A program made the position numbers and the translations under genes. The notes under the pieces are model-generated. The model saw nothing but the letters and a program-made list of their open reading frames with translations, did no database searches and was not told where the DNA came from. DNA of 64,000 nucleotides from the NCBI RefSeq assembly GCF_037975245.1, contig NC_092578.1:17135321-17199320 (forward strand). Reading direction: 5' to 3'. Within the stretch, counting starts at the first letter, position 1. The number at the start of each line of letters is the position of its first letter. This DNA comes from Apostichopus japonicus (Eukaryota; Echinodermata; Holothuroidea; Aspidochirotida; Stichopodidae). Shown in pieces: positions 1 to 64,000 of the stretch.

Positions 1-476
1 TGGGAGTTTCTCACTTAGTGATAAATCTTGTAAAAGAAAGCTAATATTTGTAGTGCATGTAAACGTTGTTATAAACTTGCAGTATATACGTATTATTATT
101 GTGTTTCTTCAGTATGTAGGCTGCTGTATAAATGTACCGACAATGCATACTATTGTGAAAAGAACGCAGTTCTTTAGTTTAAATATTTAAAAATGTTGTA
201 TTCCTTTCAATCACAAATGCGTGTATTTTTTCATCAGGGTTCGTTCTGCATTGCCCCCCCCCCACCCTTCTCCTTCCTCATTTCCCAAATGGATCGGACT
301 TCTGACGTCATGGCCTCAGTCAACTGATTCCCTTGATACCCTATATTTATATATATGTATATATAAAGATATATATGTATATGTATATGTATATATATAT
401 ATATGAATATGTATATATATATATATATATATTATTTACATTAACATAAAGTCCGTTCAAAGTATCTCTTTCGAGA

Positions 477-1003
477 TCCGGCTTTATAGGAATCACAAAT
501 GATTTTCGAGTTGGTTAGCATCATGTTTGATCTCTAGAGTAAGGCAAAATATGTCACCAAAAACAGAACTAGTATTGTTCGATACAGGTGACAAACGCCT
601 ACAAGTGGAATTACGACCTTTCTTACCGGTTTCGAACCTCTGGACATACAATCAGCATCCATAGCCTAGTTGGTTAGGGTGTCCGCGTACAGAGCGGGAG
701 GCCCGGGTTCGAATCCCGGTGGAGGCTGGAAGTTTTTTCACTTCGTCGTCTTCGTATTCGTTACGGTGACACATCCGCAAAAAGGGACAATATCTCACCA
801 CACACACGTCAAGAGAGTAATTAGTTAAATCTGACACGAGTACTGATATGAGTGACAGGATTCACAGAACCACTGGAACTACTAATGAGGTCTGAAGGCA
901 GACTATTCCAATCCCTAATTGTATTTGGAAGAAAACTATACTTATAGCAATTGGTACTGGCATCACTGTTCTTGATTTTCCAACTCATTACGATTTTCAT
1001 TTA
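477..1003 (+). mobile_element. tRNA-derived SINE, family 1, longest copy
   Basis: It contains pol III promoter boxes: box A TAGCCTAGTTGG at 662-673 and box B GGTTCGAATCC at 706-716. These sit in a tRNA-like head with a long leader before it and an A/T-rich body after it, ending in CGATTTTCATTTA followed by a (TA)n tract. Two other copies occur in inverse orientation (16929-17226 and 23287-23424). The 16929 copy lacks about 240 bp between the tRNA-like region and the 3' end. Confidence 0.75.
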
Positions 1004-1004
1004 T

Positions 1005-1005
1005 G

Positions 1006-1097
<92 letters not shown>

Positions 1098-1113
1098 TAT
1101 ATATAGATATATA
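1005..1113. repeat. (TA)n microsatellite at the SINE 3' end
   Basis: Nearly pure TA dinucleotides between the SINE tail and the acceptor of the kinase exon at 1129, with two TAGATATA interruptions near the end. Only about 15 bp of pyrimidine-containing sequence separates the array from the splice acceptor. Confidence 0.95.
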
Positions 1114-1128
1114 TTCTTCCCCACATAG

Positions 1129-1343
1129 AGCTATGTGGCTACTACTCGCTTCTTCCACGGTGACTTAGCTGCTCGTAATATTCTGGTCGGAAGTAATCTT
1201 CACGTGAAGATAACTGATTTTGGCCTGACAGAGGATTTGTATGAAAGAGGGTACACACGATTGAGGGCGGACGAAAAACGGCCGTATAAGTGGTATGGTC
1301 CAGAAACAATGGAGTTCCAGTACTGCAACCTCAAAACAGACAT
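1129..1343 (+). CDS. Receptor tyrosine kinase, catalytic-loop/activation-loop exon (gene partial at 5' end)
   Basis: Internal exon of a protein tyrosine kinase that would phosphorylate tyrosines on itself and its targets. Seen: acceptor TTCCCCACATAG, then in frame [20 protein letters not shown], i.e. the end of helix E, the catalytic loop (catalytic Asp and Asn present) and, further on, the DFG metal-binding motif. The activation segment carries Tyr residues (DLYERGY), and GPE replaces the usual APE. The exon ends at a GTACGT donor; its last two bases join the first base of the 2485 exon to give DIWSYG. The HRD arginine is Gly (HGD), a substitution known in some invertebrate receptor kinases such as the PDGF/VEGF-receptor-like family, so it need not mean inactivity. 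The N-lobe, transmembrane segment and ectodomain lie left of the window. Subfamily not resolved. The DLAARN signature supports a tyrosine rather than serine/threonine kinase. Confidence 0.88.
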
Positions 1344-2256
1344 GTACGTTGTTATACAGAAATAAAAACAGTAATGTATTTTCTGTGTTGGGTCGTTTTT
1401 TTTGTCATTCGGGTCCACTCAATGAAATTGTGTAACACGGCTTTTCTCGTGTTGCAGTGTTACATGATGCATTGGAATTTGAATTGCGCGCCAAATCAAA
1501 CGTTAATACCGGTATGACACTGTAGAATCCCTCCGATATAATCCGGGGGGGGGGGTTGAGGGGGGAGATGCTAACCTAGTGTAGAATAACTAGCTTATTT
1601 CACACCGATTATCAAATACCCTAAAGAAGGGGGGGGGGGGGAGGGAGGCGGGATTCGACACTATCACACCGGTCTTATAACTTTCAGCTATTGGAGTTAA
1701 AGTCCCATTATGTGTTCCATTATAAACAACACGTAATAATGTTAACCTAACCATCACTCTACAATCGCTCTCGATATTATAATTGAATAGTAAATAATCA
1801 CAGAATCACGACGATGTACTTTTTTCCCCCTTTTTTATTTTATTGTGGTCCTTCCCGGATATCGAGCATGCTTCCAAAGCAAACAAACAAAGAAGGGGAA
1901 ACCTTTGTTTTTATTTAAAAGAATAGTCCAGGTCAAAATTACGTTTTGATATGTTAAAGAGTAACATAATCAAAGCATTCTGGTTAAAATTTGCATTCAA
2001 TTCCTAATGTACCGTTTTTGAGGTATTGCCAGTTGAAGTTGCCACCTTTCGTACCCAAAAGTGAACTTGGAGCAAACAGATGTGACGTCATTGTTCCTCA
2101 CTGATAAATAATAGTTTTCATTCGCTCGATTTCATATGCGAACTTATAGGCTGTTTAAATTTTGGACAGAAAAAGTACATTTATCGTGATTGTGTGATTA
2201 TCGACTACACAATAGTACGGATGGGGAGGAGGGGGAAGAATGGGGGAGGAGGGGGA

Positions 2257-2380
2257 GGGGGAGTTGTTTGGACATTTGAGATTGGATAGTGTAATGGGTT
2301 TTTATCCATGTGTTACTTTGTTTTTATTTATCTCTTTCTTTCTTCTAGATGTTCGTATGGTATTTTTTTTTTATGGGAGA
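2257..2380 (+). pseudogene. Decoy partial copy of the 2485 kinase exon and its acceptor
   Basis: The stretch from about 2257 to 2380 is a diverged tandem copy of 2393-2516. It includes the pyrimidine tract, the CTTCTAG acceptor (ending 2348) and the first ~27 nt of the exon. After the acceptor, TGTTCGTATGGTATT matches TGGTCGTATGGTATT of the real exon. The copy then runs into T- and G-homopolymers and keeps no donor. It is probably a relic of a small tandem duplication. Confidence 0.7.
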
Positions 2381-2484
2381 TGGGGGGGGGGGGTGAGTTG
2401 CTTTGACAGTTGAGATTGGATGCATGTAATGGAGTTTCATCCGTGTGTACATTTTTTCTTTATATCTTTCTTTCTTTCTTCTAG

Positions 2485-2625
2485 ATGGTCGTATGGTATT
2501 TTATTATGGGAGATTTACAGTTTTGGTAGGATGACACCTTACCGTGGCATGACCATCCAAGAGGTTCGTCAGAGGTTGAAAGAAGGATTTAGACTACCTG
2601 CCCCAAAGAGATGTCCGCAAGCAAT
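2485..2625 (+). CDS. Receptor tyrosine kinase, helix F-G exon
   Basis: Continues the kinase C-lobe in frame: WSYGILLWEIYSFG is the canonical tyrosine-kinase helix F, followed by TPYRGM and a helix G region ending at Pro-Gln-Ala. The acceptor is a long pyrimidine tract plus CTAG and the donor is GTAAGT. The exon is 141 nt and enters and leaves in phase 2, so it could be skipped without shifting the frame. A partial copy of this acceptor and exon start lies 136 bp upstream. Confidence 0.88.
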
Positions 2626-2821
2626 GTAAGTCAAAAACGTATATGAATAATTTTAAATCCATAACATACCGACAGCCCTTAATAACATGTATTTGATACT
2701 GCTTCGGGCTAGACACAACACCATGTTGCAAGTGTCTTGTTTTTAATTTAACTTAAAATACCACAATACCGTCTCTGAAAAATATTCCATACGTTATTCT
2801 CTAATTATTCCGCTTACCCCC

Positions 2822-3669
2822 CCCCCCCATCACCCCTTAAAAGTAATCTTTCTTCTATACTCCTTTCTTTCCTCCTTCCATCGTCTCCTTCCTCTTACAT
2901 CATTGTATCTTTGCCTTAACTCCATTTCGTCCTTTTTGTCGCTATACTCATCCCCTTCTGCGATGTTTTTTTTTATCAGAGAGATGCTTTAACATCCTCC
3001 CTCCCCCTACGTGTTTGCAGGGGTGTGGGCAGCGTGAATTGCTAACGTACTATTGCACGTTAGCGTGGATCATTTACCATTTACTAATCAACAGTTTCTG
3101 GCAGCAGGTAATGATAAAAGTCACCATCAATAAAGAAAAACTTCATCTTTGGAGAGACATCATTAAGAAGATGGATGAGAGGCCAACCGATCCATTAAAA
3201 TGTTTACAGATACGTATTCCCTCGATCAACCAAGTGAGACTCTTATGTTGAAAGTGTCACAGGGTGCAAACACGTGATGCATAAAAACGAGACAAATACC
3301 GGAAAAATTTGAGTAAAGCCGCGGCTGGGTTCCAAATGTTCTCGAAATTACAGTGTGCATTGATTGTTGTTAGTTTGCATGCTGCAAGGAAAAGGGAGTC
3401 TTTAGACATGTTTACACTTAAAAGTTATACGACTATACCCCATACTGAACCGATTCTCGTACTTACCATTCGCCTCTCGCAGATACCCAGATGCTCAGAG
3501 AGCCGGATCGGAGCTCTTGGACAACTATGTCACCGGGACCTTTTATTGCACCCTGCACGCCCCCTTTTAGTATAATAACTAAAATGAGACTAAACTATTC
3601 TTTACTCACCATATCTTTTCCGGGTTGCTCCATATTTCCCCGAGCCCCCTAATTGGCCTAGGCCCTGGA
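2822..3669. other. Kinase intron, no feature recognised
   Basis: C-rich and pyrimidine-rich intron sequence. Short open frames near 3015 and 3309 have no kinase or other family motif and lack a splice context that joins in frame. I see nothing functional. Confidence 0.5.
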
Positions 3670-4123
3670 CAGGGCTGGATTAAGGGCAACTGATGCCCTA
3701 AGCACAGCTCAACAATGGAGCCCCCTCGGACCCTCTTTTGCTTAACTGACATGATATTAAGATTCAATAAGTGCAGAAAAAGAAATTAAACATTAAACAT
3801 TTATAACCTTCCTCCAGGCCAGACCCCAGCCTAGACCAGGCCCAGACCCCCACAACTATATTAAATAAACACATCTTTATTTGATTTCTTTTAACACAGA
3901 TTGGGAAATGTAATATAACACACACTAATCTTAATTTATAGTAGCAAAATAGTTGAATTTACACCTAAAAGTTTGTCATCGTTGTCCCTGTATATCTGTC
4001 TCGGAAGTTGAGTGTGGCAGTGAGAGAGTTAAAGGGCATGACATCTAGGGGGAAAGGACTATGTGGTGCCCCTTTCTTCCCTTGGTGCCTTAAGCATTCG
4101 ACTTCATAGTTAATCCAGGACTG
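3670..4123. mobile_element. hAT-like non-autonomous DNA transposon in kinase intron
   Basis: Terminal inverted repeats: CAGGGCTGGATTAA at the left end and TTAATCCAGGACTG at the right, 12 of 14 bases matching. The flanking 8-mers GCCCTGGA and GACCTGGG agree at 6 of 8 positions, compatible with an aged 8-bp target duplication as made by hAT transposases. There is no transposase frame inside, so it would depend on an autonomous relative. Confidence 0.65.
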
Positions 4124-4395
4124 GACCTGGGGTCTGTGTGTGATGGGGGGAGGGGGTGGGGGAATGGGAGGGGTTGTAGTCTCCTGATGCCGCTCTCGTC
4201 AGACCTGCATATACCAACAACAACAGTCCGAGTAACGTGCAACTGATCATCATTAACAGTTTTTCCAACTAATTATTGACGAATTTACCTGTTTGTCTGT
4301 GTGTCCCGGGCGCGAGACTTGGCTCTCGACGCCTCTATTTCACAACAATTCCTGATGTCATGTTATCGGATCTGTTCTTATCACGTCCTTTGCAG

Positions 4396-4603
4396 GTATG
4401 AGATCATGCTAGCCTGCTGGAATGAGGACCCTGACTCGAGGCCGCCATTCAGTGAAATATTTGATGCCTTGACTACTATTTTGGAGAAGATGGGAGATGA
4501 ATACTGTCTCTTTGATGAAGACGAAACTTACATAATACAACAATCAGAGGCTAGAAGGAGAAAACCATCTCTGTTTGATTCCATTATGGGTTCTCTCAAC
4601 TTG
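4396..4603 (+). CDS. Receptor tyrosine kinase, C-terminal lobe end and start of tail
   Basis: The first G completes Met from the previous exon. The next residues, YEIMLACWNEDPDSRPPFSE, are the conserved kinase subdomain XI (Cys-Trp, Asp-Pro, Arg-Pro). The domain ends near ILEKM and a polar tail follows, with DEYCLF and an Arg-Arg-Arg-Lys patch that resembles the juxtadomain tails of receptor kinases. The acceptor is CTTTGCAG and the donor GTAAGA, leaving in phase 0. The 1.8-kb intron before it contains a hAT-like non-autonomous element. Confidence 0.87.
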
Positions 4604-4674
4604 GTAAGATATTTTTAAGTTAATTTGTAGAGAATATCGTAAATTCCGAATAAAATGTTGAAAGATTATACGCC

Positions 4675-4676
<2 letters not shown>

Positions 4677-4761
<85 letters not shown>

Positions 4762-4765
4762 TATA
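4677..4765. repeat. (TA)n microsatellite
   Basis: Pure TA run in the intron between kinase exons 4396-4603 and 6933-7076. Confidence 0.95.
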
Positions 4766-5849
4766 ATAAAATATAATAAGTATAGTAATTCCACACGTTG
4801 AGACTAAACCCTGAAGGATTAAACAGTTTTCAAAATCACCACGAGGCTGTCAAGCAAGAAACACTTCAGATGCTAGAAAGATATTTCATCACTTAACCTC
4901 CTTTTAAGTTTATTTTTTTATTTATTTGTTCTTATCCCAAAAGCCATTTCGTAGAATCAGAGTTTATAAGTTGTACAGGGAGTTCTCGGACACGTCCTTC
5001 AGTGATAAATAATTGGAAGTCGTTGTCTTCTGGTAAATGTCTTTCATGAGATTCCAATGAAGCTTCATTAATTTCCTCTTCTCGAAAAGTCTCTGTGATT
5101 CATGAAGGCCTGAAGAGAATTAGCACGACGTCAAAGGTTCTGTGAAATGAATATCTGTCATGATTTTTGCGAAGATAAAAGGGAAGAAAAAAAACAGGTT
5201 GGTTATATATATGGGTTCGGTATATTAATAATAATTCTCCAAAATAAAAAAAAGGGAGGGTGGGTGGTGGAGGGGAAGGGAGGGGGATGCGATGAGATCG
5301 AGATATTGTCAATACATGCAAGGGCAGCTATTATTACTTATGAACAAGTGGTGAGGAGGAGGGGGAGGACGGGGGTGAGGGGGGGGGGGGGGGTTAACGC
5401 GTACACGGAATACTACCTACAAATATTAGTCATGTATTTTGTTTTTAATTCTCACGGACTAAGCAATGTGTGAAGATGGACGAGGGCAAGGAGGATGGGG
5501 GTTGGTGGGTTGAGGGTTTGAGGAGGGCTTCATTTTTGTGATGATTTGAGCCTTTGTGATTCAAACATATCTGACTCGGCGGTATTTTTTATAGAAGACA
5601 CAAACCCAAGCATTATGCAGTCGAGGTAGTGGTAATGAACAACCCTCCCCCACACCCCACCCACATCCCTGCAAAAGAGCGAGAGAAAATATGAATAATC
5701 CGAAATCATCATCCCGACGTGATTTGGTAACTGCAGTAACTAGTAACTGGGAATTAGGTGTTGTTATTCATGCATGGTTTTCTTCTTGGAAGCGTTGTGG
5801 TGAAAGTGGGGGGGGGGAGAATTTAACAGTAGCGGGGCGTCCATACAGT

Positions 5850-6161
5850 CAGGGGCGGATGCCCCCCCCTGACGGACTCAAATGGACTGCTGGCGCCCTT
5901 TTCAGCTTTTTACCACTTTTTACTTATTCGCAATATTGACTTTTTTATTGCGCCCTTATCTACCTTTTGACATTTGTCACATTATCTGCAAATTAGCCAG
6001 GCCCGGAAGTTTCCGGCGATCTAGAGAGTATCTTTACTCAAAAAAATTCCTGTACTCTCCGCGCCAACCTGTGGCGGCGCTCCGCTTAAATAGTGTCGAA
6101 AGCGCCCCTACAGACCATTCTCGCCCGCCCCCCCTGACCAATACCCCTAGCTCCGCCACTG
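5850..6161. mobile_element. hAT-like non-autonomous element (CAGGGGCGGA ends)
   Basis: Starts CAGGGGCGGA and ends TCCGCCACTG, inverted ends of the form typical of hAT-derived elements. The interior repeats short phrases such as GCGCCCTT. The flanks CATACAGT and GGGAGAAA do not match, so no target duplication is visible and the borders are uncertain. No coding capacity. Confidence 0.5.
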
Positions 6162-6685
6162 GGGAGAAATACTACAAGCAGGGGTGGTATTAACGATTGG
6201 TCTGTGTCTCTTCTGTAATCGTTATACAGGCTGTGTTTTCCGGAGAGTATGTAATATATAATAGTCCTCGTTTTGACACCACTTAATCTGACGTAGAATT
6301 GCGCTGTGAAACTTTTAATTTGACATTTACGAATGCACCAATTTGTGACGTTGCTGTCGTGATATTCGTAGAAATCATGAGGTTGAAGCGACCACAAATG
6401 TGGGAGAAAACACGCAAGGGCTCATTTATTACAACTTATACGTCGGGTGGCTTCCAATCCATCATTTTTTAACTCAAAGTTGGAATCTTTTCAATATAGA
6501 AAGTCATTCCAGATAGGAGAACCGTAGATTGCTCTTGGATGAGAAAATAAAAACACGCACACCTTACTGTGACCCGGCCGGGGATCGAACACGGAATCTC
6601 CCGAATTCTTATATCAGTATATAAAAGACGGAAAACTGACAGAGGAATACAAAGGAAAATTGAAAAGAGCAACATATCATGTTTT

Positions 6686-6870
6686 TTTGTGTGTGTAAAA
6701 GTAAGTTGGCCTGGCGTTTCGATCCTAGCAGGATCTTCTTCAAAGGCTTCTCCAAAGGATCGAAACGTCAGGCCAACTTACTTTTACACATTCTCCTACA
6801 AAGGCTCTCTAGTGGATAAGCAGTTTGCTAACAGTTTTATTATACCCTATACCCAAATACATAATTTGTC
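6686..6870. mobile_element. Palindrome-headed dispersed repeat, copy 1
   Basis: Two arms, GTAAAAGTAAGTTGGCCTG near 6696 and its inverse CAGGCCAACTTACTTTTAC near 6771, enclose GATCCTAGCAGGATC. A non-palindromic tail follows, ending AACAGTTTTATT. Related copies at 29691-29878 and 41468-41590 share the palindrome and tail. It lies in the last kinase intron, just before the 6933 exon. Confidence 0.75.
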
Positions 6871-6932
6871 CTTTTTAAGTTTTCCTTGTTCATCTGTGAT
6901 ATTTAAACACCACTTTGTATTTTAAATTTTAG

Positions 6933-7076
6933 ACTGATGAAGACTACAGTAGCTGGGCTAGTGGTGCCAGTGGTAATGGATCTGTCTTCACCACTGATGA
7001 TTACCTGGTCAATGATGGGACCTTTGTTCCAATCTTCGAAGAGGATTCTGACGAAGATGAAGATACGAAACGAGAG
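6933..7076 (+). CDS. Receptor tyrosine kinase, acidic cytoplasmic tail exon
   Basis: Exactly 48 codons, phase 0 to phase 0, between a TTTTAG acceptor and a GTGAGT donor, open in frame with the 4396 exon. It encodes a Ser/Gly/Asp-rich tail with DDYLV, a plausible phosphotyrosine docking site, and ends in a run of Asp/Glu. There is no stop before the donor, so at least one more exon is needed. I could not find it in the next 5 kb, which are mostly minisatellite. Assignment to this gene rests on frame, splice phase and order; the tail itself has no family motif. Confidence 0.7.
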
Positions 7077-7483
7077 GTGAGTGCAGTCCGATGATAACAA
7101 AGGACCCATAAGTGGGTAGGGTTGGGCGCCACACAAGGATGATATGCCGTAAATCTATGTGGAACGCCAATAGGGTCACCGAATATGATTTTGTACTAAT
7201 TTCACACACTGATGGACTAAAAGTATACAACAATGTGATTTTTACCGTTGTATGCATTAACTTTACACCTTAATGTACTAAACGTACCCAATAACACGCT
7301 AATTTTACAAGGTGATGTACCATAGTTCATAAGTGATTAGAAATTAGAGATTTCATACATTATATATTTAAATAAAAATAATTGTATTCTTGGTTCATGG
7401 TAAACAAATTTAAAACGTTTGAATGTCATTTTAGAATGAATCAACTGCATTTCATATATGATAAACTACGTATCGATTCGTAA
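7077..7483. other. Sequence downstream of kinase tail exon, nothing recognised
   Basis: Begins with the GTGAGT donor of the preceding exon, then AT-rich sequence without a plausible exon. Presumed intron. Confidence 0.5.
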
Positions 7484-10400
7484 AGTGATTGGTGAACTGT
7501 CAAGTATGTATGTATGCAAGTATGCAATGTATGCAAGTATGTCTGGTACAGGTATACTGTACTGTAGTGATTGGTGAACTGTGAAGTATGTATGTATCCA
7601 TGTCTAGTACAGGTATACTGTACTGTAGTGTTTGGGGAACTGTGAAGTATGTATGTATCCATGTCTAGTACAGGTATACTGTACTGTAGTGTTTGGGGAA
7701 CTGTGAAGTATGTATGTATCCATGTCTAGTACAGGTATACTGTACTGTAGTGTTTGGGGAACTGTGAAGTATGTATGTATCCATGTCTAGTACAGGTATA
7801 CTGTACTGTAGTGTTTGGGGAACTGTGAAGTATGTATGTATCCATGTCTAGTACAGGTATACTGTACTGTAGTGTTTGGGGAACTGTGAAGTATGTATGT
7901 ATCCATGTCTAGTACAGGTATACTGTACTGTATTCTAGTGATTGGTGAACTGTGAAGTATGTACGTATCCATGTCTGGTACAGGTATACTGTACTGTAGT
8001 GATTGGTGAACTGTGAAGTATGTATGTATCCATGTCTAGTACAGGTATACTGTACTGTACTGTAGTGTTTGGGGAACTGTGAAGTATGTATGTATCCATG
8101 TCTAGTACAGGTATACTGTACTGTAGTGTTTGGGGAACTGTGAAGTATGTATGTATCCATGTCTGGTACAGGTATACTGTACTGTACTGTAGTGATTGGT
8201 GAACTGTGAAGTATGTATGTATCCATGTCTAGTACAGGTATACTGTACTGTAGTGTTTGGGGAACTGTGAAGTATGTATGTATCCATGTCTGGTACAGGT
8301 ATACTGTACTGTACTGTAGTGATTGGTGAACTGTGAAGTATGTATGTATCCATGTCTAGTACAGGTATACTGTACTGTAGTGTTTGGGGAACTGTGAAGT
8401 ATGTATGTATCCATGTCTAGTACAGGTATACTGTACTGTAGTGTTTGGGGAACTGTGAAGTATGTATGTATCCATGTCTAGTACAGGTATACTGTACTGT
8501 AGTGTTTGGGGAACTGTGAAGTATGTATGTATCCATGTCTAGTACAGGTATACTGTACTGTAGTGTTTGGGGAACTGTGAAGTATGTATGTATCCATGTC
8601 TAGTACAGGTATACTGTACTGTAGTGTTTGGGGAACTGTGAAGTATGTATGTATCCATGTCTAGTACAGGTATACTGTACTGTAGTGTTTGGGGAACTGT
8701 GAAGTATGTATGTATCCATGTCTAGTACAGGTATACTGTACTGTAGTGTTTGGGGAACTGTGAAGTATGTACGTATCCATGTCTGGTACAGGTATACTGT
8801 ACTGTAGTGATTGGTGAACTGTGAAGTATGTATGTATCCATGTCTAGTACAGGTATACTGTACTGTAGTGTTTGGGGAACTGTGAAGTATGTATGTATCC
8901 ATGTCTAGTACAGGTATACTGTACTGTAGTGTTTGGGGAACTGTGAAGTATGTACGTATCCATGTCTGGTACAGATATAGTGTACTGTATTGTATAGTGT
9001 AGTGATTGGTGAACTGTGAAGTATGTATGTATCCATGTCTAGTACAGGTATACTGTACTGTACTGTAGTGATTGGTGAACTGTGAAGTATGTATGTATCC
9101 ATGTCTAGTACAGGTATACTGTACTGTAGTGTTTGGGGAACTGTGAAGTATGTATGTATCCATGTCTGGTACAGGTATACTGTACTGTACTGTAGTGATT
9201 GGTGAACTGTGAAGTATGTATGTATCCATGTCTAGTACAGGTATACTGTACTGTAGTGTTTGGGGAACTGTGAAGTATGTATGTATCCATGTCTGGTACA
9301 GGTATACTGTACTGTACTGTAGTGATTGGTGAACTGTGAAGTATGTATGTATCCATGTCTAGTACAGGTATACTGTACTGTAGTGTTTGGGGAACTGTGA
9401 AGTATGTATGTATCCATGTCTAGTACAGGTATACTGTACTGTAGTGTTTGGGGAACTGTGAAGTATGTATGTATCCATGTCTAGTACAGGTATACTGTAC
9501 TGTAGTGTTTGGGGAACTGTGAAGTATGTATGTATCCATGTCTAGTACAGGTATACTGTACTGTAGTGTTTGGGGAACTGTGAAGTATGTATGTATCCAT
9601 GTCTAGTACAGGTATACTGTACTGTAGTGTTTGGGGAACTGTGAAGTATGTATGTATCCATGTCTAGTACAGGTATACTGTACTGTAGTGTTTGGGGAAC
9701 TGTGAAGTATGTACGTATCCATGTCTGGTACAGGTATACTGTACTGTAGTGATTGGTGAACTGTGAAGTATGTATGTATCCATGTCTAGTACAGGTATAC
9801 TGTACTGTAGTGTTTGGGGAACTGTGAAGTATGTATGTATCCATGTCTAGTACAGGTATACTGTACTGTAGTGTTTGGGGAACTGTGAAGTATGTACGTA
9901 TCCATGTCTGGTACAGATATAGTGTACTGTATTGTATAGTGTAGTGATTGGTGAACTGTGAAGTATGTATGTATCCATGTCTAGTACAGGTATACTGTAC
10001 TGTACTGTAGTGATTGGTGAACTGTGAAGTATGTATGTATCCATGTCTAGTACAGGTATACTGTACTGTAGTGTTTGGGGAACTGTGAAGTATGTATGTA
10101 TCCATGTCTGGTACAGGTATACTGTACTGTAGTGTAGTGATTGGTGAACTGTGAAGTATGTATGTATCCATGTCTAGTACAGGTATACTGTACTGTAGTG
10201 TTTGGGGAACTGTGAAGTATGTACGTATCCATGTCTGGTACAGATATACTGTACTGTATTGTATAGTGTAGTGATTGGTGAACTGTGAAGTATGTATGTA
10301 TCCATGTCTAGTACAGGTATACTGTACTGTAGTGTTTGGGGAACTGTGAAGTATGTACGTATCCATGTCTGGTACAGATATACTGTACTGTATTGTATAG

Positions 10401-10718
10401 TGTAGTGATTGGTGAACTGTGAAGTATGTATGTATCCATGTCTGGTACAGGTATACTGTACTGTACTGTAGTGTTTGGGGAACTGTGAAGTATGTATGTA
10501 TCCATGTCTGGTACAGGTATACTGTACTGTACTGTATTGTATAGTGTAGTGATTGGTGAACTGTGAAGTATGTATGTATCCATGTCTAGTACAGGTATAC
10601 TGTACTGTAGTGATTGGTGAACTGTGAAGTATGTACGTATCCATGTCTGGTACAGGTATACTGTACTGTACTGTATTGTATAGTGTAGTGATTGGTGAAC
10701 TGTGAAGTATGTATGTAT
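7484..10718. repeat. 61-bp minisatellite with higher-order structure (about 52 units)
   Basis: The unit reads approximately GAACTGTGAAGTATGTATGT, ATCCATGTCTAGTACAGGTA, TACTGTACTGTAGTGTTTGG, plus one G. It contains the inverted repeat GTACAG/CTGTAC. Variant sites (TAGTACA/TGGTACA, GTTTGG/GATTGG, TATGTAT/TACGTAT, extra CTGTA) make a pattern that repeats at about 1 kb. 8229-8414 recurs at 9232-9417, offset 1003; 8600-9229 recurs at 9542-10171, offset 942. Those offsets differ by exactly one unit. Long minus-strand open frames here are products of the repeat, not genes. Confidence 0.95.
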
Positions 10719-10874
10719 AGACATCCTTCATGTCTTATATCATGTTTTACTCTTACTGCTGTTGTTATTACTTTTAGGTTTTCTTAAGTTTGGTAATTTT
10801 ATATTCCAGGTTTTGGTTCTTTTGTACAGTGCTCTTGAGCATGTTTCATTTCATGATAACAGCACTTTAATATA

Positions 10875-10902
10875 TGGTATTTATTATTATGATTATTATT
10901 AA

Positions 10903-10962
<60 letters not shown>

Positions 10963-10981
10963 GATTATGATTATGATTATG

Positions 10982-11033
<52 letters not shown>
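10875..11033. repeat. (ATT)n microsatellite inserted in the minisatellite
   Basis: Long ATT run with a short GATTAT segment in the middle. It is followed directly by relic minisatellite units. Confidence 0.95.
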
Positions 11034-11034
<1 letters not shown>

Positions 11035-11137
11035 GTATCCATGTCTGGTACTGGTATATTGTACTGTACTGTACTGCAGTTATTGATGAACTATGAAGTA
11101 TGTATGCATCCATGTCTAGTACAGGTATACTCTGTAG
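11034..11137. repeat. Relic units of the 61-bp minisatellite
   Basis: TGTATCCATGTCTGGTACTG followed by a second diverged unit show that the array once extended here. It is now separated from the main array by about 315 bp containing the (ATT)n tract. Confidence 0.85.
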
Positions 11138-12835
11138 TAAAGGGACTGTTTTAAGCCATCTTCTCCCTGATTTAAGTGTACCCTCCCCCCCCCCCTCTCC
11201 ATGACTGGAAACATTATCCTTCTCACATTTCATTACAAAGTTTGCGTACGAGTTCATTTCTTTAGTGATTTTCTAGAACCTCCTAAATTCTTGTTACAAA
11301 CATGTGTCTGTTTATGTACTAATTACGATGCAATTCTGAATCATTTCATTAATATATCACTGTTTTTGTGTTTCAAATGTGTTTGTATTTTGGATACTGA
11401 GGGGAGGGAGTAGTGGGGGGGGCAATGACGGGCCCCTTATGCAAGGAAGTCAGGCGGATGAGCCCCTCTTACTCTCAAGGTAATGTTTCTATTATAATTA
11501 TACCAGGTATTTCTTATATAGCAATTAACAGAGTGAGGAATTCCGGTAAAGAAGTTGGAATTAATAAACAATATTTTACGGAAATTACTTTTTCTGTGTA
11601 AACCATTCGCCCTCCAGTTGATAACCATGGAAATGTAGATAACATTACATATAACTATATACCTGTTCCCCAATATAGGGTCGACGACTTAACCTATATA
11701 TGAACTGAATACGTCTACTTATTGAAAGTAAAACAATAAACAGTATATCAATATCCTAGATGTGACGAACTTTGTTCCTCGAAATACAAAACGCCCTCAT
11801 TCTTCTTGACATATAGTTGACTATGTTATATTACGAAACTGAAAGCGACTGTACAAGAAGGGAACAAAAAAATTGAACCACAGATAAAGCTTTAATGAAA
11901 CAGATTATATTATTATCACGTCTATAGCTATGTAAATGAATGCTGTAATGCATCATTATGTTATGATCGTCTTTTACAAAAACAATAGTTAGTCCTTTCT
12001 CGTTGACAATAATTGCCCGTTTGGCATTCCATAGCAAAGTTCAGACATTGGACAAACATCGACTGTAGTCGCTAGCGTCGAGAAACAGGTCAGAGCCGGT
12101 TGAACTTATGTCAACTCTTCTTTTGTCCATTGAGTATATTATGAAAATGTGAACACATACTTTAAACACAGTTCCCCGGGCTTCGTGAATGTACCCTCTG
12201 AGCCCCTCCCCCACCCCACACCCCTTCTCGCCAGACCTAAAAAAATGAAATAAAAATAAATGATTGCATATTCGTCACAAAGAGGTGCTTTAAGTGATGC
12301 CCTCGTCGTCAACACCCTACCGCACCGACATCTTCTCACGTCTTCGCCTCAGCCTTTATCGTCTTCACTAGATGAATCATGCGAGTGGCTGACATGTTTG
12401 TCTATGGTTTTACTGCAAGGATAACCGTCTTTCCACCTGGTTATAACATCTTGAACTCTTCGTCAGGGATTCACCGTATACTTAATGATATATCCATTAC
12501 GAGGAAATGTGACTTTAATGTTACTTTGGAAAGGAAAGTAATTGTCTCCAATTTATCCTTTTCGTAATGAGAACGATTATCTCTCGTTCATAACAACCGA
12601 CATATTCTGCATACCATGTATCTTCGGTCTATAGAGCACATTTTTGAACTACATGAGTCACATCTTCTCACTGTACAAGAGAGAAGTCTAGAAATAATGT
12701 TGTACTCTACAGAGAAATGGAGTGACTGGTAGCGGTAACAGATGAAAAACAATTACCGTTTAGAATACGCACAAATCAAAACAAAGGGGTCATGTATGGG
12801 ACAAAAGGTCAAGGAATGTGAGATTGTGGGGGCGT
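11138..12835. other. No gene recognised
   Basis: AT-rich single-copy-looking DNA with one C-run near 11180 and one G-run near 11420. Short open frames show no domain. A missing 3' exon of the upstream kinase could lie here, but none is convincing. Confidence 0.5.
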
Positions 12836-13890
12836 AAAATTGCAAGAAATTCTACATCTAAAACGAGGAAAAGCCATCATTGAGCTGTAAGAATCCGTGT
12901 AAATCGTCCTGACAGAAAATGGAGACATTTAATTTTTTGGTCCAAATTTGACAATTTTGTAAGGGTATAGCCTTATCATTTTTTCAAATTTTGGCCCAAA
13001 TCGAGACTTTTTCAATTTTAAGTATCCTGAGAGAAAATGGAGACATTTCATATTTTGGTCCAAATTTGACAATTTTGTAAAGGTATAGCCTTATCATTTT
13101 TTCAAATTTTGGCCTAAATCGAGACTTTTTCAATTCTAAGTATCCTGAGAGAAAATGGAGACATTTCATATTTTGGTCCAAATTTGACAATTTTGTAAGG
13201 GTATAGCCTTATCATTTTTTCAAATTTTGGCCTAAATCGAGACTTTTTCAATTCTTCTGAAATTCATGTATATGGAGTAGAGCGCTCTTCTCTTCATGTA
13301 TAGCAGGCATAATTGTTCCCAATTGCAAAAACAGAGACAAGTATAACAACATTTTTGTTTATTAATTTATCACATTCATACTCCAAACAAAGGCTTAAAA
13401 TTGCAAGAAATTCCACATTAAACTCGAGGAAAAGCCAACACTGAGCTTCGAGAATCCGTGTAAGTATCCTGAGAGAAAATGGAGACATTTCATATTTTGG
13501 TCCAAATTTGACAATTTTGTAAGGGTATAGCCTTATCATTTTTTCAAATTTTGGCCCAAATCGAGACTTTTTCAATTCTTCTGAAATTCATGTAAATGGA
13601 GTAGAGCGCTCTTCTCTTCATATATAGCAGGCATAATTGTTCCCAATTGAAAAAACAGACAATTTAAAACAAAATATTTGTTTATTTATATATTATATTC
13701 ATACTCCAAACAAAGGCTTAAAATTGCAAGAAATTCCACATTAAACTCAAGAAAAAGCCAACATTGAGCTTTGAGAATCCGTGTAAATCATCCTGAGAGA
13801 AAATGGAGACATTTCATTTGTTGGTCCAAATTTGACAATTTTGTAAGGGTAATTCCGGTAAATGGAGTAGAGCGCTCTTCTCTTTATATA
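12836..13890. repeat. Nested tandem repeat (A-B-C modules)
   Basis: Module A (AATTGCAAGAAATTC...) occurs at ~12838, ~13398 and ~13722. Module B, about 118 bp, beginning GAGAAAATGGAGACATTT, occurs three times in tandem at ~12915-13250, once at ~13471 and truncated at ~13797. Module C (GGAGTAGAGCGCTCTTCTCT) occurs at ~13274, ~13598 and ~13863. The whole is an A-B-C array with internal amplification of B. Minus-strand open frames across it follow the repeat. Confidence 0.85.
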
Positions 13891-14099
13891 TAAATTTAAA
13901 TTTGTTCAAATGTCGACAATATATCATTCCTCATCGCTCCCAAAGAAAGTATTTAACATTTTAGTGAGTTTGTCATATCATTCTAGGTCTCCGGTGTCCG
14001 GAAGTCCACATAACAGGGAGGGTAGAACGCTGTCTTATGAACTCGTGTCTGTGTGTGTGTTTCGGTTACATCTGATTTTTGTGTGATAAACTCCTATTA

Positions 14100-15180
14100 A
14101 ACGGCTGGCTCGCCTTCAAACTTGCTCCATAAACTGAACGTGTGTCTCACAGATTATTCAGAACAAAAGGTCAACCGTAAGAGGTCAAGCTAGGGAAAGA
14201 GCGACCTTTTGCTTTAATTCCACAGCGAAGTATTGAACTGACGTCTAACCTTCACATTTGTAATGAAATTGTCAAATACTATCAAAATATGTGGTCACCA
14301 TAATAGTTTAGGTCAAGTTTACGGGGTTAGAGGTCAAATGTACGTATTTAGTGCACATTATATTTGTGTTAAAGATTCCACCTAAACGTTTTGGTCGATT
14401 TTCTTAAAGAAGTTGCCCCATGATCGAGACGTGTGTCTCGCAGAATCACAGAAAGAAAGGTCAAATGTCAGAGGACATGAATTTGTTGTAACTCCAAGGA
14501 ACAATACTGAATTGACTGTTAACCTTCACAGGTAGCTATGTCAAGTTACATCAGAGTATGTAGTTGCTATGGTAAAAAAAACGTGAAAGGTTAGCGTTCA
14601 TAGGTCAGTTAATGCAATTTGCTATAACTCCATGGAGACACATTTAAATTGCCTTGCAATCTTCACAGGTTAAATGAATAAGTACGTCAAGTAACATTAT
14701 ATAATATGGTAACCGTCAAAACTCAAAAGTCGAGTATCAATCGCCAAGGCTCCATAGATTAAGCCAACTAGAGTAATTTCGTGCGTGATTTCGTTTGATT
14801 TCGCTGATTTCTTGGACGTAGTTACAAGATGGTTTCTTCAAATTTGGTAGGAAGGTGACCCGTGCCAGGGGTTCATGCCTTGTAGACCATCAGAATGAAA
14901 GGTCACAGGGTCAAAGGTCAATTGGAACAAAAAGTTTCTTTTTGGTTATAAATACAACGACAATTGTTAAATACACTTGCAACCTTCCACAAGAAAATAT
15001 ATGTAGTTACAAATGATGACTGAGGTCAAAGGTCAGGTGCATGGTAGTAGTACAAATGGTCTATCGTTCAGTGCGGTCTTCATTTATATGAAATTTTCAA
15101 ATGAATTGTAATGTATAGCCATATGCAATTATTCATTCAAGTGATGTTGTAAATAGATATGCAACTCCGTGCGTTGCCCT
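14100..15180. repeat. Diverged repeat modules rich in AGGTCA half-sites
   Basis: Three old related modules (about 14108-14345, 14387-14628 and 14810-15050) share phrases such as ACGTGTGTCTC, TGAACTGAC/TTGACTG, AACCTTCACA and AAAGGTCA. AGGTCA occurs at 14168, 14182, 14310, 14331, 14458, 14602, 14900, 14915, 15023 and 15030. Two pairs have one-base spacing, as in nuclear-receptor DR1 elements. The region is more likely a decayed repeat than a designed enhancer. Confidence 0.6.
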
Positions 15181-16390
15181 CTTGTTACACGTGTTTTTAA
15201 CATAATCCAGTTTCTTTAAGATAAGATCAAGAAACAACAAAAACCATTAAACAGCAGCAGTAAATAACAAGATTATTATGCAGGATTTCACAAGATGCTT
15301 TTGGAATAATTATTAAAAGAAGACAAAAAACGTAAGGTATAGTTGATCTTGGTTAGATGTGCATTATATCGACGATTCTCTCTACTTTTTTTTTTCTAAT
15401 TCAAGACACTTCATCAAGCAAAACGTGGTAGTTTACCCCAAAGTCGCCTCCAAATTACGGTGGAAGCAAATTCCCTTGAGATGTTAGAAACATCTAATGT
15501 TTACAAATTGTTGATAAGATAGATGTTGTAACCGACATAAGAAGGACTCTATACTTGTGTTAATTTGTCCCAGGCTTTCTGTCTTTAGTTTCTTTGGAAA
15601 TACAAGTAGATTGTTCTTATAAGAAGCGAGGCATCATTAGATTGCTTCTTCTCTCAATTTTTTTTTTGGTGTGTCTCCAAATGATTAATTTCTAATCTAT
15701 TCAGCTTTGGTTTCTTGGTGTTGTTAAATCATTGACTTATGTATAATAACTTTGGAGAGAATTTAAATTTGAAAAGAAGTATCACAGTCTTTATTCAGTA
15801 TAAATGAACTATAGGAAGTAAGACTCACTCTACTATAGGCTATTTGGATTACGATATTTGAAAATGTGCATTCGAGTACTCCTCTGACGTAACAATGACG
15901 TCACGGTCCTTATTGTAGCACAGTTTGTAATGTTAATCGGCCATCTGCTTTCATGAATTTCAATTTTAAACAACAACTGACACATATTTTGTTCTATTTT
16001 AGACGACAAACGGTTTATTAATATTTTTTAATATTGAACTTTAAATTGATTCTGATCAGCTGATGTAATACAATATTTACTAGGCTAGGCAGTTCAGTCC
16101 CCCTCCACCCTCATCGTTTATGGGTAGTTTTTCAAACCGAGGTACTGTCACTTATATCCGACATGTTAAGCCTATAGTCGTACATGTTATTGATTAGCAG
16201 TTTGCACTGATAGTACTTGAGCGTAATGGTTTACAACTTATACCGAGGCTAATATTTGTGCCTATTATAAAATTAATTAAAACAAGATATTTTCATCACA
16301 ACTTTTCGTGATGCTGATTGCCAGATTAATTATGAAATTTTCACAAACTTTCACAAATTCATTTATCGTACTGCTGAAACGTGCGGTCGT
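15181..16390. other. No gene recognised
   Basis: AT-rich intergenic sequence. One TGACGTCA palindrome at 15896-15903. No coding signal seen. Confidence 0.5.
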
Positions 16391-16393
16391 GGT

Positions 16394-16445
16394 TAGTTTG
16401 TACAACCATGGAGCTATAAACGAGATAGCTCCATGGTACAACTAC
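16394..16445. repeat. Hairpin around CCATGGAGCTAT
   Basis: TACAACCATGGAGCTAT (left) and ATAGCTCCATGGTACAA (right) pair around a short AAACG loop. This is probably the core of a MITE or foldback fragment. Confidence 0.7.
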
Positions 16446-16466
16446 TTGTTCAGGAGCTCGGCAACA

Positions 16467-16612
16467 AATTATTATAATACTGATTTATATAGCGCATTAT
16501 ACCGACGGTCTCAATGCGCTTTACAAGAAACAAAATTAGTACAAAAATACTGCATTGTAGAACAAACACTTAAAGATACACGAAAGGACCGAACATATAA
16601 CACGGTCCGATG
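16467..16612 (-). mobile_element. Fragment resembling a LINE/SINE 3' tail
   Basis: ATTTATATAGCGCATTATAC followed by ATGCGCTTTACAAG reads as the reverse complement of the kind of tail seen at 50265-50330 (AAGCGCTTTGAGG ... AAAGCGCTCTATAAATA). Likely a 3' fragment of a CR1/L2-like element or of a SINE mobilised by one. Confidence 0.45.
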
Positions 16613-16928
16613 AAGGTAGCACGTGAATAAGTGTTTTGATAAAAATAACCAACTTATGACGGTGCACCAAAATAACCTTTTTAGTTATTCAAACTCTGTA
16701 AAACAGAAAGGAGGGGGGGGGGAGAGAGAGGGGGCAGAAAGAGGTATAGGCGCAATGGAGTGTACTTACTATGACAGTAAAAACGTACTTGAAATGCCAA
16801 AACGTGAAGATAAGAAGAAATAGACGAGAAAAAGCTACTATACGCAAGAAAACTGAAGTTTTATTAACGTCAACAGGGAAGTGTTGTTCTCTGAAAATAC
16901 AATAGATATATATATATATATATTTATA

Positions 16929-17329
<401 letters not shown>

Positions 17330-17689
17330 CACAGCAAAGAGGTAAGCTGAGTATTCAACCTCTGTTTCATACAAATTTCGACCCTTGACCCTTGTACACC
17401 CCATCTGCACCATCACCCCACCCCCATCACTAACCTCACCCAATACCCCGCGGCTATTGTCCTGCCTTTAAACAAATCCATAAAGGGTACGCTACACTAT
17501 GATAGGTTTGGTTTTGAATTGGGTAGTTAATTCGTCAACCAGGAAAAATATCGGACCCACCTCTTGGGGTCATTTGACATTAGAGAGGGGGGGGGGGGGA
17601 CATGGTTCCATGAATCGCCGGAACCGCCTTTCGCTACCCATTTGCATATACCATGAAACTTCATAGACTCATACCTCTTTCTCTATTCA

Positions 17690-18256
17690 TTACAGTTCTC
17701 TCTATGGTTACATAGTTCTCTCTATAGTTATATAGTTCTCTCTATAGTTATATAGTTCTCTCTATGGTTATATAGTTCTCTCTATATTTCTCTCAATAGT
17801 TCCCTCTATGGTTATATAGTTCTCTCTATGGTTATATAGTTCTCTCTATGTTATATTGTTCTCTCTATAGTTATATAGTTCTCTACACACTTATATAGTT
17901 CTCCCTATAGTTATACAGTTCTCTCTATAGTAATATAGTTTTATCTATGATCATATACTTCTCTCTATAGTTCCCTCTATAGTTATATAGTTCTCTCTAT
18001 AGTTATATAGTTCTCTCTATAGTTATATAGTTCTCTCTATAGTTATATAGTTCTCTATATAGTTATATAGTTCTCTATATAGTTATATAGTTCTCTATAT
18101 AGTTATATGGTTTTCTCTTATGTCGTTTAATTCTCTATATAGTTACATAGTTCTCTATATAGTTACATACTTCTCTTTATAATTATATAGTTCTCTCTAT
18201 AATTATATAGTTCTCTATAATTATATAGTTCTCTCTATAATTATATAGTTCTCTTT
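17690..18256. repeat. 20-bp minisatellite AGTTATATAGTTCTCTCTAT
   Basis: About 28 degenerate copies of a unit built on TATAGTTCTCTCTA. Unit length drifts where CTCTCT is shortened to CTCT or a unit half is lost. No coding potential. Confidence 0.92.
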
Positions 18257-19228
18257 ATCCGTAGGCAGTTTACATGCAGTCATATATTATATCTAATCAT
18301 ACAGCTTTGCCAACGTAAATCTGTTTAACTATTTAATAATAGAAGTTTACTAATTACACAGAAATCAGTTTCATCTAGAGTATCAGGTGACCAAACAAAC
18401 CGGATCGAAAATAATGATCTCGTTTTTTTTTTTCAAAAAAGAAAAATCGACCAATTATGATTCTGTCACCTAAAATGTGAAACGGCACGTACACACACAA
18501 ATATAAACTTAACTGTGAAAATAATATCATATCTAACCCAGTAGAACAATTACTCGCCCAGTCATAAGCAGTTTAAAATGATTGGAAGTTGACTCAATGC
18601 GGAGAAAAATATATATAAATGATATAGAAGAAGCGAGACAAACCAGTAGTTCGATCTGGCTGCATATATTATACACCGACTGTCTTGCCCTTTTGCCATT
18701 TCCGATAAACTCAAAATGACCTTAAAGTTAGCTTTGCTCTCTTATGCATGCAAGTTCATGGAGACGACTGTGCCGAGTAATTCGTGTCTGTTACGCGCCG
18801 TTTCTACTGACAATCAGACACGATTTTCTTCGTTAGATTTATTACAAGTTCAAGATGATCTTTGTCTGGGCTAATCCACCAAGTAAACCTTGAGTCAAAA
18901 TTCTTGATTGCCTCAGTTTTTCTTCACCGGTACAAGCAATATGTAATGTAATTTCTCTCCAGTAACGCCGTCGCCTCCTTATCAATCTTTCTTCATTCAT
19001 TGTATATATGTACCTGCACATATATATAATGTTACCCGAATGTCTGTCTTTCCCAGTACACTGCTGTATTTGTGTCAACAGGAAATAACGTGGTGAATCG
19101 TGTTCAGCAAAGTTTCGCTTCCTGTGGTGAAATAAGAGATAGGAACAAAATGAAACGTTCAACTTGTATATAGGTCGAGAAGTCTAACGTACAAAGCAAA
19201 TAGTTGAAAGACAGTTGCTTCAACATAA
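18257..19228. other. 5' flank of GPCR 1
   Basis: No other gene recognised. Any promoter or 5' UTR of the receptor should lie here. No clear TATA box with initiator stands out from the AT-rich background. Confidence 0.4.
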
Positions 19229-19855
19229 ATGGAGGAGTTAGGCCTACAAGCTGGTCATAATGGAACGGCGGATGATGGCGGCATCAACTTGGCGTATTTG
19301 GCCGCTGAGGTTTGCCTATCAATGACCGCTACGGCTAGCAATCTCATAGTCATCATAGCATTCTGTACCAACGGAAAACTTCGAACAATTCCCAACTGGT
19401 ACATCGCCTCTCTCTCCGTCAGTGATTTGTTAATGGGGGTATTCGGTATACCGTTCATACTAATAGCCCTAACCGGTAAACCGAAGAATAATTTCGGTTT
19501 GTGTATCAGTGCGGTTACCGTTATCGTCTGGGTAGAACTATGCTCATGTTTTACTCTTTTCGCTCTATCTTGCGATAGATATTACGCTGTCTGTAAACCC
19601 TTGGAATATACCACTCAAATGACACATAGACGTGTTCTATTACGGATTACGCTTGCATGGGTCACCCCTCTGCTCTACTCTCTACTTGTGCCGATTGTGT
19701 GGATTCACGACCGCACCGGTGGTGACGATAATTGTCTCTTCGTCGAAGTCTTCGATTTACGGTGTATGATGGTAGCATATCTGGGATTCTTTTTGCCTTT
19801 GTACGGGATCATGTGTTTCATGTACTACAAGATATTCCAGGCAATTCGTAAACAG
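19229..19855 (+). CDS. Adenosine-receptor-like GPCR 1, exon 1 (TM1-TM5)
   Basis: Encodes residues 1-209 of a class A seven-helix receptor. Seen: N-glycosylation site NGT at residue 11, Asn1.50 (N38), Asp2.50 (D66), Cys3.25 (C92), DRY at 116-118, Trp4.50 (W144), ECL2 Cys169 followed by Leu-Phe, and Pro5.50 (P190). Position 3.32 is Ile, not Asp, which argues against an amine receptor; position 3.36 is Glu103. The ECL2 Cys-Leu-Phe and the IFQAIRKQ end of TM5 resemble adenosine receptors. The ATG at 19229 has A at -3 and G at +4. The exon ends in phase 0 at CAG before GTATGT; without splicing the frame would stop about 90 nt later. The partner exon is 24170-25240; a paralog sits at 44022-48604. 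Confidence 0.92.
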
Positions 19856-20045
19856 GTATGTGTAATTAAAGTTAGTAAACACCCAACTTGCTTTTATTCC
19901 TTCTTACAAGAGGACGTGGTGTTTGTGTCAAAAAGTACACGATAGAATTACTCCAACGTTTCAGCAAAGAGCATAGGCCTATATCTCTTTCTTTTGATTC
20001 CTTAAAATGATAAATTATTAGATTTATTAGATTTTATACAGTTAT

Positions 20046-20190
20046 TTATTCCCCAAAACAGTTTTCAAAATTACTTTCGTGGTGGTGGGGAGGAGGGGGT
20101 ACGACAGATGATAGGGGGTGGATACGATGATACGAGTTGGTACGGGGAGGAGGGGGGGGGGGTACGACAGATGATAATACTTGGAGGGAA
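20046..20190. repeat. G-rich duplicated phrase in GPCR 1 intron
   Basis: GGTACGACAGATGATA occurs twice (about 20098 and 20161) within GGGGAGGAGG-rich sequence, a short local duplication. The minus-strand proline-rich frames here have no domain. Confidence 0.6.
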
Positions 20191-20872
20191 GATTCTAAAT
20201 AACAGCAATTGATGAGAAGGTAAGCCCAAATTGTCATACCAGTTTGCAAAATTTACAACTGTACCCTTTGAAAGCAGTTTTGGGATACTGTGCTTGAGAT
20301 ATTCATAATTCTCTGGAAAAAAATACAACATTTTATAATTATTGACATTAACTGTGCAAGATACTCTCTCTTGCACTCTGAAGACATCAAGCGATATGTA
20401 ACTACGTCATATGGTGCTTCCTTTTCTAGTCTCTCTCAACAGGTTATCTAAAACTAAGTGCGAAAAGTGACGTTGACAGATTACGTTGAATGTCGCCTAT
20501 CCCCTCGTTGTTAACAATTCCGTGCAACGTTTGATATGTAATCAAACTTTGATTATTTTGATATCCTATACGCGATAAGGCCTTTCCACCTAAATTAAAC
20601 GATGCTGTATTTTTATTGGTCTGTTTCTTTCACTCGCCACGCGACAGACTGATTACGTATGACGTCGATTTGCTTTTAGGAGTTAGTGGGTGGAAAAAGG
20701 GAGCGGCGGTTGGGAAGGGGGAGGGGTGGGGAGGGGTGAGCACACCCATGCAGGTAGATCTACTTTCCAGGTGAGAACGAATTCTAGACACGGGAGTATA
20801 TGATACTAAATCAAGCAAGTAGACAGGTGATATAACTCACACTGATAAGTATAGAGTGTCTAGCCGGCGGAG

Positions 20873-21123
20873 TGTATAGCTGGCGGAGTGTATAACCTAG
20901 TGGTTAACGCCGGCGTCTCCCAGTCATGAGATCCCCGGTTCGATTCCCCGCCGACAGCAATGTGTGTCGTCTCGCAAGGGTGTTGTTCAATATCAACTTC
21001 CCGACATGGACGTTAAATGAATGTGTGCCGAGAGATTGGCTTCGGTCAGCTTGCGAGTCTATAAGCCTCCATGGCTTCTTTCGTGAGTTCCTGCTTGCGG
21101 GAAGATCACATATACATACATAG
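20873..21123 (+). mobile_element. tRNA-derived SINE, family 2, copy 1
   Basis: Box A TAACCTAGTGG at 20892-20902 and box B GGTTCGATTCC at 20937-20947 form a tRNA-like head. The body contains GACGTTAAATGAATGT, CTTCGGTCAGCTTGCG and ATGGCTTCTTTCGTGAGTTC, followed by a short (ATAC)n tail. An inverse copy at 34756-34999 has the same order of blocks. It lies inside the GPCR 1 intron. Confidence 0.8.
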
Positions 21124-21533
21124 AGCTACACAGTATAGAGCTATACAGTATAAAGCTATACAGTATATGAAACGTGATGGGGGTCACGCGGAATGTGGAG
21201 TTAGACACCCCCCCCCCACCCACCCACTCCTACTCCTCAACCCGATATCCATAAGTACATCATCGACACAACAGTAAAGAAAAGAAAGGAAAAGCAGGGC
21301 GGCAAAATCATGAAAATAACCAAGTTTAATATTAATTGTCACAGTTTTAAACGAACGTTATAATATGAAACGTTTAACAACTTTTTTCTTACAGGGATCT
21401 CTTGTACACAATACCTCACTGTTCACAACCTATAGAGTCCTTACATCTTTTTTTTACAGCTAATGAATTGAATTTTAAACCTTTTTAAATGAAATCATGT
21501 CCAGCAAATTTAAACATCGTAGAATATATTGTA

Positions 21534-22046
21534 GGCTTGTATTGCGAAACATACACAACAGAGGCATATTGTTCTATTGATTTAGCATATACTGTTTACA
21601 CAGCTCAATAGCGTAAATAGACGGTAACTAGGTTATTTCAATAGTATGGAAAATGTTAAAACGCCGTTGCATGCAGTGTTCAAATATCACCAAATACAGT
21701 GAAGTAATGTTTGATAAAACACACTTACTGAATGTAATACATTGTTGACAAGGTTTGTAATCGCTATAATATTAAACTTATTAATTAATTAATCATTTAC
21801 ATTGGTTCATTATTTAAATAAATAACCATTAGTCATTTTTGACACTAAAGGCACTAAAAAGTCATCAAAATTCGTCACTATGAACTTGTCAAATACATAT
21901 AACGGCGATTTAACATACTTTCCCATACTATTGAAGTAACCTGGTTACCGTCTTTTTACGCTATTAAGCTGTGTAAACAGTATAATGGTATGCTATATCA
22001 ATATATTAATATAGCTTTGTCGTATATGTTTCGCAATACAAGCCCT
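21534..22046. mobile_element. Foldback element with ~135-bp inverted arms
   Basis: The left arm starts GGCTTGTATTGCGAAACATA and the right arm ends TATGTTTCGCAATACAAGCC. The arms also pair through ACTGTTTACACAGCT, ATAGCGTAAA, GACGGTAAC and TTCAATAGTATGG, enclosing about 230 bp. There is no transposase frame. A further GGTATTGCGAAACATATA fragment lies at 22094. MITE/foldback class, family unknown. Confidence 0.8.
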
Positions 22047-22083
22047 CCTTCTGTTCTGATATATATATATATATATATATATA
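22047..22083. repeat. (TA)n microsatellite beside foldback element
   Basis: Short TA run between the right end of the foldback element and a second fragment of its end. Confidence 0.85.
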
Positions 22084-22667
22084 CAGAGCAGGAGGAGGGC
22101 TGGTATTGCGAAACATATATAAATATGCCGTTTCATGCTAAAGTTACGCAAGAGTCTGTAATTAGTTCAGGTTAACCGTCCAGTAACCGGATCAAGATTG
22201 TCTTTTGAGAAAAATAGGATGTTTGCAATATGCGTGTAGGTGTTTGAATCAATGTGCATGTTCTTGAACTTGTTGATGATGTTGTTTTTTGTTGTCCACT
22301 ATAGTTCAGTCTCTTAGGGCAAAAATTGCCTCTAAGTGACGCCATCCCTACAGTCAAATCGTTCTTTTAATCAATCATTCTATGCAAAGAGAATCGAGGG
22401 AATGAAAGCCTTTCACCAAGAACCTCGTAAATTGAAAACCACTCAGTTCAGGAAATTGAGTTGAATCTAGCAACCACTAATATCCAAAGGGTCAGTGTGA
22501 ATTCTTTATCAGATTTCACAGCATCAGTCCCTTCTTGGAATCTAATCTCATTGGAATGGGAGTCTCTTCAAACCGCAGACTGCTGCAAATGTACATTATG
22601 TATCATAAAAAAACATCCTATAGCTGTAAGGAAATACGCATTTATGAAATGGGGAACGTGCAGAAAT

Positions 22668-22811
<144 letters not shown>

Positions 22812-23203
22812 TAACTGACACTCTTATCAGTCTTCATGAACAAACCTATGGAAACTAAGAGAAACCACATAAGTAGTACATTCACAGTTTTGCTTTTCTT
22901 TTTTCTTTCTTTCTTAAAAGAAACCAAACCAAACCCTAGACATTGGAACACTTGTAAAGTATGTATCGTTCTCCAAATTACTCTGAAAATATTGCAAACT
23001 GTGCATTCCCCAGGATAAAACACAATTGACAGGTTTCACTTTACAAAGTAAATAAATGGTGCATTTAGAGAAAGGCTGGATCTCGAGTGAGATACAATAA
23101 TTAAATAAGGTAAGTGATTGGAAGTAGTACAGCCAATCTTTGGTTTTTGAAGAGCTTTCGAGCAAAACTAGCTCTTCTTCAGTGCATGATCACCGAAAGT
23201 GTG

Positions 23204-23223
23204 TATATTTATATATATATATA

Positions 23224-23286
<63 letters not shown>
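23204..23286. repeat. (TA)n microsatellite joined to SINE copy 3
   Basis: TA array ending exactly where the family 1 SINE fragment starts. Confidence 0.93.
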
Positions 23287-23290
<4 letters not shown>

Positions 23291-23424
23291 CCAGAGGTTC
23301 GAAACCGGTAAAGAAGGTCGTAATTCCACTGTAGGCGTTTGTCACCGTATCGAACAATACTATATAGTTCTGTTTTTGGTGACATATTTTGCCTTAATCT
23401 AGAAATCAAACATGATGCTAACCA
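23287..23424 (-). mobile_element. tRNA-derived SINE, family 1, truncated copy 3
   Basis: Matches 17057-17195 of copy 2 nearly base for base (CCAGAGGTTCGAAACCGGTA, GTAGGCGTTTGTCACC, GGTGACATATTTTGCCTTA). The tRNA-like promoter half is missing and (TA)n replaces it. Confidence 0.75.
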
Positions 23425-24169
23425 TATCTAGAAAGAACATTGATAAAGGCAAAGTGAAATCGCATCAAAATTGAAACTAACTTGAAAAGGTCTACCTAAA
23501 ATGTCAATGGGGTACTTAACGTATAAGAGCATCAGTAATTCCATGTCACTATTACTAGTAATGGACAAGCAATGTTATAAATACCTTTTACCAGATGCTA
23601 TCGGTCGCATTATTCTATAGCTTCTCTTTGAATTGGTTGTATCAATTCCTGCATTCTTTTTTCAAGAGAACAACAGTTGAAGATAATACATTTCTTTTAC
23701 CCAAAGTCATCCTAAAGCAGAGAAATGTGACGTCATAGTTACACACTGAAAAATCGTAAAGATTTTTTATTTTTTTTAATGAAAATTGGAAAAATTTGGA
23801 TGCCCATTTTTTTTTCGTTGAGAAAACACATTTTGTCAATATGTATCTCTGATATCACAACTGTCTGCTTCAAGCTGATCTTTGGTTTCACAATACATTA
23901 TATTCAACTACTGTTCTTTTTTCAACACATTCAAGATGTGTTTCTCTCTGCCCCTCGTTATTTCTCCTAGCCGGGATCCTCGTTGTCGTACTCCCATTCC
24001 ACCCCCCCCCCCCATACCGGGATTATCCTGCAGTAAAGTGTTGAAGAAGAAGAAGACATAAATATGCTATCATGATTGGCTTCATATTATCTTCAAAATT
24101 TTATCTTTTATCGAGGCTAACAACTTAATAACTTCACTGTTTTCTTTTCCTGTCTTTTCTCTTTTGCAG

Positions 24170-25240
24170 TTAAAACGTCTTTCTCAGATACAGGAAGTGG
24201 GGATTCGTTTGCGCCATTCATCCCATGGTTCTGCGACCAAGTTGACTAGAATATCCCCGAACGCAACGACACAGTCTACGCCTGTTGGACGATTCATGCG
24301 TGACAGCCCTAGGCTACACTGTAGACATATATGTAAACCACATATTAATAATGTAGATGGAGAAACACCTCCTCCTCCTCCTGGAACAACGGAAAGTGAC
24401 GTAAAAAGCGTATTAATGATACCTAACAAAGGAAGCGAAAATGATAGCCAACAACAGTCTGAATATGATCTGAAACAAGGAAGCCAAAATTCTACAAAAT
24501 TGTGCTTCAAAAGAAATATGGTTCAGTTACAAAGATCTAACAGCTTTCCTATACTTCGCGATACGACAGTACCGAAGCACCGGTTATCAACATGTTTTTG
24601 TAAAGGTAAAGAAACAATGTATTCGAAAGTGAAAGAAGCACTGGAGAATAACAATCAACTATCAAAACCAATTCAGCTTCATGAATATTCAAAAGATGGG
24701 TCGGCATATTCAAATAATATGCCTGAATATTCAAAAGATGAGCCTGAATATTCAAAACAAGGACATAAACGTTCAAAAGATGAAGAAGGTTGTCCTTACC
24801 ATCGTAAACCAACGGATCAAGAACTGAAAGACAACGAAACGGTGAAAAGTGTTGATTCGATGAATGAAATTGGAGAAAAATCGACCAATTCGACCCCAAA
24901 ATCGGTAAATCAAGTACAAAGTAATCGATACAGACAGGAAAGAAAAACCGCGACTCTTTTTGTTTTCATATTATTGTTTTTCTTTGTTTCTTGGTCACCA
25001 GTTTACATCGTGGATATATTTTTAGCTTACGATGTTAAAGTCAATCAAGCTTTAGTGAATTTCGCCGTGTTGTTGTCCCATTTCAATAGTGCTTTCAACC
25101 CGATACTTTATGCTTATAAAAAGGAGTTTAGAAAAACCTTGTTTGGATGGGTACGATCTTTCCATAGTTTTCTGCAGTCTAATTGTAAAAACAGACGAAA
25201 TCAGAGTAATCAAGTTTACCCGTATACTGTCAATTCGTGA
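24170..25240 (+). CDS. Adenosine-receptor-like GPCR 1, exon 2 (ICL3, TM6-TM7, tail)
   Basis: Continues in phase 0 after CTTTTGCAG with LKRLSQIQEVGIRL. A very long third intracellular loop follows (about 255 residues), hydrophilic, Ser/Lys-rich and with four EYSKD-like repeats. TM6 starts after RQERKTA and carries Trp6.48 and Pro6.50 (SWSP) with Asp6.55. TM7 reads LLSHFNSAFNPILY with Ser7.42, His7.43 and the NPxxY motif. Ser-His at 7.42-7.43 is the adenosine-receptor ribose-contact pair. The whole protein is about 565 aa, much longer than typical adenosine receptors because of the loop. It acts presumably at the plasma membrane through G proteins; the ligand is not proven. Confidence 0.92.
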   Translation, partial: LKRLSQIQEVGIRLRHSSHGSATKLTRISPNATTQSTPVGRFMRDSPRLHCRHICKPHINNVDGETPPPPPGTTESDVKSVLMIPNKGSENDSQQQSEYDLKQGSQNSTKLCFKRNMVQLQRSNSFPILRDTTVPKHRLSTCFCKGKETMYSKVKEALENNNQLSKPIQLHEYSKDGSAYSNNMPEYSKDEPEYSKQGHKRSKDEEGCPYHRKPTDQELKDNETVKSVDSMNEIGEKSTNSTPKSVNQVQSNRYRQERKTATLFVFILLFFFVSWSPVYIVDIFLAYDVKVNQALVNFAVLLSHFNSAFNPILYAYKKEFRKTLFGWVRSFHSFLQSNCKNRRNQSNQVYPYTVNS

Positions 25241-27900
25241 GGAATAGAATTAATTATCAAATTGTTTATAGTATGACGTAATCTACCGCGTGTACTTGTA
25301 GTGGTGGTGGTATATTGTGCCAAAGTGTATAATACTGACCAATATAGCGACAAATTATATGTATATAAGTAACACTTTTTTTTGTATTGTATATTCTTGT
25401 GAGATAAACTCTTTGTGATCTTCGTTACCTTACCTGATAGTGATATATTATACTTGACGTTTTAATAATAAATAAACAGTGTAAATCGAAGGTGACTTTA
25501 GGTTAGTTCAACTATAAGTATTAATTTGTGGAAGAAACTTTACTTGATAGCTCTGTTCAAAGATTGCAATGTTAAACAGTTTTATATATGTTTGTCGTGA
25601 ACGCAATGTCGTCAAGGTATACTGATACTCATGTAGTCAAAACGCACAAAACAGTTTTTAATCACCTTCTACCCATCAACTAGTCACAACTGATAATCTC
25701 CAGTTTCCCTCCTTTTTATACTTCAATGTTCAGGATACAAAACCCCAATCATGTTCTTGCTGATAATGCCATTTCGTGTATCTTAGCAACGGGATAAAGC
25801 TTTCACGACGATTCACTTGACAAATCAGATTGCAGGGTTTTAAATATTTCGCTGTATTTATTAACTTCTTGAAATTGTTACCTCCTTTTTTTGTTCTTTT
25901 CGTTTTATCAAAAGGTTTAATCTTAATTCTATCATCCTTCGAGCAGATTCGATTCACATTAAAGTAAAAGATTTTGATTTTCATGTAGGTAACTTTTCAT
26001 TTCGTAAACGACCAAAAAAAAAAGCTGTACCACCAATATATAATGTCTGTTGTATCTTAGAAAAATTGTATCTAAGAAAAATTGTAAAGAATAGTTTATG
26101 AAAGAGAACAAGATAATTTTCATAAGCATTTCTAGGCATGCGCAGTCAATGTTTAATGACGTAAGTTACCTTACATGCTGTTTTAATGACTTACTTGAAC
26201 AGTAGTTTACGTGATGAGAGAAATGCCTTGTACAAACGCACAACTTAAATGATATTATTTCAACTTTTCTATCAAACGTGACATTTGATTAAGAAAGCAC
26301 ACGAATTCGTGCTCACATTTCAGAACTTAATAAAAACAAAGTACTTAATAATAATGACTAAAAATATGACCAGATAAATGATTTTACGATTTGATATTTA
26401 TGAAGTGATTTATGTTTCTGCCACTGCAAACTGGAACGAAGAAAGATTATTATTATTAACATATGCAACTTTAAGGGAAAACTTTGCCATTTTCTTCTCA
26501 AATGTTATTGGATAAAAAACATAGCAGCAGACGTAGGAATCTGCACTTTTGCCAAGTTCACCAAAAAGGTTTGTTAAAAAAAAAAATAATTAAGAATATA
26601 AAAATATAATAAGAACACTTTACGATCATTGCCATTAATGTTACATATTAATTGCATTAGTTTCAATCGAGATGGTTTTATGCTTTTTAAAAAGGAAACC
26701 AAAACAGACAGAAGAGGGAAGTAGGAAGAGGAGGAGGAGGGATTGGGGTTGGGGATTGGGAGGGGGTAGGGCGATGCAGGACACGGTTTAACACAAAAGC
26801 CTTTATAGTAATCCATGAGTTTAATTTCAATCGTTTCATTTGTTCACCATATAAAGGACTAAACTCATTCATACAGTGATCGCCATCTAAAGGATCCCAA
26901 TGATCCTAAAAGGATATATAGCCTACCTAAATCAGTGTATGTTAATATTTCTACGGTTATTCTAATTGTTAATGTTAAACTTCATTCACACTCAACATGG
27001 TTTTTCGCCCATTATAACTTCATATTTCTCGCCTACGTTATGAGAGTTTATTACACCGAACGGAGTATTGAGCTAATTCAGTTAAAAGCAAAATATAAGG
27101 GGGGGGGGGTGTATTTGTATGTGTGTGTATGTGCGTGTGTTTGTGAGAAGGGGATGGGAAGGGTGTTTCGATGTAAGGTGAGGCTGTGTGTGTGTGGGTG
27201 TGAGTGTGGGTGGTTCAGTGAAACAAAGGGCTAATTGTGTGTGCGTGTGTGTGCAGTGCAGTGCAGAAGGGAAGGTGGATTCATTGTAAAGAGAGGTTGT
27301 TAACATTTGTGTATGTGTATGGAAGGGGTGGGGTGGGGGGTCCGGAATGCGTTTTAGCATGACTGAGCCAATGCTTTACAGTATTTTCACGGGGTACAAG
27401 GTAGATTTCCAATAGTTAAGTATTTGATATTACTTTCATGCATGGTACATGTGCCTCGCATATGAACATTCGTAGTTACGCGAATTGCTCAAATAAAACA
27501 CGTTTTTGTTTTCTGTAATTACATGTGCAATCTTCCATTCATTCATTTCTGTTTAAACAACCCACACGACATATGGTATCAGTGCAATGTAGACATATAT
27601 ACTGTATCAAGTGAATTGAACGAAAAACGACGAAAACATGGAAGCCAACCTACCGTCACGTTTCTCGACAGGGTTAAAACAAAATTTTTTAAATTTTCTG
27701 CCTCTAACGTGAACCGTTATACTTTACGGTTTTCTAACTGATATCCTAAGATATTAAGGGGCAAAACAAGTTATGAAAAGAGTGTAGTCACAATCACCAA
27801 TACATATATTGTATGCAATATCAATATTGAAAAGAGGTAAACACAGCTGGTTGTTTTCCGTGAAGGAATTTAAAACTACTTGTTTACTCTTTGATATCTC
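25241..27900. other. Intergenic, no gene recognised
   Basis: The 3' flank of GPCR 1, then AT-rich DNA. A GGAGG/GGGATTGGG purine tract lies at 26716-26770 and a TG-rich tract at 27110-27345. No coding exon seen on either strand. Confidence 0.5.
25467..25476 (+). promoter_or_regulatory. Candidate poly(A) signals of GPCR 1
   Basis: Two overlapping AATAAA hexamers about 230 nt after the stop codon, in AT-rich 3' flank. Plausible but not unique in such sequence. Confidence 0.4.
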
Positions 27901-27990
27901 ATTCCGTTTGACAGTTTCCATGTGGGACCCTGGCATGTGTATTCACTACTGTATTAGTGTCACAACTCTCTGGTATGACACAAGTATGCG

Positions 27991-28157
27991 CGCTGTGTCC
28001 ATGACACAGCGGGCATGCGCGCTAACTGGGTCCGTGTCTAAGCTCCCTGGGTGACATTTTGTATAGACCGACTCTTCCTTGTCACAGCCGCTCTGATGCG
28101 ACATGTTATGCGTACAATATGTTTGTCCGTGTCACAGTTTATGAGCGTGACACGGAC
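27991..28157. repeat. Two GTGTCA hairpins
   Basis: CGCTGTGTC / GACACAGCG (27991-28011, 3-base loop) and GTCCGTGTCA / TGACACGGAC (28125-28134 and 28148-28157, 13-base loop) are perfect stems. GTGTCA or TGACAC phrases recur between 27955 and 28190. No gene assigned. Confidence 0.7.
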
Positions 28158-28248
28158 ACCCAGGATGAATGAGTCCGTGCCACACGACACGTATCGTCTG
28201 TTCCGTATTCGACCACGACCACGTAGTAGTGTAAAGGGAACTTCATTA

Positions 28249-28441
28249 TGGAACGCGAAAGGGCAACCATATTTCGTTGTCTAAACTAAGTTTGTTGTTG
28301 TCTAAACTAAAGTTGTTGCTGCTGTTTTACCATGCTGTTGCTCAAACTCACATTGATGTCTAAAATTCCGTTGTCTAAACTTACGTCGTTGTCTAAACTT
28401 ACGTTAATCTTAGCGACGAAATAATCCCTTTTCGCGTTCCA
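28249..28441. mobile_element. TA-flanked MITE with TGGAACGCGAAA ends
   Basis: Inverted ends TGGAACGCGAAAGGG and CCCTTTTCGCGTTCCA, each bordered by TA, as for Tc1/mariner-type insertion. The interior repeats GTTGTCTAAACT several times. CTTCAT occurs just outside both ends. No coding frame. Confidence 0.7.
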
Positions 28442-28450
28442 TACTTCATA

Positions 28451-28650
28451 GAGCCAGCTGGGACAATTTCCTTAATGCTTATACCTCCATAAACTGTACT
28501 CCAATATCATGCTCTTAAAGCACTGGTATTGTCAGTATAAACAGTTCCAAACCTTGATCTGATACATAAACATGATATTCATACTGCTCGTACTGACAAT
28601 GTGAGTGACATAACACTACAGTATATAGAAAACATTGTCCCAACTGGTAG
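28451..28650. mobile_element. MITE with CAGYTGGGACAAT ends, copy A
   Basis: Left end CAGCTGGGACAATTT at 28455 and right end ATTGTCCCAACTG ending at 28646. The direct repeats CTTCATA at 28444-28450 and 28651-28657 could be a 7-bp target duplication. Copy B lies at 37571-37736 in inverse orientation. Confidence 0.72.
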
Positions 28651-28657
28651 CTTCATA

Positions 28658-29690
28658 TAACAATTTCATGCATACTCATATCGAGTAAATTATTTTGCTT
28701 TAATCCTTTCAAGTTAATGGTGGATGTTGAATTTGTCTCGTCATTGCTATGTGTTTACTGACGGTTGTTCGAACAGTATGTGTGTGTTCAAAAAAGACCG
28801 CAAATAACATAATATATATACAAATATTGACATAAGCCTAGTTCAACACCTGATTCTCTGGTTCCATGTACTGTTTGAAGAGAAATCGCCCACGCAAGAA
28901 TATAAGCACGGAAACTATGCAAATAGCTTGATCCACTTTCACCCTCAAGACCCCCTTGTTAATGTGCCACATAGAGACTGTAACCACGTGATCATCATTT
29001 TGACGACGTTACGTCTATAGTGAGAAATCACGAGTCATTTCGAAAGGGAGTAGATACCGCGCATGCTCATACATGTAAACAACATAATTATTGTATCTCG
29101 CTTTCGTTTAACTTTGGCGTCATACTTCTGGAGGACTCGTTCCTCTATGGACGATGTTAATTATGATATTCAGCCCCGTTAAATTGTCATGCATACAGAC
29201 AATGTCTATGTATACCGTACATTACCCCGGTAAGTAGCTAATTGGGAGCAAGGCGTATTTTAGTCTAGATGTATACGTTGCCAGCGCATGCTCAAATGTA
29301 GAATTCATGATAGAGAGGGAAGAAAAATCAAATTATAACATAACCGGTTGCCTGTAAATTAGCATATATGTAATGCAAGTAACAGGTTCTATTGGCAAAA
29401 CACTCTATTTACCTCCCAACCAGGTATGTTCCCCTTTAAAACAACATACATATTCCAACAGAAGTCACTCTATATGTTAGGTTGCATGAAGTAGGTTAAT
29501 TGAAGTAAACGTATGCTTATATGAGGGAAATGTCGCGTGGCTTTGCACCCCCCCCCCCCAGTCAGGTTACCTCTAGATCCCACCATAACAAGTATCGCCC
29601 TCCCTATACGATTGGCTCTAAACGGTTTTTTTTTATTCGTGTAGGGTCTGGTGGTATCGTACTCAAACCGTTAAAGGGATATTTCGGTGT
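28658..29690. other. Intergenic, no gene recognised
   Basis: AT-rich, with a C-run near 29550. No coding signal seen. Confidence 0.5.
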
Positions 29691-29878
29691 GTGAACGTAA
29701 GTGGGCCTGACGTTTCGATCCTATAGCAGGATCTTCTTCAGAGGCTGGATTAGTGTTCAAGCCTCTGAAGAAGCTCCTGCTAGGATCGAAACGCCAAGCC
29801 CACTTATTTTTACACATTCTCTATACAAAGGTTCTTTATTGCATAAGCAGTTTGCTAACAGTTTTATTTAATTTGGGG
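29691..29878. mobile_element. Palindrome-headed retroposon-like repeat, copy 2, with target duplication
   Basis: An 11-bp direct repeat TATTTCGGTGT occurs immediately left (29680-29690) and right (29879-29889). Inside, the long palindrome has arms GTGGGCCTGACGTTTCGATC and GATCGAAACGCCAAGCCCAC, and a tail ends AACAGTTTTATTTAA. An 11-bp duplication plus shared 3' tails among copies suggests retroposition rather than DNA transposition. Confidence 0.72.
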
Positions 29879-29889
29879 TATTTCGGTGT

Positions 29890-32690
29890 CAAAAAACATA
29901 ACAAATTTCTTCAAAAACGAAAAGAAAAATAAGAAAAAGAAGGAGATATTCCACACTGTTAGTTGCAAAATCCCAACTTAATATCTTGTCCCCAACTAGA
30001 GATATATTGTCCCCACTGTATTTTTTATATTAACAATACCGTAACTCGTGATAATGGTTGATTGAATGGAACTTAATTTGACTGGTTCTAACCCCGAGTC
30101 TTGCCTGGAATGGAACACAGTAGGTTGTCTACATGGGCCGATTTATTTTTCGGCGGGCAAGAGTTGGCTCGCGGCCGCGTATGGAGAACAATGTTAGAGG
30201 TAAAAAATACTTCGATTACAGAGCTTGCGCAGCAGGAAAGGGGTATTCATGTCATTTCTAACTTGACATATATTCTCGACATTTGAACTACAAATCAAAT
30301 AAGCAAAAAACAAAAACGAAAAAAAATACTGTGTAAGTGAATTTGTTGGCCCGATTGAACAAACAGCAATCGTTTCGATGACAACAACCCCCTCCCACTC
30401 CAGCTCCCCCCCCCTCCCCCTCCCCCCTCACCCGGACAACCACACGCACCGATGACACGTACATAGTTCATGAGTGTAAAAATAGCAGCACTGGTTACAG
30501 TTCTTGAATTTCGGAGTGTTTGAGTGTCTGGGTATACGCGCGTTGTAGAACTAATTTTACTTACTTTACAACATTCAGATATCTGACTTGCTGTTGTCAG
30601 GCACAATTCAAAAGGAAAATTTCTGAAAGTAAATTTCTCGACTGATCAATATATGCAGACTTTGTTGCGGTAATAATTTAGTTCGGAGATATTTAAATTC
30701 CACGTCCCTTATGATAGGGATATTCCAGTTATCTGAAGTTCATAAAAATAAATAAAATAAAAAAATCCTTATTTTAAGGTCAGAATCACATTCTCATAGG
30801 ATGTTGTATTACGGAGATAATATGTATTTGGTGCTGTTTTTGTTTTGTAAATGCACCTGAAGATGATCAATTAAAGTGACTGGACTACAGAGTCTAATAC
30901 ACAGAGCGTACAATCAGTTCCACAGATAAAACACAAAACTTAATGGGAAAAACATTTTTACAATTTTAATATTCCTTTGTTAGTTTTATTCTACTTGTTG
31001 ATTTTTTTCTTCTAACATTGAAAAAACAGTGCAGACCCTACGACATTAGTAATTACAACCTATCTGAGAAATGACGATATAGCTGTCGCTGGCCAAATGA
31101 TTTGTACCAACAAAGTCTTCGGCTTTGAGTACAGCGTTTCTGTATATGTTGCCGTGTTGGACGAATCTAACCATAATAGTAATTACCGACTTTGCGATCC
31201 GCTTTAAAGTCATTGCCGACGTTGCGATCCGCGGTCCCCCTCACAATTTTGAAAGGTCGGCAAAAGTGATTCCATAGTTTTCCCTTTCGAGGAAAGCAAA
31301 GAGGGAAATGAAGGGAAGTAAGTAAGAAAAAAAAAATTATAACAGAATATCTTGTAAACCGAAATATATATAGAAATATGACTAACACTCATAATTGTCT
31401 TTTGTTTTTTGGATTATAATGAATCAAGACTAACATTATGATTAAATATCAAATTAATACAAAAGTCTGCCACCGGCATATCCCTTTAAGAGTTTATTAT
31501 TATTCCTGAGATACTCTGCAGTACGTGAGCTACGTGTCCGCACTGTTTGAGTGTCATTTCAAGAAACTTGGGCCCCTGACAAGAATAGTCGAGTTATATT
31601 TGACACGAGGTAAGAACAGTTTAAATTTTACAACTTGAACTCTCAGCTTATATAACGGCTCATTCTTCCTCTTTAAAATACCTCAAGGGAAATAATACGA
31701 AGTGGTGGAATATGGGTATAAATTAAAAGCTACAAATTTTATATCCATCCGGTTTAAAAGTGAGTCTCCACAGAATGTATTTGCTTTTTTTTTATTTTAT
31801 TTTTTTAATATATCAAAGATCGTATTTCAACAGTAAGTTTTTTAGGACCGTCATTTATAACATGATACTCATTGTGAAAACGTTAATGAAAGGATGTTAT
31901 CGAAGGTATAAATGCCATACTTACCATGTCCTTTATACCCCTCCGTAGATTGATGGACGAATTTATAGCGAATGAAGAATTATACTTCTCGGATTCTAGG
32001 AAAACTGGGCCATATATTACTTAAAACTTTCCGAAAACCTTTATAAGCACCCCTTTTTGAACATAAACTAGGAGGCACTATATCTTAATGAAAACTACCC
32101 ATTTTCCATTCTTTTAATGGAAAAAAAGATGACCTTTTTAAATTTGACAACTTGATCTTTCGTTGAGGAATTAAGAAAAGTGTCTTTCACAGAGCACCTA
32201 GTAATAAAAAATAAAAAATAAATAGTAAAAAAAAAGGGGTGGAATATGAAATTTAGTACGGATCAGAATGGATTTTACATTTTTACCGTTATCAAGCTAA
32301 CAGTTTTAGGCAATGGCATGCCATAAATAAAATAATAATACCGTTATAAAAAAGGTGATAAGAACCTTACAACGTTAACATATTCACAAATTGTATGAAA
32401 CGGATTTAGGCAAATCTTTTTTGCTATAGGCAAAGTCCAACTGAATAATTCAGGACACTAACAATATTTCGTATACAAGAAGCTTGTGATATTATTTCAC
32501 ATGGATATATATCACGTGCAGACTCACTTGGTATTCATGTCACGTCTTTACGTCATTTATCCGCATGTCAGGAATTTTCATTCGTTTGTTTGTTAAATAA
32601 ATCCTACCCTCACTGGGTTTTTTATAATTACACTTTTCCAACGTTTCACATTTTATATCCATCCATCCATCCATCCACCCCCCTCCTCCA
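29890..32690. other. Intergenic, no gene recognised
   Basis: AT-rich. A C-rich stretch lies at 30380-30432. Open frames are short and unrelated to known domains. Confidence 0.5.
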
Positions 32691-32722
32691 CCTCCCCCCC
32701 CCTCTCTCTCTCTCTCTCTCTT
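32655..32722. repeat. (ATCC)n and (CT)n simple repeats
   Basis: ATCC tetramers, then a C-rich segment and a CT run. Confidence 0.85.
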
Positions 32723-34755
32723 TCTCCTGAAAAACTATCCCATCACCTTACTGCCAATACATTACTAAATGACATCTGAAGGATTTGTAGCTGATTGATC
32801 GTAAAGAAAGTTATGTGAAGGCAGCAAGTGAGCCTGTCTACTTGTTGTTAGCATGATATCTTTGCTTATAAATGAAGAAAGATTAGACAACTGATCGTGG
32901 CCAATCAACAAACTTGATCCATTTGAAGGGGTGTGGTATTTGATCAATAACTTTTCGTTCCTTTTTTATAGTTTTTTTTTTATGCCAAACCTATCGATTA
33001 ATACTCAAAACTAAGCTTGTAATTAAACAAATTAGGATATTTTTCACCAAAATGAAAGTTAATTAAGACTAATTTTATGATTTTCATTTTATTTTGAAAA
33101 TTTCGTCGCCCAGACACATTTTCGCCGTAATAATCATATTTACAAAGTATACATTGGAATGTTCACAATACACGATAGTTTCACAATATTTTCTTTCCTC
33201 TTTTAAATTGTAAACTTTAGTTAAGTTAAGACATATCATAACATAAATGATACGTCTTGTTTTGGTGTATTTTATGAGGGAGTTAAAAATTTAAATTGTA
33301 TCAAATTTACACTTATCAAACATTAACGAAAAAGAATCAGGAAATAATATGACGAGGCTTTCTTTTGAAAACCAAACTTATATAGCCTGATATAGCAAAA
33401 CGAAAGAAAATTAAATAAAAATATGATCGGAACTTTAAAAATGCGGATTGCTGCAGACGTAAATACCTAACATCGCACATCAAGTGAATTATCACATCGT
33501 CAAAACATGTATAACGCATTTTTATTGTAATTTAAAATAAAAAGATGGCGCTATTCTAGTTATCTACTTATCAATATGATATGATATTGTGATCGATTTT
33601 GTAAGCTTCCGTATGTGCACCTGGGGAAGAATAACGCCATAGCGAGCTGTGAGACTGACAACTGAAGGACTGGCAAAGTAGTACTATGTTACAACCACGG
33701 CATTACAGACAGCCTGATATAGAGGATGGGGAGGGGAGGGGGGAGGGGGAGGGGAGGGTGCGGGTGGGACGGAGAGAGATGTGGAGAGGTAGTGCATATT
33801 TCAGATTGTTAGTATACGTTTGTCTTTAAAGGAGTCAAAAATCCAACCGTCATTATTGATCTGTGAGATAGAGACAACTATCATGAACACCTCCCCCACC
33901 CCCACACCCCCACCCCACCCCACCCCACCCCACCCCAAAAAGCTAAGAAAAATCGTATTGCATTTGGGAGATATCACGGATTGAAAGTTTCTTCACATAC
34001 AAGGCAGAAGACTTGATCAAGTCTAAATATGACGTCATAGAATCAAATGTGCTTCAATTTAATAATTGGTTGTTTATTCCTTAATTTTGTTTGTATTGTG
34101 TATTTTCTGTAATGAAGATGTGTTTCGTAAATGCTTTTTTTTTTCCTCCATTTATTGATAACTTCAGTCAAATTAACAGACTTCATATTTTCATGCTATA
34201 GATGCTTCAGATTAAATAAACGTCATAACAAAATAACAGTTGTTCTAATAAACAGCACAATTGATCGAACGAGATTAATGGAAAAGAGAATCGCATGTCC
34301 TAAAGGCTTGTTTAAGCTGCATAAAGTTAACCTTACTTTTACTACGATTGTTTCGTAAATACTGGATCTAAAATATTCATCCTCTTAACATGACATAATG
34401 ATGACATTGGTTTACAGTGTCAATAATGTTAACATTCTACCTTTAAAATATGAAAAGAAAGAAAAAGTAAAAGCTGTCAGATTCAAGATGGCGCCCTGAC
34501 ATTACAGATTTACAAAATGTCAGCTCTCAGACAAAACAACTAATCTTTAATCTACGATATACATCCCCAAACGGAGCAAGATATTTCATAGCTGTTTTGG
34601 AGGAGTTTATTCTCCTCAAAGATCTCTGTCAAATAAGTTAAAGATGATGAGTTGTCATTTGTGTTTCCTTCAATGAACATTTTCAGTGTAGACTGTAAAA
34701 CAATCAAATCAAACAACAATACAGTCCTTATGAGGTCAAACTCGATCCAACCATA
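32723..34755. other. Intergenic, no gene recognised
   Basis: AT-rich with a G-rich tract at 33726-33775 and a CCCCA tract at 33891-33938. One TGACGTCA at 34030-34037. No exon found. Confidence 0.5.
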
Positions 34756-34999
34756 TGTATGTATGTATGTATTTCAGATCCTCCTTCAAGCAGGAACTCG
34801 CGAAGAAGCCATCATTGGCTTATCAAAGCCGCAAGCTGACCGAAGTCAGTCTCTTACATTCATATTTAACGTCCATGATTATGAATTGTCAATTGTCAAC
34901 AACTCTATAACTGGACGACATACATTAATCTTGGAGTGACTCGAACCTGGGACCTTATGATTGAAAGGCACCGGCGTTAACCACTAAGCTAACACTCCA
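34756..34999 (-). mobile_element. tRNA-derived SINE, family 2, copy 2
   Basis: Inverse copy of the 20873 element, with tail GTATGTATGTAT at 34757-34772, the shared body blocks and then the tRNA-like head. On the minus strand the head begins GGAGTGTTAGCTTAGTGG and ends GGTTCGAGTCACTCC, so GGAGTG/CACTCC can still form most of an acceptor stem. It is not counted as a tRNA gene because it is fused to the SINE body. Confidence 0.8.
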
Positions 35000-36701
<1,702 letters not shown>

Positions 36702-37570
36702 TTTGTGTGTTTTTTCTCTCTCTCATACTTATCGTAAATTCATAATGTTCCGTAACAACCACCGTAATATTAAGGTTGAATTTCCGCATATTAAACTCGG
36801 TCGTTTGATTCAAAAGTATGAACATCTATTTATACAAGACTATGGTGATCAAAAAAAATGATGAAGTGGGTGGGGGTGGTCTTTATTTGAGCAAATATTG
36901 CAATCTTTTGTCTTGTTTTTTTTTTTTGGCAAATAGATTAAGGTAAGAAAGGTATACAATTACGCGATGATACGCCTAAAGAATATATTTGTGTTATTTG
37001 TCTTCTATTAAAACGTTTCCATAGTAACCAACCTCATCATCAAGTGTTTCTCGTCAATATGTTGTTATTTTTTTTTATAACAATTTACATTCACTTTATC
37101 ATTTTGTTTATTTTTAGCCCTATATATGGTCATTAAGTGTGCTATATGTGAATCACGTGTGGTTTTGTATTAACTATAAAAAAATTAAAAAATATGAGCG
37201 TTGAAAAAAATAATGATATTCATTAAAACAGGACTACCGCCAATTTAAAAAAAAAAAGATTAGTTTTTGACCACTCGAAAATAGTTTCCTCATGTTTTGA
37301 TCATTAAAAAAATACAAGCAAACCGGAAATTTACATTGGGTATAGCTTAGAAAAAACACCCAAACTAAGAGGACAAAAAAAAAGACATTGAAAAGAACAG
37401 AACAACACAAGACTAAAGCAAGACATGGCAAGACAACATATTTAACAAGGAAATGTTGACAATTTGATTTCTGTACAGCTGTAAAGAACGTATGCATATG
37501 CATATGCATTATCAATATGCATAAGAAAGAAATTTGTTTGAATATTCAGGATTACTTTTGAAATTCCACC

Positions 37571-37736
37571 CAGTTGGGACAATTTTTTCTATACTGTAGT
37601 ACTATGTCCCGCTTCAGAGCACTCGTAGTGTCAGTATGAATATTATGTTTCTATCAGATCGAGGTGAGGAACTGTTTGTACTGTCAATACCAGTGCTTTG
37701 AGAGCATGATATTGGCATAGGAAATTTTCCCAACTG
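37571..37736. mobile_element. MITE with CAGYTGGGACAAT ends, copy B
   Basis: Ends CAGTTGGGACAATTTT and GAAATTTTCCCAACTG. The interior matches copy A (28451-28650) in reverse complement: AGCACT, GTCAGTATGAATAT, ATCAGATC, CTGTCAATACCAGTGCTTT, GAGCATGATATTGG. TGAAATTC occurs at 37559 and 37735, close to both ends. Confidence 0.75.
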
Positions 37737-37779
37737 AAATTCAAAGTTCTTGTTTCTTATCTTTCTTTTCAGAATAAAT

Positions 37780-37781
<2 letters not shown>

Positions 37782-37847
<66 letters not shown>
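37782..37847. repeat. (TA)n microsatellite
   Basis: TA run directly after ACAT, about 45 bp from the right end of MITE copy B. Confidence 0.93.
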
Positions 37848-37848
<1 letters not shown>

Positions 37849-40800
37849 GAATGAAAGAAAGAAAGAAAATTATCACACTACGGCAATTTCGATACGTGTC
37901 TAAACGAAATAACAGTCAAAAGGAAAGGGGGTCAATGGCGTGCTTCTCTATTTTCAATGAAATTAATCATTCTTTTCATATAGTAGAACCATAGTAACGT
38001 ACACGACATCCGCTAAAGTTATATGTTGAAGCAACAAAAAAAAAAAAAAAAACTTAATTTACCTCCGTGAGATAAAGACATGTCTTCACGTTTTTAGTCG
38101 TTCCTCTTTCACAACGTGAGTTCTTTGTTATTGACAAATTGTTTGCTATAATTTTCCCGTAAATATTTAATATTGGAAAATAATTCAATTCTCTTGCGTA
38201 TGACCTATCTGTTAAATAAACAAAGATTTTAAAAAAGTAAAAAGTAATCGAATGTTTCCATCAATCTTTGTTTTGTGAACAGTTGGCTATAAATAACATT
38301 ATGATAGATTGTTACTTTTTTGGACCTAGTTATTTGGGTTAGGAAGTATTGCATTTCCTCACGTACTATAACTATTGACTTTCTCCAAGTACGTGAATGT
38401 TGTTAAAGGAACACGATATTTATCTAGACGTATATATTTTAATATAATGATTCCCAAAAGGAAAAACATGTTTTTAACAATCAGATTCCAATATACCTGA
38501 ATGCAAGTATATACTTGACCATATCCCCTGGCAAAACTAGAATACTCCGCAGTAGTCTTTTTGGTCACCCCATATGTAGCCTAACTTGCAATCGCATTCA
38601 TGTAATAACAAAACCTGATATTATACATTTATATATCGTCTGCACCGATAATGTGTTTGTGTAAATGTGATAACTACATACTTTTTGCTTTCATGGCTTT
38701 AGGCAGAATGTTAGTCTTGTTAAGTCATAGTCCCAAGAAATAAGAACACTTTTGGAGGCAAGTATCGTTTTATTGAAGCTGTTCCGGTTTTCAAGATATT
38801 ACTTTTAAAATATGCTGCACCTCTAGACTGCTCCTTTAATGGTAAATTCAGGATATAACTTCGGCTCCCAAAGTATACATATCTAAATGTTAATGTTGAA
38901 CCATCATTTTATAAATTCTAATAATTCAATCAAAACATGTTTTTTTGTGATCATATGGACAAACAGAGCACCCTTGGATGACCTTCAACACCATTTGTTC
39001 TGGACCGATTTGTAATACATTGTAAACGTCTTAAATGAGGCTACGAATCTCTTGTTTTCCCCATTGAGGCATGTGTTGCATCTGAAGAACTGACACAATA
39101 GTCTCTGTGTTAGACTAAACAGTTCAGTCACTTTCATTGATGAGCCTTAGATATTTTTAAAGGGTCATTCCTAAAAAAAGTAAATAAATAAAAAATAAAA
39201 GTAGTATGGGTGTACAACCTGGACTATACTAGCAGTGTTTATTTAGCGGTCTACCATGATATTAAAATAATGATTAAAAAACGTCATATTTTAAGAACGT
39301 TTAAAAATTCCTTCTTTATATATACAGGAGATCCAAGTTTATTGGAACGTAGAACTGATCGAATCTGTCAGTGGTCTCTCTGTAGTTATTATTTTATTTT
39401 ATTTTTTGGACATGATCATAAAAATAAAACTTTCTGTAGACAAATTATTTAAATATTATAAAGATAAAAAACAAACAAATTTTCCGATCATTAATGTCTT
39501 GGTGACATCAATTGACATGTTATGTTGCCAGATTTGTTCACAAAATATCACCAAAATAGAAAAATATAAAATAAAACAAAATAAAAGGTGCTATTTGAAT
39601 GTGGTTTGCCATTAAGATGCAGACAGTTTTCTGAATATACAATATCCCTTTAAAGCTGAGCTTCTAAATATTGAAACCTATTTTCTCTTACCAATGCCTG
39701 TAATATCTTCCATTTAATCACGCTTGCCCTACAAAACCACTTAAATCTAAGATATATTTGCTTTCGAGTACAATTTTCTTTTGATAATATTGCAATCAAT
39801 TAATAGAAACGGATGAAACGTTTAGTCTATCTTTTTTTTGGAAACATGATTATAATGACGGTAAATAATTAATTAGTTGCCGATTCATGAAAACACTTTT
39901 GAATTCATAGTTTTCAAAACTTAATAGCTTCATACCAAAAACATCGACATCGCCAAATTTTTTATTTTATTTACTCTTTTCAAAAAAAAATTCTGTGCCG
40001 TCTTTTCTAAAAGCAGATAAAAGTGTTTGAAAAAAATATTTCCGCTGAGCAAACGTCTGACCATGAGATATATTGTTTTGTCTTTTATTCGGTGTCTCAT
40101 GCAAATGGTTAAAACCCTTTTTTCATCTAAAGTAAGTGCGTGTAGGCATTTTGTCAATAAGAAGGTATACATCAATATTCTTTGTATGACTAGTCTAAAA
40201 AAAAAGGTTGCCATGGGTAATAATCATTTTGTTATTGAACGCAAAAATCAGTTTGAAATAGAAAAATATATATAATAAATAATACGTATCGCTAAAGCTT
40301 TGTTTGTATTCCGTTGGTTGTTCTATTTTTATTTACTACCAAATAAAAATATTAAAAGGCTGTTAAATCTTAAAATGAGAAACCATAACAAGAACATCTA
40401 TTCGTAGGAATTCGAAATCGGGTACTCAAAACAAAAAGAGGGGGGGGGGGGGGTCCGGTAACCTCGACGCGGACCTCGACATCCAAGTCGGGCCCCACAG
40501 AGAATTTAGTCAACAGTCCCTTTTTGAATCTTCGAAATTACATGGTCATTATTCTTTATATACATTGCTCGGGCCCTCCTTAAATGACCCGTGTTCCCCC
40601 TCACCCACCCCTCCCCCCCCCCGCAACCCATTCGTCGTCGTGCGCCTTGGTCAGATATGACGGGTATTTTAATGGCATATCCTATTATTCCTTTTTTTAA
40701 TTATCAAATTGCCATCACGTATGCGCCATTTTCTTAAAGTGAAAACCAACAGCGTTGGCTATTAATTTAACTGGGAGTAGATCAACTTTGTACGAATATC

Positions 40801-41465
40801 GTTAAAACATGACAGTTTCCATGTTAAGACTCCGGGCTTTTCGTAACGAAAAACACATTTCATCTGTTACTTTTATTAGCTAGCGTCCAGCTTGACGTTA
40901 TATTGCTGAGATGTTGTCCAAATTTCTTCACTATACAAGAATTCCCCGACGTTTCTATGCTATACTTGAAGATGATATTGAAAGATAACCGAATCCACGT
41001 AACACTTCCTAAGCCAATCAGAACGTCGCGTTTGCAAAATTTCTTTGATCTTCCGCAGCTAATAGGCTGTGGTTATACATTATTTTTAATATTAAATTAA
41101 TTTCTAACCTTAGCAACGTTTCATATGGATTCCAACCATTTTTTATTTTAAGACCAAGGTTCAAAGTCCCTCACCTTTCGCTTGATATAATGATGCAGAG
41201 GTATAGGTTTATTTTTGCTGGAAAAATAGAGGACATTTTATTGTAAGTCTCTTAGGTTAAAACTTGTACAGCGTGTCAAATTTTGTAACGAAAATTAATT
41301 TGATGTTAACACTGTTTATCTCCTACCTCTCCTCTTCCCCTGTTGGTTTTTTTTCTTCTCTCCATCCCTTGTCTACTAATCCTCTTACATCTATCTCATT
41401 GTGTTCACCATGCTCATTAACCTGTCTGTATTCTGTGCGTGTTTTTGTCCTTTCTGTTACTGTTA
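37848..41465. other. Intergenic, no gene recognised
   Basis: AT-rich with A-runs, a 14-base G run at 40440-40453 and C runs near 40613. Short open frames carry no domain. Confidence 0.5.
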
Positions 41466-41467
41466 CT

Positions 41468-41590
41468 TGTCATTTAGCCTTTGAAGAAGATCCTGCTAGG
41501 ATCGAAACGTCAGGCCAACTTACTTTTACATATTATCTACACATGCAGGCTCTTTAGTGGATAAACATTTTGATAACAGTTTTATTTTAT
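41468..41590. mobile_element. Palindrome-headed repeat, truncated copy 3
   Basis: Starts inside the second arm (CTTTGAAGAAGATCCTGC), then ATCGAAACGTCAGGCCAACT and the common tail ending AACAGTTTTATTTTATTT. The first arm is missing, as in a 5'-truncated retroposon. Confidence 0.7.
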
Positions 41591-42340
41591 TTTGATGTTA
41601 ACAGGTAAGAAGTGAGATATGCACAAAGTTTGATATGCTCCTCATTATTTTTCACTCTTTTGATATTTTGGGGGAGGCTTTATGTCCAAAATTTCAGCTT
41701 ACACAATAGCAATACACATGAGCGTTTTCTGATTCAGTTCAATCCATTTTTAAGGTAGAAAATTGAATTTAAACAAAGGGGAAGGGGACTTTCTTTTGGG
41801 TAGTTTTCCATTTATGGTATCAAACTTGTTCACTTTTGGAACAAACAACAAAAATAATACATTCAAATGGCTTCACTTCATGTAAAATAGGCTCAATGCT
41901 TAAGATGGTGGGGTGGGGAGGAAGGGGAAGGAGGGGTCATGGCCCCCACCTCCATCGACAGTCAGGAACAAAACGATAAGCCCGAAGATAATTATAAATA
42001 CATTCATTGAAGAATTAGACAATTCCTCCGGTCCTGTCCGCTCTCGACCTGTTTCGCTCACAATACGCTGTACGTATACTATATGAACCATGCATATACA
42101 ACCTATACGATATGCTGCATTATACAACACCTAATGGTATTCTGGTCATTTGATTGGTCAATTGCTCGTTGATTGCATGCAAAATCCGCTCTATTCCACT
42201 CTATTAAATAGAACCATGGGTTATACTTTTTTGGTAGCACTTTTTTTCAATGGTAAGAGAGCAGAGAAACCTGTCTGTTCAAAACAATCTATTGTATGAG
42301 TGCATTTTACTCATCTTAATGTAATATGTTGTATAAAACA

Positions 42341-42492
42341 AATAATGAATGGTTTCCATTCGTGCAATAGTGCAAATATTTCATTCGTTGAAAGATGTAA
42401 TTTGTTCCATTCAACGAGGCGCAGCCGAGTTGAATGGAACATATTACATCTTTCAACGAACGAAATATTTGCACTCATAACCATTCATTATT
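42341..42492. mobile_element. Foldback element, ~65-bp arms
   Basis: AATAATGAATGGTT at the left end and AACCATTCATTATT at the right. The arms pair through AGTGCAAATATTTC, TTCGTTGAAAGATGTAAT and GTTCCATTCAAC around GAGGCGCAGCCGAG. The left arm carries a ~14-base insertion (TCCATTCGTGCAAT). Confidence 0.82.
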
Positions 42493-43027
42493 AGTATACT
42501 ATACTTTGCATTAATATTGCACACAACTAACTTGCACGGACTATACATGCAGTCTATATTTAGCACTCGCCAATACATGACACAATGACAATGCTAGTAT
42601 TGTAAAGTTAAGTTTCATATTTCATTTTATGCTTTATATTTCGAGCTGGCAAGCCGGTAAGTAATGCTAAATAAACAGAGTTTCAACGCAATATTGCCGT
42701 AAAACTCAAGTACTTCTATTTTTGGCGAAATTTCCTATTGAAATGTTAATATAGCATTGTAAATAACCATTCTTGCACTTTCCATTTTTACTAAGTAGTT
42801 ACTCAAAAAAGAAACTTAATTGCAAGGTTTGACCAAAGACTTTTCGCTGAATAGAGAGATATAAGGCGGTAAACAAAACAAAAGCATTCATTAATTAATA
42901 ACTTATTTATGAGTTTGTATAGGCAGCTAAATTTAAACAAGTTTAATGATCACAATAATGACTTTGTATTAATATTCAGCTGTCTGAAAGTGCAGCGACT
43001 AACAATAATTAATCAGCAGTCATCAAT

Positions 43028-43912
<885 letters not shown>

Positions 43913-44021
43913 TTTCGACATATACGGCGGTCATGAACAGATGCAGAAAACTATTGGACTGACCAATAGGCCTGTCCATACTCACTCGCAGGAGAGTATA
44001 CTGAGATGTGAACTAAGCAAG

Positions 44022-44633
44022 ATGAATTTAACAACATCTAGCGATGCCGTTACTGGGGAATCGGTAATCACAACCTATTTCATTTGCGAACTTTTGATCG
44101 CTCTCTTCGCAGTAGTAGGCAATTCTTCGATCATAGCTGCTTTCGCTATGAACCGTAGGCTTCGGACCATTCAGAATTACTATATCGTGTCTCTAGCAGC
44201 GATTGATTTCTCGATGGGGTTTTTCGCTATTCCGTTCGTGTTGCTTACATTGGATGGTCAAAGAGTCCAACGGATGGGGATATGTTTCTTCTTACTTACG
44301 GTGATTGTACTGATGGATCTTTGTTCGATATTTTCGATTTGGGCGCTGACCTTTGACCGTTTTTACGCCGTCTGTCGACCGTTTAGTTACCACGCTGTTA
44401 TGACCCGCAAGAGAACGATAATACACATCGCTGCCGCTTGGTTAATTCCTATAGCTATCTCTTCACTGGTTCCGTTAGGATGGAATATAGCGGATGAAAA
44501 CACCGTGGATTGTTTATTCCCGCTTATCGTCAGCATGCAATACTACGCTGTTCTATATTTCTTCTGTTTTCTACCATTATTTTTCGTGATGTGTTTGATG
44601 TACAGACGAATCTTCACAGTCATTCAAAAACAG
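44022..44633 (+). CDS. Adenosine-receptor-like GPCR 2, exon 1 (TM1-TM5)
   Basis: Encodes 204 residues ending IFTVIQKQ before donor GTTAGT, phase 0, the same splice position as GPCR 1. Seen: glycosylation site NLT at residue 2, Asn1.50 (N34), Asp2.50 (D62), Cys3.25 (C88), Asp3.36 (D99), DRF instead of DRY (112-114), Trp4.50 (W140), ECL2 Cys164-Leu-Phe and Pro5.50 (P185). I chose the ATG at 44022 because A at -3 gives a good context and MNLTTSS is a typical receptor start. An in-frame ATG at 43941 would add 27 residues. Position 3.32 is Ile, so it is not a classic amine receptor. Confidence 0.92.
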
Positions 44634-44738
44634 GTTAGTGAAATGCTCTTTTAGCCTTCTCTCTTCCCCTATCCCCCCTCCCTTTCCTCCTCCCCCTCAC
44701 CACCTTTTTATCCTTCACTATCCCCTAGCCCCTACCCT

Positions 44739-44832
44739 TTCTCCTTCTTCTCCTCCTCCTCCTCCTCCTCCTCCTCCTCCTCCTCCTCCTCCTCCTAATC
44801 CTCCTAATCCTCCTCCTCCTCCTCCTCCTCAC
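44739..44832. repeat. (CTC)n microsatellite near GPCR 2 donor
   Basis: About 90 bp of CTC/TCC with two CTAAT interruptions, 100 bp inside the intron, followed by a G run at 44846-44858. The two tracts are partly complementary (C-rich and G-rich). Confidence 0.92.
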
Positions 44833-45842
44833 CACCTGTTCTTCGGGGGGGGGGGGGGCTGTGGCCTTAGGTAACTAAAGATACGTCGCTACTTTTGGAG
44901 TTCGGTAACAAAATACACCGCGTGTATGATCCTACATCCTCATAAAATGCCAACTTTGAATCAGGGCTATAACATGTCCGAACATCTCTCCCCTCAATCA
45001 GTGACCCCACTCCCCCCCCCCCCCACCACATCCCCTTCGTCAGTCATACAATCAACTTGAAAACTTTCCCCTCACAATTACACGCAGTAAACCACCTTCC
45101 CCTACCTCGTTTCCTCGCTGTGATGGGTACAGTATTGGATTTGATCTGTTTAGTGGGTGCAAGGATTTCAAGTTTGAGTTGAAGATAGCAATAACAATGA
45201 AATTGAAAAAGGTTCACAGTTGAGAAATATAGCATGTGGTACTGTCGTACAAAAAGGTCCTATATGTCCACTACAAAGTCAATGAATTTTTATCACCATG
45301 TGAAATCGTAGTTTCCATATGGAAAGACAATAGACTAAGACAATATAATAAAGACAATAGAATAAGGGATCTAAGCATTCAGTGCAGGCTCGAGTCCTGG
45401 CAAGAGCATTAAAGTTATGTCCAGTGACCACGTATATGTGGTACACTGTAGTCGATGGTTGCCGTGCCCCGGGGAACGACATTTTGAATTATGAAGATTT
45501 AGGTGTGTGGGTGTGACGGAGTTATCAATGACCGGGGGGGGGGGTAGTTCTTGTCAAGTATCAATTATAATTTAAGAAATAGGACAATCCCGCCAAAATT
45601 CCGAACTGTACGTTTTAAGAATTCTTTCGTTTATAGGGCTGCCATATTTATTCAGGGTGTTGTTCCACAAAACCTTCTTTAATTCATTTATTAACTTTTG
45701 ATTTATTATTTGTACATATAGTATACATGCTATTTTAAGCTTTATAACTCTTAACTGATTTTCAAATCCTATTTATAAATATGTACTTTTTGACTTTATA
45801 CTTGATTTTTAATTAACTTCTATCCAAACTTCTGATATGAAA

Positions 45843-46365
45843 ATATGTTACTAGCACATTGATAGCACACTAGATAAATGTGTGCTAGTGACACTATGGA
45901 GTAAAAAAGTTCTTGTACTATGTTATTGGCCCATTAATAACACACTGGATAACCTTGTGCAAGTGACACTATCTAGGAAACCATTCTTGTAATATGTTAT
46001 TAGCCAATTGATAACACACTAGATAACTGTGTGCAAGTGACAATATCAAGGAAAAATATTCTTGTAATATGTTATTGGCCCATTGATAAAACACTAGATA
46101 ACTGTGTGCCAAGTGACACTATTAAGTAAAAAAAGTTCTTGTTATATATTATTGGCCCATTTATTAACACACTATGATAACTGTGTGCTAGCGGCACTAT
46201 CAAGCCCAAAAATATGTTCTTGTAATATGTTATTTGGCCCATTGATAACACACTATACAATTACGCTCTAGTGACACTATCAAGTGTAAATATTCTTGTT
46301 ATATGTTAATTGGCCCATTGATAAAACTAGAATACAGTGTGCAAGTGACACTATTAAAACAAACT
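45843..46365. repeat. ~73-bp minisatellite in GPCR 2 intron
   Basis: Seven diverged units built on TTCTTGTAATATGTTATTGG, CCCATTGATAACACACTAGA and TAACTGTGTGCAAGTGACAC. Each unit contains the near-inverted pair ACACACTAGATAA/GTGTGC. Confidence 0.88.
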
Positions 46366-47791
46366 AATGCAATGTGTCATTTTATAAGTAAAGCCCGACG
46401 GTAATGTACTTACATTCGGAATCAAATTTATTCTTTCCAACGATGACACAAACATAAGATCGAATACTAAGTAAACACGTGAGTATCACGTGCCTGCACG
46501 TAAATTGTCTCAACTTTTGATGAACCGTCTGAATGTCGTTTTCACCTCATCTACTTTCATTAATGATTGATAGAGTAATATCCTATCATTGAAATATACA
46601 ACCTAAGTGGAGAAGTCTAAACTAGAATTGGCCTCAACAAATCATTGGTTTGTAGGACTTCACCAGAATTTATTAAAATGTCAATCAAATATATTTTGTT
46701 CATTAAGAAAAAAAAAATCTATTGATTATTAACACTTATCGCGTATAATGAAGAAGGAAAAAGTCATCAACTTATTCTCTTTCTATCTATATTTTCTACC
46801 ATAAATTATTTTCAAAGAAAAAAATTAATTACAAAACAGAAGTAGTTTTCCCCTTAAAGATGATATATTAAGGCTTTAAAGTAGACATCGCAAAGGTAAA
46901 GATTTTTTTTTTTTTTTTTTTGTAATGGATAAATTTCAAGCATATTTTTACGTATCAAAACAGTCTTTTTTTTCTTCATTTAAATAACTGGCGAGTAAAA
47001 TTTTTGTTTAAAATATGCTTACAATAGATTCACGTCTAGTATGCTAGGAAAGTAATAAAACTGACACGTTTGGGTGGGGGGGGTGGGGTCGGATTCACCA
47101 ACAAAAGATAATTTATTATTAACAATTGAATATGCTCGCTGAGTGGGGTTGGATGGGGTGTTCGATTGGGTTAGGTGGTTGGGGATTGGGATGGATGGGC
47201 TGAGGTGGAATCGGGTTACTCTACATTGGAATTACGTAATTGTTTCGTGAATATTCCCTGATGTTTAAGTTAATGAATCTTTACAAGTGATTAACATTTT
47301 TGACAAATATGTTCTGACATAAAAACTGAGCCAACCATTTCAACGGAAAACTCCTGGAATAAAATGAAACAAAAACACACTTTACCAATCAACTTGAGGA
47401 AGATTTTCAACTTTCACCACTAACCTGAAATGGTGACACATGTGTGTATATACGCTGGTACGTTTGATTTTATTTGGCTGGAGAAGTTGAAGTCGTTGTA
47501 TTAACAGTGTTATCAGGATTATCCAGTTATCCCTTGTAATCCGCTACGTGATACAAACAAGAAAGGTTGTATTAGATTAATGAAAGTCAATTATTTTGTT
47601 TTATATTTGAATTGCAAATTCTTGGGAAAATTGTGGATTTTATCTCTCTTTCTGTTTCTTTATTTCTTTTTTTACGGTTTGAAAAACGTCTAGAGTCATT
47701 CGCCAATATTGTATGACCAAGTAAAACAATAAACTAGAAACGATTGTAAATGCCTTTTTAATTTTGTTATTATAATTATTATTTTTTACAG
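46366..47791. other. Remainder of GPCR 2 intron
   Basis: AT-rich with a T-run at 46903-46921 and a G-rich degenerate GGGTTGGATGGGG tract at 47070-47215. No nested gene seen. Confidence 0.5.
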
Positions 47792-48604
47792 CTCAGCAGT
47801 TTAGCCCAAATCCAAGCAATCGGTATTCGACTTAACAACCCATCAATCAATAATATGAAAGATGATGATGATTGTCATGATGATGGTGGTAGTGGTGGTG
47901 GAGAGGACAGAGGACAAATGAATGAACAAACAAAAGAAGATGACAATAGACCAGGGTTCGAATCAAAGCACAAAAGAAGGGAATCGAAGAGGAACAGAAG
48001 AGACTGGGACGTGACAGATGAAATCCTCTTATTGAAGAAGATAAAGGAAAATAATCCGGAAGGTAACATAACAACTGTATCTGGTCTAAACCGTAGCAAT
48101 GAAAACAACCTCTCAAAGAATTGTCTTAAGATGCGCGCGTCTAAAACCGATGCGCGCGTCGATGAAAAAGAAAGGACGCCGTTAGAAGTTAACGTCGTAA
48201 ATAAAGAACATCATGAGCCACCACCGCCTGGCGTCCGTGACGAGACGACGTTTTTACGCTTTCATCGGATTAAACAAGAACGCAAAACGGCACTTCTCTT
48301 TGTGTTTATATTACTGTTTTTCTTTATTTCTTGGTCTCCAATCTATATCATTGACGTTTGTCTCGCTTTTGACGTTAACGTTAATCAAAATCTGGTCAAC
48401 TTTGCTGTCCTGCTCTCCCATTTCAATAGCGCAGTCAATCCAATACTTTACGCATCGAAAAGTGAATTTCGCCGCATTTTCAAGAAATGGATTTTCGTCA
48501 TTAGCAACCGATTTTGTAAAGTTTGTTGTAAGAACAGGGTATCTGCGATGAACTTGGAGAATACAGCTGATGATTTTACACAAACATTTTCTCGATATAA
48601 TTGA
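47792..48604 (+). CDS. Adenosine-receptor-like GPCR 2, exon 2 (ICL3, TM6-TM7, tail)
   Basis: After TTTTTTACAG it reads LSSLAQIQAIGIRL, clearly homologous to the start of GPCR 1 exon 2. An ICL3 of about 160 residues follows, with an acidic Asp/Gly run and Lys/Arg-rich segments, unrelated in detail to the GPCR 1 loop. TM6-TM7 are about 80% identical to GPCR 1 by eye: KQERKTA, SWSP with Asp6.55, and LLSHFNSAVNPILY. The tail has Cys pairs (CKVCC) that could be palmitoylated. Total length is about 474 aa. TGA at 48602-48604. Confidence 0.92.
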   Translation, partial: LSSLAQIQAIGIRLNNPSINNMKDDDDCHDDGGSGGGEDRGQMNEQTKEDDNRPGFESKHKRRESKRNRRDWDVTDEILLLKKIKENNPEGNITTVSGLNRSNENNLSKNCLKMRASKTDARVDEKERTPLEVNVVNKEHHEPPPPGVRDETTFLRFHRIKQERKTALLFVFILLFFFISWSPIYIIDVCLAFDVNVNQNLVNFAVLLSHFNSAVNPILYASKSEFRRIFKKWIFVISNRFCKVCCKNRVSAMNLENTADDFTQTFSRYN

Positions 48605-48647
48605 CGGAGGGTGGACAAACATTTAAGCAGACGGGTGTGTTTTGCTA

Positions 48648-49017
48648 TGGAAAAGTTAAGGTGCCGTCTCTCAAAAGTGTTAAGACCTTCTCCTACGCCA
48701 TTTTTATGCAATTTATCACATTTGTTTTAATACAAAATGTTGAATTTGTTACATTCTGATGCGAGAATAAATGTGTTTTTTTTTGGTTGCTAAATGTTGC
48801 ATTGATGAGATGTTAAATATATGACATTTAATAAATAATAATGTTGTCATCATGCAGCAACATTGTATGAATCTAAAGCTTATTAGATCAAAGAAATTTG
48901 TCGTTTTGCTACAAATTGTTAACATATTATCTGAACAATTAATCATTTCGTTGAAAAGTGCTACTAATGTTTACAGAATTTGTTTTTTAACGTTTTGATG
49001 GCACCTTAACCATTCCA
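48648..49017. mobile_element. TA-flanked MITE in GPCR 2 3' flank
   Basis: Inverted ends TGGAAAAGTTAAGGTGCCGTC (left) and GATGGCACCTTAACCATTCCA (right), each bordered by TA (48646-48647 and 49018-49019), as for Tc1/mariner-type elements. It starts only 44 bp after the receptor stop. No coding frame. A related sequence lies at 52405-52827. Confidence 0.75.
48766..48771 (+). promoter_or_regulatory. Candidate poly(A) signal of GPCR 2
   Basis: AATAAA 162 nt after the stop, followed by TGTGTTTTTTTTTTGG, a typical downstream U/GU-rich element. It lies inside the MITE. Confidence 0.5.
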
Positions 49018-49774
49018 TACAATTTTTGCAGCTTCATTTTTCTAGTCAACAGATAATTCTTAAAGGAGAAGTAAACCAAATTAATCTCTAGCTTATCTGA
49101 TTAAGATGTTTATGATAAAAAAAACAACTCCTCCAAATATCTAAGAAAAAATCCTGTTCCAGTATGGGAGACATTTTAGTTCAAAATAGTCTTGTCAGAG
49201 TGTGACGTCATATAAATCCACAAAGAGATGAAATCTCCTTCGCTCTTTGTTGTTATTGTTGTTGTTATTGTTGTTGCTGTTTTTGTTGTCGTCGTCGTTG
49301 TTATTGTTGATTTTTGAGAGTGAAAGTTAAAAAAAGATGGCACACACTGAAACAGTAACAGTGTATGACGTCATGATAATAACTTCAATATTTCTGATTC
49401 AGTGTTTGCAAAACCCGTCACTTTATTACAAGATATAAACATTGTCATAAATGAAGAAACCATTGAACATTTCAGCATGATGTTGCTCGATGATGCCATG
49501 TTATATTTAGACCTGTTGACTTGTGCAAGTCTTCATGTAAGTTGTGTATATACATGAACTATATATATATAAAACTCTGATATCTTTCAAATGGAATAAG
49601 ACTTTTACATTGCTTGGAGAATGTTTTTCATCACGAATATTTTAAAATCAACAAACAAAACAAACGCGTTACCTCATACAGTATAGTTGGGTTTATTTCT
49701 CCGTTTAAACAGTAAACTATTTTCTTTTGTATATTTTTACTATATTCTATGTATGATACGTCTATGTATGTTCC

Positions 49775-50330
49775 TTGATAATGCCCAGGCTTGACTACTG
49801 TAACTCCCTTTTATTTGGCCTTCCTGACTCTACACTGAAAAAACTTCAAACTGTTCAGAATTCTGCTGCCCGGTTAATATCATGTTCATCGCGTCATGAT
49901 CACATATCTCCAGTGCTTCAATTACTCCATTGCCTTCCAGTAAAACAACGGTCAATTTATAAGCTCCTCCTCTTAACGTACAAATCACAACACTCCCTTG
50001 CCCCTGGTTACATTACAAATTTAATTCTTCAGTATCATCCTCAACGCCAACTTCGCTCGTCTACAAAGTATCTTCTTGCCACCAGCCATACCCCAAACAC
50101 AAAGTTTTATGGAGAAAGAGCCTTCATCTCTGCTGCACCTCATCTCTGGAACAATCTACCATCTTCAATTCGCAATGCACCATCGGTTGACTGTTTTAAG
50201 CGTCTCTTAAAAACTCATTTATTCCAAAATTTACAGTGATTTGACTTGCATATTTGTGTACTTGTTCAAGCGCTTTGAGGCCTTTGCATAAAGCGCTCTA
50301 TAAATATTTGCTTATTATTATAACAAATTG
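49775..50330 (+). mobile_element. Non-LTR retrotransposon 3' fragment (reverse transcriptase C-terminus)
   Basis: Open frame 49775-50239 contains RLDYCNSLLFGLP, LKKLQTVQNSAARLI, LLHCLPVKQRSIYKLLLL, APHLWNNLPSSIR and CFKRLLKTHLF. These are the ordered motifs of the region after the reverse transcriptase domain in CR1/L2/jockey-type LINEs. The catalytic YADD region is missing, so this is a 5'-truncated copy. After the stop, a short 3' UTR has AAGCGCTTTGAGG and AAAGCGCTCTATAAATA and ends in ATTATTATAA. The frame is intact over 150 codons, so the insertion may be fairly young. Confidence 0.85.
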
Positions 50331-52404
50331 TGTTTAAACTGGTTAAGTATACTTTGTTTGGTTTTCAAATAAACCAAATAATAATACTTATCTTATAGCC
50401 TAGCAGCCTAGTCTATTTTACATATAAGAATCGGGCCAATAAAACTGGTTTCGTCATGAAGTGTGTTGACGGTAATTATGCCTTCGAAGAAGGGGCAGGA
50501 TGGGAGGGGGGTAGGGTGGGGGAGGAGGTAGCATATAGTACCATTTGTACCCAAACATTGCTAAAGTAACTTAAATGGTTCTGGTGACAAGGGAGAATGA
50601 ATGATAGCCAATTACTAACTTTATAACAGTGTTTATAGGGTGCCAAGCAGCACAAAGGCAAGGAACTCTTGTAACAGTAAGTAAAACCTTGGCGGGTTAT
50701 TTAAGTGGCTGCATTTGATAAATTAATTCAAATGCTGAAAATTGTCTGCATCTTTTAGTTCAAAATCATATTATCATAGCATTTTGCATCATTTATTTTC
50801 AAATGTGGTGATATCTTGTGAATATTGCACCTGGCAACGGCAGAGCGACTAATGTCATCATGGTAATTGCGTTGTAATTGTTGTTGCTGTTTATTCTTCT
50901 AAATAATATTGAACTTACTTATCCTCAGAGGAAAAATAATATTTCTACCAATAAAGTTCCGTTTTTGATAAAATTCTAAAATACAGAGAACATTGACAAC
51001 TGAACCATCAATCCTTAATATATTCATGCATATTCCAAGGATAAAATTTAAAAATCAAATTATAAAAAGGAGGCCTAAGTAAACTTCTACAATATCACAG
51101 ACCATCTCCTGTGATCCACTGCCTATAGAAGAATCGAGGGTTTAGCCAATTATATATCCAAAAATTGTCATTTTCAACTAGCGATATCTCAAATTAAGTA
51201 CATGCATGATATAGAAATATGTTTTAATATAATATTCTCTCATTCGGTGTAAGTCTTATACACTGCCTGCCCGGAACATCCCTGTAAAGATCGTCCGGAG
51301 GGCGCTCTACAATATCCATGTTATTTATTCAATTTATTAGTTATTCTTTGTCGGCCATCACAAATTTGAAACGTCTGTATATATCCTTAGAAACGACACC
51401 AAATATCTGGACGACCGAAGTTTTCTTTTTCAGTGTTGACAGGTCTCATGTATATAATAATTATACAATGTTATAATGAGGTACTTCTTAATTATAGATG
51501 TTAGCGCTTTCGAGATCTATCAACGGACAGACCCTTCGTTGAAAAATATATCTGCATGTCCGTCTCAATGTTTACAACCTATATTAAAATTGGTTTAACC
51601 TCAATGCATGCATGTGTTGTCACACTGTATATTTCTCCTTCCTTTTCGCAATTTTGAAATTTTGCACGGAAGCCACTTTTATACTCTGTTATTATATTGG
51701 TCGATTTGGTAACGGTCAAGTTTCAAGTTTATTAAAAATTTAGTATAAATATAATAAAAGTACATATTTATTAATAGGATGTAAAAAACTGGTAGCCTAT
51801 AGTTATGGTTTATAAAGGTAAAAATGTTTAAAAAGCGAGGAAGATATGTACAAAATAACAAATCTAATAGTTGATGAAAGAATTTAAGTAAATTTTGAGG
51901 TACGATACCCTGAATAAATATCGCAGAATTTTTGAAACGCACAGTTGGAAACTTTGGTGTTATTGCACTATTTCTTAAAGTTTCTCAATTTTTCATTTTT
52001 GGGGTATACAGTTTTATTTTATTTTCTGTAACATATATTACGATACAAATACATAATTCATGTTTCTTATACTTATTGTATGTATTATAATATGGTGATG
52101 AATATATAAAGAAAACAATTTTTATGTATATTTCATTCAAGTAAACAAATCCAATAACGTGAAGTATTTATAATAATTTCCCAAAAAGAGAAAGTACACC
52201 TATAAATGCTTTCACAAGTCACGTAATCTGTACGAGAAGGTATCTCTTCTGGTCGTTGGTTTCTTGAGCTGTACTTTCTTATTCTAATGAATCATTAATA
52301 TTTGATAATTTTGTTACCCTTTTGCATTTTACGTTACTCTCCAGTGGTATACATGTAAGCAATTAAGTTTAGAAAATATCCCAATACTATATGGACACAT
52401 TGAT
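50331..52404. other. Intergenic, no gene recognised
   Basis: AT-rich DNA with a G-rich tract at 50498-50530. No coding signal on either strand. Confidence 0.5.
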
Positions 52405-52827
52405 GTGCCGTCAAAGTGTTAAGACCTTTAAAAAAAATATGGTTTGCAATTTTCAGCAAAATGTTTAATTTGTTCTGTACATTAGATATTAACTATTTGT
52501 AACGAATGACAAATTCCTCCAAATCTAATGATTAATGACAAAATTCAGTAATATGCTGTAAAATGACCAAGAAAATCTAATTACTTGCAAATTTCATCAA
52601 TATAGCAATTGCATCAAAATGATAAGTTATACTCATATCAGAAAATCGTAATTTTTTTGCAATTTGTAGCAAAATGATAAATTGATGACATTATAATAAT
52701 TAATCTCGTCAAATCATCGTTATTGCAAAAAAAAAAAAGATGAATTAAGCTCACCACAGAAAGTGTATCATGTTAACAATTGTTATCAATATGATAATTT
52801 GACCGTTTCACCTAACACTTTGATCAC
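52405..52827. mobile_element. MITE-like element related to the GPCR 2 3' MITE
   Basis: Left end GTGCCGTCAAAGTGTTAAGACC; right end CCTAACACTTTGATCAC is its inverse over TCAAAGTGTTA. The left end matches GTGCCGTC...AAAGTGTTAAGACCTT at 48661-48689. The interior repeats GCAAAATGATAA-like phrases. Confidence 0.6.
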
Positions 52828-53689
52828 AGGGTAACAATTTCGATGTGAAGTTGAGAGTGGATTAATTTGTTTGGATTGTTTCTCTTGCCCAGCTAGCTCT
52901 TTTTTGGATAACTATTAATAAAACAAACAAATGATTAACCATTTTTTACCAGTTCAATCTGCGGAAGAATATTGACATAAGCTAAGGTTCTTGCGACCCT
53001 GTAACACCACCCCACCCCTATGTTGACAACGTTTGTGGAAAATACCTGCACAGTTGTTTTTTAAATCAAAATTTCCCATCTCAAATGTGCCTTTTCAGAG
53101 ATTTTAATCCTTGCCCTTTCTTTGTTTTTGTGGTGGATGATTATCGGAGTACAATGAAATCGTGCGTGTTAGAAATTGTTGTTATTCGCGTTCCAAGGAA
53201 CAATCATATCCACACTGCAGCCTTCGAGTACGATGCATTGTTCCAAGCATGAAATAGCTAAAAAACAAAGATACTGCATAGATTTCTTCGGTAGGCAAGC
53301 ATGAAATAGCTAAATAACAGAGAAACGACAAAGATTTCTTCAGTAAGCAGCATACTTGGTTGATCCTTGAAGCAAACCAAATCGAATTATTCGCGACAGC
53401 AACGATTCCGTGTCTGTTTTTCCGAGGTCCTTATTTTCTGTCGCGATCTTGACATAACCGTTATGTTTGTAAAATACTCTAACAGAATGTACAAGTGACT
53501 TACGAGGTATTTCCCGGGATATTTTAACGATCTGAGAGTGTTTCAAAGTAGTAACTATGAAAGACTTATGTTAAAGGTACAGCATATTGTTTTTTCTCAG
53601 CTCAGGAACAATCATATCAGTGAACTGAAATTGAAGGAGGACGGCGATAACGACTTTGAAGCGATCCGTTTCAATCACCTTTAAAAAAA
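52828..53689. other. Intergenic with a ~54-bp tandem duplication
   Basis: GCATGAAATAGCTAAA...GATTTCTTCGGTAGGCAA at about 53247 is repeated at about 53301. Otherwise AT-rich, no gene recognised. Confidence 0.5.
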
Positions 53690-54513
53690 CCTACATACAT
53701 ACATACATAGACACATATATACATACACCCAAACAGACATAAAGGCATACATAAAAACAGACATACAGACAGACAGACATACATGCTGACAAATATACTG
53801 ACAGACAGTCATACATACTGGTAGACATACTGACATACATTCTGACAGACATACTGACAGACATACATACAGACATACATACTGACAGACAGACATACAG
53901 AAAAACATACTAACAGACATTCTGACAGACATACTGACGGACATACTGACAGACATGCAGACATACATACAGACATACATACTGACAGACAGACAGAAAA
54001 ACATACTAACAGACATTCTGACAGACATACTGACATACATACTGACAGACATAAATACAGACATACATACTGACAGACAGACAGACAGACAGAAAAACAT
54101 ACTGACAGACATACAGACTTGCATACATACTGACAGACAGACATATATACATACAAACACACAGACATACATTCCGAGAGACATTCTGAGAGACAGACAG
54201 ACATACTAACAGACATACAGACATACAGAAATACATACAGACACACATACATTTGACAGTTAGGCATAAAGACATACAGACACACATACATACTGACAGA
54301 CAGACATATATACATACAAACATACATACATACATACACACATACATTCTGAGAGACATTCTGACAGACATACATACTGACAGACAGACATACAGACATA
54401 CAGAAATACAGACATACAGACAGACATACAGACAGACATACAGACAGACAAACATACATTCTGACAGTTAGGCATACAGACATACAGACAAACCTACAGA
54501 CATACAGACAGAC
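53690..54513. repeat. Complex (ACAT)/(ACAG) tetranucleotide array
   Basis: More than 800 bp of ACATAC and ACAGAC units in changing order, with larger repeated phrases such as TACTGACAGACAGACATA. It is open in several frames on both strands because there are few stop codons in the repeat. Confidence 0.94.
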
Positions 54514-55028
54514 ATAAACTCTTTAGCACTCATGCAAGTGTACACACAACCAATTTACATGCGAATAATACAAATAACTTGTGACTTTTAATTTAAGTAA
54601 TGGTTAGTTTAATCGTCTTTTACTACGTAGCAAATAAAATCAAAGTATACGACACTTTGGAAATAACGAGAGGTTATAGCAAGTAAAATAAACATCGGGG
54701 CAAGAATTACCGGATGACAGAATTGTTTTTTTTTTGCCTTTATAAAAACTAATCTGTATCATTCTTCTTTTAGTTATGAGCGATCACTGCGTTTCTCTTC
54801 AAACGCCTTTGAATCCGTGGGGCATTGTAATATGTACCTGTTGCAATTAGTCAAACCCATTGTAATGGATTTTGTGTAAACAAAACGTCAAGGAAATTAC
54901 ACGGCGGATTCACAACATAAATCTTACCATTTCGTGATGTCGGTAAAACATTTAATTTGATTTTAGACTGTAAGAATCATTATACGATGCAGACCTTGCT
55001 TTGCAAGTAAATGATTTCGGAAAGGAAA
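54514..55028. other. Intergenic, no gene recognised
   Basis: AT-rich, no coding signal. Confidence 0.5.
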
Positions 55029-55114
55029 AATGTCCCATCACAGGACACAATGTCCTACCACAGGACAAAATGTCCTATCACAGGACAAAATGTCCTACCG
55101 TAGGACAAAATGTC
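55029..55114. repeat. 20-bp tandem palindromic repeat
   Basis: Four units of the type CACAGGACAAAATGTCCTAC. Each contains the inverted pair AGGACA/TGTCCT, so any unit or pair of units can fold. Confidence 0.88.
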
Positions 55115-58100
55115 CTCCTATATTTGTACTCGTAGCAAGTGACAGGAGTATTTCACATATTGTCAAGGTGTATATAGTTTGACATAATGTATATTGTGTT
55201 TCGAAGAGGCTTGACACAGTAAACGTTTCTGATAGCAGCAACCCCCCCTCACTCTCCCCCACCCTGATAACCTAAGTTTAGCATTGAGTGAATGCATTGA
55301 AAAAAAGTGTTATCATCATTCCTACAACATTATAATACTCTTTCATTCGATTTGATAAAGTTTTGATTTTTGTTCTCTCTTTGCAAACGCAAGATCCTTG
55401 ATCAAGACGGATTTGCATCACAGATTAATCTTGTCTTTATCGAAAAATAAAATTGCCAGTCCCATTGACGAACTGAATTTCCTAAAACGGTTATTAACAT
55501 TTGCCGTTTTACAATTAGGACTTGCTTATCACGCTGAAAGTATACAGGAGTATAGTATAGTCTTGTAGCTACAATCATCTATTTACGCATGCGCAGTTAG
55601 CTAACCACGAAAGTTACTGATCATCTGACGAGTCATGGCATTATAACGCATCTTTACAGCAATACATCTCATCAGGAAACTGTTCTCGGTAAAAGCTTCC
55701 TGGTTTTACAATTAATTTGAAGTTTTATCGCAAACTACCATGCTCCATCATAATTAAAAATGTTTTACAAAGTAGGTGTAACATTTCATCCTGACAATAT
55801 GCACATCTCTATTGTAGTTAATATCTTTGGTTGTCTATGGAAGATCTGATGTGCCATTGACATGTTACTATTCTTAATTCATTCGTCAACAATTTTTTTT
55901 TCTCCAGAAAATGTATTAATTGATCAGCTTCTGTGATTAAAACAAGAAAAGGACAGAAAATAAAGTACTTGTATTCATATTCAAGCTGGAATTCATGATT
56001 TAGTTTTTAATAAAAAATCCAAAAAGAAATATAAAACTGCCTATATTAATCATTAAGTTTCAGCTATTGTATATTTTGAGGACTAAAACTTTAAAATTTT
56101 CTCGAAAGAATTTAAAATAATTACCTGCAATTTTTTTAAACAATTCCTGAATCGAGAGTCAGGTCAGCCCCGGGGAAAATAAGTCACAGCCCCTCCCCTT
56201 CCCCCTCCCTTCTTTAAGTCTTCCTTTTTCCATTTCAATGAGAATAAATTATTATTTTCCCCATTTCCCAAGGCCCTCTCCAAATTGATCGAAGCCCCTG
56301 AGTTGTATCCCTCTGACCCACTCCCTTACAACGAGTAAACGTTGCCTAGACCCCGGGCCGGGTTGGGAAAGCCCGTAGAGGGGTGGGGATGGCCCACAAC
56401 TATTAGAAAGGCAATAGTTTTTTTACGTTAACACATTGATCTTGAACCTGCTACCGCCCCCCCCCCCCACCTACTCCATCGGTTATTTCCGATCTGATAA
56501 TCTGATTCGGGGATACCGTTCCACATAGTTGACTCACTTTGAACGTTTTACGGCTCTTTTGCGTTTCCATAGCCTCAGGACAGGCTGATCAGTTAGACCG
56601 TGAAGTTTATATACGTACGGTACTTCAGTTTACCATGGAAACCAGTTGGGATTTAATAGAACACTATTCTTGGGAATACAAGTATACATCAGCGATAATG
56701 TTGCCCTGTGAGTGCGTGAGTGAGTGACCAAAGTTACCAGACTATATGAAAGTAAAATAAAAATCGTAGAAACATGACGTAATATACTTTTCGTTTGAAA
56801 AAAAAGAAGGAACACTCATATAGGCCTATATTACACAAAAGAACCGATAAATCACGCTACCATCTCGTGATAATCACGTTTGGTTTACACAAGCACGATC
56901 AATCAGTCACCTCTGTTGCTTTATACAATTTTCTTAGTAATTTAAAGTATCCGTTTCGTTGTATTTCAAATAACGTTCAAGTAACGTTCGCACGTGACAT
57001 GAATCATTATTTATTACGTATCATTTTTAGAGTAGTTCACTCCTTGAAGTTTCTAGCAAAAAACTTCCAAGAGCAAAAACAGTAATCATAGAAGGTTCAT
57101 GTACACAAAAAAAAAACACTCAAAAGAAAAAAGAAAGTTGGTCTCAGTTTTACATCACAGTGCTAATGTATCATTTTTGTCAACGAAATCCACAGATAAT
57201 CATAACTATAAGTAATGAAGTCTGCAATTACAGTATGAAATATGAATGAAACAACATTTTATAGGACTGCAACTTTAGTCTATACTTTGCATCCGTTTCT
57301 TCTGTCTTCTTTCTGATAAAATATCTACAATCTTAGAAAATCGTACTTTTCGAATCGGTGTATAATTTAAAAAAAAAAAAAATGTTCAGTACGGTGGCCG
57401 AGAAGTTTCAAGCTCTTAAAACTGGGATATCAGGAAACAGTCGAAATGTTTTCTTGCATTTGGTCAGCAACTTCACTAAAAAGTTAGTATACCATATCCA
57501 TTGACTTATGCACTAAATCGTCAAAAGTAATGTGGGCTTTAAATCCTTGTAGAAGTTCTCACTATAGCTTAACCCTACCCATCACGAGACAGCTGACTAG
57601 TTGGCCATTCATGGCACCTTCAATTTTCCGTATCATGACAATGTAATATTTCAGTTAGCTATGACTGTACATGCCCGAGGTTTTCGTCACTTGTAAACAA
57701 GTTCTTTTTATTCACCAGCTAGCAACACGATGCTTTGTGAGGTCCTAAAAGGATTTAAACGTTTGCTAAATTGTCAAACCTTCCATTACTGTACTCTAAC
57801 ATCACATCTACAATAAACTAGATCCTGTTTGAGAAAATATCGACAAAACAAAACAAAAACGTTGACCTCCTGTTGCTTCTCTTGAGAACACTTTACAATT
57901 AATATAGATTCTAAAACAAATATATCACCCAAAGGTACCAACTATACTATTCAAACTTATTATTTTATTTATTATTAGTACTTAATTACCGTTAAGCTCT
58001 CTCCTTCATCACACTTGGCTCAATTTTCAAGTAACGAGTAATTAAATGAATTTGAATCGATCCACCGTCTCGCAACCTTTTTAATACTTTCTATATTTAG

Positions 58101-58700
58101 CTTATTTCATCATTTGAAACGACATGAGCTCATATATAACCTTGTATTTCTAATGGTATTTTTAATTTTCGAATATCATCGATAAATCTGCTCTAAAAGC
58201 GTCTTTTACCGGATTAACGGAGACACAAATCCAACTATCATTATTTAGTTCTTGTTGTTGAGGTACTCACAATCAACGACTTTCGCAAACAGCTAATCAA
58301 TTCGATTTTCACTCCTTTTGGGCCATATCACAGCCCCTTCCCCTCCTCCAGACAAAACGTTGAACCTATCGAAGGGGTAAATCTTCCAAATTGAGCAAGA
58401 TTTTTCTTTTAGGTTGGGAGGGAGGGAGGGGTGGGGGGTTAAAGTTATAGAGACGTCTATCATAAAACCTAAAGATAATAGTTAGGGTTTCCCCCCCCCC
58501 CCTCCTTTAACCTCAGAATGTAAGCATTTATAAATGGTCTCTTAAACAAAAATGCTCCTGGAAAATGATCTCTAAGACAAATATGAATATGACGGCGTAA
58601 TGATACTCAGTAAAAACCCTAATCTGATTTATAATACACTATCTGATAAAACTTTATAAAAACAGAAATGATGCACACACACAAAAAATGTCTGGAAAGA
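55115..58700. other. Intergenic, no gene recognised
   Basis: AT-rich with C-rich stretches near 55243, 56195, 56460 and 58490. The open frame at 56539-56727 has no domain or splice context I can support. Confidence 0.5.
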
Positions 58701-58710
58701 AATCAGTAGA

Positions 58711-58716
58711 TTTATT
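58711..58716 (-). promoter_or_regulatory. Candidate poly(A) signal of cytochrome c gene
   Basis: AATAAA on the minus strand, about 175 nt after the stop codon. Confidence 0.35.
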
Positions 58717-58888
58717 TAGCATCGAAACATAATTGTTAGGTCGGAACGTGTTTGGATCACGGGTAAAATAAAATCGTACACAATAATTTTTTTTGCAATG
58801 ATTCGCGGTGACGTTATAATGACGTAGTAGTGACGTAGCCGGATAACATAGTGCAGTTGACGTTAGTGACGTCACCGTGTGCTCAAGG

Positions 58889-59043
58889 TTACGCCTTCTT
58901 TGGATCGGTGGCGTCCTTTAAGTATGCTATAACGTCCTGTCTATCCTGTTTGTTCTCACATAATCCCTTGAATATCATTCCAGTACCTGGTATGTGAACC
59001 TTCGTCATGTAATATACCAGAGACTCGTCACCCCAAATAATTC
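58889..59043 (-). CDS. Cytochrome c (divergent), exon 2
   Basis: Encodes residues 76-126. The acceptor is TTCTTTTCAG, and the split Gly codon is completed as KKKG|IIWGDESL. Seen: Trp79 (Trp59 of the standard numbering), IPGTGM with the axial Met98 (Met80), and a C-terminal helix DRQDVIAYLKDAT. Against the usual family sequence, two residues are missing where Asn-Pro-Lys-Lys-Tyr normally stands, and Lys79 is Gly. The last residues are DPKKA, then TAA at 58891-58889. Confidence 0.93.
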
Positions 59044-60252
59044 CTGAAAAGAAACAAAAATTAAAGATTGGATATTAATTTCCGATTTGATGTTTTTGAT
59101 TAGGTTTCGTCCAAAAGGCAAGCGTTGTATGTTGCAATTGCCGCTTCCATGCATTACGCGCTTCTTAACATTTCGTGGCTTTTAACAAGGTTTACAACGC
59201 CTTTCAAAATCTGTCCATGTGGAAATTGGATGTCGTCCATAGATGATCGGTTGTTTACATAAAAGTTAAACGAATATAATATGTTGGCTGAGTAATCAGA
59301 TATTATTAAAAAAATATACATTAAACAATAACAATAACAATTGTATTGAGCAGACGACGCCATTATGACTTCAGCTTTAAAGGAGCAATCCGAACGGTAC
59401 AGGTTTTAGTATATTTGACACGAAAGAAAGAGAGAGAGACGGGGGGACGGGGGGGGGGCAATAAAACATTAAAAACTGCTTTCAGATAAAATAAAATGAA
59501 TTTAGAAACTTAGATCTATGTTTTTTAATGTTTTTATCTTTTTCTCGTGTTTTTGAGCATTATTTGATACTCATAAAAGGTTGTTAACTTTCAAATAGTC
59601 AAACTATTTTTTTCAAGGACGCCAAACAAAAGTTTAGGAAATTACATTTTTATATTTAATAACCAGAAAGGACTTTGACATTTCGTGTTATTTATCATAA
59701 TATCGAGTTTAAATAGCTTTGCATTTACACGTTGATTTTTTTACCTAACAAGAATTCCAAGGTAAACGACAAAGAAAAACCAATATCGCCAATAAATTAA
59801 GTCCTCTGATTAAATTGATGAGACTGATTTGATGGGGATTTCAAATAGCTTTTGAAAATGCCTCTTTGAACAAGCTATATACACAATGCATGCCCATGTG
59901 CTCATACAGTTAAAGCAAACTTAAAAGTTATAAGATAAATGATGAAACTCGCATAAAACCTTTAATATATTGAATGGAATTCTGAAAAACGTCATTTGCT
60001 AAATAGGTCTCATAAATTTATAAATCTGAGCCGTTTTTTTTTCCTCAGAAGGGTATTTAAAGATTTATGTTAGTGAAATCGACTAACGAAACTGTGCTGT
60101 AGTCATTATTGTGATTGAAAAACTGTTTAGTCCAACCAATGGAGAGTATAAAAAAGAAGATATCTGAAGTCCCTCCTTTCCATTATAGCTGTTAGCTTAC
60201 CTTTGTCCAAGCCCCCCCCCCCAAAAAAAAGGGGGACCGATCAATTACTTAC
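59044..60252 (-). other. Cytochrome c intron
   Basis: 1.2 kb GT-AG intron. It holds an AGAGAGAGACGGGGGGACGG tract near 59430 and nothing coding. Confidence 0.85.
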
Positions 60253-60478
60253 CTTTCTTTTTCTCTGATTCCGTGTACCCCTTGGCATAGTCAAAGTCAG
60301 GTAAAGTGCTCGCAGTGCGCCCCCAAAGTGCGTATAGATTTGGACCCATTTTGTGCTTCATGTCCTTAGAGATGGCATGGCAACCAGCGCAGTGTTCTTT
60401 AAAAATCTTCGCGCCTTTTGTAGGATCTCCGAGTGCGTCGTCTGTTTTTAGGATTGTCATCTTTGGCAAATTACCCAT
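60253..60478 (-). CDS. Cytochrome c (divergent), exon 1
   Basis: Encodes residues 1-75 plus the first base of Gly76 of a heme electron carrier, normally in the mitochondrial intermembrane space moving electrons from complex III to complex IV. Seen: heme site CAGCH (Cys30, Cys33, His34), GPNL (Pro46) and LWGRT. The protein is 126 aa against about 104 in animals. An N-terminal extension of about 15 residues (start MGNLPKM) and a 4-residue insertion before the KKKG segment account for the excess. The donor is GTAAGT. Human CYCS also has its intron in this Gly codon, so the splice site looks ancestral. Start: the ATG at 60478 sits 5 nt after a TTTTGCAG acceptor, but Met7 has a better context. It could be a tissue-specific paralog. 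Confidence 0.94.
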
Positions 60479-61033
60479 GGAAACTGCAAAATGAATAAGA
60501 ATAGCTGTAGAGGTAAAGCAACTGAGGGGGCAACGGGGGGGGGGAGGCGGGCCGGGTGGGGTCGGTCGTGGGAACTATTTTAGCGGTGATGTACTAACAC
60601 GTACACACGTAATTGACAGCTTTCATATACTGAGTCTACGTTTTCGGTATTTCTAATGCATTTCGCTTGACTGTCAATAATACAACGGGCACACTGCGGG
60701 GGGTGGGGGTGGCGTGGAGAGAGAGGGGAAGGAAGAGACGTCATTCTACCGATGCATTTTGATTTTTTTTCTACTGATAAGCCTATCTATAGCTTCCTCG
60801 GACGTCAGCCGTAAATTATTAAATCTGATTGTGTTGGTCAAATTATGCTGATTGGATTTCGTACGTATAGGCTCTATACCGCAGCTACCGTAGTTAAACA
60901 CCAACAGCACACCCCCCCCCCCGTCCCTCTCCATAATGAACTAAAAGCATTCGAGCATATTCTTCCGTACTCTTAATATACTGTAATGATCAAACATGAC
61001 ATAATGAATATCAGAAAAGAGTGGATAACTTAC

Positions 61034-61135
61034 TCTTGAAATTACAGAATTTACGAGCGCCGTACAACAACACCGACAGCCTGTTATCCTTCTGGTACCT
61101 TCTCTTACAAAGTGTATTTCACCGAGGCACTGTCA
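61034..61135 (-). other. Possible 5' UTR exon of cytochrome c gene
   Basis: A minus-strand donor AGA|GTAAGTT ends at 61034-61028. Coding exon 1 is preceded by the acceptor CATTTTGCAG at 60484 with only TTTCC before its ATG. Joining the two leaves the frame open upstream but without an ATG before an in-frame TGA, which fits a non-coding leader. The 5' end of this exon is a guess. Confidence 0.35.
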
Positions 61136-62855
61136 CTGAGGAAAATATTCTGTACATAGACTATCCGATGTTGTGGCCAATTATATCATGAACGCGTATA
61201 TATACAAGCATTGTGATCTTTGATACAGATATGCCTTTATGTAAACATTACAGATCAATGCCATTGCCATACGGCTTCACATACGGTTCAAACCATAATG
61301 GAGATAGCGAGAAATACATGCCCGTACTGTACGTGACATTTTACACGTTTCTCTCCAAAGGTGCATAGTATAAAAACATACCCTCATACGTTCATGCGAC
61401 CGTATGTTCTAAAATTGATGAAGCGCTCTTCAAACACTTGTGCATAAATACACATGCCTTTGTTATACGTGGCTGCCTACTGTGGCTGGATGGTTGTTAA
61501 TGCATCGTACACACAGTATGTGTTCTTTCTGTTTGTAAATTTGCGATAAAAGTTCTATATTCCTAAAAGCGATGCCGTCCTTTGGCTAGTTAAATGAATA
61601 GTCTTTGATCATGAAGAAAACGTACGATTTTGATTAATATTGTTTTAATTTGCATGTTATTATGCTAATTTTATAGTTTCATTTTTTTAATTTTACAGTT
61701 AAACTGGCGTAATTGTACTTTGGGGGAGGGGCGGTTGGGGTTGGGGGGGGGGATCTTTAGCCAACTTTGGTTAGATAAATAAATATCCAGTTGTGTGTAA
61801 AATATTTGCCCAACATTTCTGGAGTGTTGGAAAATCGGTTATAAAACAACCTTTGTAATATCGGCAAAAAAATCCAAAAGATTATCGAACGATAATCGCC
61901 AGATATTCCAACTATTTTGAAATGTTAAAAAAACCGCATTTTTACCTTGTACATACCAGAAATTTTTAACTAGCATGTTAAATATACGGTACCCGAGTAT
62001 ATTATTAAAGGTTATTTATGCCAGCTTGGAGGTTCGGTTTATGTCAAACATTTTTTGGCACAAAAGAATTCCAGAACTTGATGACATTATTCAACATTTG
62101 AATATATTATTGATATCATATAATTATAACGACCTCATCTCCATACAAGCACACCGATAGTCAACTATTGGGTAGGTGTGAATTGCTGTGAAAATGATTT
62201 CCTTGTTCCAAATACATAATCAGTGTTGTTGAAAACACAAATATAACGGGATAAATCGATATTATGGAAACATCTGTGGAAAGGTTGGACAATGCATCTT
62301 AACCACGTGTCTATTGTTTACGATCGACGTTCAGCGTTATATGGTCATCCCGCCGGCAAACACAGTTTTGTTTGGTTTTGCGTGTGTAGTTTCAAGTTAT
62401 TTGATTTCCGTACAAATATACATATATATATATATATGTATATCTATAACAATGCATATATATCCGTTGTTAATAAGGTACATAAAAAGTTGCGTGAAAA
62501 CAGAAGAATATGAAAAGATTTTAGGGCTAAATGAGCAAGCTGAATCTATCATAAATTAATCAACTTCTGACTGGACGAAATAATTGGAAATATAAAACAA
62601 ATGCGGTTTGTTTTTTTCATATGGAGATATTATTATGATGATTATTATTATTGTTATTATTGTACAACTGTTTTCGGTTGAAACCAATTATTGTGATATA
62701 TAACTAACTTTCTTTTGGGAAACGGTTAACTTTTTTTGTGTCGGTTTCTTAGGAACTTTGATGTCAAATGTGAGAGGAGAGGAGAGAAATTTGTTTAGGT
62801 TAGTTTGTTTGAATAAAGAGAAAGCAGAAAGCAAGAAACAGCATAAATTGTAGAC
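61136..62855. other. Intergenic between divergent genes
   Basis: Between the minus-strand cytochrome c gene and the plus-strand exon at 62856. AT-rich with a G run near 61745. Promoters of both genes may lie here, but no clear core element is visible. Confidence 0.45.
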
Positions 62856-62955
62856 ATGAAAAAGAGAACATTATGGATAACTTTAGCAGCATCCGTAACA
62901 AGTTTCCTGATTGGTTACTTTGCAGCGTGTCTTGTAAGGAGTGAACCCAACAGAG
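62856..62955 (+). CDS. Probable first coding exon of a signal-anchor protein (partial)
   Basis: ATG AAA AAG AGA opens a frame of 33 codons plus one base: a basic start (KKR), then a hydrophobic stretch of about 21 residues (LWITLAASVTSFLIGYFAAC), then Leu-Val-Arg-Ser-Glu-Pro. It ends at donor GTGAGT in phase 1. This is the layout of an N-terminal signal anchor as in type II membrane enzymes of the Golgi, or of a signal peptide. No family can be assigned from this part, and the next exons lie beyond the window or are too short for me to see. A in-frame TAG-like context upstream supports this ATG as the start. Confidence 0.5.
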
Positions 62956-63177
62956 GTGAGTAAAGCATCTAATTAAACTTTAAAAACAAAGACAGTTTTA
63001 GAAAAGAGTTGAGTCTCAATATGAAGATATATATCAGTATAAGTGAAGTATCTTATACGGTATAACCTTATTAATCTTTACCCTATAGCCTACGCTTACT
63101 AAATACAGATTTCAAATTCGATTTACCCACATTTCTAAAGACTGTATAGTCAGATGCGGTGGATTAGGCATCACTCT

Positions 63178-63540
63178 AGGGTAGATGGGAGGGGAGGGGT
63201 GGGGAGGGGTGGGAGAGGGGGAGGGGACTAAGTGGGTTATACGTGACTTTGATTTGAAGGCACAAACTCGAATATCACATCAAAACTTCCCATAGGATAG
63301 CTCTCTCTGTGCTTTGTTTTTATCGCAAATTCCAGTATAACTGAACTTAGTGGAGGGGTGAGTAGGGAGGGGAGGGGAGGGGAGGAGGAGGGGGAGGGGA
63401 CTAAGTGGGTCATGCAGTAACATGTGACTTTGATTTGAAGGCACGTGACAAACCCGAATATCACATCAAATCTTCTCAACACGATAACTCATTCTGTACA
63501 ATGGGTGTACCTCAAATTCCAGGAAAGCTATTTAAATGTT
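63178..63540. repeat. ~180-bp tandem duplication with GGGGA-rich spacers
   Basis: GGGACTAAGTGGGTTATACG at 63224 and GGGACTAAGTGGGTCATGCA at 63397 start two related stretches that also share GTGACTTTGATTTGAAGGCAC, CGAATATCACATCAAA and CAAATTCCAG. Each is preceded by a GGGGAGGGG purine tract. Confidence 0.8.
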
Positions 63541-64000
63541 TCTAATCCAATCAACACACTTATTAATTTACTTTTCCTTAACTTATCGACAAAGAACATT
63601 TCTTTATAATGACAGTTAACTCAATTTCTTCATGAAAGGGCACTTTGTGAATAAGAAAAGGGCCATTTATAATTAAAAAGGGATGTACTTATCTACTTAT
63701 CATTAGCAAAACACGGGCACATCTAAGTTTTCACTAAACTGAAGAAGCCCACCACGCCACCTTCCCGCTCCCCGCTCCCCCTCCCCTGCCCCTCCCCCCT
63801 TCCAGGTCCACCGCACTGAGCCTTCTATATACATACATGACAGAGCGTACCGTAAATTTTGTTTTGATGTCAAGTCCGCGGTTGACCAATCATTTCACTC
63901 CCTTCAGTTAGTCAGGAGAAATTGTTTATGCCTAACTTCATACGATTCAATACACTAGTCATAGTTGCGTGCAGAGAGAATGAATACTTTTCGAAATTTC
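63541..64000. other. Window end, no gene recognised
   Basis: AT-rich with a C-rich tract at 63763-63805. No exon joining the 62856 exon was recognised. Confidence 0.4.

Follow-up and report, generated by a model that had tools for sequence, protein, structure and literature searches.

The positions 3.36 and 6.55 have been described as ligand contacts in the adenosine receptor A2A (PMC10430665). A published tree placed the adenosine receptors as the sister of a clade that contains the monoamine receptors (PMC10244343). The maturation of starfish oocytes is driven by an adenine derivative; the 1-methyladenine receptor acts at the oocyte surface through a G protein, and it was still called unidentified in a 2020 review (PMC7072822). 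For holothuroids, both the maturation substance and its receptor are described as open; according to the same account, an amino-substituted adenine was once proposed as the substance, and 1-methyladenine itself is ineffective on the oocytes (PMC8388914).

Two neighbouring receptor genes, here called R1 and R2, are located on the plus strand between positions 19229 and 48604 of the window, which is the analysed stretch of 64,000 nucleotides from Apostichopus japonicus. Each gene has two exons, which are separated by a phase-0 intron at the same place just after TM5. The first exon of R1 (19229..19855) is an open frame that encodes residues 1-209, from the N-terminus to the end of TM5, and is followed by a GT donor at 19856; its intron (19856..24169) has GT...AG splice signals, and the open frame of exon 2 (24170..25240) encodes a long third intracellular loop, TM6, TM7, the C-terminal tail and the stop. 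The corresponding parts of R2 are the open frame of exon 1 (43941..44633, residues 1-231), the GT...AG intron (44634..47791), and the open frame of exon 2 (47792..48604), which covers the third loop to the stop. A further in-frame ATG is present in R2 exon 1 at 44022. Both translations are intact, with 565 residues in R1 and 501 in R2. The third loop is unusually long, with about 250 residues from the intron site to TM6 in R1 and 157 in R2, and differs in this from that of the adenosine receptors.

The joined proteins matched the Pfam 7tm_1 family (7.6e-45 for R1 and 1.8e-43 for R2), and the motif table contains the class A core motifs N1.50, D2.50, DR3.50, W6.48 and NP7.50 in both, with DRY or DRF and NPxxY retained. 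The sodium-site set (D2.50, S3.39, W6.48, N7.45 and N7.49) is also intact. The two proteins are identical at 144 of the 278 core residues and at 29 of the 142 aligned loop residues. The core pN was 0.33, with a saturated pS of 0.83, and protein change between the two genes is restrained. An AlphaFold prediction for R2 exon 1, with R1 exon 1 as the second row, consisted mostly of helices at a pLDDT of 51.4, which was unusable for the pocket.

The profile of R1 and R2 was searched against the PDB, and the highest score was obtained with A2B (149.7 bits), followed among the non-adenosine receptors by histamine H2 (126.1 bits; 60 of 712 matches listed). The best 46 of the 712 matches were constructs of A2B, A2A, A3 and A1, with H2 next and one further A1 construct just under it among the matches listed; the top construct of each of the four types thus outranked every non-adenosine receptor listed. 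The best 46 of 580 matches of R2 alone (60 listed) were likewise adenosine receptor constructs. With R1 alone, H2 was marginally first by 2 bits, slightly over A3. A genome search with R2 (138 of 451 first-look candidates scored) gave the genome's own canonical adenosine receptor as the top match beyond the pair, at 150.7 bits. This receptor, L029, is a single open frame (C15:23935858-23936712) with 51% identity to human A2A; whereas R1 and R2 are interrupted by the intron after TM5. No third copy of the R1/R2 type was found in 264 kb around the window. The sole other receptor-like match in that region (window-relative 112786-113637) was rejected as weak, with 21-24% identity and H2 as its best hit (4.5e-13).

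In the phylogenetic trees and the other comparisons, the invertebrate adenosine receptors were limited to L029. Ten reference sequences were entered by hand, the truncated copy L030 was omitted from all trees, and the rows L001 and L003-L007 were used only in a 39-row residue table. The pair adjoined the adenosine receptors in a 16-row tree (94/91), where an aminergic placement had a p-AU of 0.0345. In another tree the canonical adenosine clade, L029 included, was recovered at 96/90, and R1 and R2 were its sister (90/86) rather than members. Grouping the pair with L029 alone was not rejected (p-AU 0.268). After removal of 15 pocket columns and eight rows (RHO, MTNR1A, MC4R, S1PR1 and L041-L044), the adenosine-side join fell to 71/82, and neither an aminergic placement (p-AU 0.109) nor a position outside both the adenosine and the amine receptors (p 0.107) was rejected. 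An earlier sequence-only reading had called the receptors adenosine-like. This name is supported by the profile ranking, by the shared E1.39 and H7.43, and by the adjoining tree position; however, the pair lies beside the canonical clade as its sister, neither inside it nor clearly apart from it, and R1 alone matches H2 first.

The pocket combines conserved and altered residues. R1 and R2 share with A2A, A2B, A1, A3 and L029 the class A core, the sodium-site residues, E1.39, the ECL2 Cys-x-Phe, S/T7.42 and H7.43. On the ribose side, Ser7.42-His7.43 are Ser512-His513 in R1 (25076..25081) and lie at 48416..48421 in R2. The ECL2 Phe of the Cys-Leu-Phe motif is Phe171 in R1 (19739..19741) and Phe193 in R2 (44517..44519); it was assigned by sequence, and stacking on a base is predicted. 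Retention of Glu1.39 (Glu27 of R1, 19307..19309; Glu50 of R2, 44088..44090) can be added to the pocket residues noted earlier. Among the 39 rows, E1.39 and H7.43 are confined to the pair and the five adenosine receptors, with an H2 row that does not cover 1.39.

Position 3.36 is Glu103 in R1 (GAA, 19535..19537) and Asp126 in R2 (GAT, 44316..44318); whereas Thr is found there in all five adenosine receptors. Position 6.55, which is Asn in the same five, is Asp491 in R1 (GAT, 25013..25015) and Asp419 in R2 (GAC, 48353..48355). Both positions are non-acidic in the other 37 of the 39 rows. The canonical His6.52 (Ser in the A3 row) is replaced by Tyr in both receptors. These assignments, which had been made by eye, stand on gap-free numbering. 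By hand count on the translations, C3.25 and R3.50 are exactly 25 residues apart in both proteins, and 3.36 is therefore free of alignment choice; 6.55 was located five residues past P6.50. The canonical N5.42 (Ser in the A3 row) is not kept; the Tyr aligned there depends on a gap, because the stretch from ECL2 to TM5 is one residue shorter in R1 and R2. The ECL2 Glu169 is also lost, although it varies among true adenosine receptors (Met in L029, Arg in the A3 row). The earlier claim of two shared acidic changes in the pocket was confirmed and sharpened by a comparison of 201 columns (three of the 204 numbered columns were dropped for gaps): 3.36 and 6.55 are the only columns in which each of the two receptors has an acid and all five adenosine receptors lack one.

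L029 has Thr3.36, His6.52 and Asn6.55, and plain adenosine therefore probably already has a receptor in this genome. The reading we prefer, at slightly less than an even chance, is that R1 and R2 are old adenosine-receptor paralogues beside the canonical clade and that their ligand is probably another one, amino-rich or cationic and purine-like. Against it stand the unrejected grouping with L029 alone, the lower tree support without pocket columns and the first match of R1 to H2. They would be intact, anciently duplicated class A receptors. The ligand might still lie under the ECL2 Phe and reach His7.43 and Ser7.42. Asp6.55 could read two hydrogen-bond donors or a cation; whereas Asn reads the mixed donor-acceptor edge of adenine. 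Glu/Asp3.36 and Tyr6.52 might hold an amine or another donor deep in the pocket. If so, the ligand is likely to be amino-rich or cationic and purine-like rather than plain adenosine, and signalling would pass through the G protein face and the long third loop. Since the pocket has gained two acids and has otherwise kept its ribose-side residues, a different and cationic ligand can fairly be inferred. Guanosine, S-adenosylmethionine, pterins and polyamines were considered as candidates, and the sequence alone favours none of them. In the case of guanosine, a carboxylate might face the N1-H/2-NH2 edge, like the Asp of the NKxD motifs of GTPases.

R1 and R2 might instead still be adenosine receptors, with Asp6.55 accepting the N6 amino group and Glu/Asp3.36 the 5'-OH, so that affinity or pH dependence would differ only in degree. 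S7.42, H7.43, E1.39 and the ECL2 Phe are all retained as this would require; however, Asn6.55 and Thr3.36 are invariant in the five adenosine receptors, a carboxylate is unable to donate to N7 as Asn does, and the loss of Glu169 also speaks, though less clearly, against it. We regard this as unlikely. It is improbable that the acids are protonated, structural, or sensors of protons or sodium, comparable to Glu3.37 of rhodopsin, and are irrelevant to ligand choice, in which case the pair might be weakly constitutive or pH-sensing. Other class A receptors do have buried acids, as the Glu at 3.37 in the rhodopsin row shows, and Tyr6.52 could hydrogen-bond Glu/Asp3.36; however, the two acids that the pair has gained in common coincide with known ligand contacts, and the rest of the 201 columns contain no other such gain. 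An origin as a side branch of the amine receptors, with E1.39, S7.42 and H7.43 convergent or ancestral and Glu/Asp3.36 replacing Asp3.32, would agree with the first match of R1, the p-AU without pocket columns and the published sister relationship (PMC10244343), but is likewise improbable given Ile at 3.32 in both receptors, the absence of the Gly/Cys7.42 and aromatic 7.43 of the amine rows, the 16-row p-AU, and the position of H2 below the leading constructs of all four adenosine types among the profile matches listed. The class A core is common to the pair and to H2 and the other amine receptors.

A link of the preferred amino-rich ligand to holothuroid oocyte maturation is speculative. The likeness is one of ligand type, a small adenine-type molecule, and a search for receptor sequences to compare found none. 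R1, R2 or both might be the oocyte surface receptor for the holothuroid maturation-inducing substance, taken as an amino-substituted adenine. It would be a duplicated adenosine-type receptor in which the ribose-side cradle was kept, whereas carboxylates at 6.55 and 3.36 came to recognise the additional amino groups; this lineage might include the starfish 1-methyladenine receptor as an orthologue. We consider this proposal very improbable. If the inference of a different ligand is true, a nucleoside receptor would have been turned to a new ligand by substitutions at the most thoroughly studied contacts of A2A, and the unchanged paralogue L029 in the same genome would be a natural control. The pair also provides two named candidate genes for the question of the maturation receptor in an animal described as economically valued (PMC10344927).

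The two class A receptor genes, R1 and R2, are arranged head-to-tail on the + strand. R1 consists of exon 1 (19229-19855) and exon 2 (24170-25240) and encodes 565 aa; R2 consists of exon 1 (43941-44633) and exon 2 (47792-48604) and encodes 501 aa. Both introns are of phase 0 with GT/AG ends, and their common site is located directly past TM5, between IxKQ and L...QIQ..GIRL. The class A hallmarks noticed in the sequence-only reading were supported by Pfam 7tm_1 matches to the core of the joined proteins (7.6e-45 for R1 and 1.8e-43 for R2). Local alignment of the two proteins showed 92/228 shared residues (40%) before the third loop, and 62/97 (64%) from just upstream of TM6 into the tail. In the core, 144 of the 278 aligned codons encode an identical residue (pN 0.33; pS 0.83, saturated); across the alignable stretch of the third loop, residues are identical at 29 of 142 positions. 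This loop, from the intron site to TM6, has about 250 residues in R1 and 157 in R2, and is absent at such length from the adenosine receptor rows of the 16-row alignment. From these values, R1 and R2 look like long-standing functional duplicates whose core is restrained while the loop varies freely.

The spacing from C3.25 to R3.50 is exactly 25 residues in both receptors, which places Glu (R1) or Asp (R2) at position 3.36. Positions 6.55 and 7.42-7.43 were counted gap-free from P6.50 and P7.50; both receptors contain Tyr6.52, Asp6.55, Ser7.42, His7.43 and the ECL2 Cys-Leu-Phe, and all of these earlier residue assignments were reproduced. Glu1.39 is retained as well, and so is the sodium site (D2.50, S3.39, W6.48, N7.45 and N7.49). 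Position 5.42 is Tyr as aligned, an assignment that hinges on the placement of a one-residue gap. Val or Pro occupies the site of the A2A ECL2 residue Glu169, which is variable in true adenosine receptors too. For the A2A receptor, contacts are described between the adenine-like moiety and N253 (6.55) and E169, and between the ribose side and S277, H278 and T88 (3.36) (PMC10430665); S277 and H278 are 7x41 and 7x42 in the numbering of that source, and 7.42 and 7.43 here. Overall, R1 and R2 keep the ribose-side and base-stacking residues, and have acids and Tyr where the edge of the base and the 5' side are read.

The human A2A core as query revealed a single open frame with 51% identity at C15:23935858-23936712 (L029), which carries E1.39, T3.36, Q3.37, N5.42, H6.52, N6.55, S7.42 and H7.43 and, by its sequence, is a canonical adenosine receptor. 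R1 and R2 were compared with L029 and the vertebrate A1, A2A, A2B and A3 over 201 usable columns of the 204 numbered. An acid common to R1 and R2 but missing from all five was confined to 3.36 and 6.55, each invariant across these adenosine receptors; a base was gained in both at one column (6.31). Many further positions are altered, since only 31 of the 70 columns invariant in the five receptors are retained in both. When 39 receptors were tabulated, of which 25 belong to this genome (the other own-genome rows being high-ranked search matches, not a random sample), R1 and R2 alone had an acid at 3.36 or 6.55. E1.39 and H7.43 were seen there solely in this pair and the five adenosine receptors, the histamine H2 row being without coverage of 1.39. 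As they are common to the pair, the two acid changes represent at most two ancestral events.

When the R1+R2 profile was compared with PDB sequences, constructs of A2B (149.7 bits), A2A, A3 and A1 filled the first 46 places (best 60 of 712), followed by H2 at 126.1 bits, with one further A1 construct under it. Adenosine constructs were also the first 46 for R2 alone (best 60 of 580); for R1 alone, H2 (110.6 bits) was narrowly above A3 (108.4 bits). In the 16-row tree, R1+R2 clustered next to the four adenosine receptors from vertebrates (94/91). Placement outside the adenosine plus amine receptors (p-AU 0.0267) and grouping with six amine receptors (p-AU 0.0345) were both disfavoured. In the 33-row tree, the pair was located beside (90/86) the clade of L029 and the four vertebrate receptors (96/90); a constraint to L029 alone was not rejected (p 0.268). 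After removal of 15 pocket columns and 8 mostly long-branched rows, the adenosine grouping was still the best (71/82). In this reduced tree, the placement outside adenosine plus amine receptors (p 0.107) and the amine placement (p 0.109) were not rejected, and the own-genome receptors L034 and L040 entered the neighbourhood of R1/R2. The profile ranking and the trees, weakened without the pocket columns, indicate that R1+R2 is probably sister to the canonical adenosine receptors. The adenosine-like character proposed earlier holds for the pocket and probably for descent, with the pair beside the canonical clade and not inside it. A published tree in PMC10244343 shows the adenosine clade as sister to a clade containing monoamine receptors, and a deep branch would therefore neighbour exactly these two groups.

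In the genome search with R2, the highest score among the top candidates, apart from the two genes' own loci, went to L029 (35% identity, 150.7 bits); next came the H2-like receptor L008 (99.7 bits) and then others at ≤79 bits. No third R1/R2-type copy was found among these best candidates, or within 100 kb either side of the window. In a holothurian receptor survey (PMC7042368), the MECA group, which takes in adenosine receptors, contains eight genes from an earlier genome version of A. japonicus. A weak receptor-like match, contained in L023, lies on C18 at window-relative 112786-113637, 48.8-49.6 kb past the right end, with 21-24% identity to R1, R2, A2A and H2 (H2 best). On C15, L030 (23842200-23844200) is a truncated copy of the L029 gene, 97% identical from residue 175 on and with stop codons upstream; two more truncated copies, half matches at C15:23709500-23709841 and C15:23775875-23776216, both start from query residue 162. 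These three are possibly repeated segmental copies. Class A receptors encoded in single open frames are also clustered elsewhere in the genome (C3:29.46-29.76M, C12:18.02-18.05M and C8:3.56-3.72M); the C3 and C12 members included in the tree fell outside the adenosine clade.

At 7539-10678, the window also contains a large tandem array of 61-base units (main array about 47 copies), which gives rise to spurious long ORFs. A dispersed repeat (366-737, 16969-17325 and 23284-23424; copies about 87-93% identical) is perhaps a tRNA-derived short element, because its first two copies contain tRNA-Cys(ACA)-like sequences (654-728, + strand; 16978-17052, - strand). A + strand ORF (4280-4618) matched the C-terminal end of a protein tyrosine kinase domain below the cut-off (PF07714, 0.00032), and a - strand ORF (60245-60574), probably one exon, matched a partial cytochrome c domain (PF00034, 9.2e-06). 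The + strand ORF at 49757-50239 had no Pfam match; by eye, it is similar to the tail of a reverse transcriptase from a non-LTR retrotransposon.

The ligand of R1 and R2, as judged from the pocket residues, is probably not adenosine. It would stack beneath the ECL2 Phe and contact S7.42/H7.43, and might present donors of hydrogen bonds, or a positive charge, at the places of adenosine's mixed edge and 5'-OH. Candidates may include amino-substituted adenines, guanine-type bases, S-adenosyl compounds and amines. An unchanged L029 in the same genome would make the loss of adenosine sensing by R1 and R2 tolerable. In starfish, 1-methyladenine acts via an oocyte surface receptor, described as unidentified in a 2020 review (PMC7072822), and the identity of the holothuroid maturation substance is given as not established in PMC8388914, which relates that an amino-substituted adenine was once put forward and that 1-methyladenine was ineffective on holothuroid oocytes. 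Among the open-licence papers listed on the starfish 1-methyladenine receptor, on 1-methyladenine together with adenosine receptors, and on adenosine receptors in Apostichopus japonicus, none named such a receptor gene in its title or the opening of its abstract. If the ligand were an amino-adenine, one might expect an adenosine-type receptor to carry two additional carboxylates in its pocket, as R1 and R2 do. The finding is of moderate interest, and would be more so if the ligand of R1/R2 proves to be the oocyte signal.
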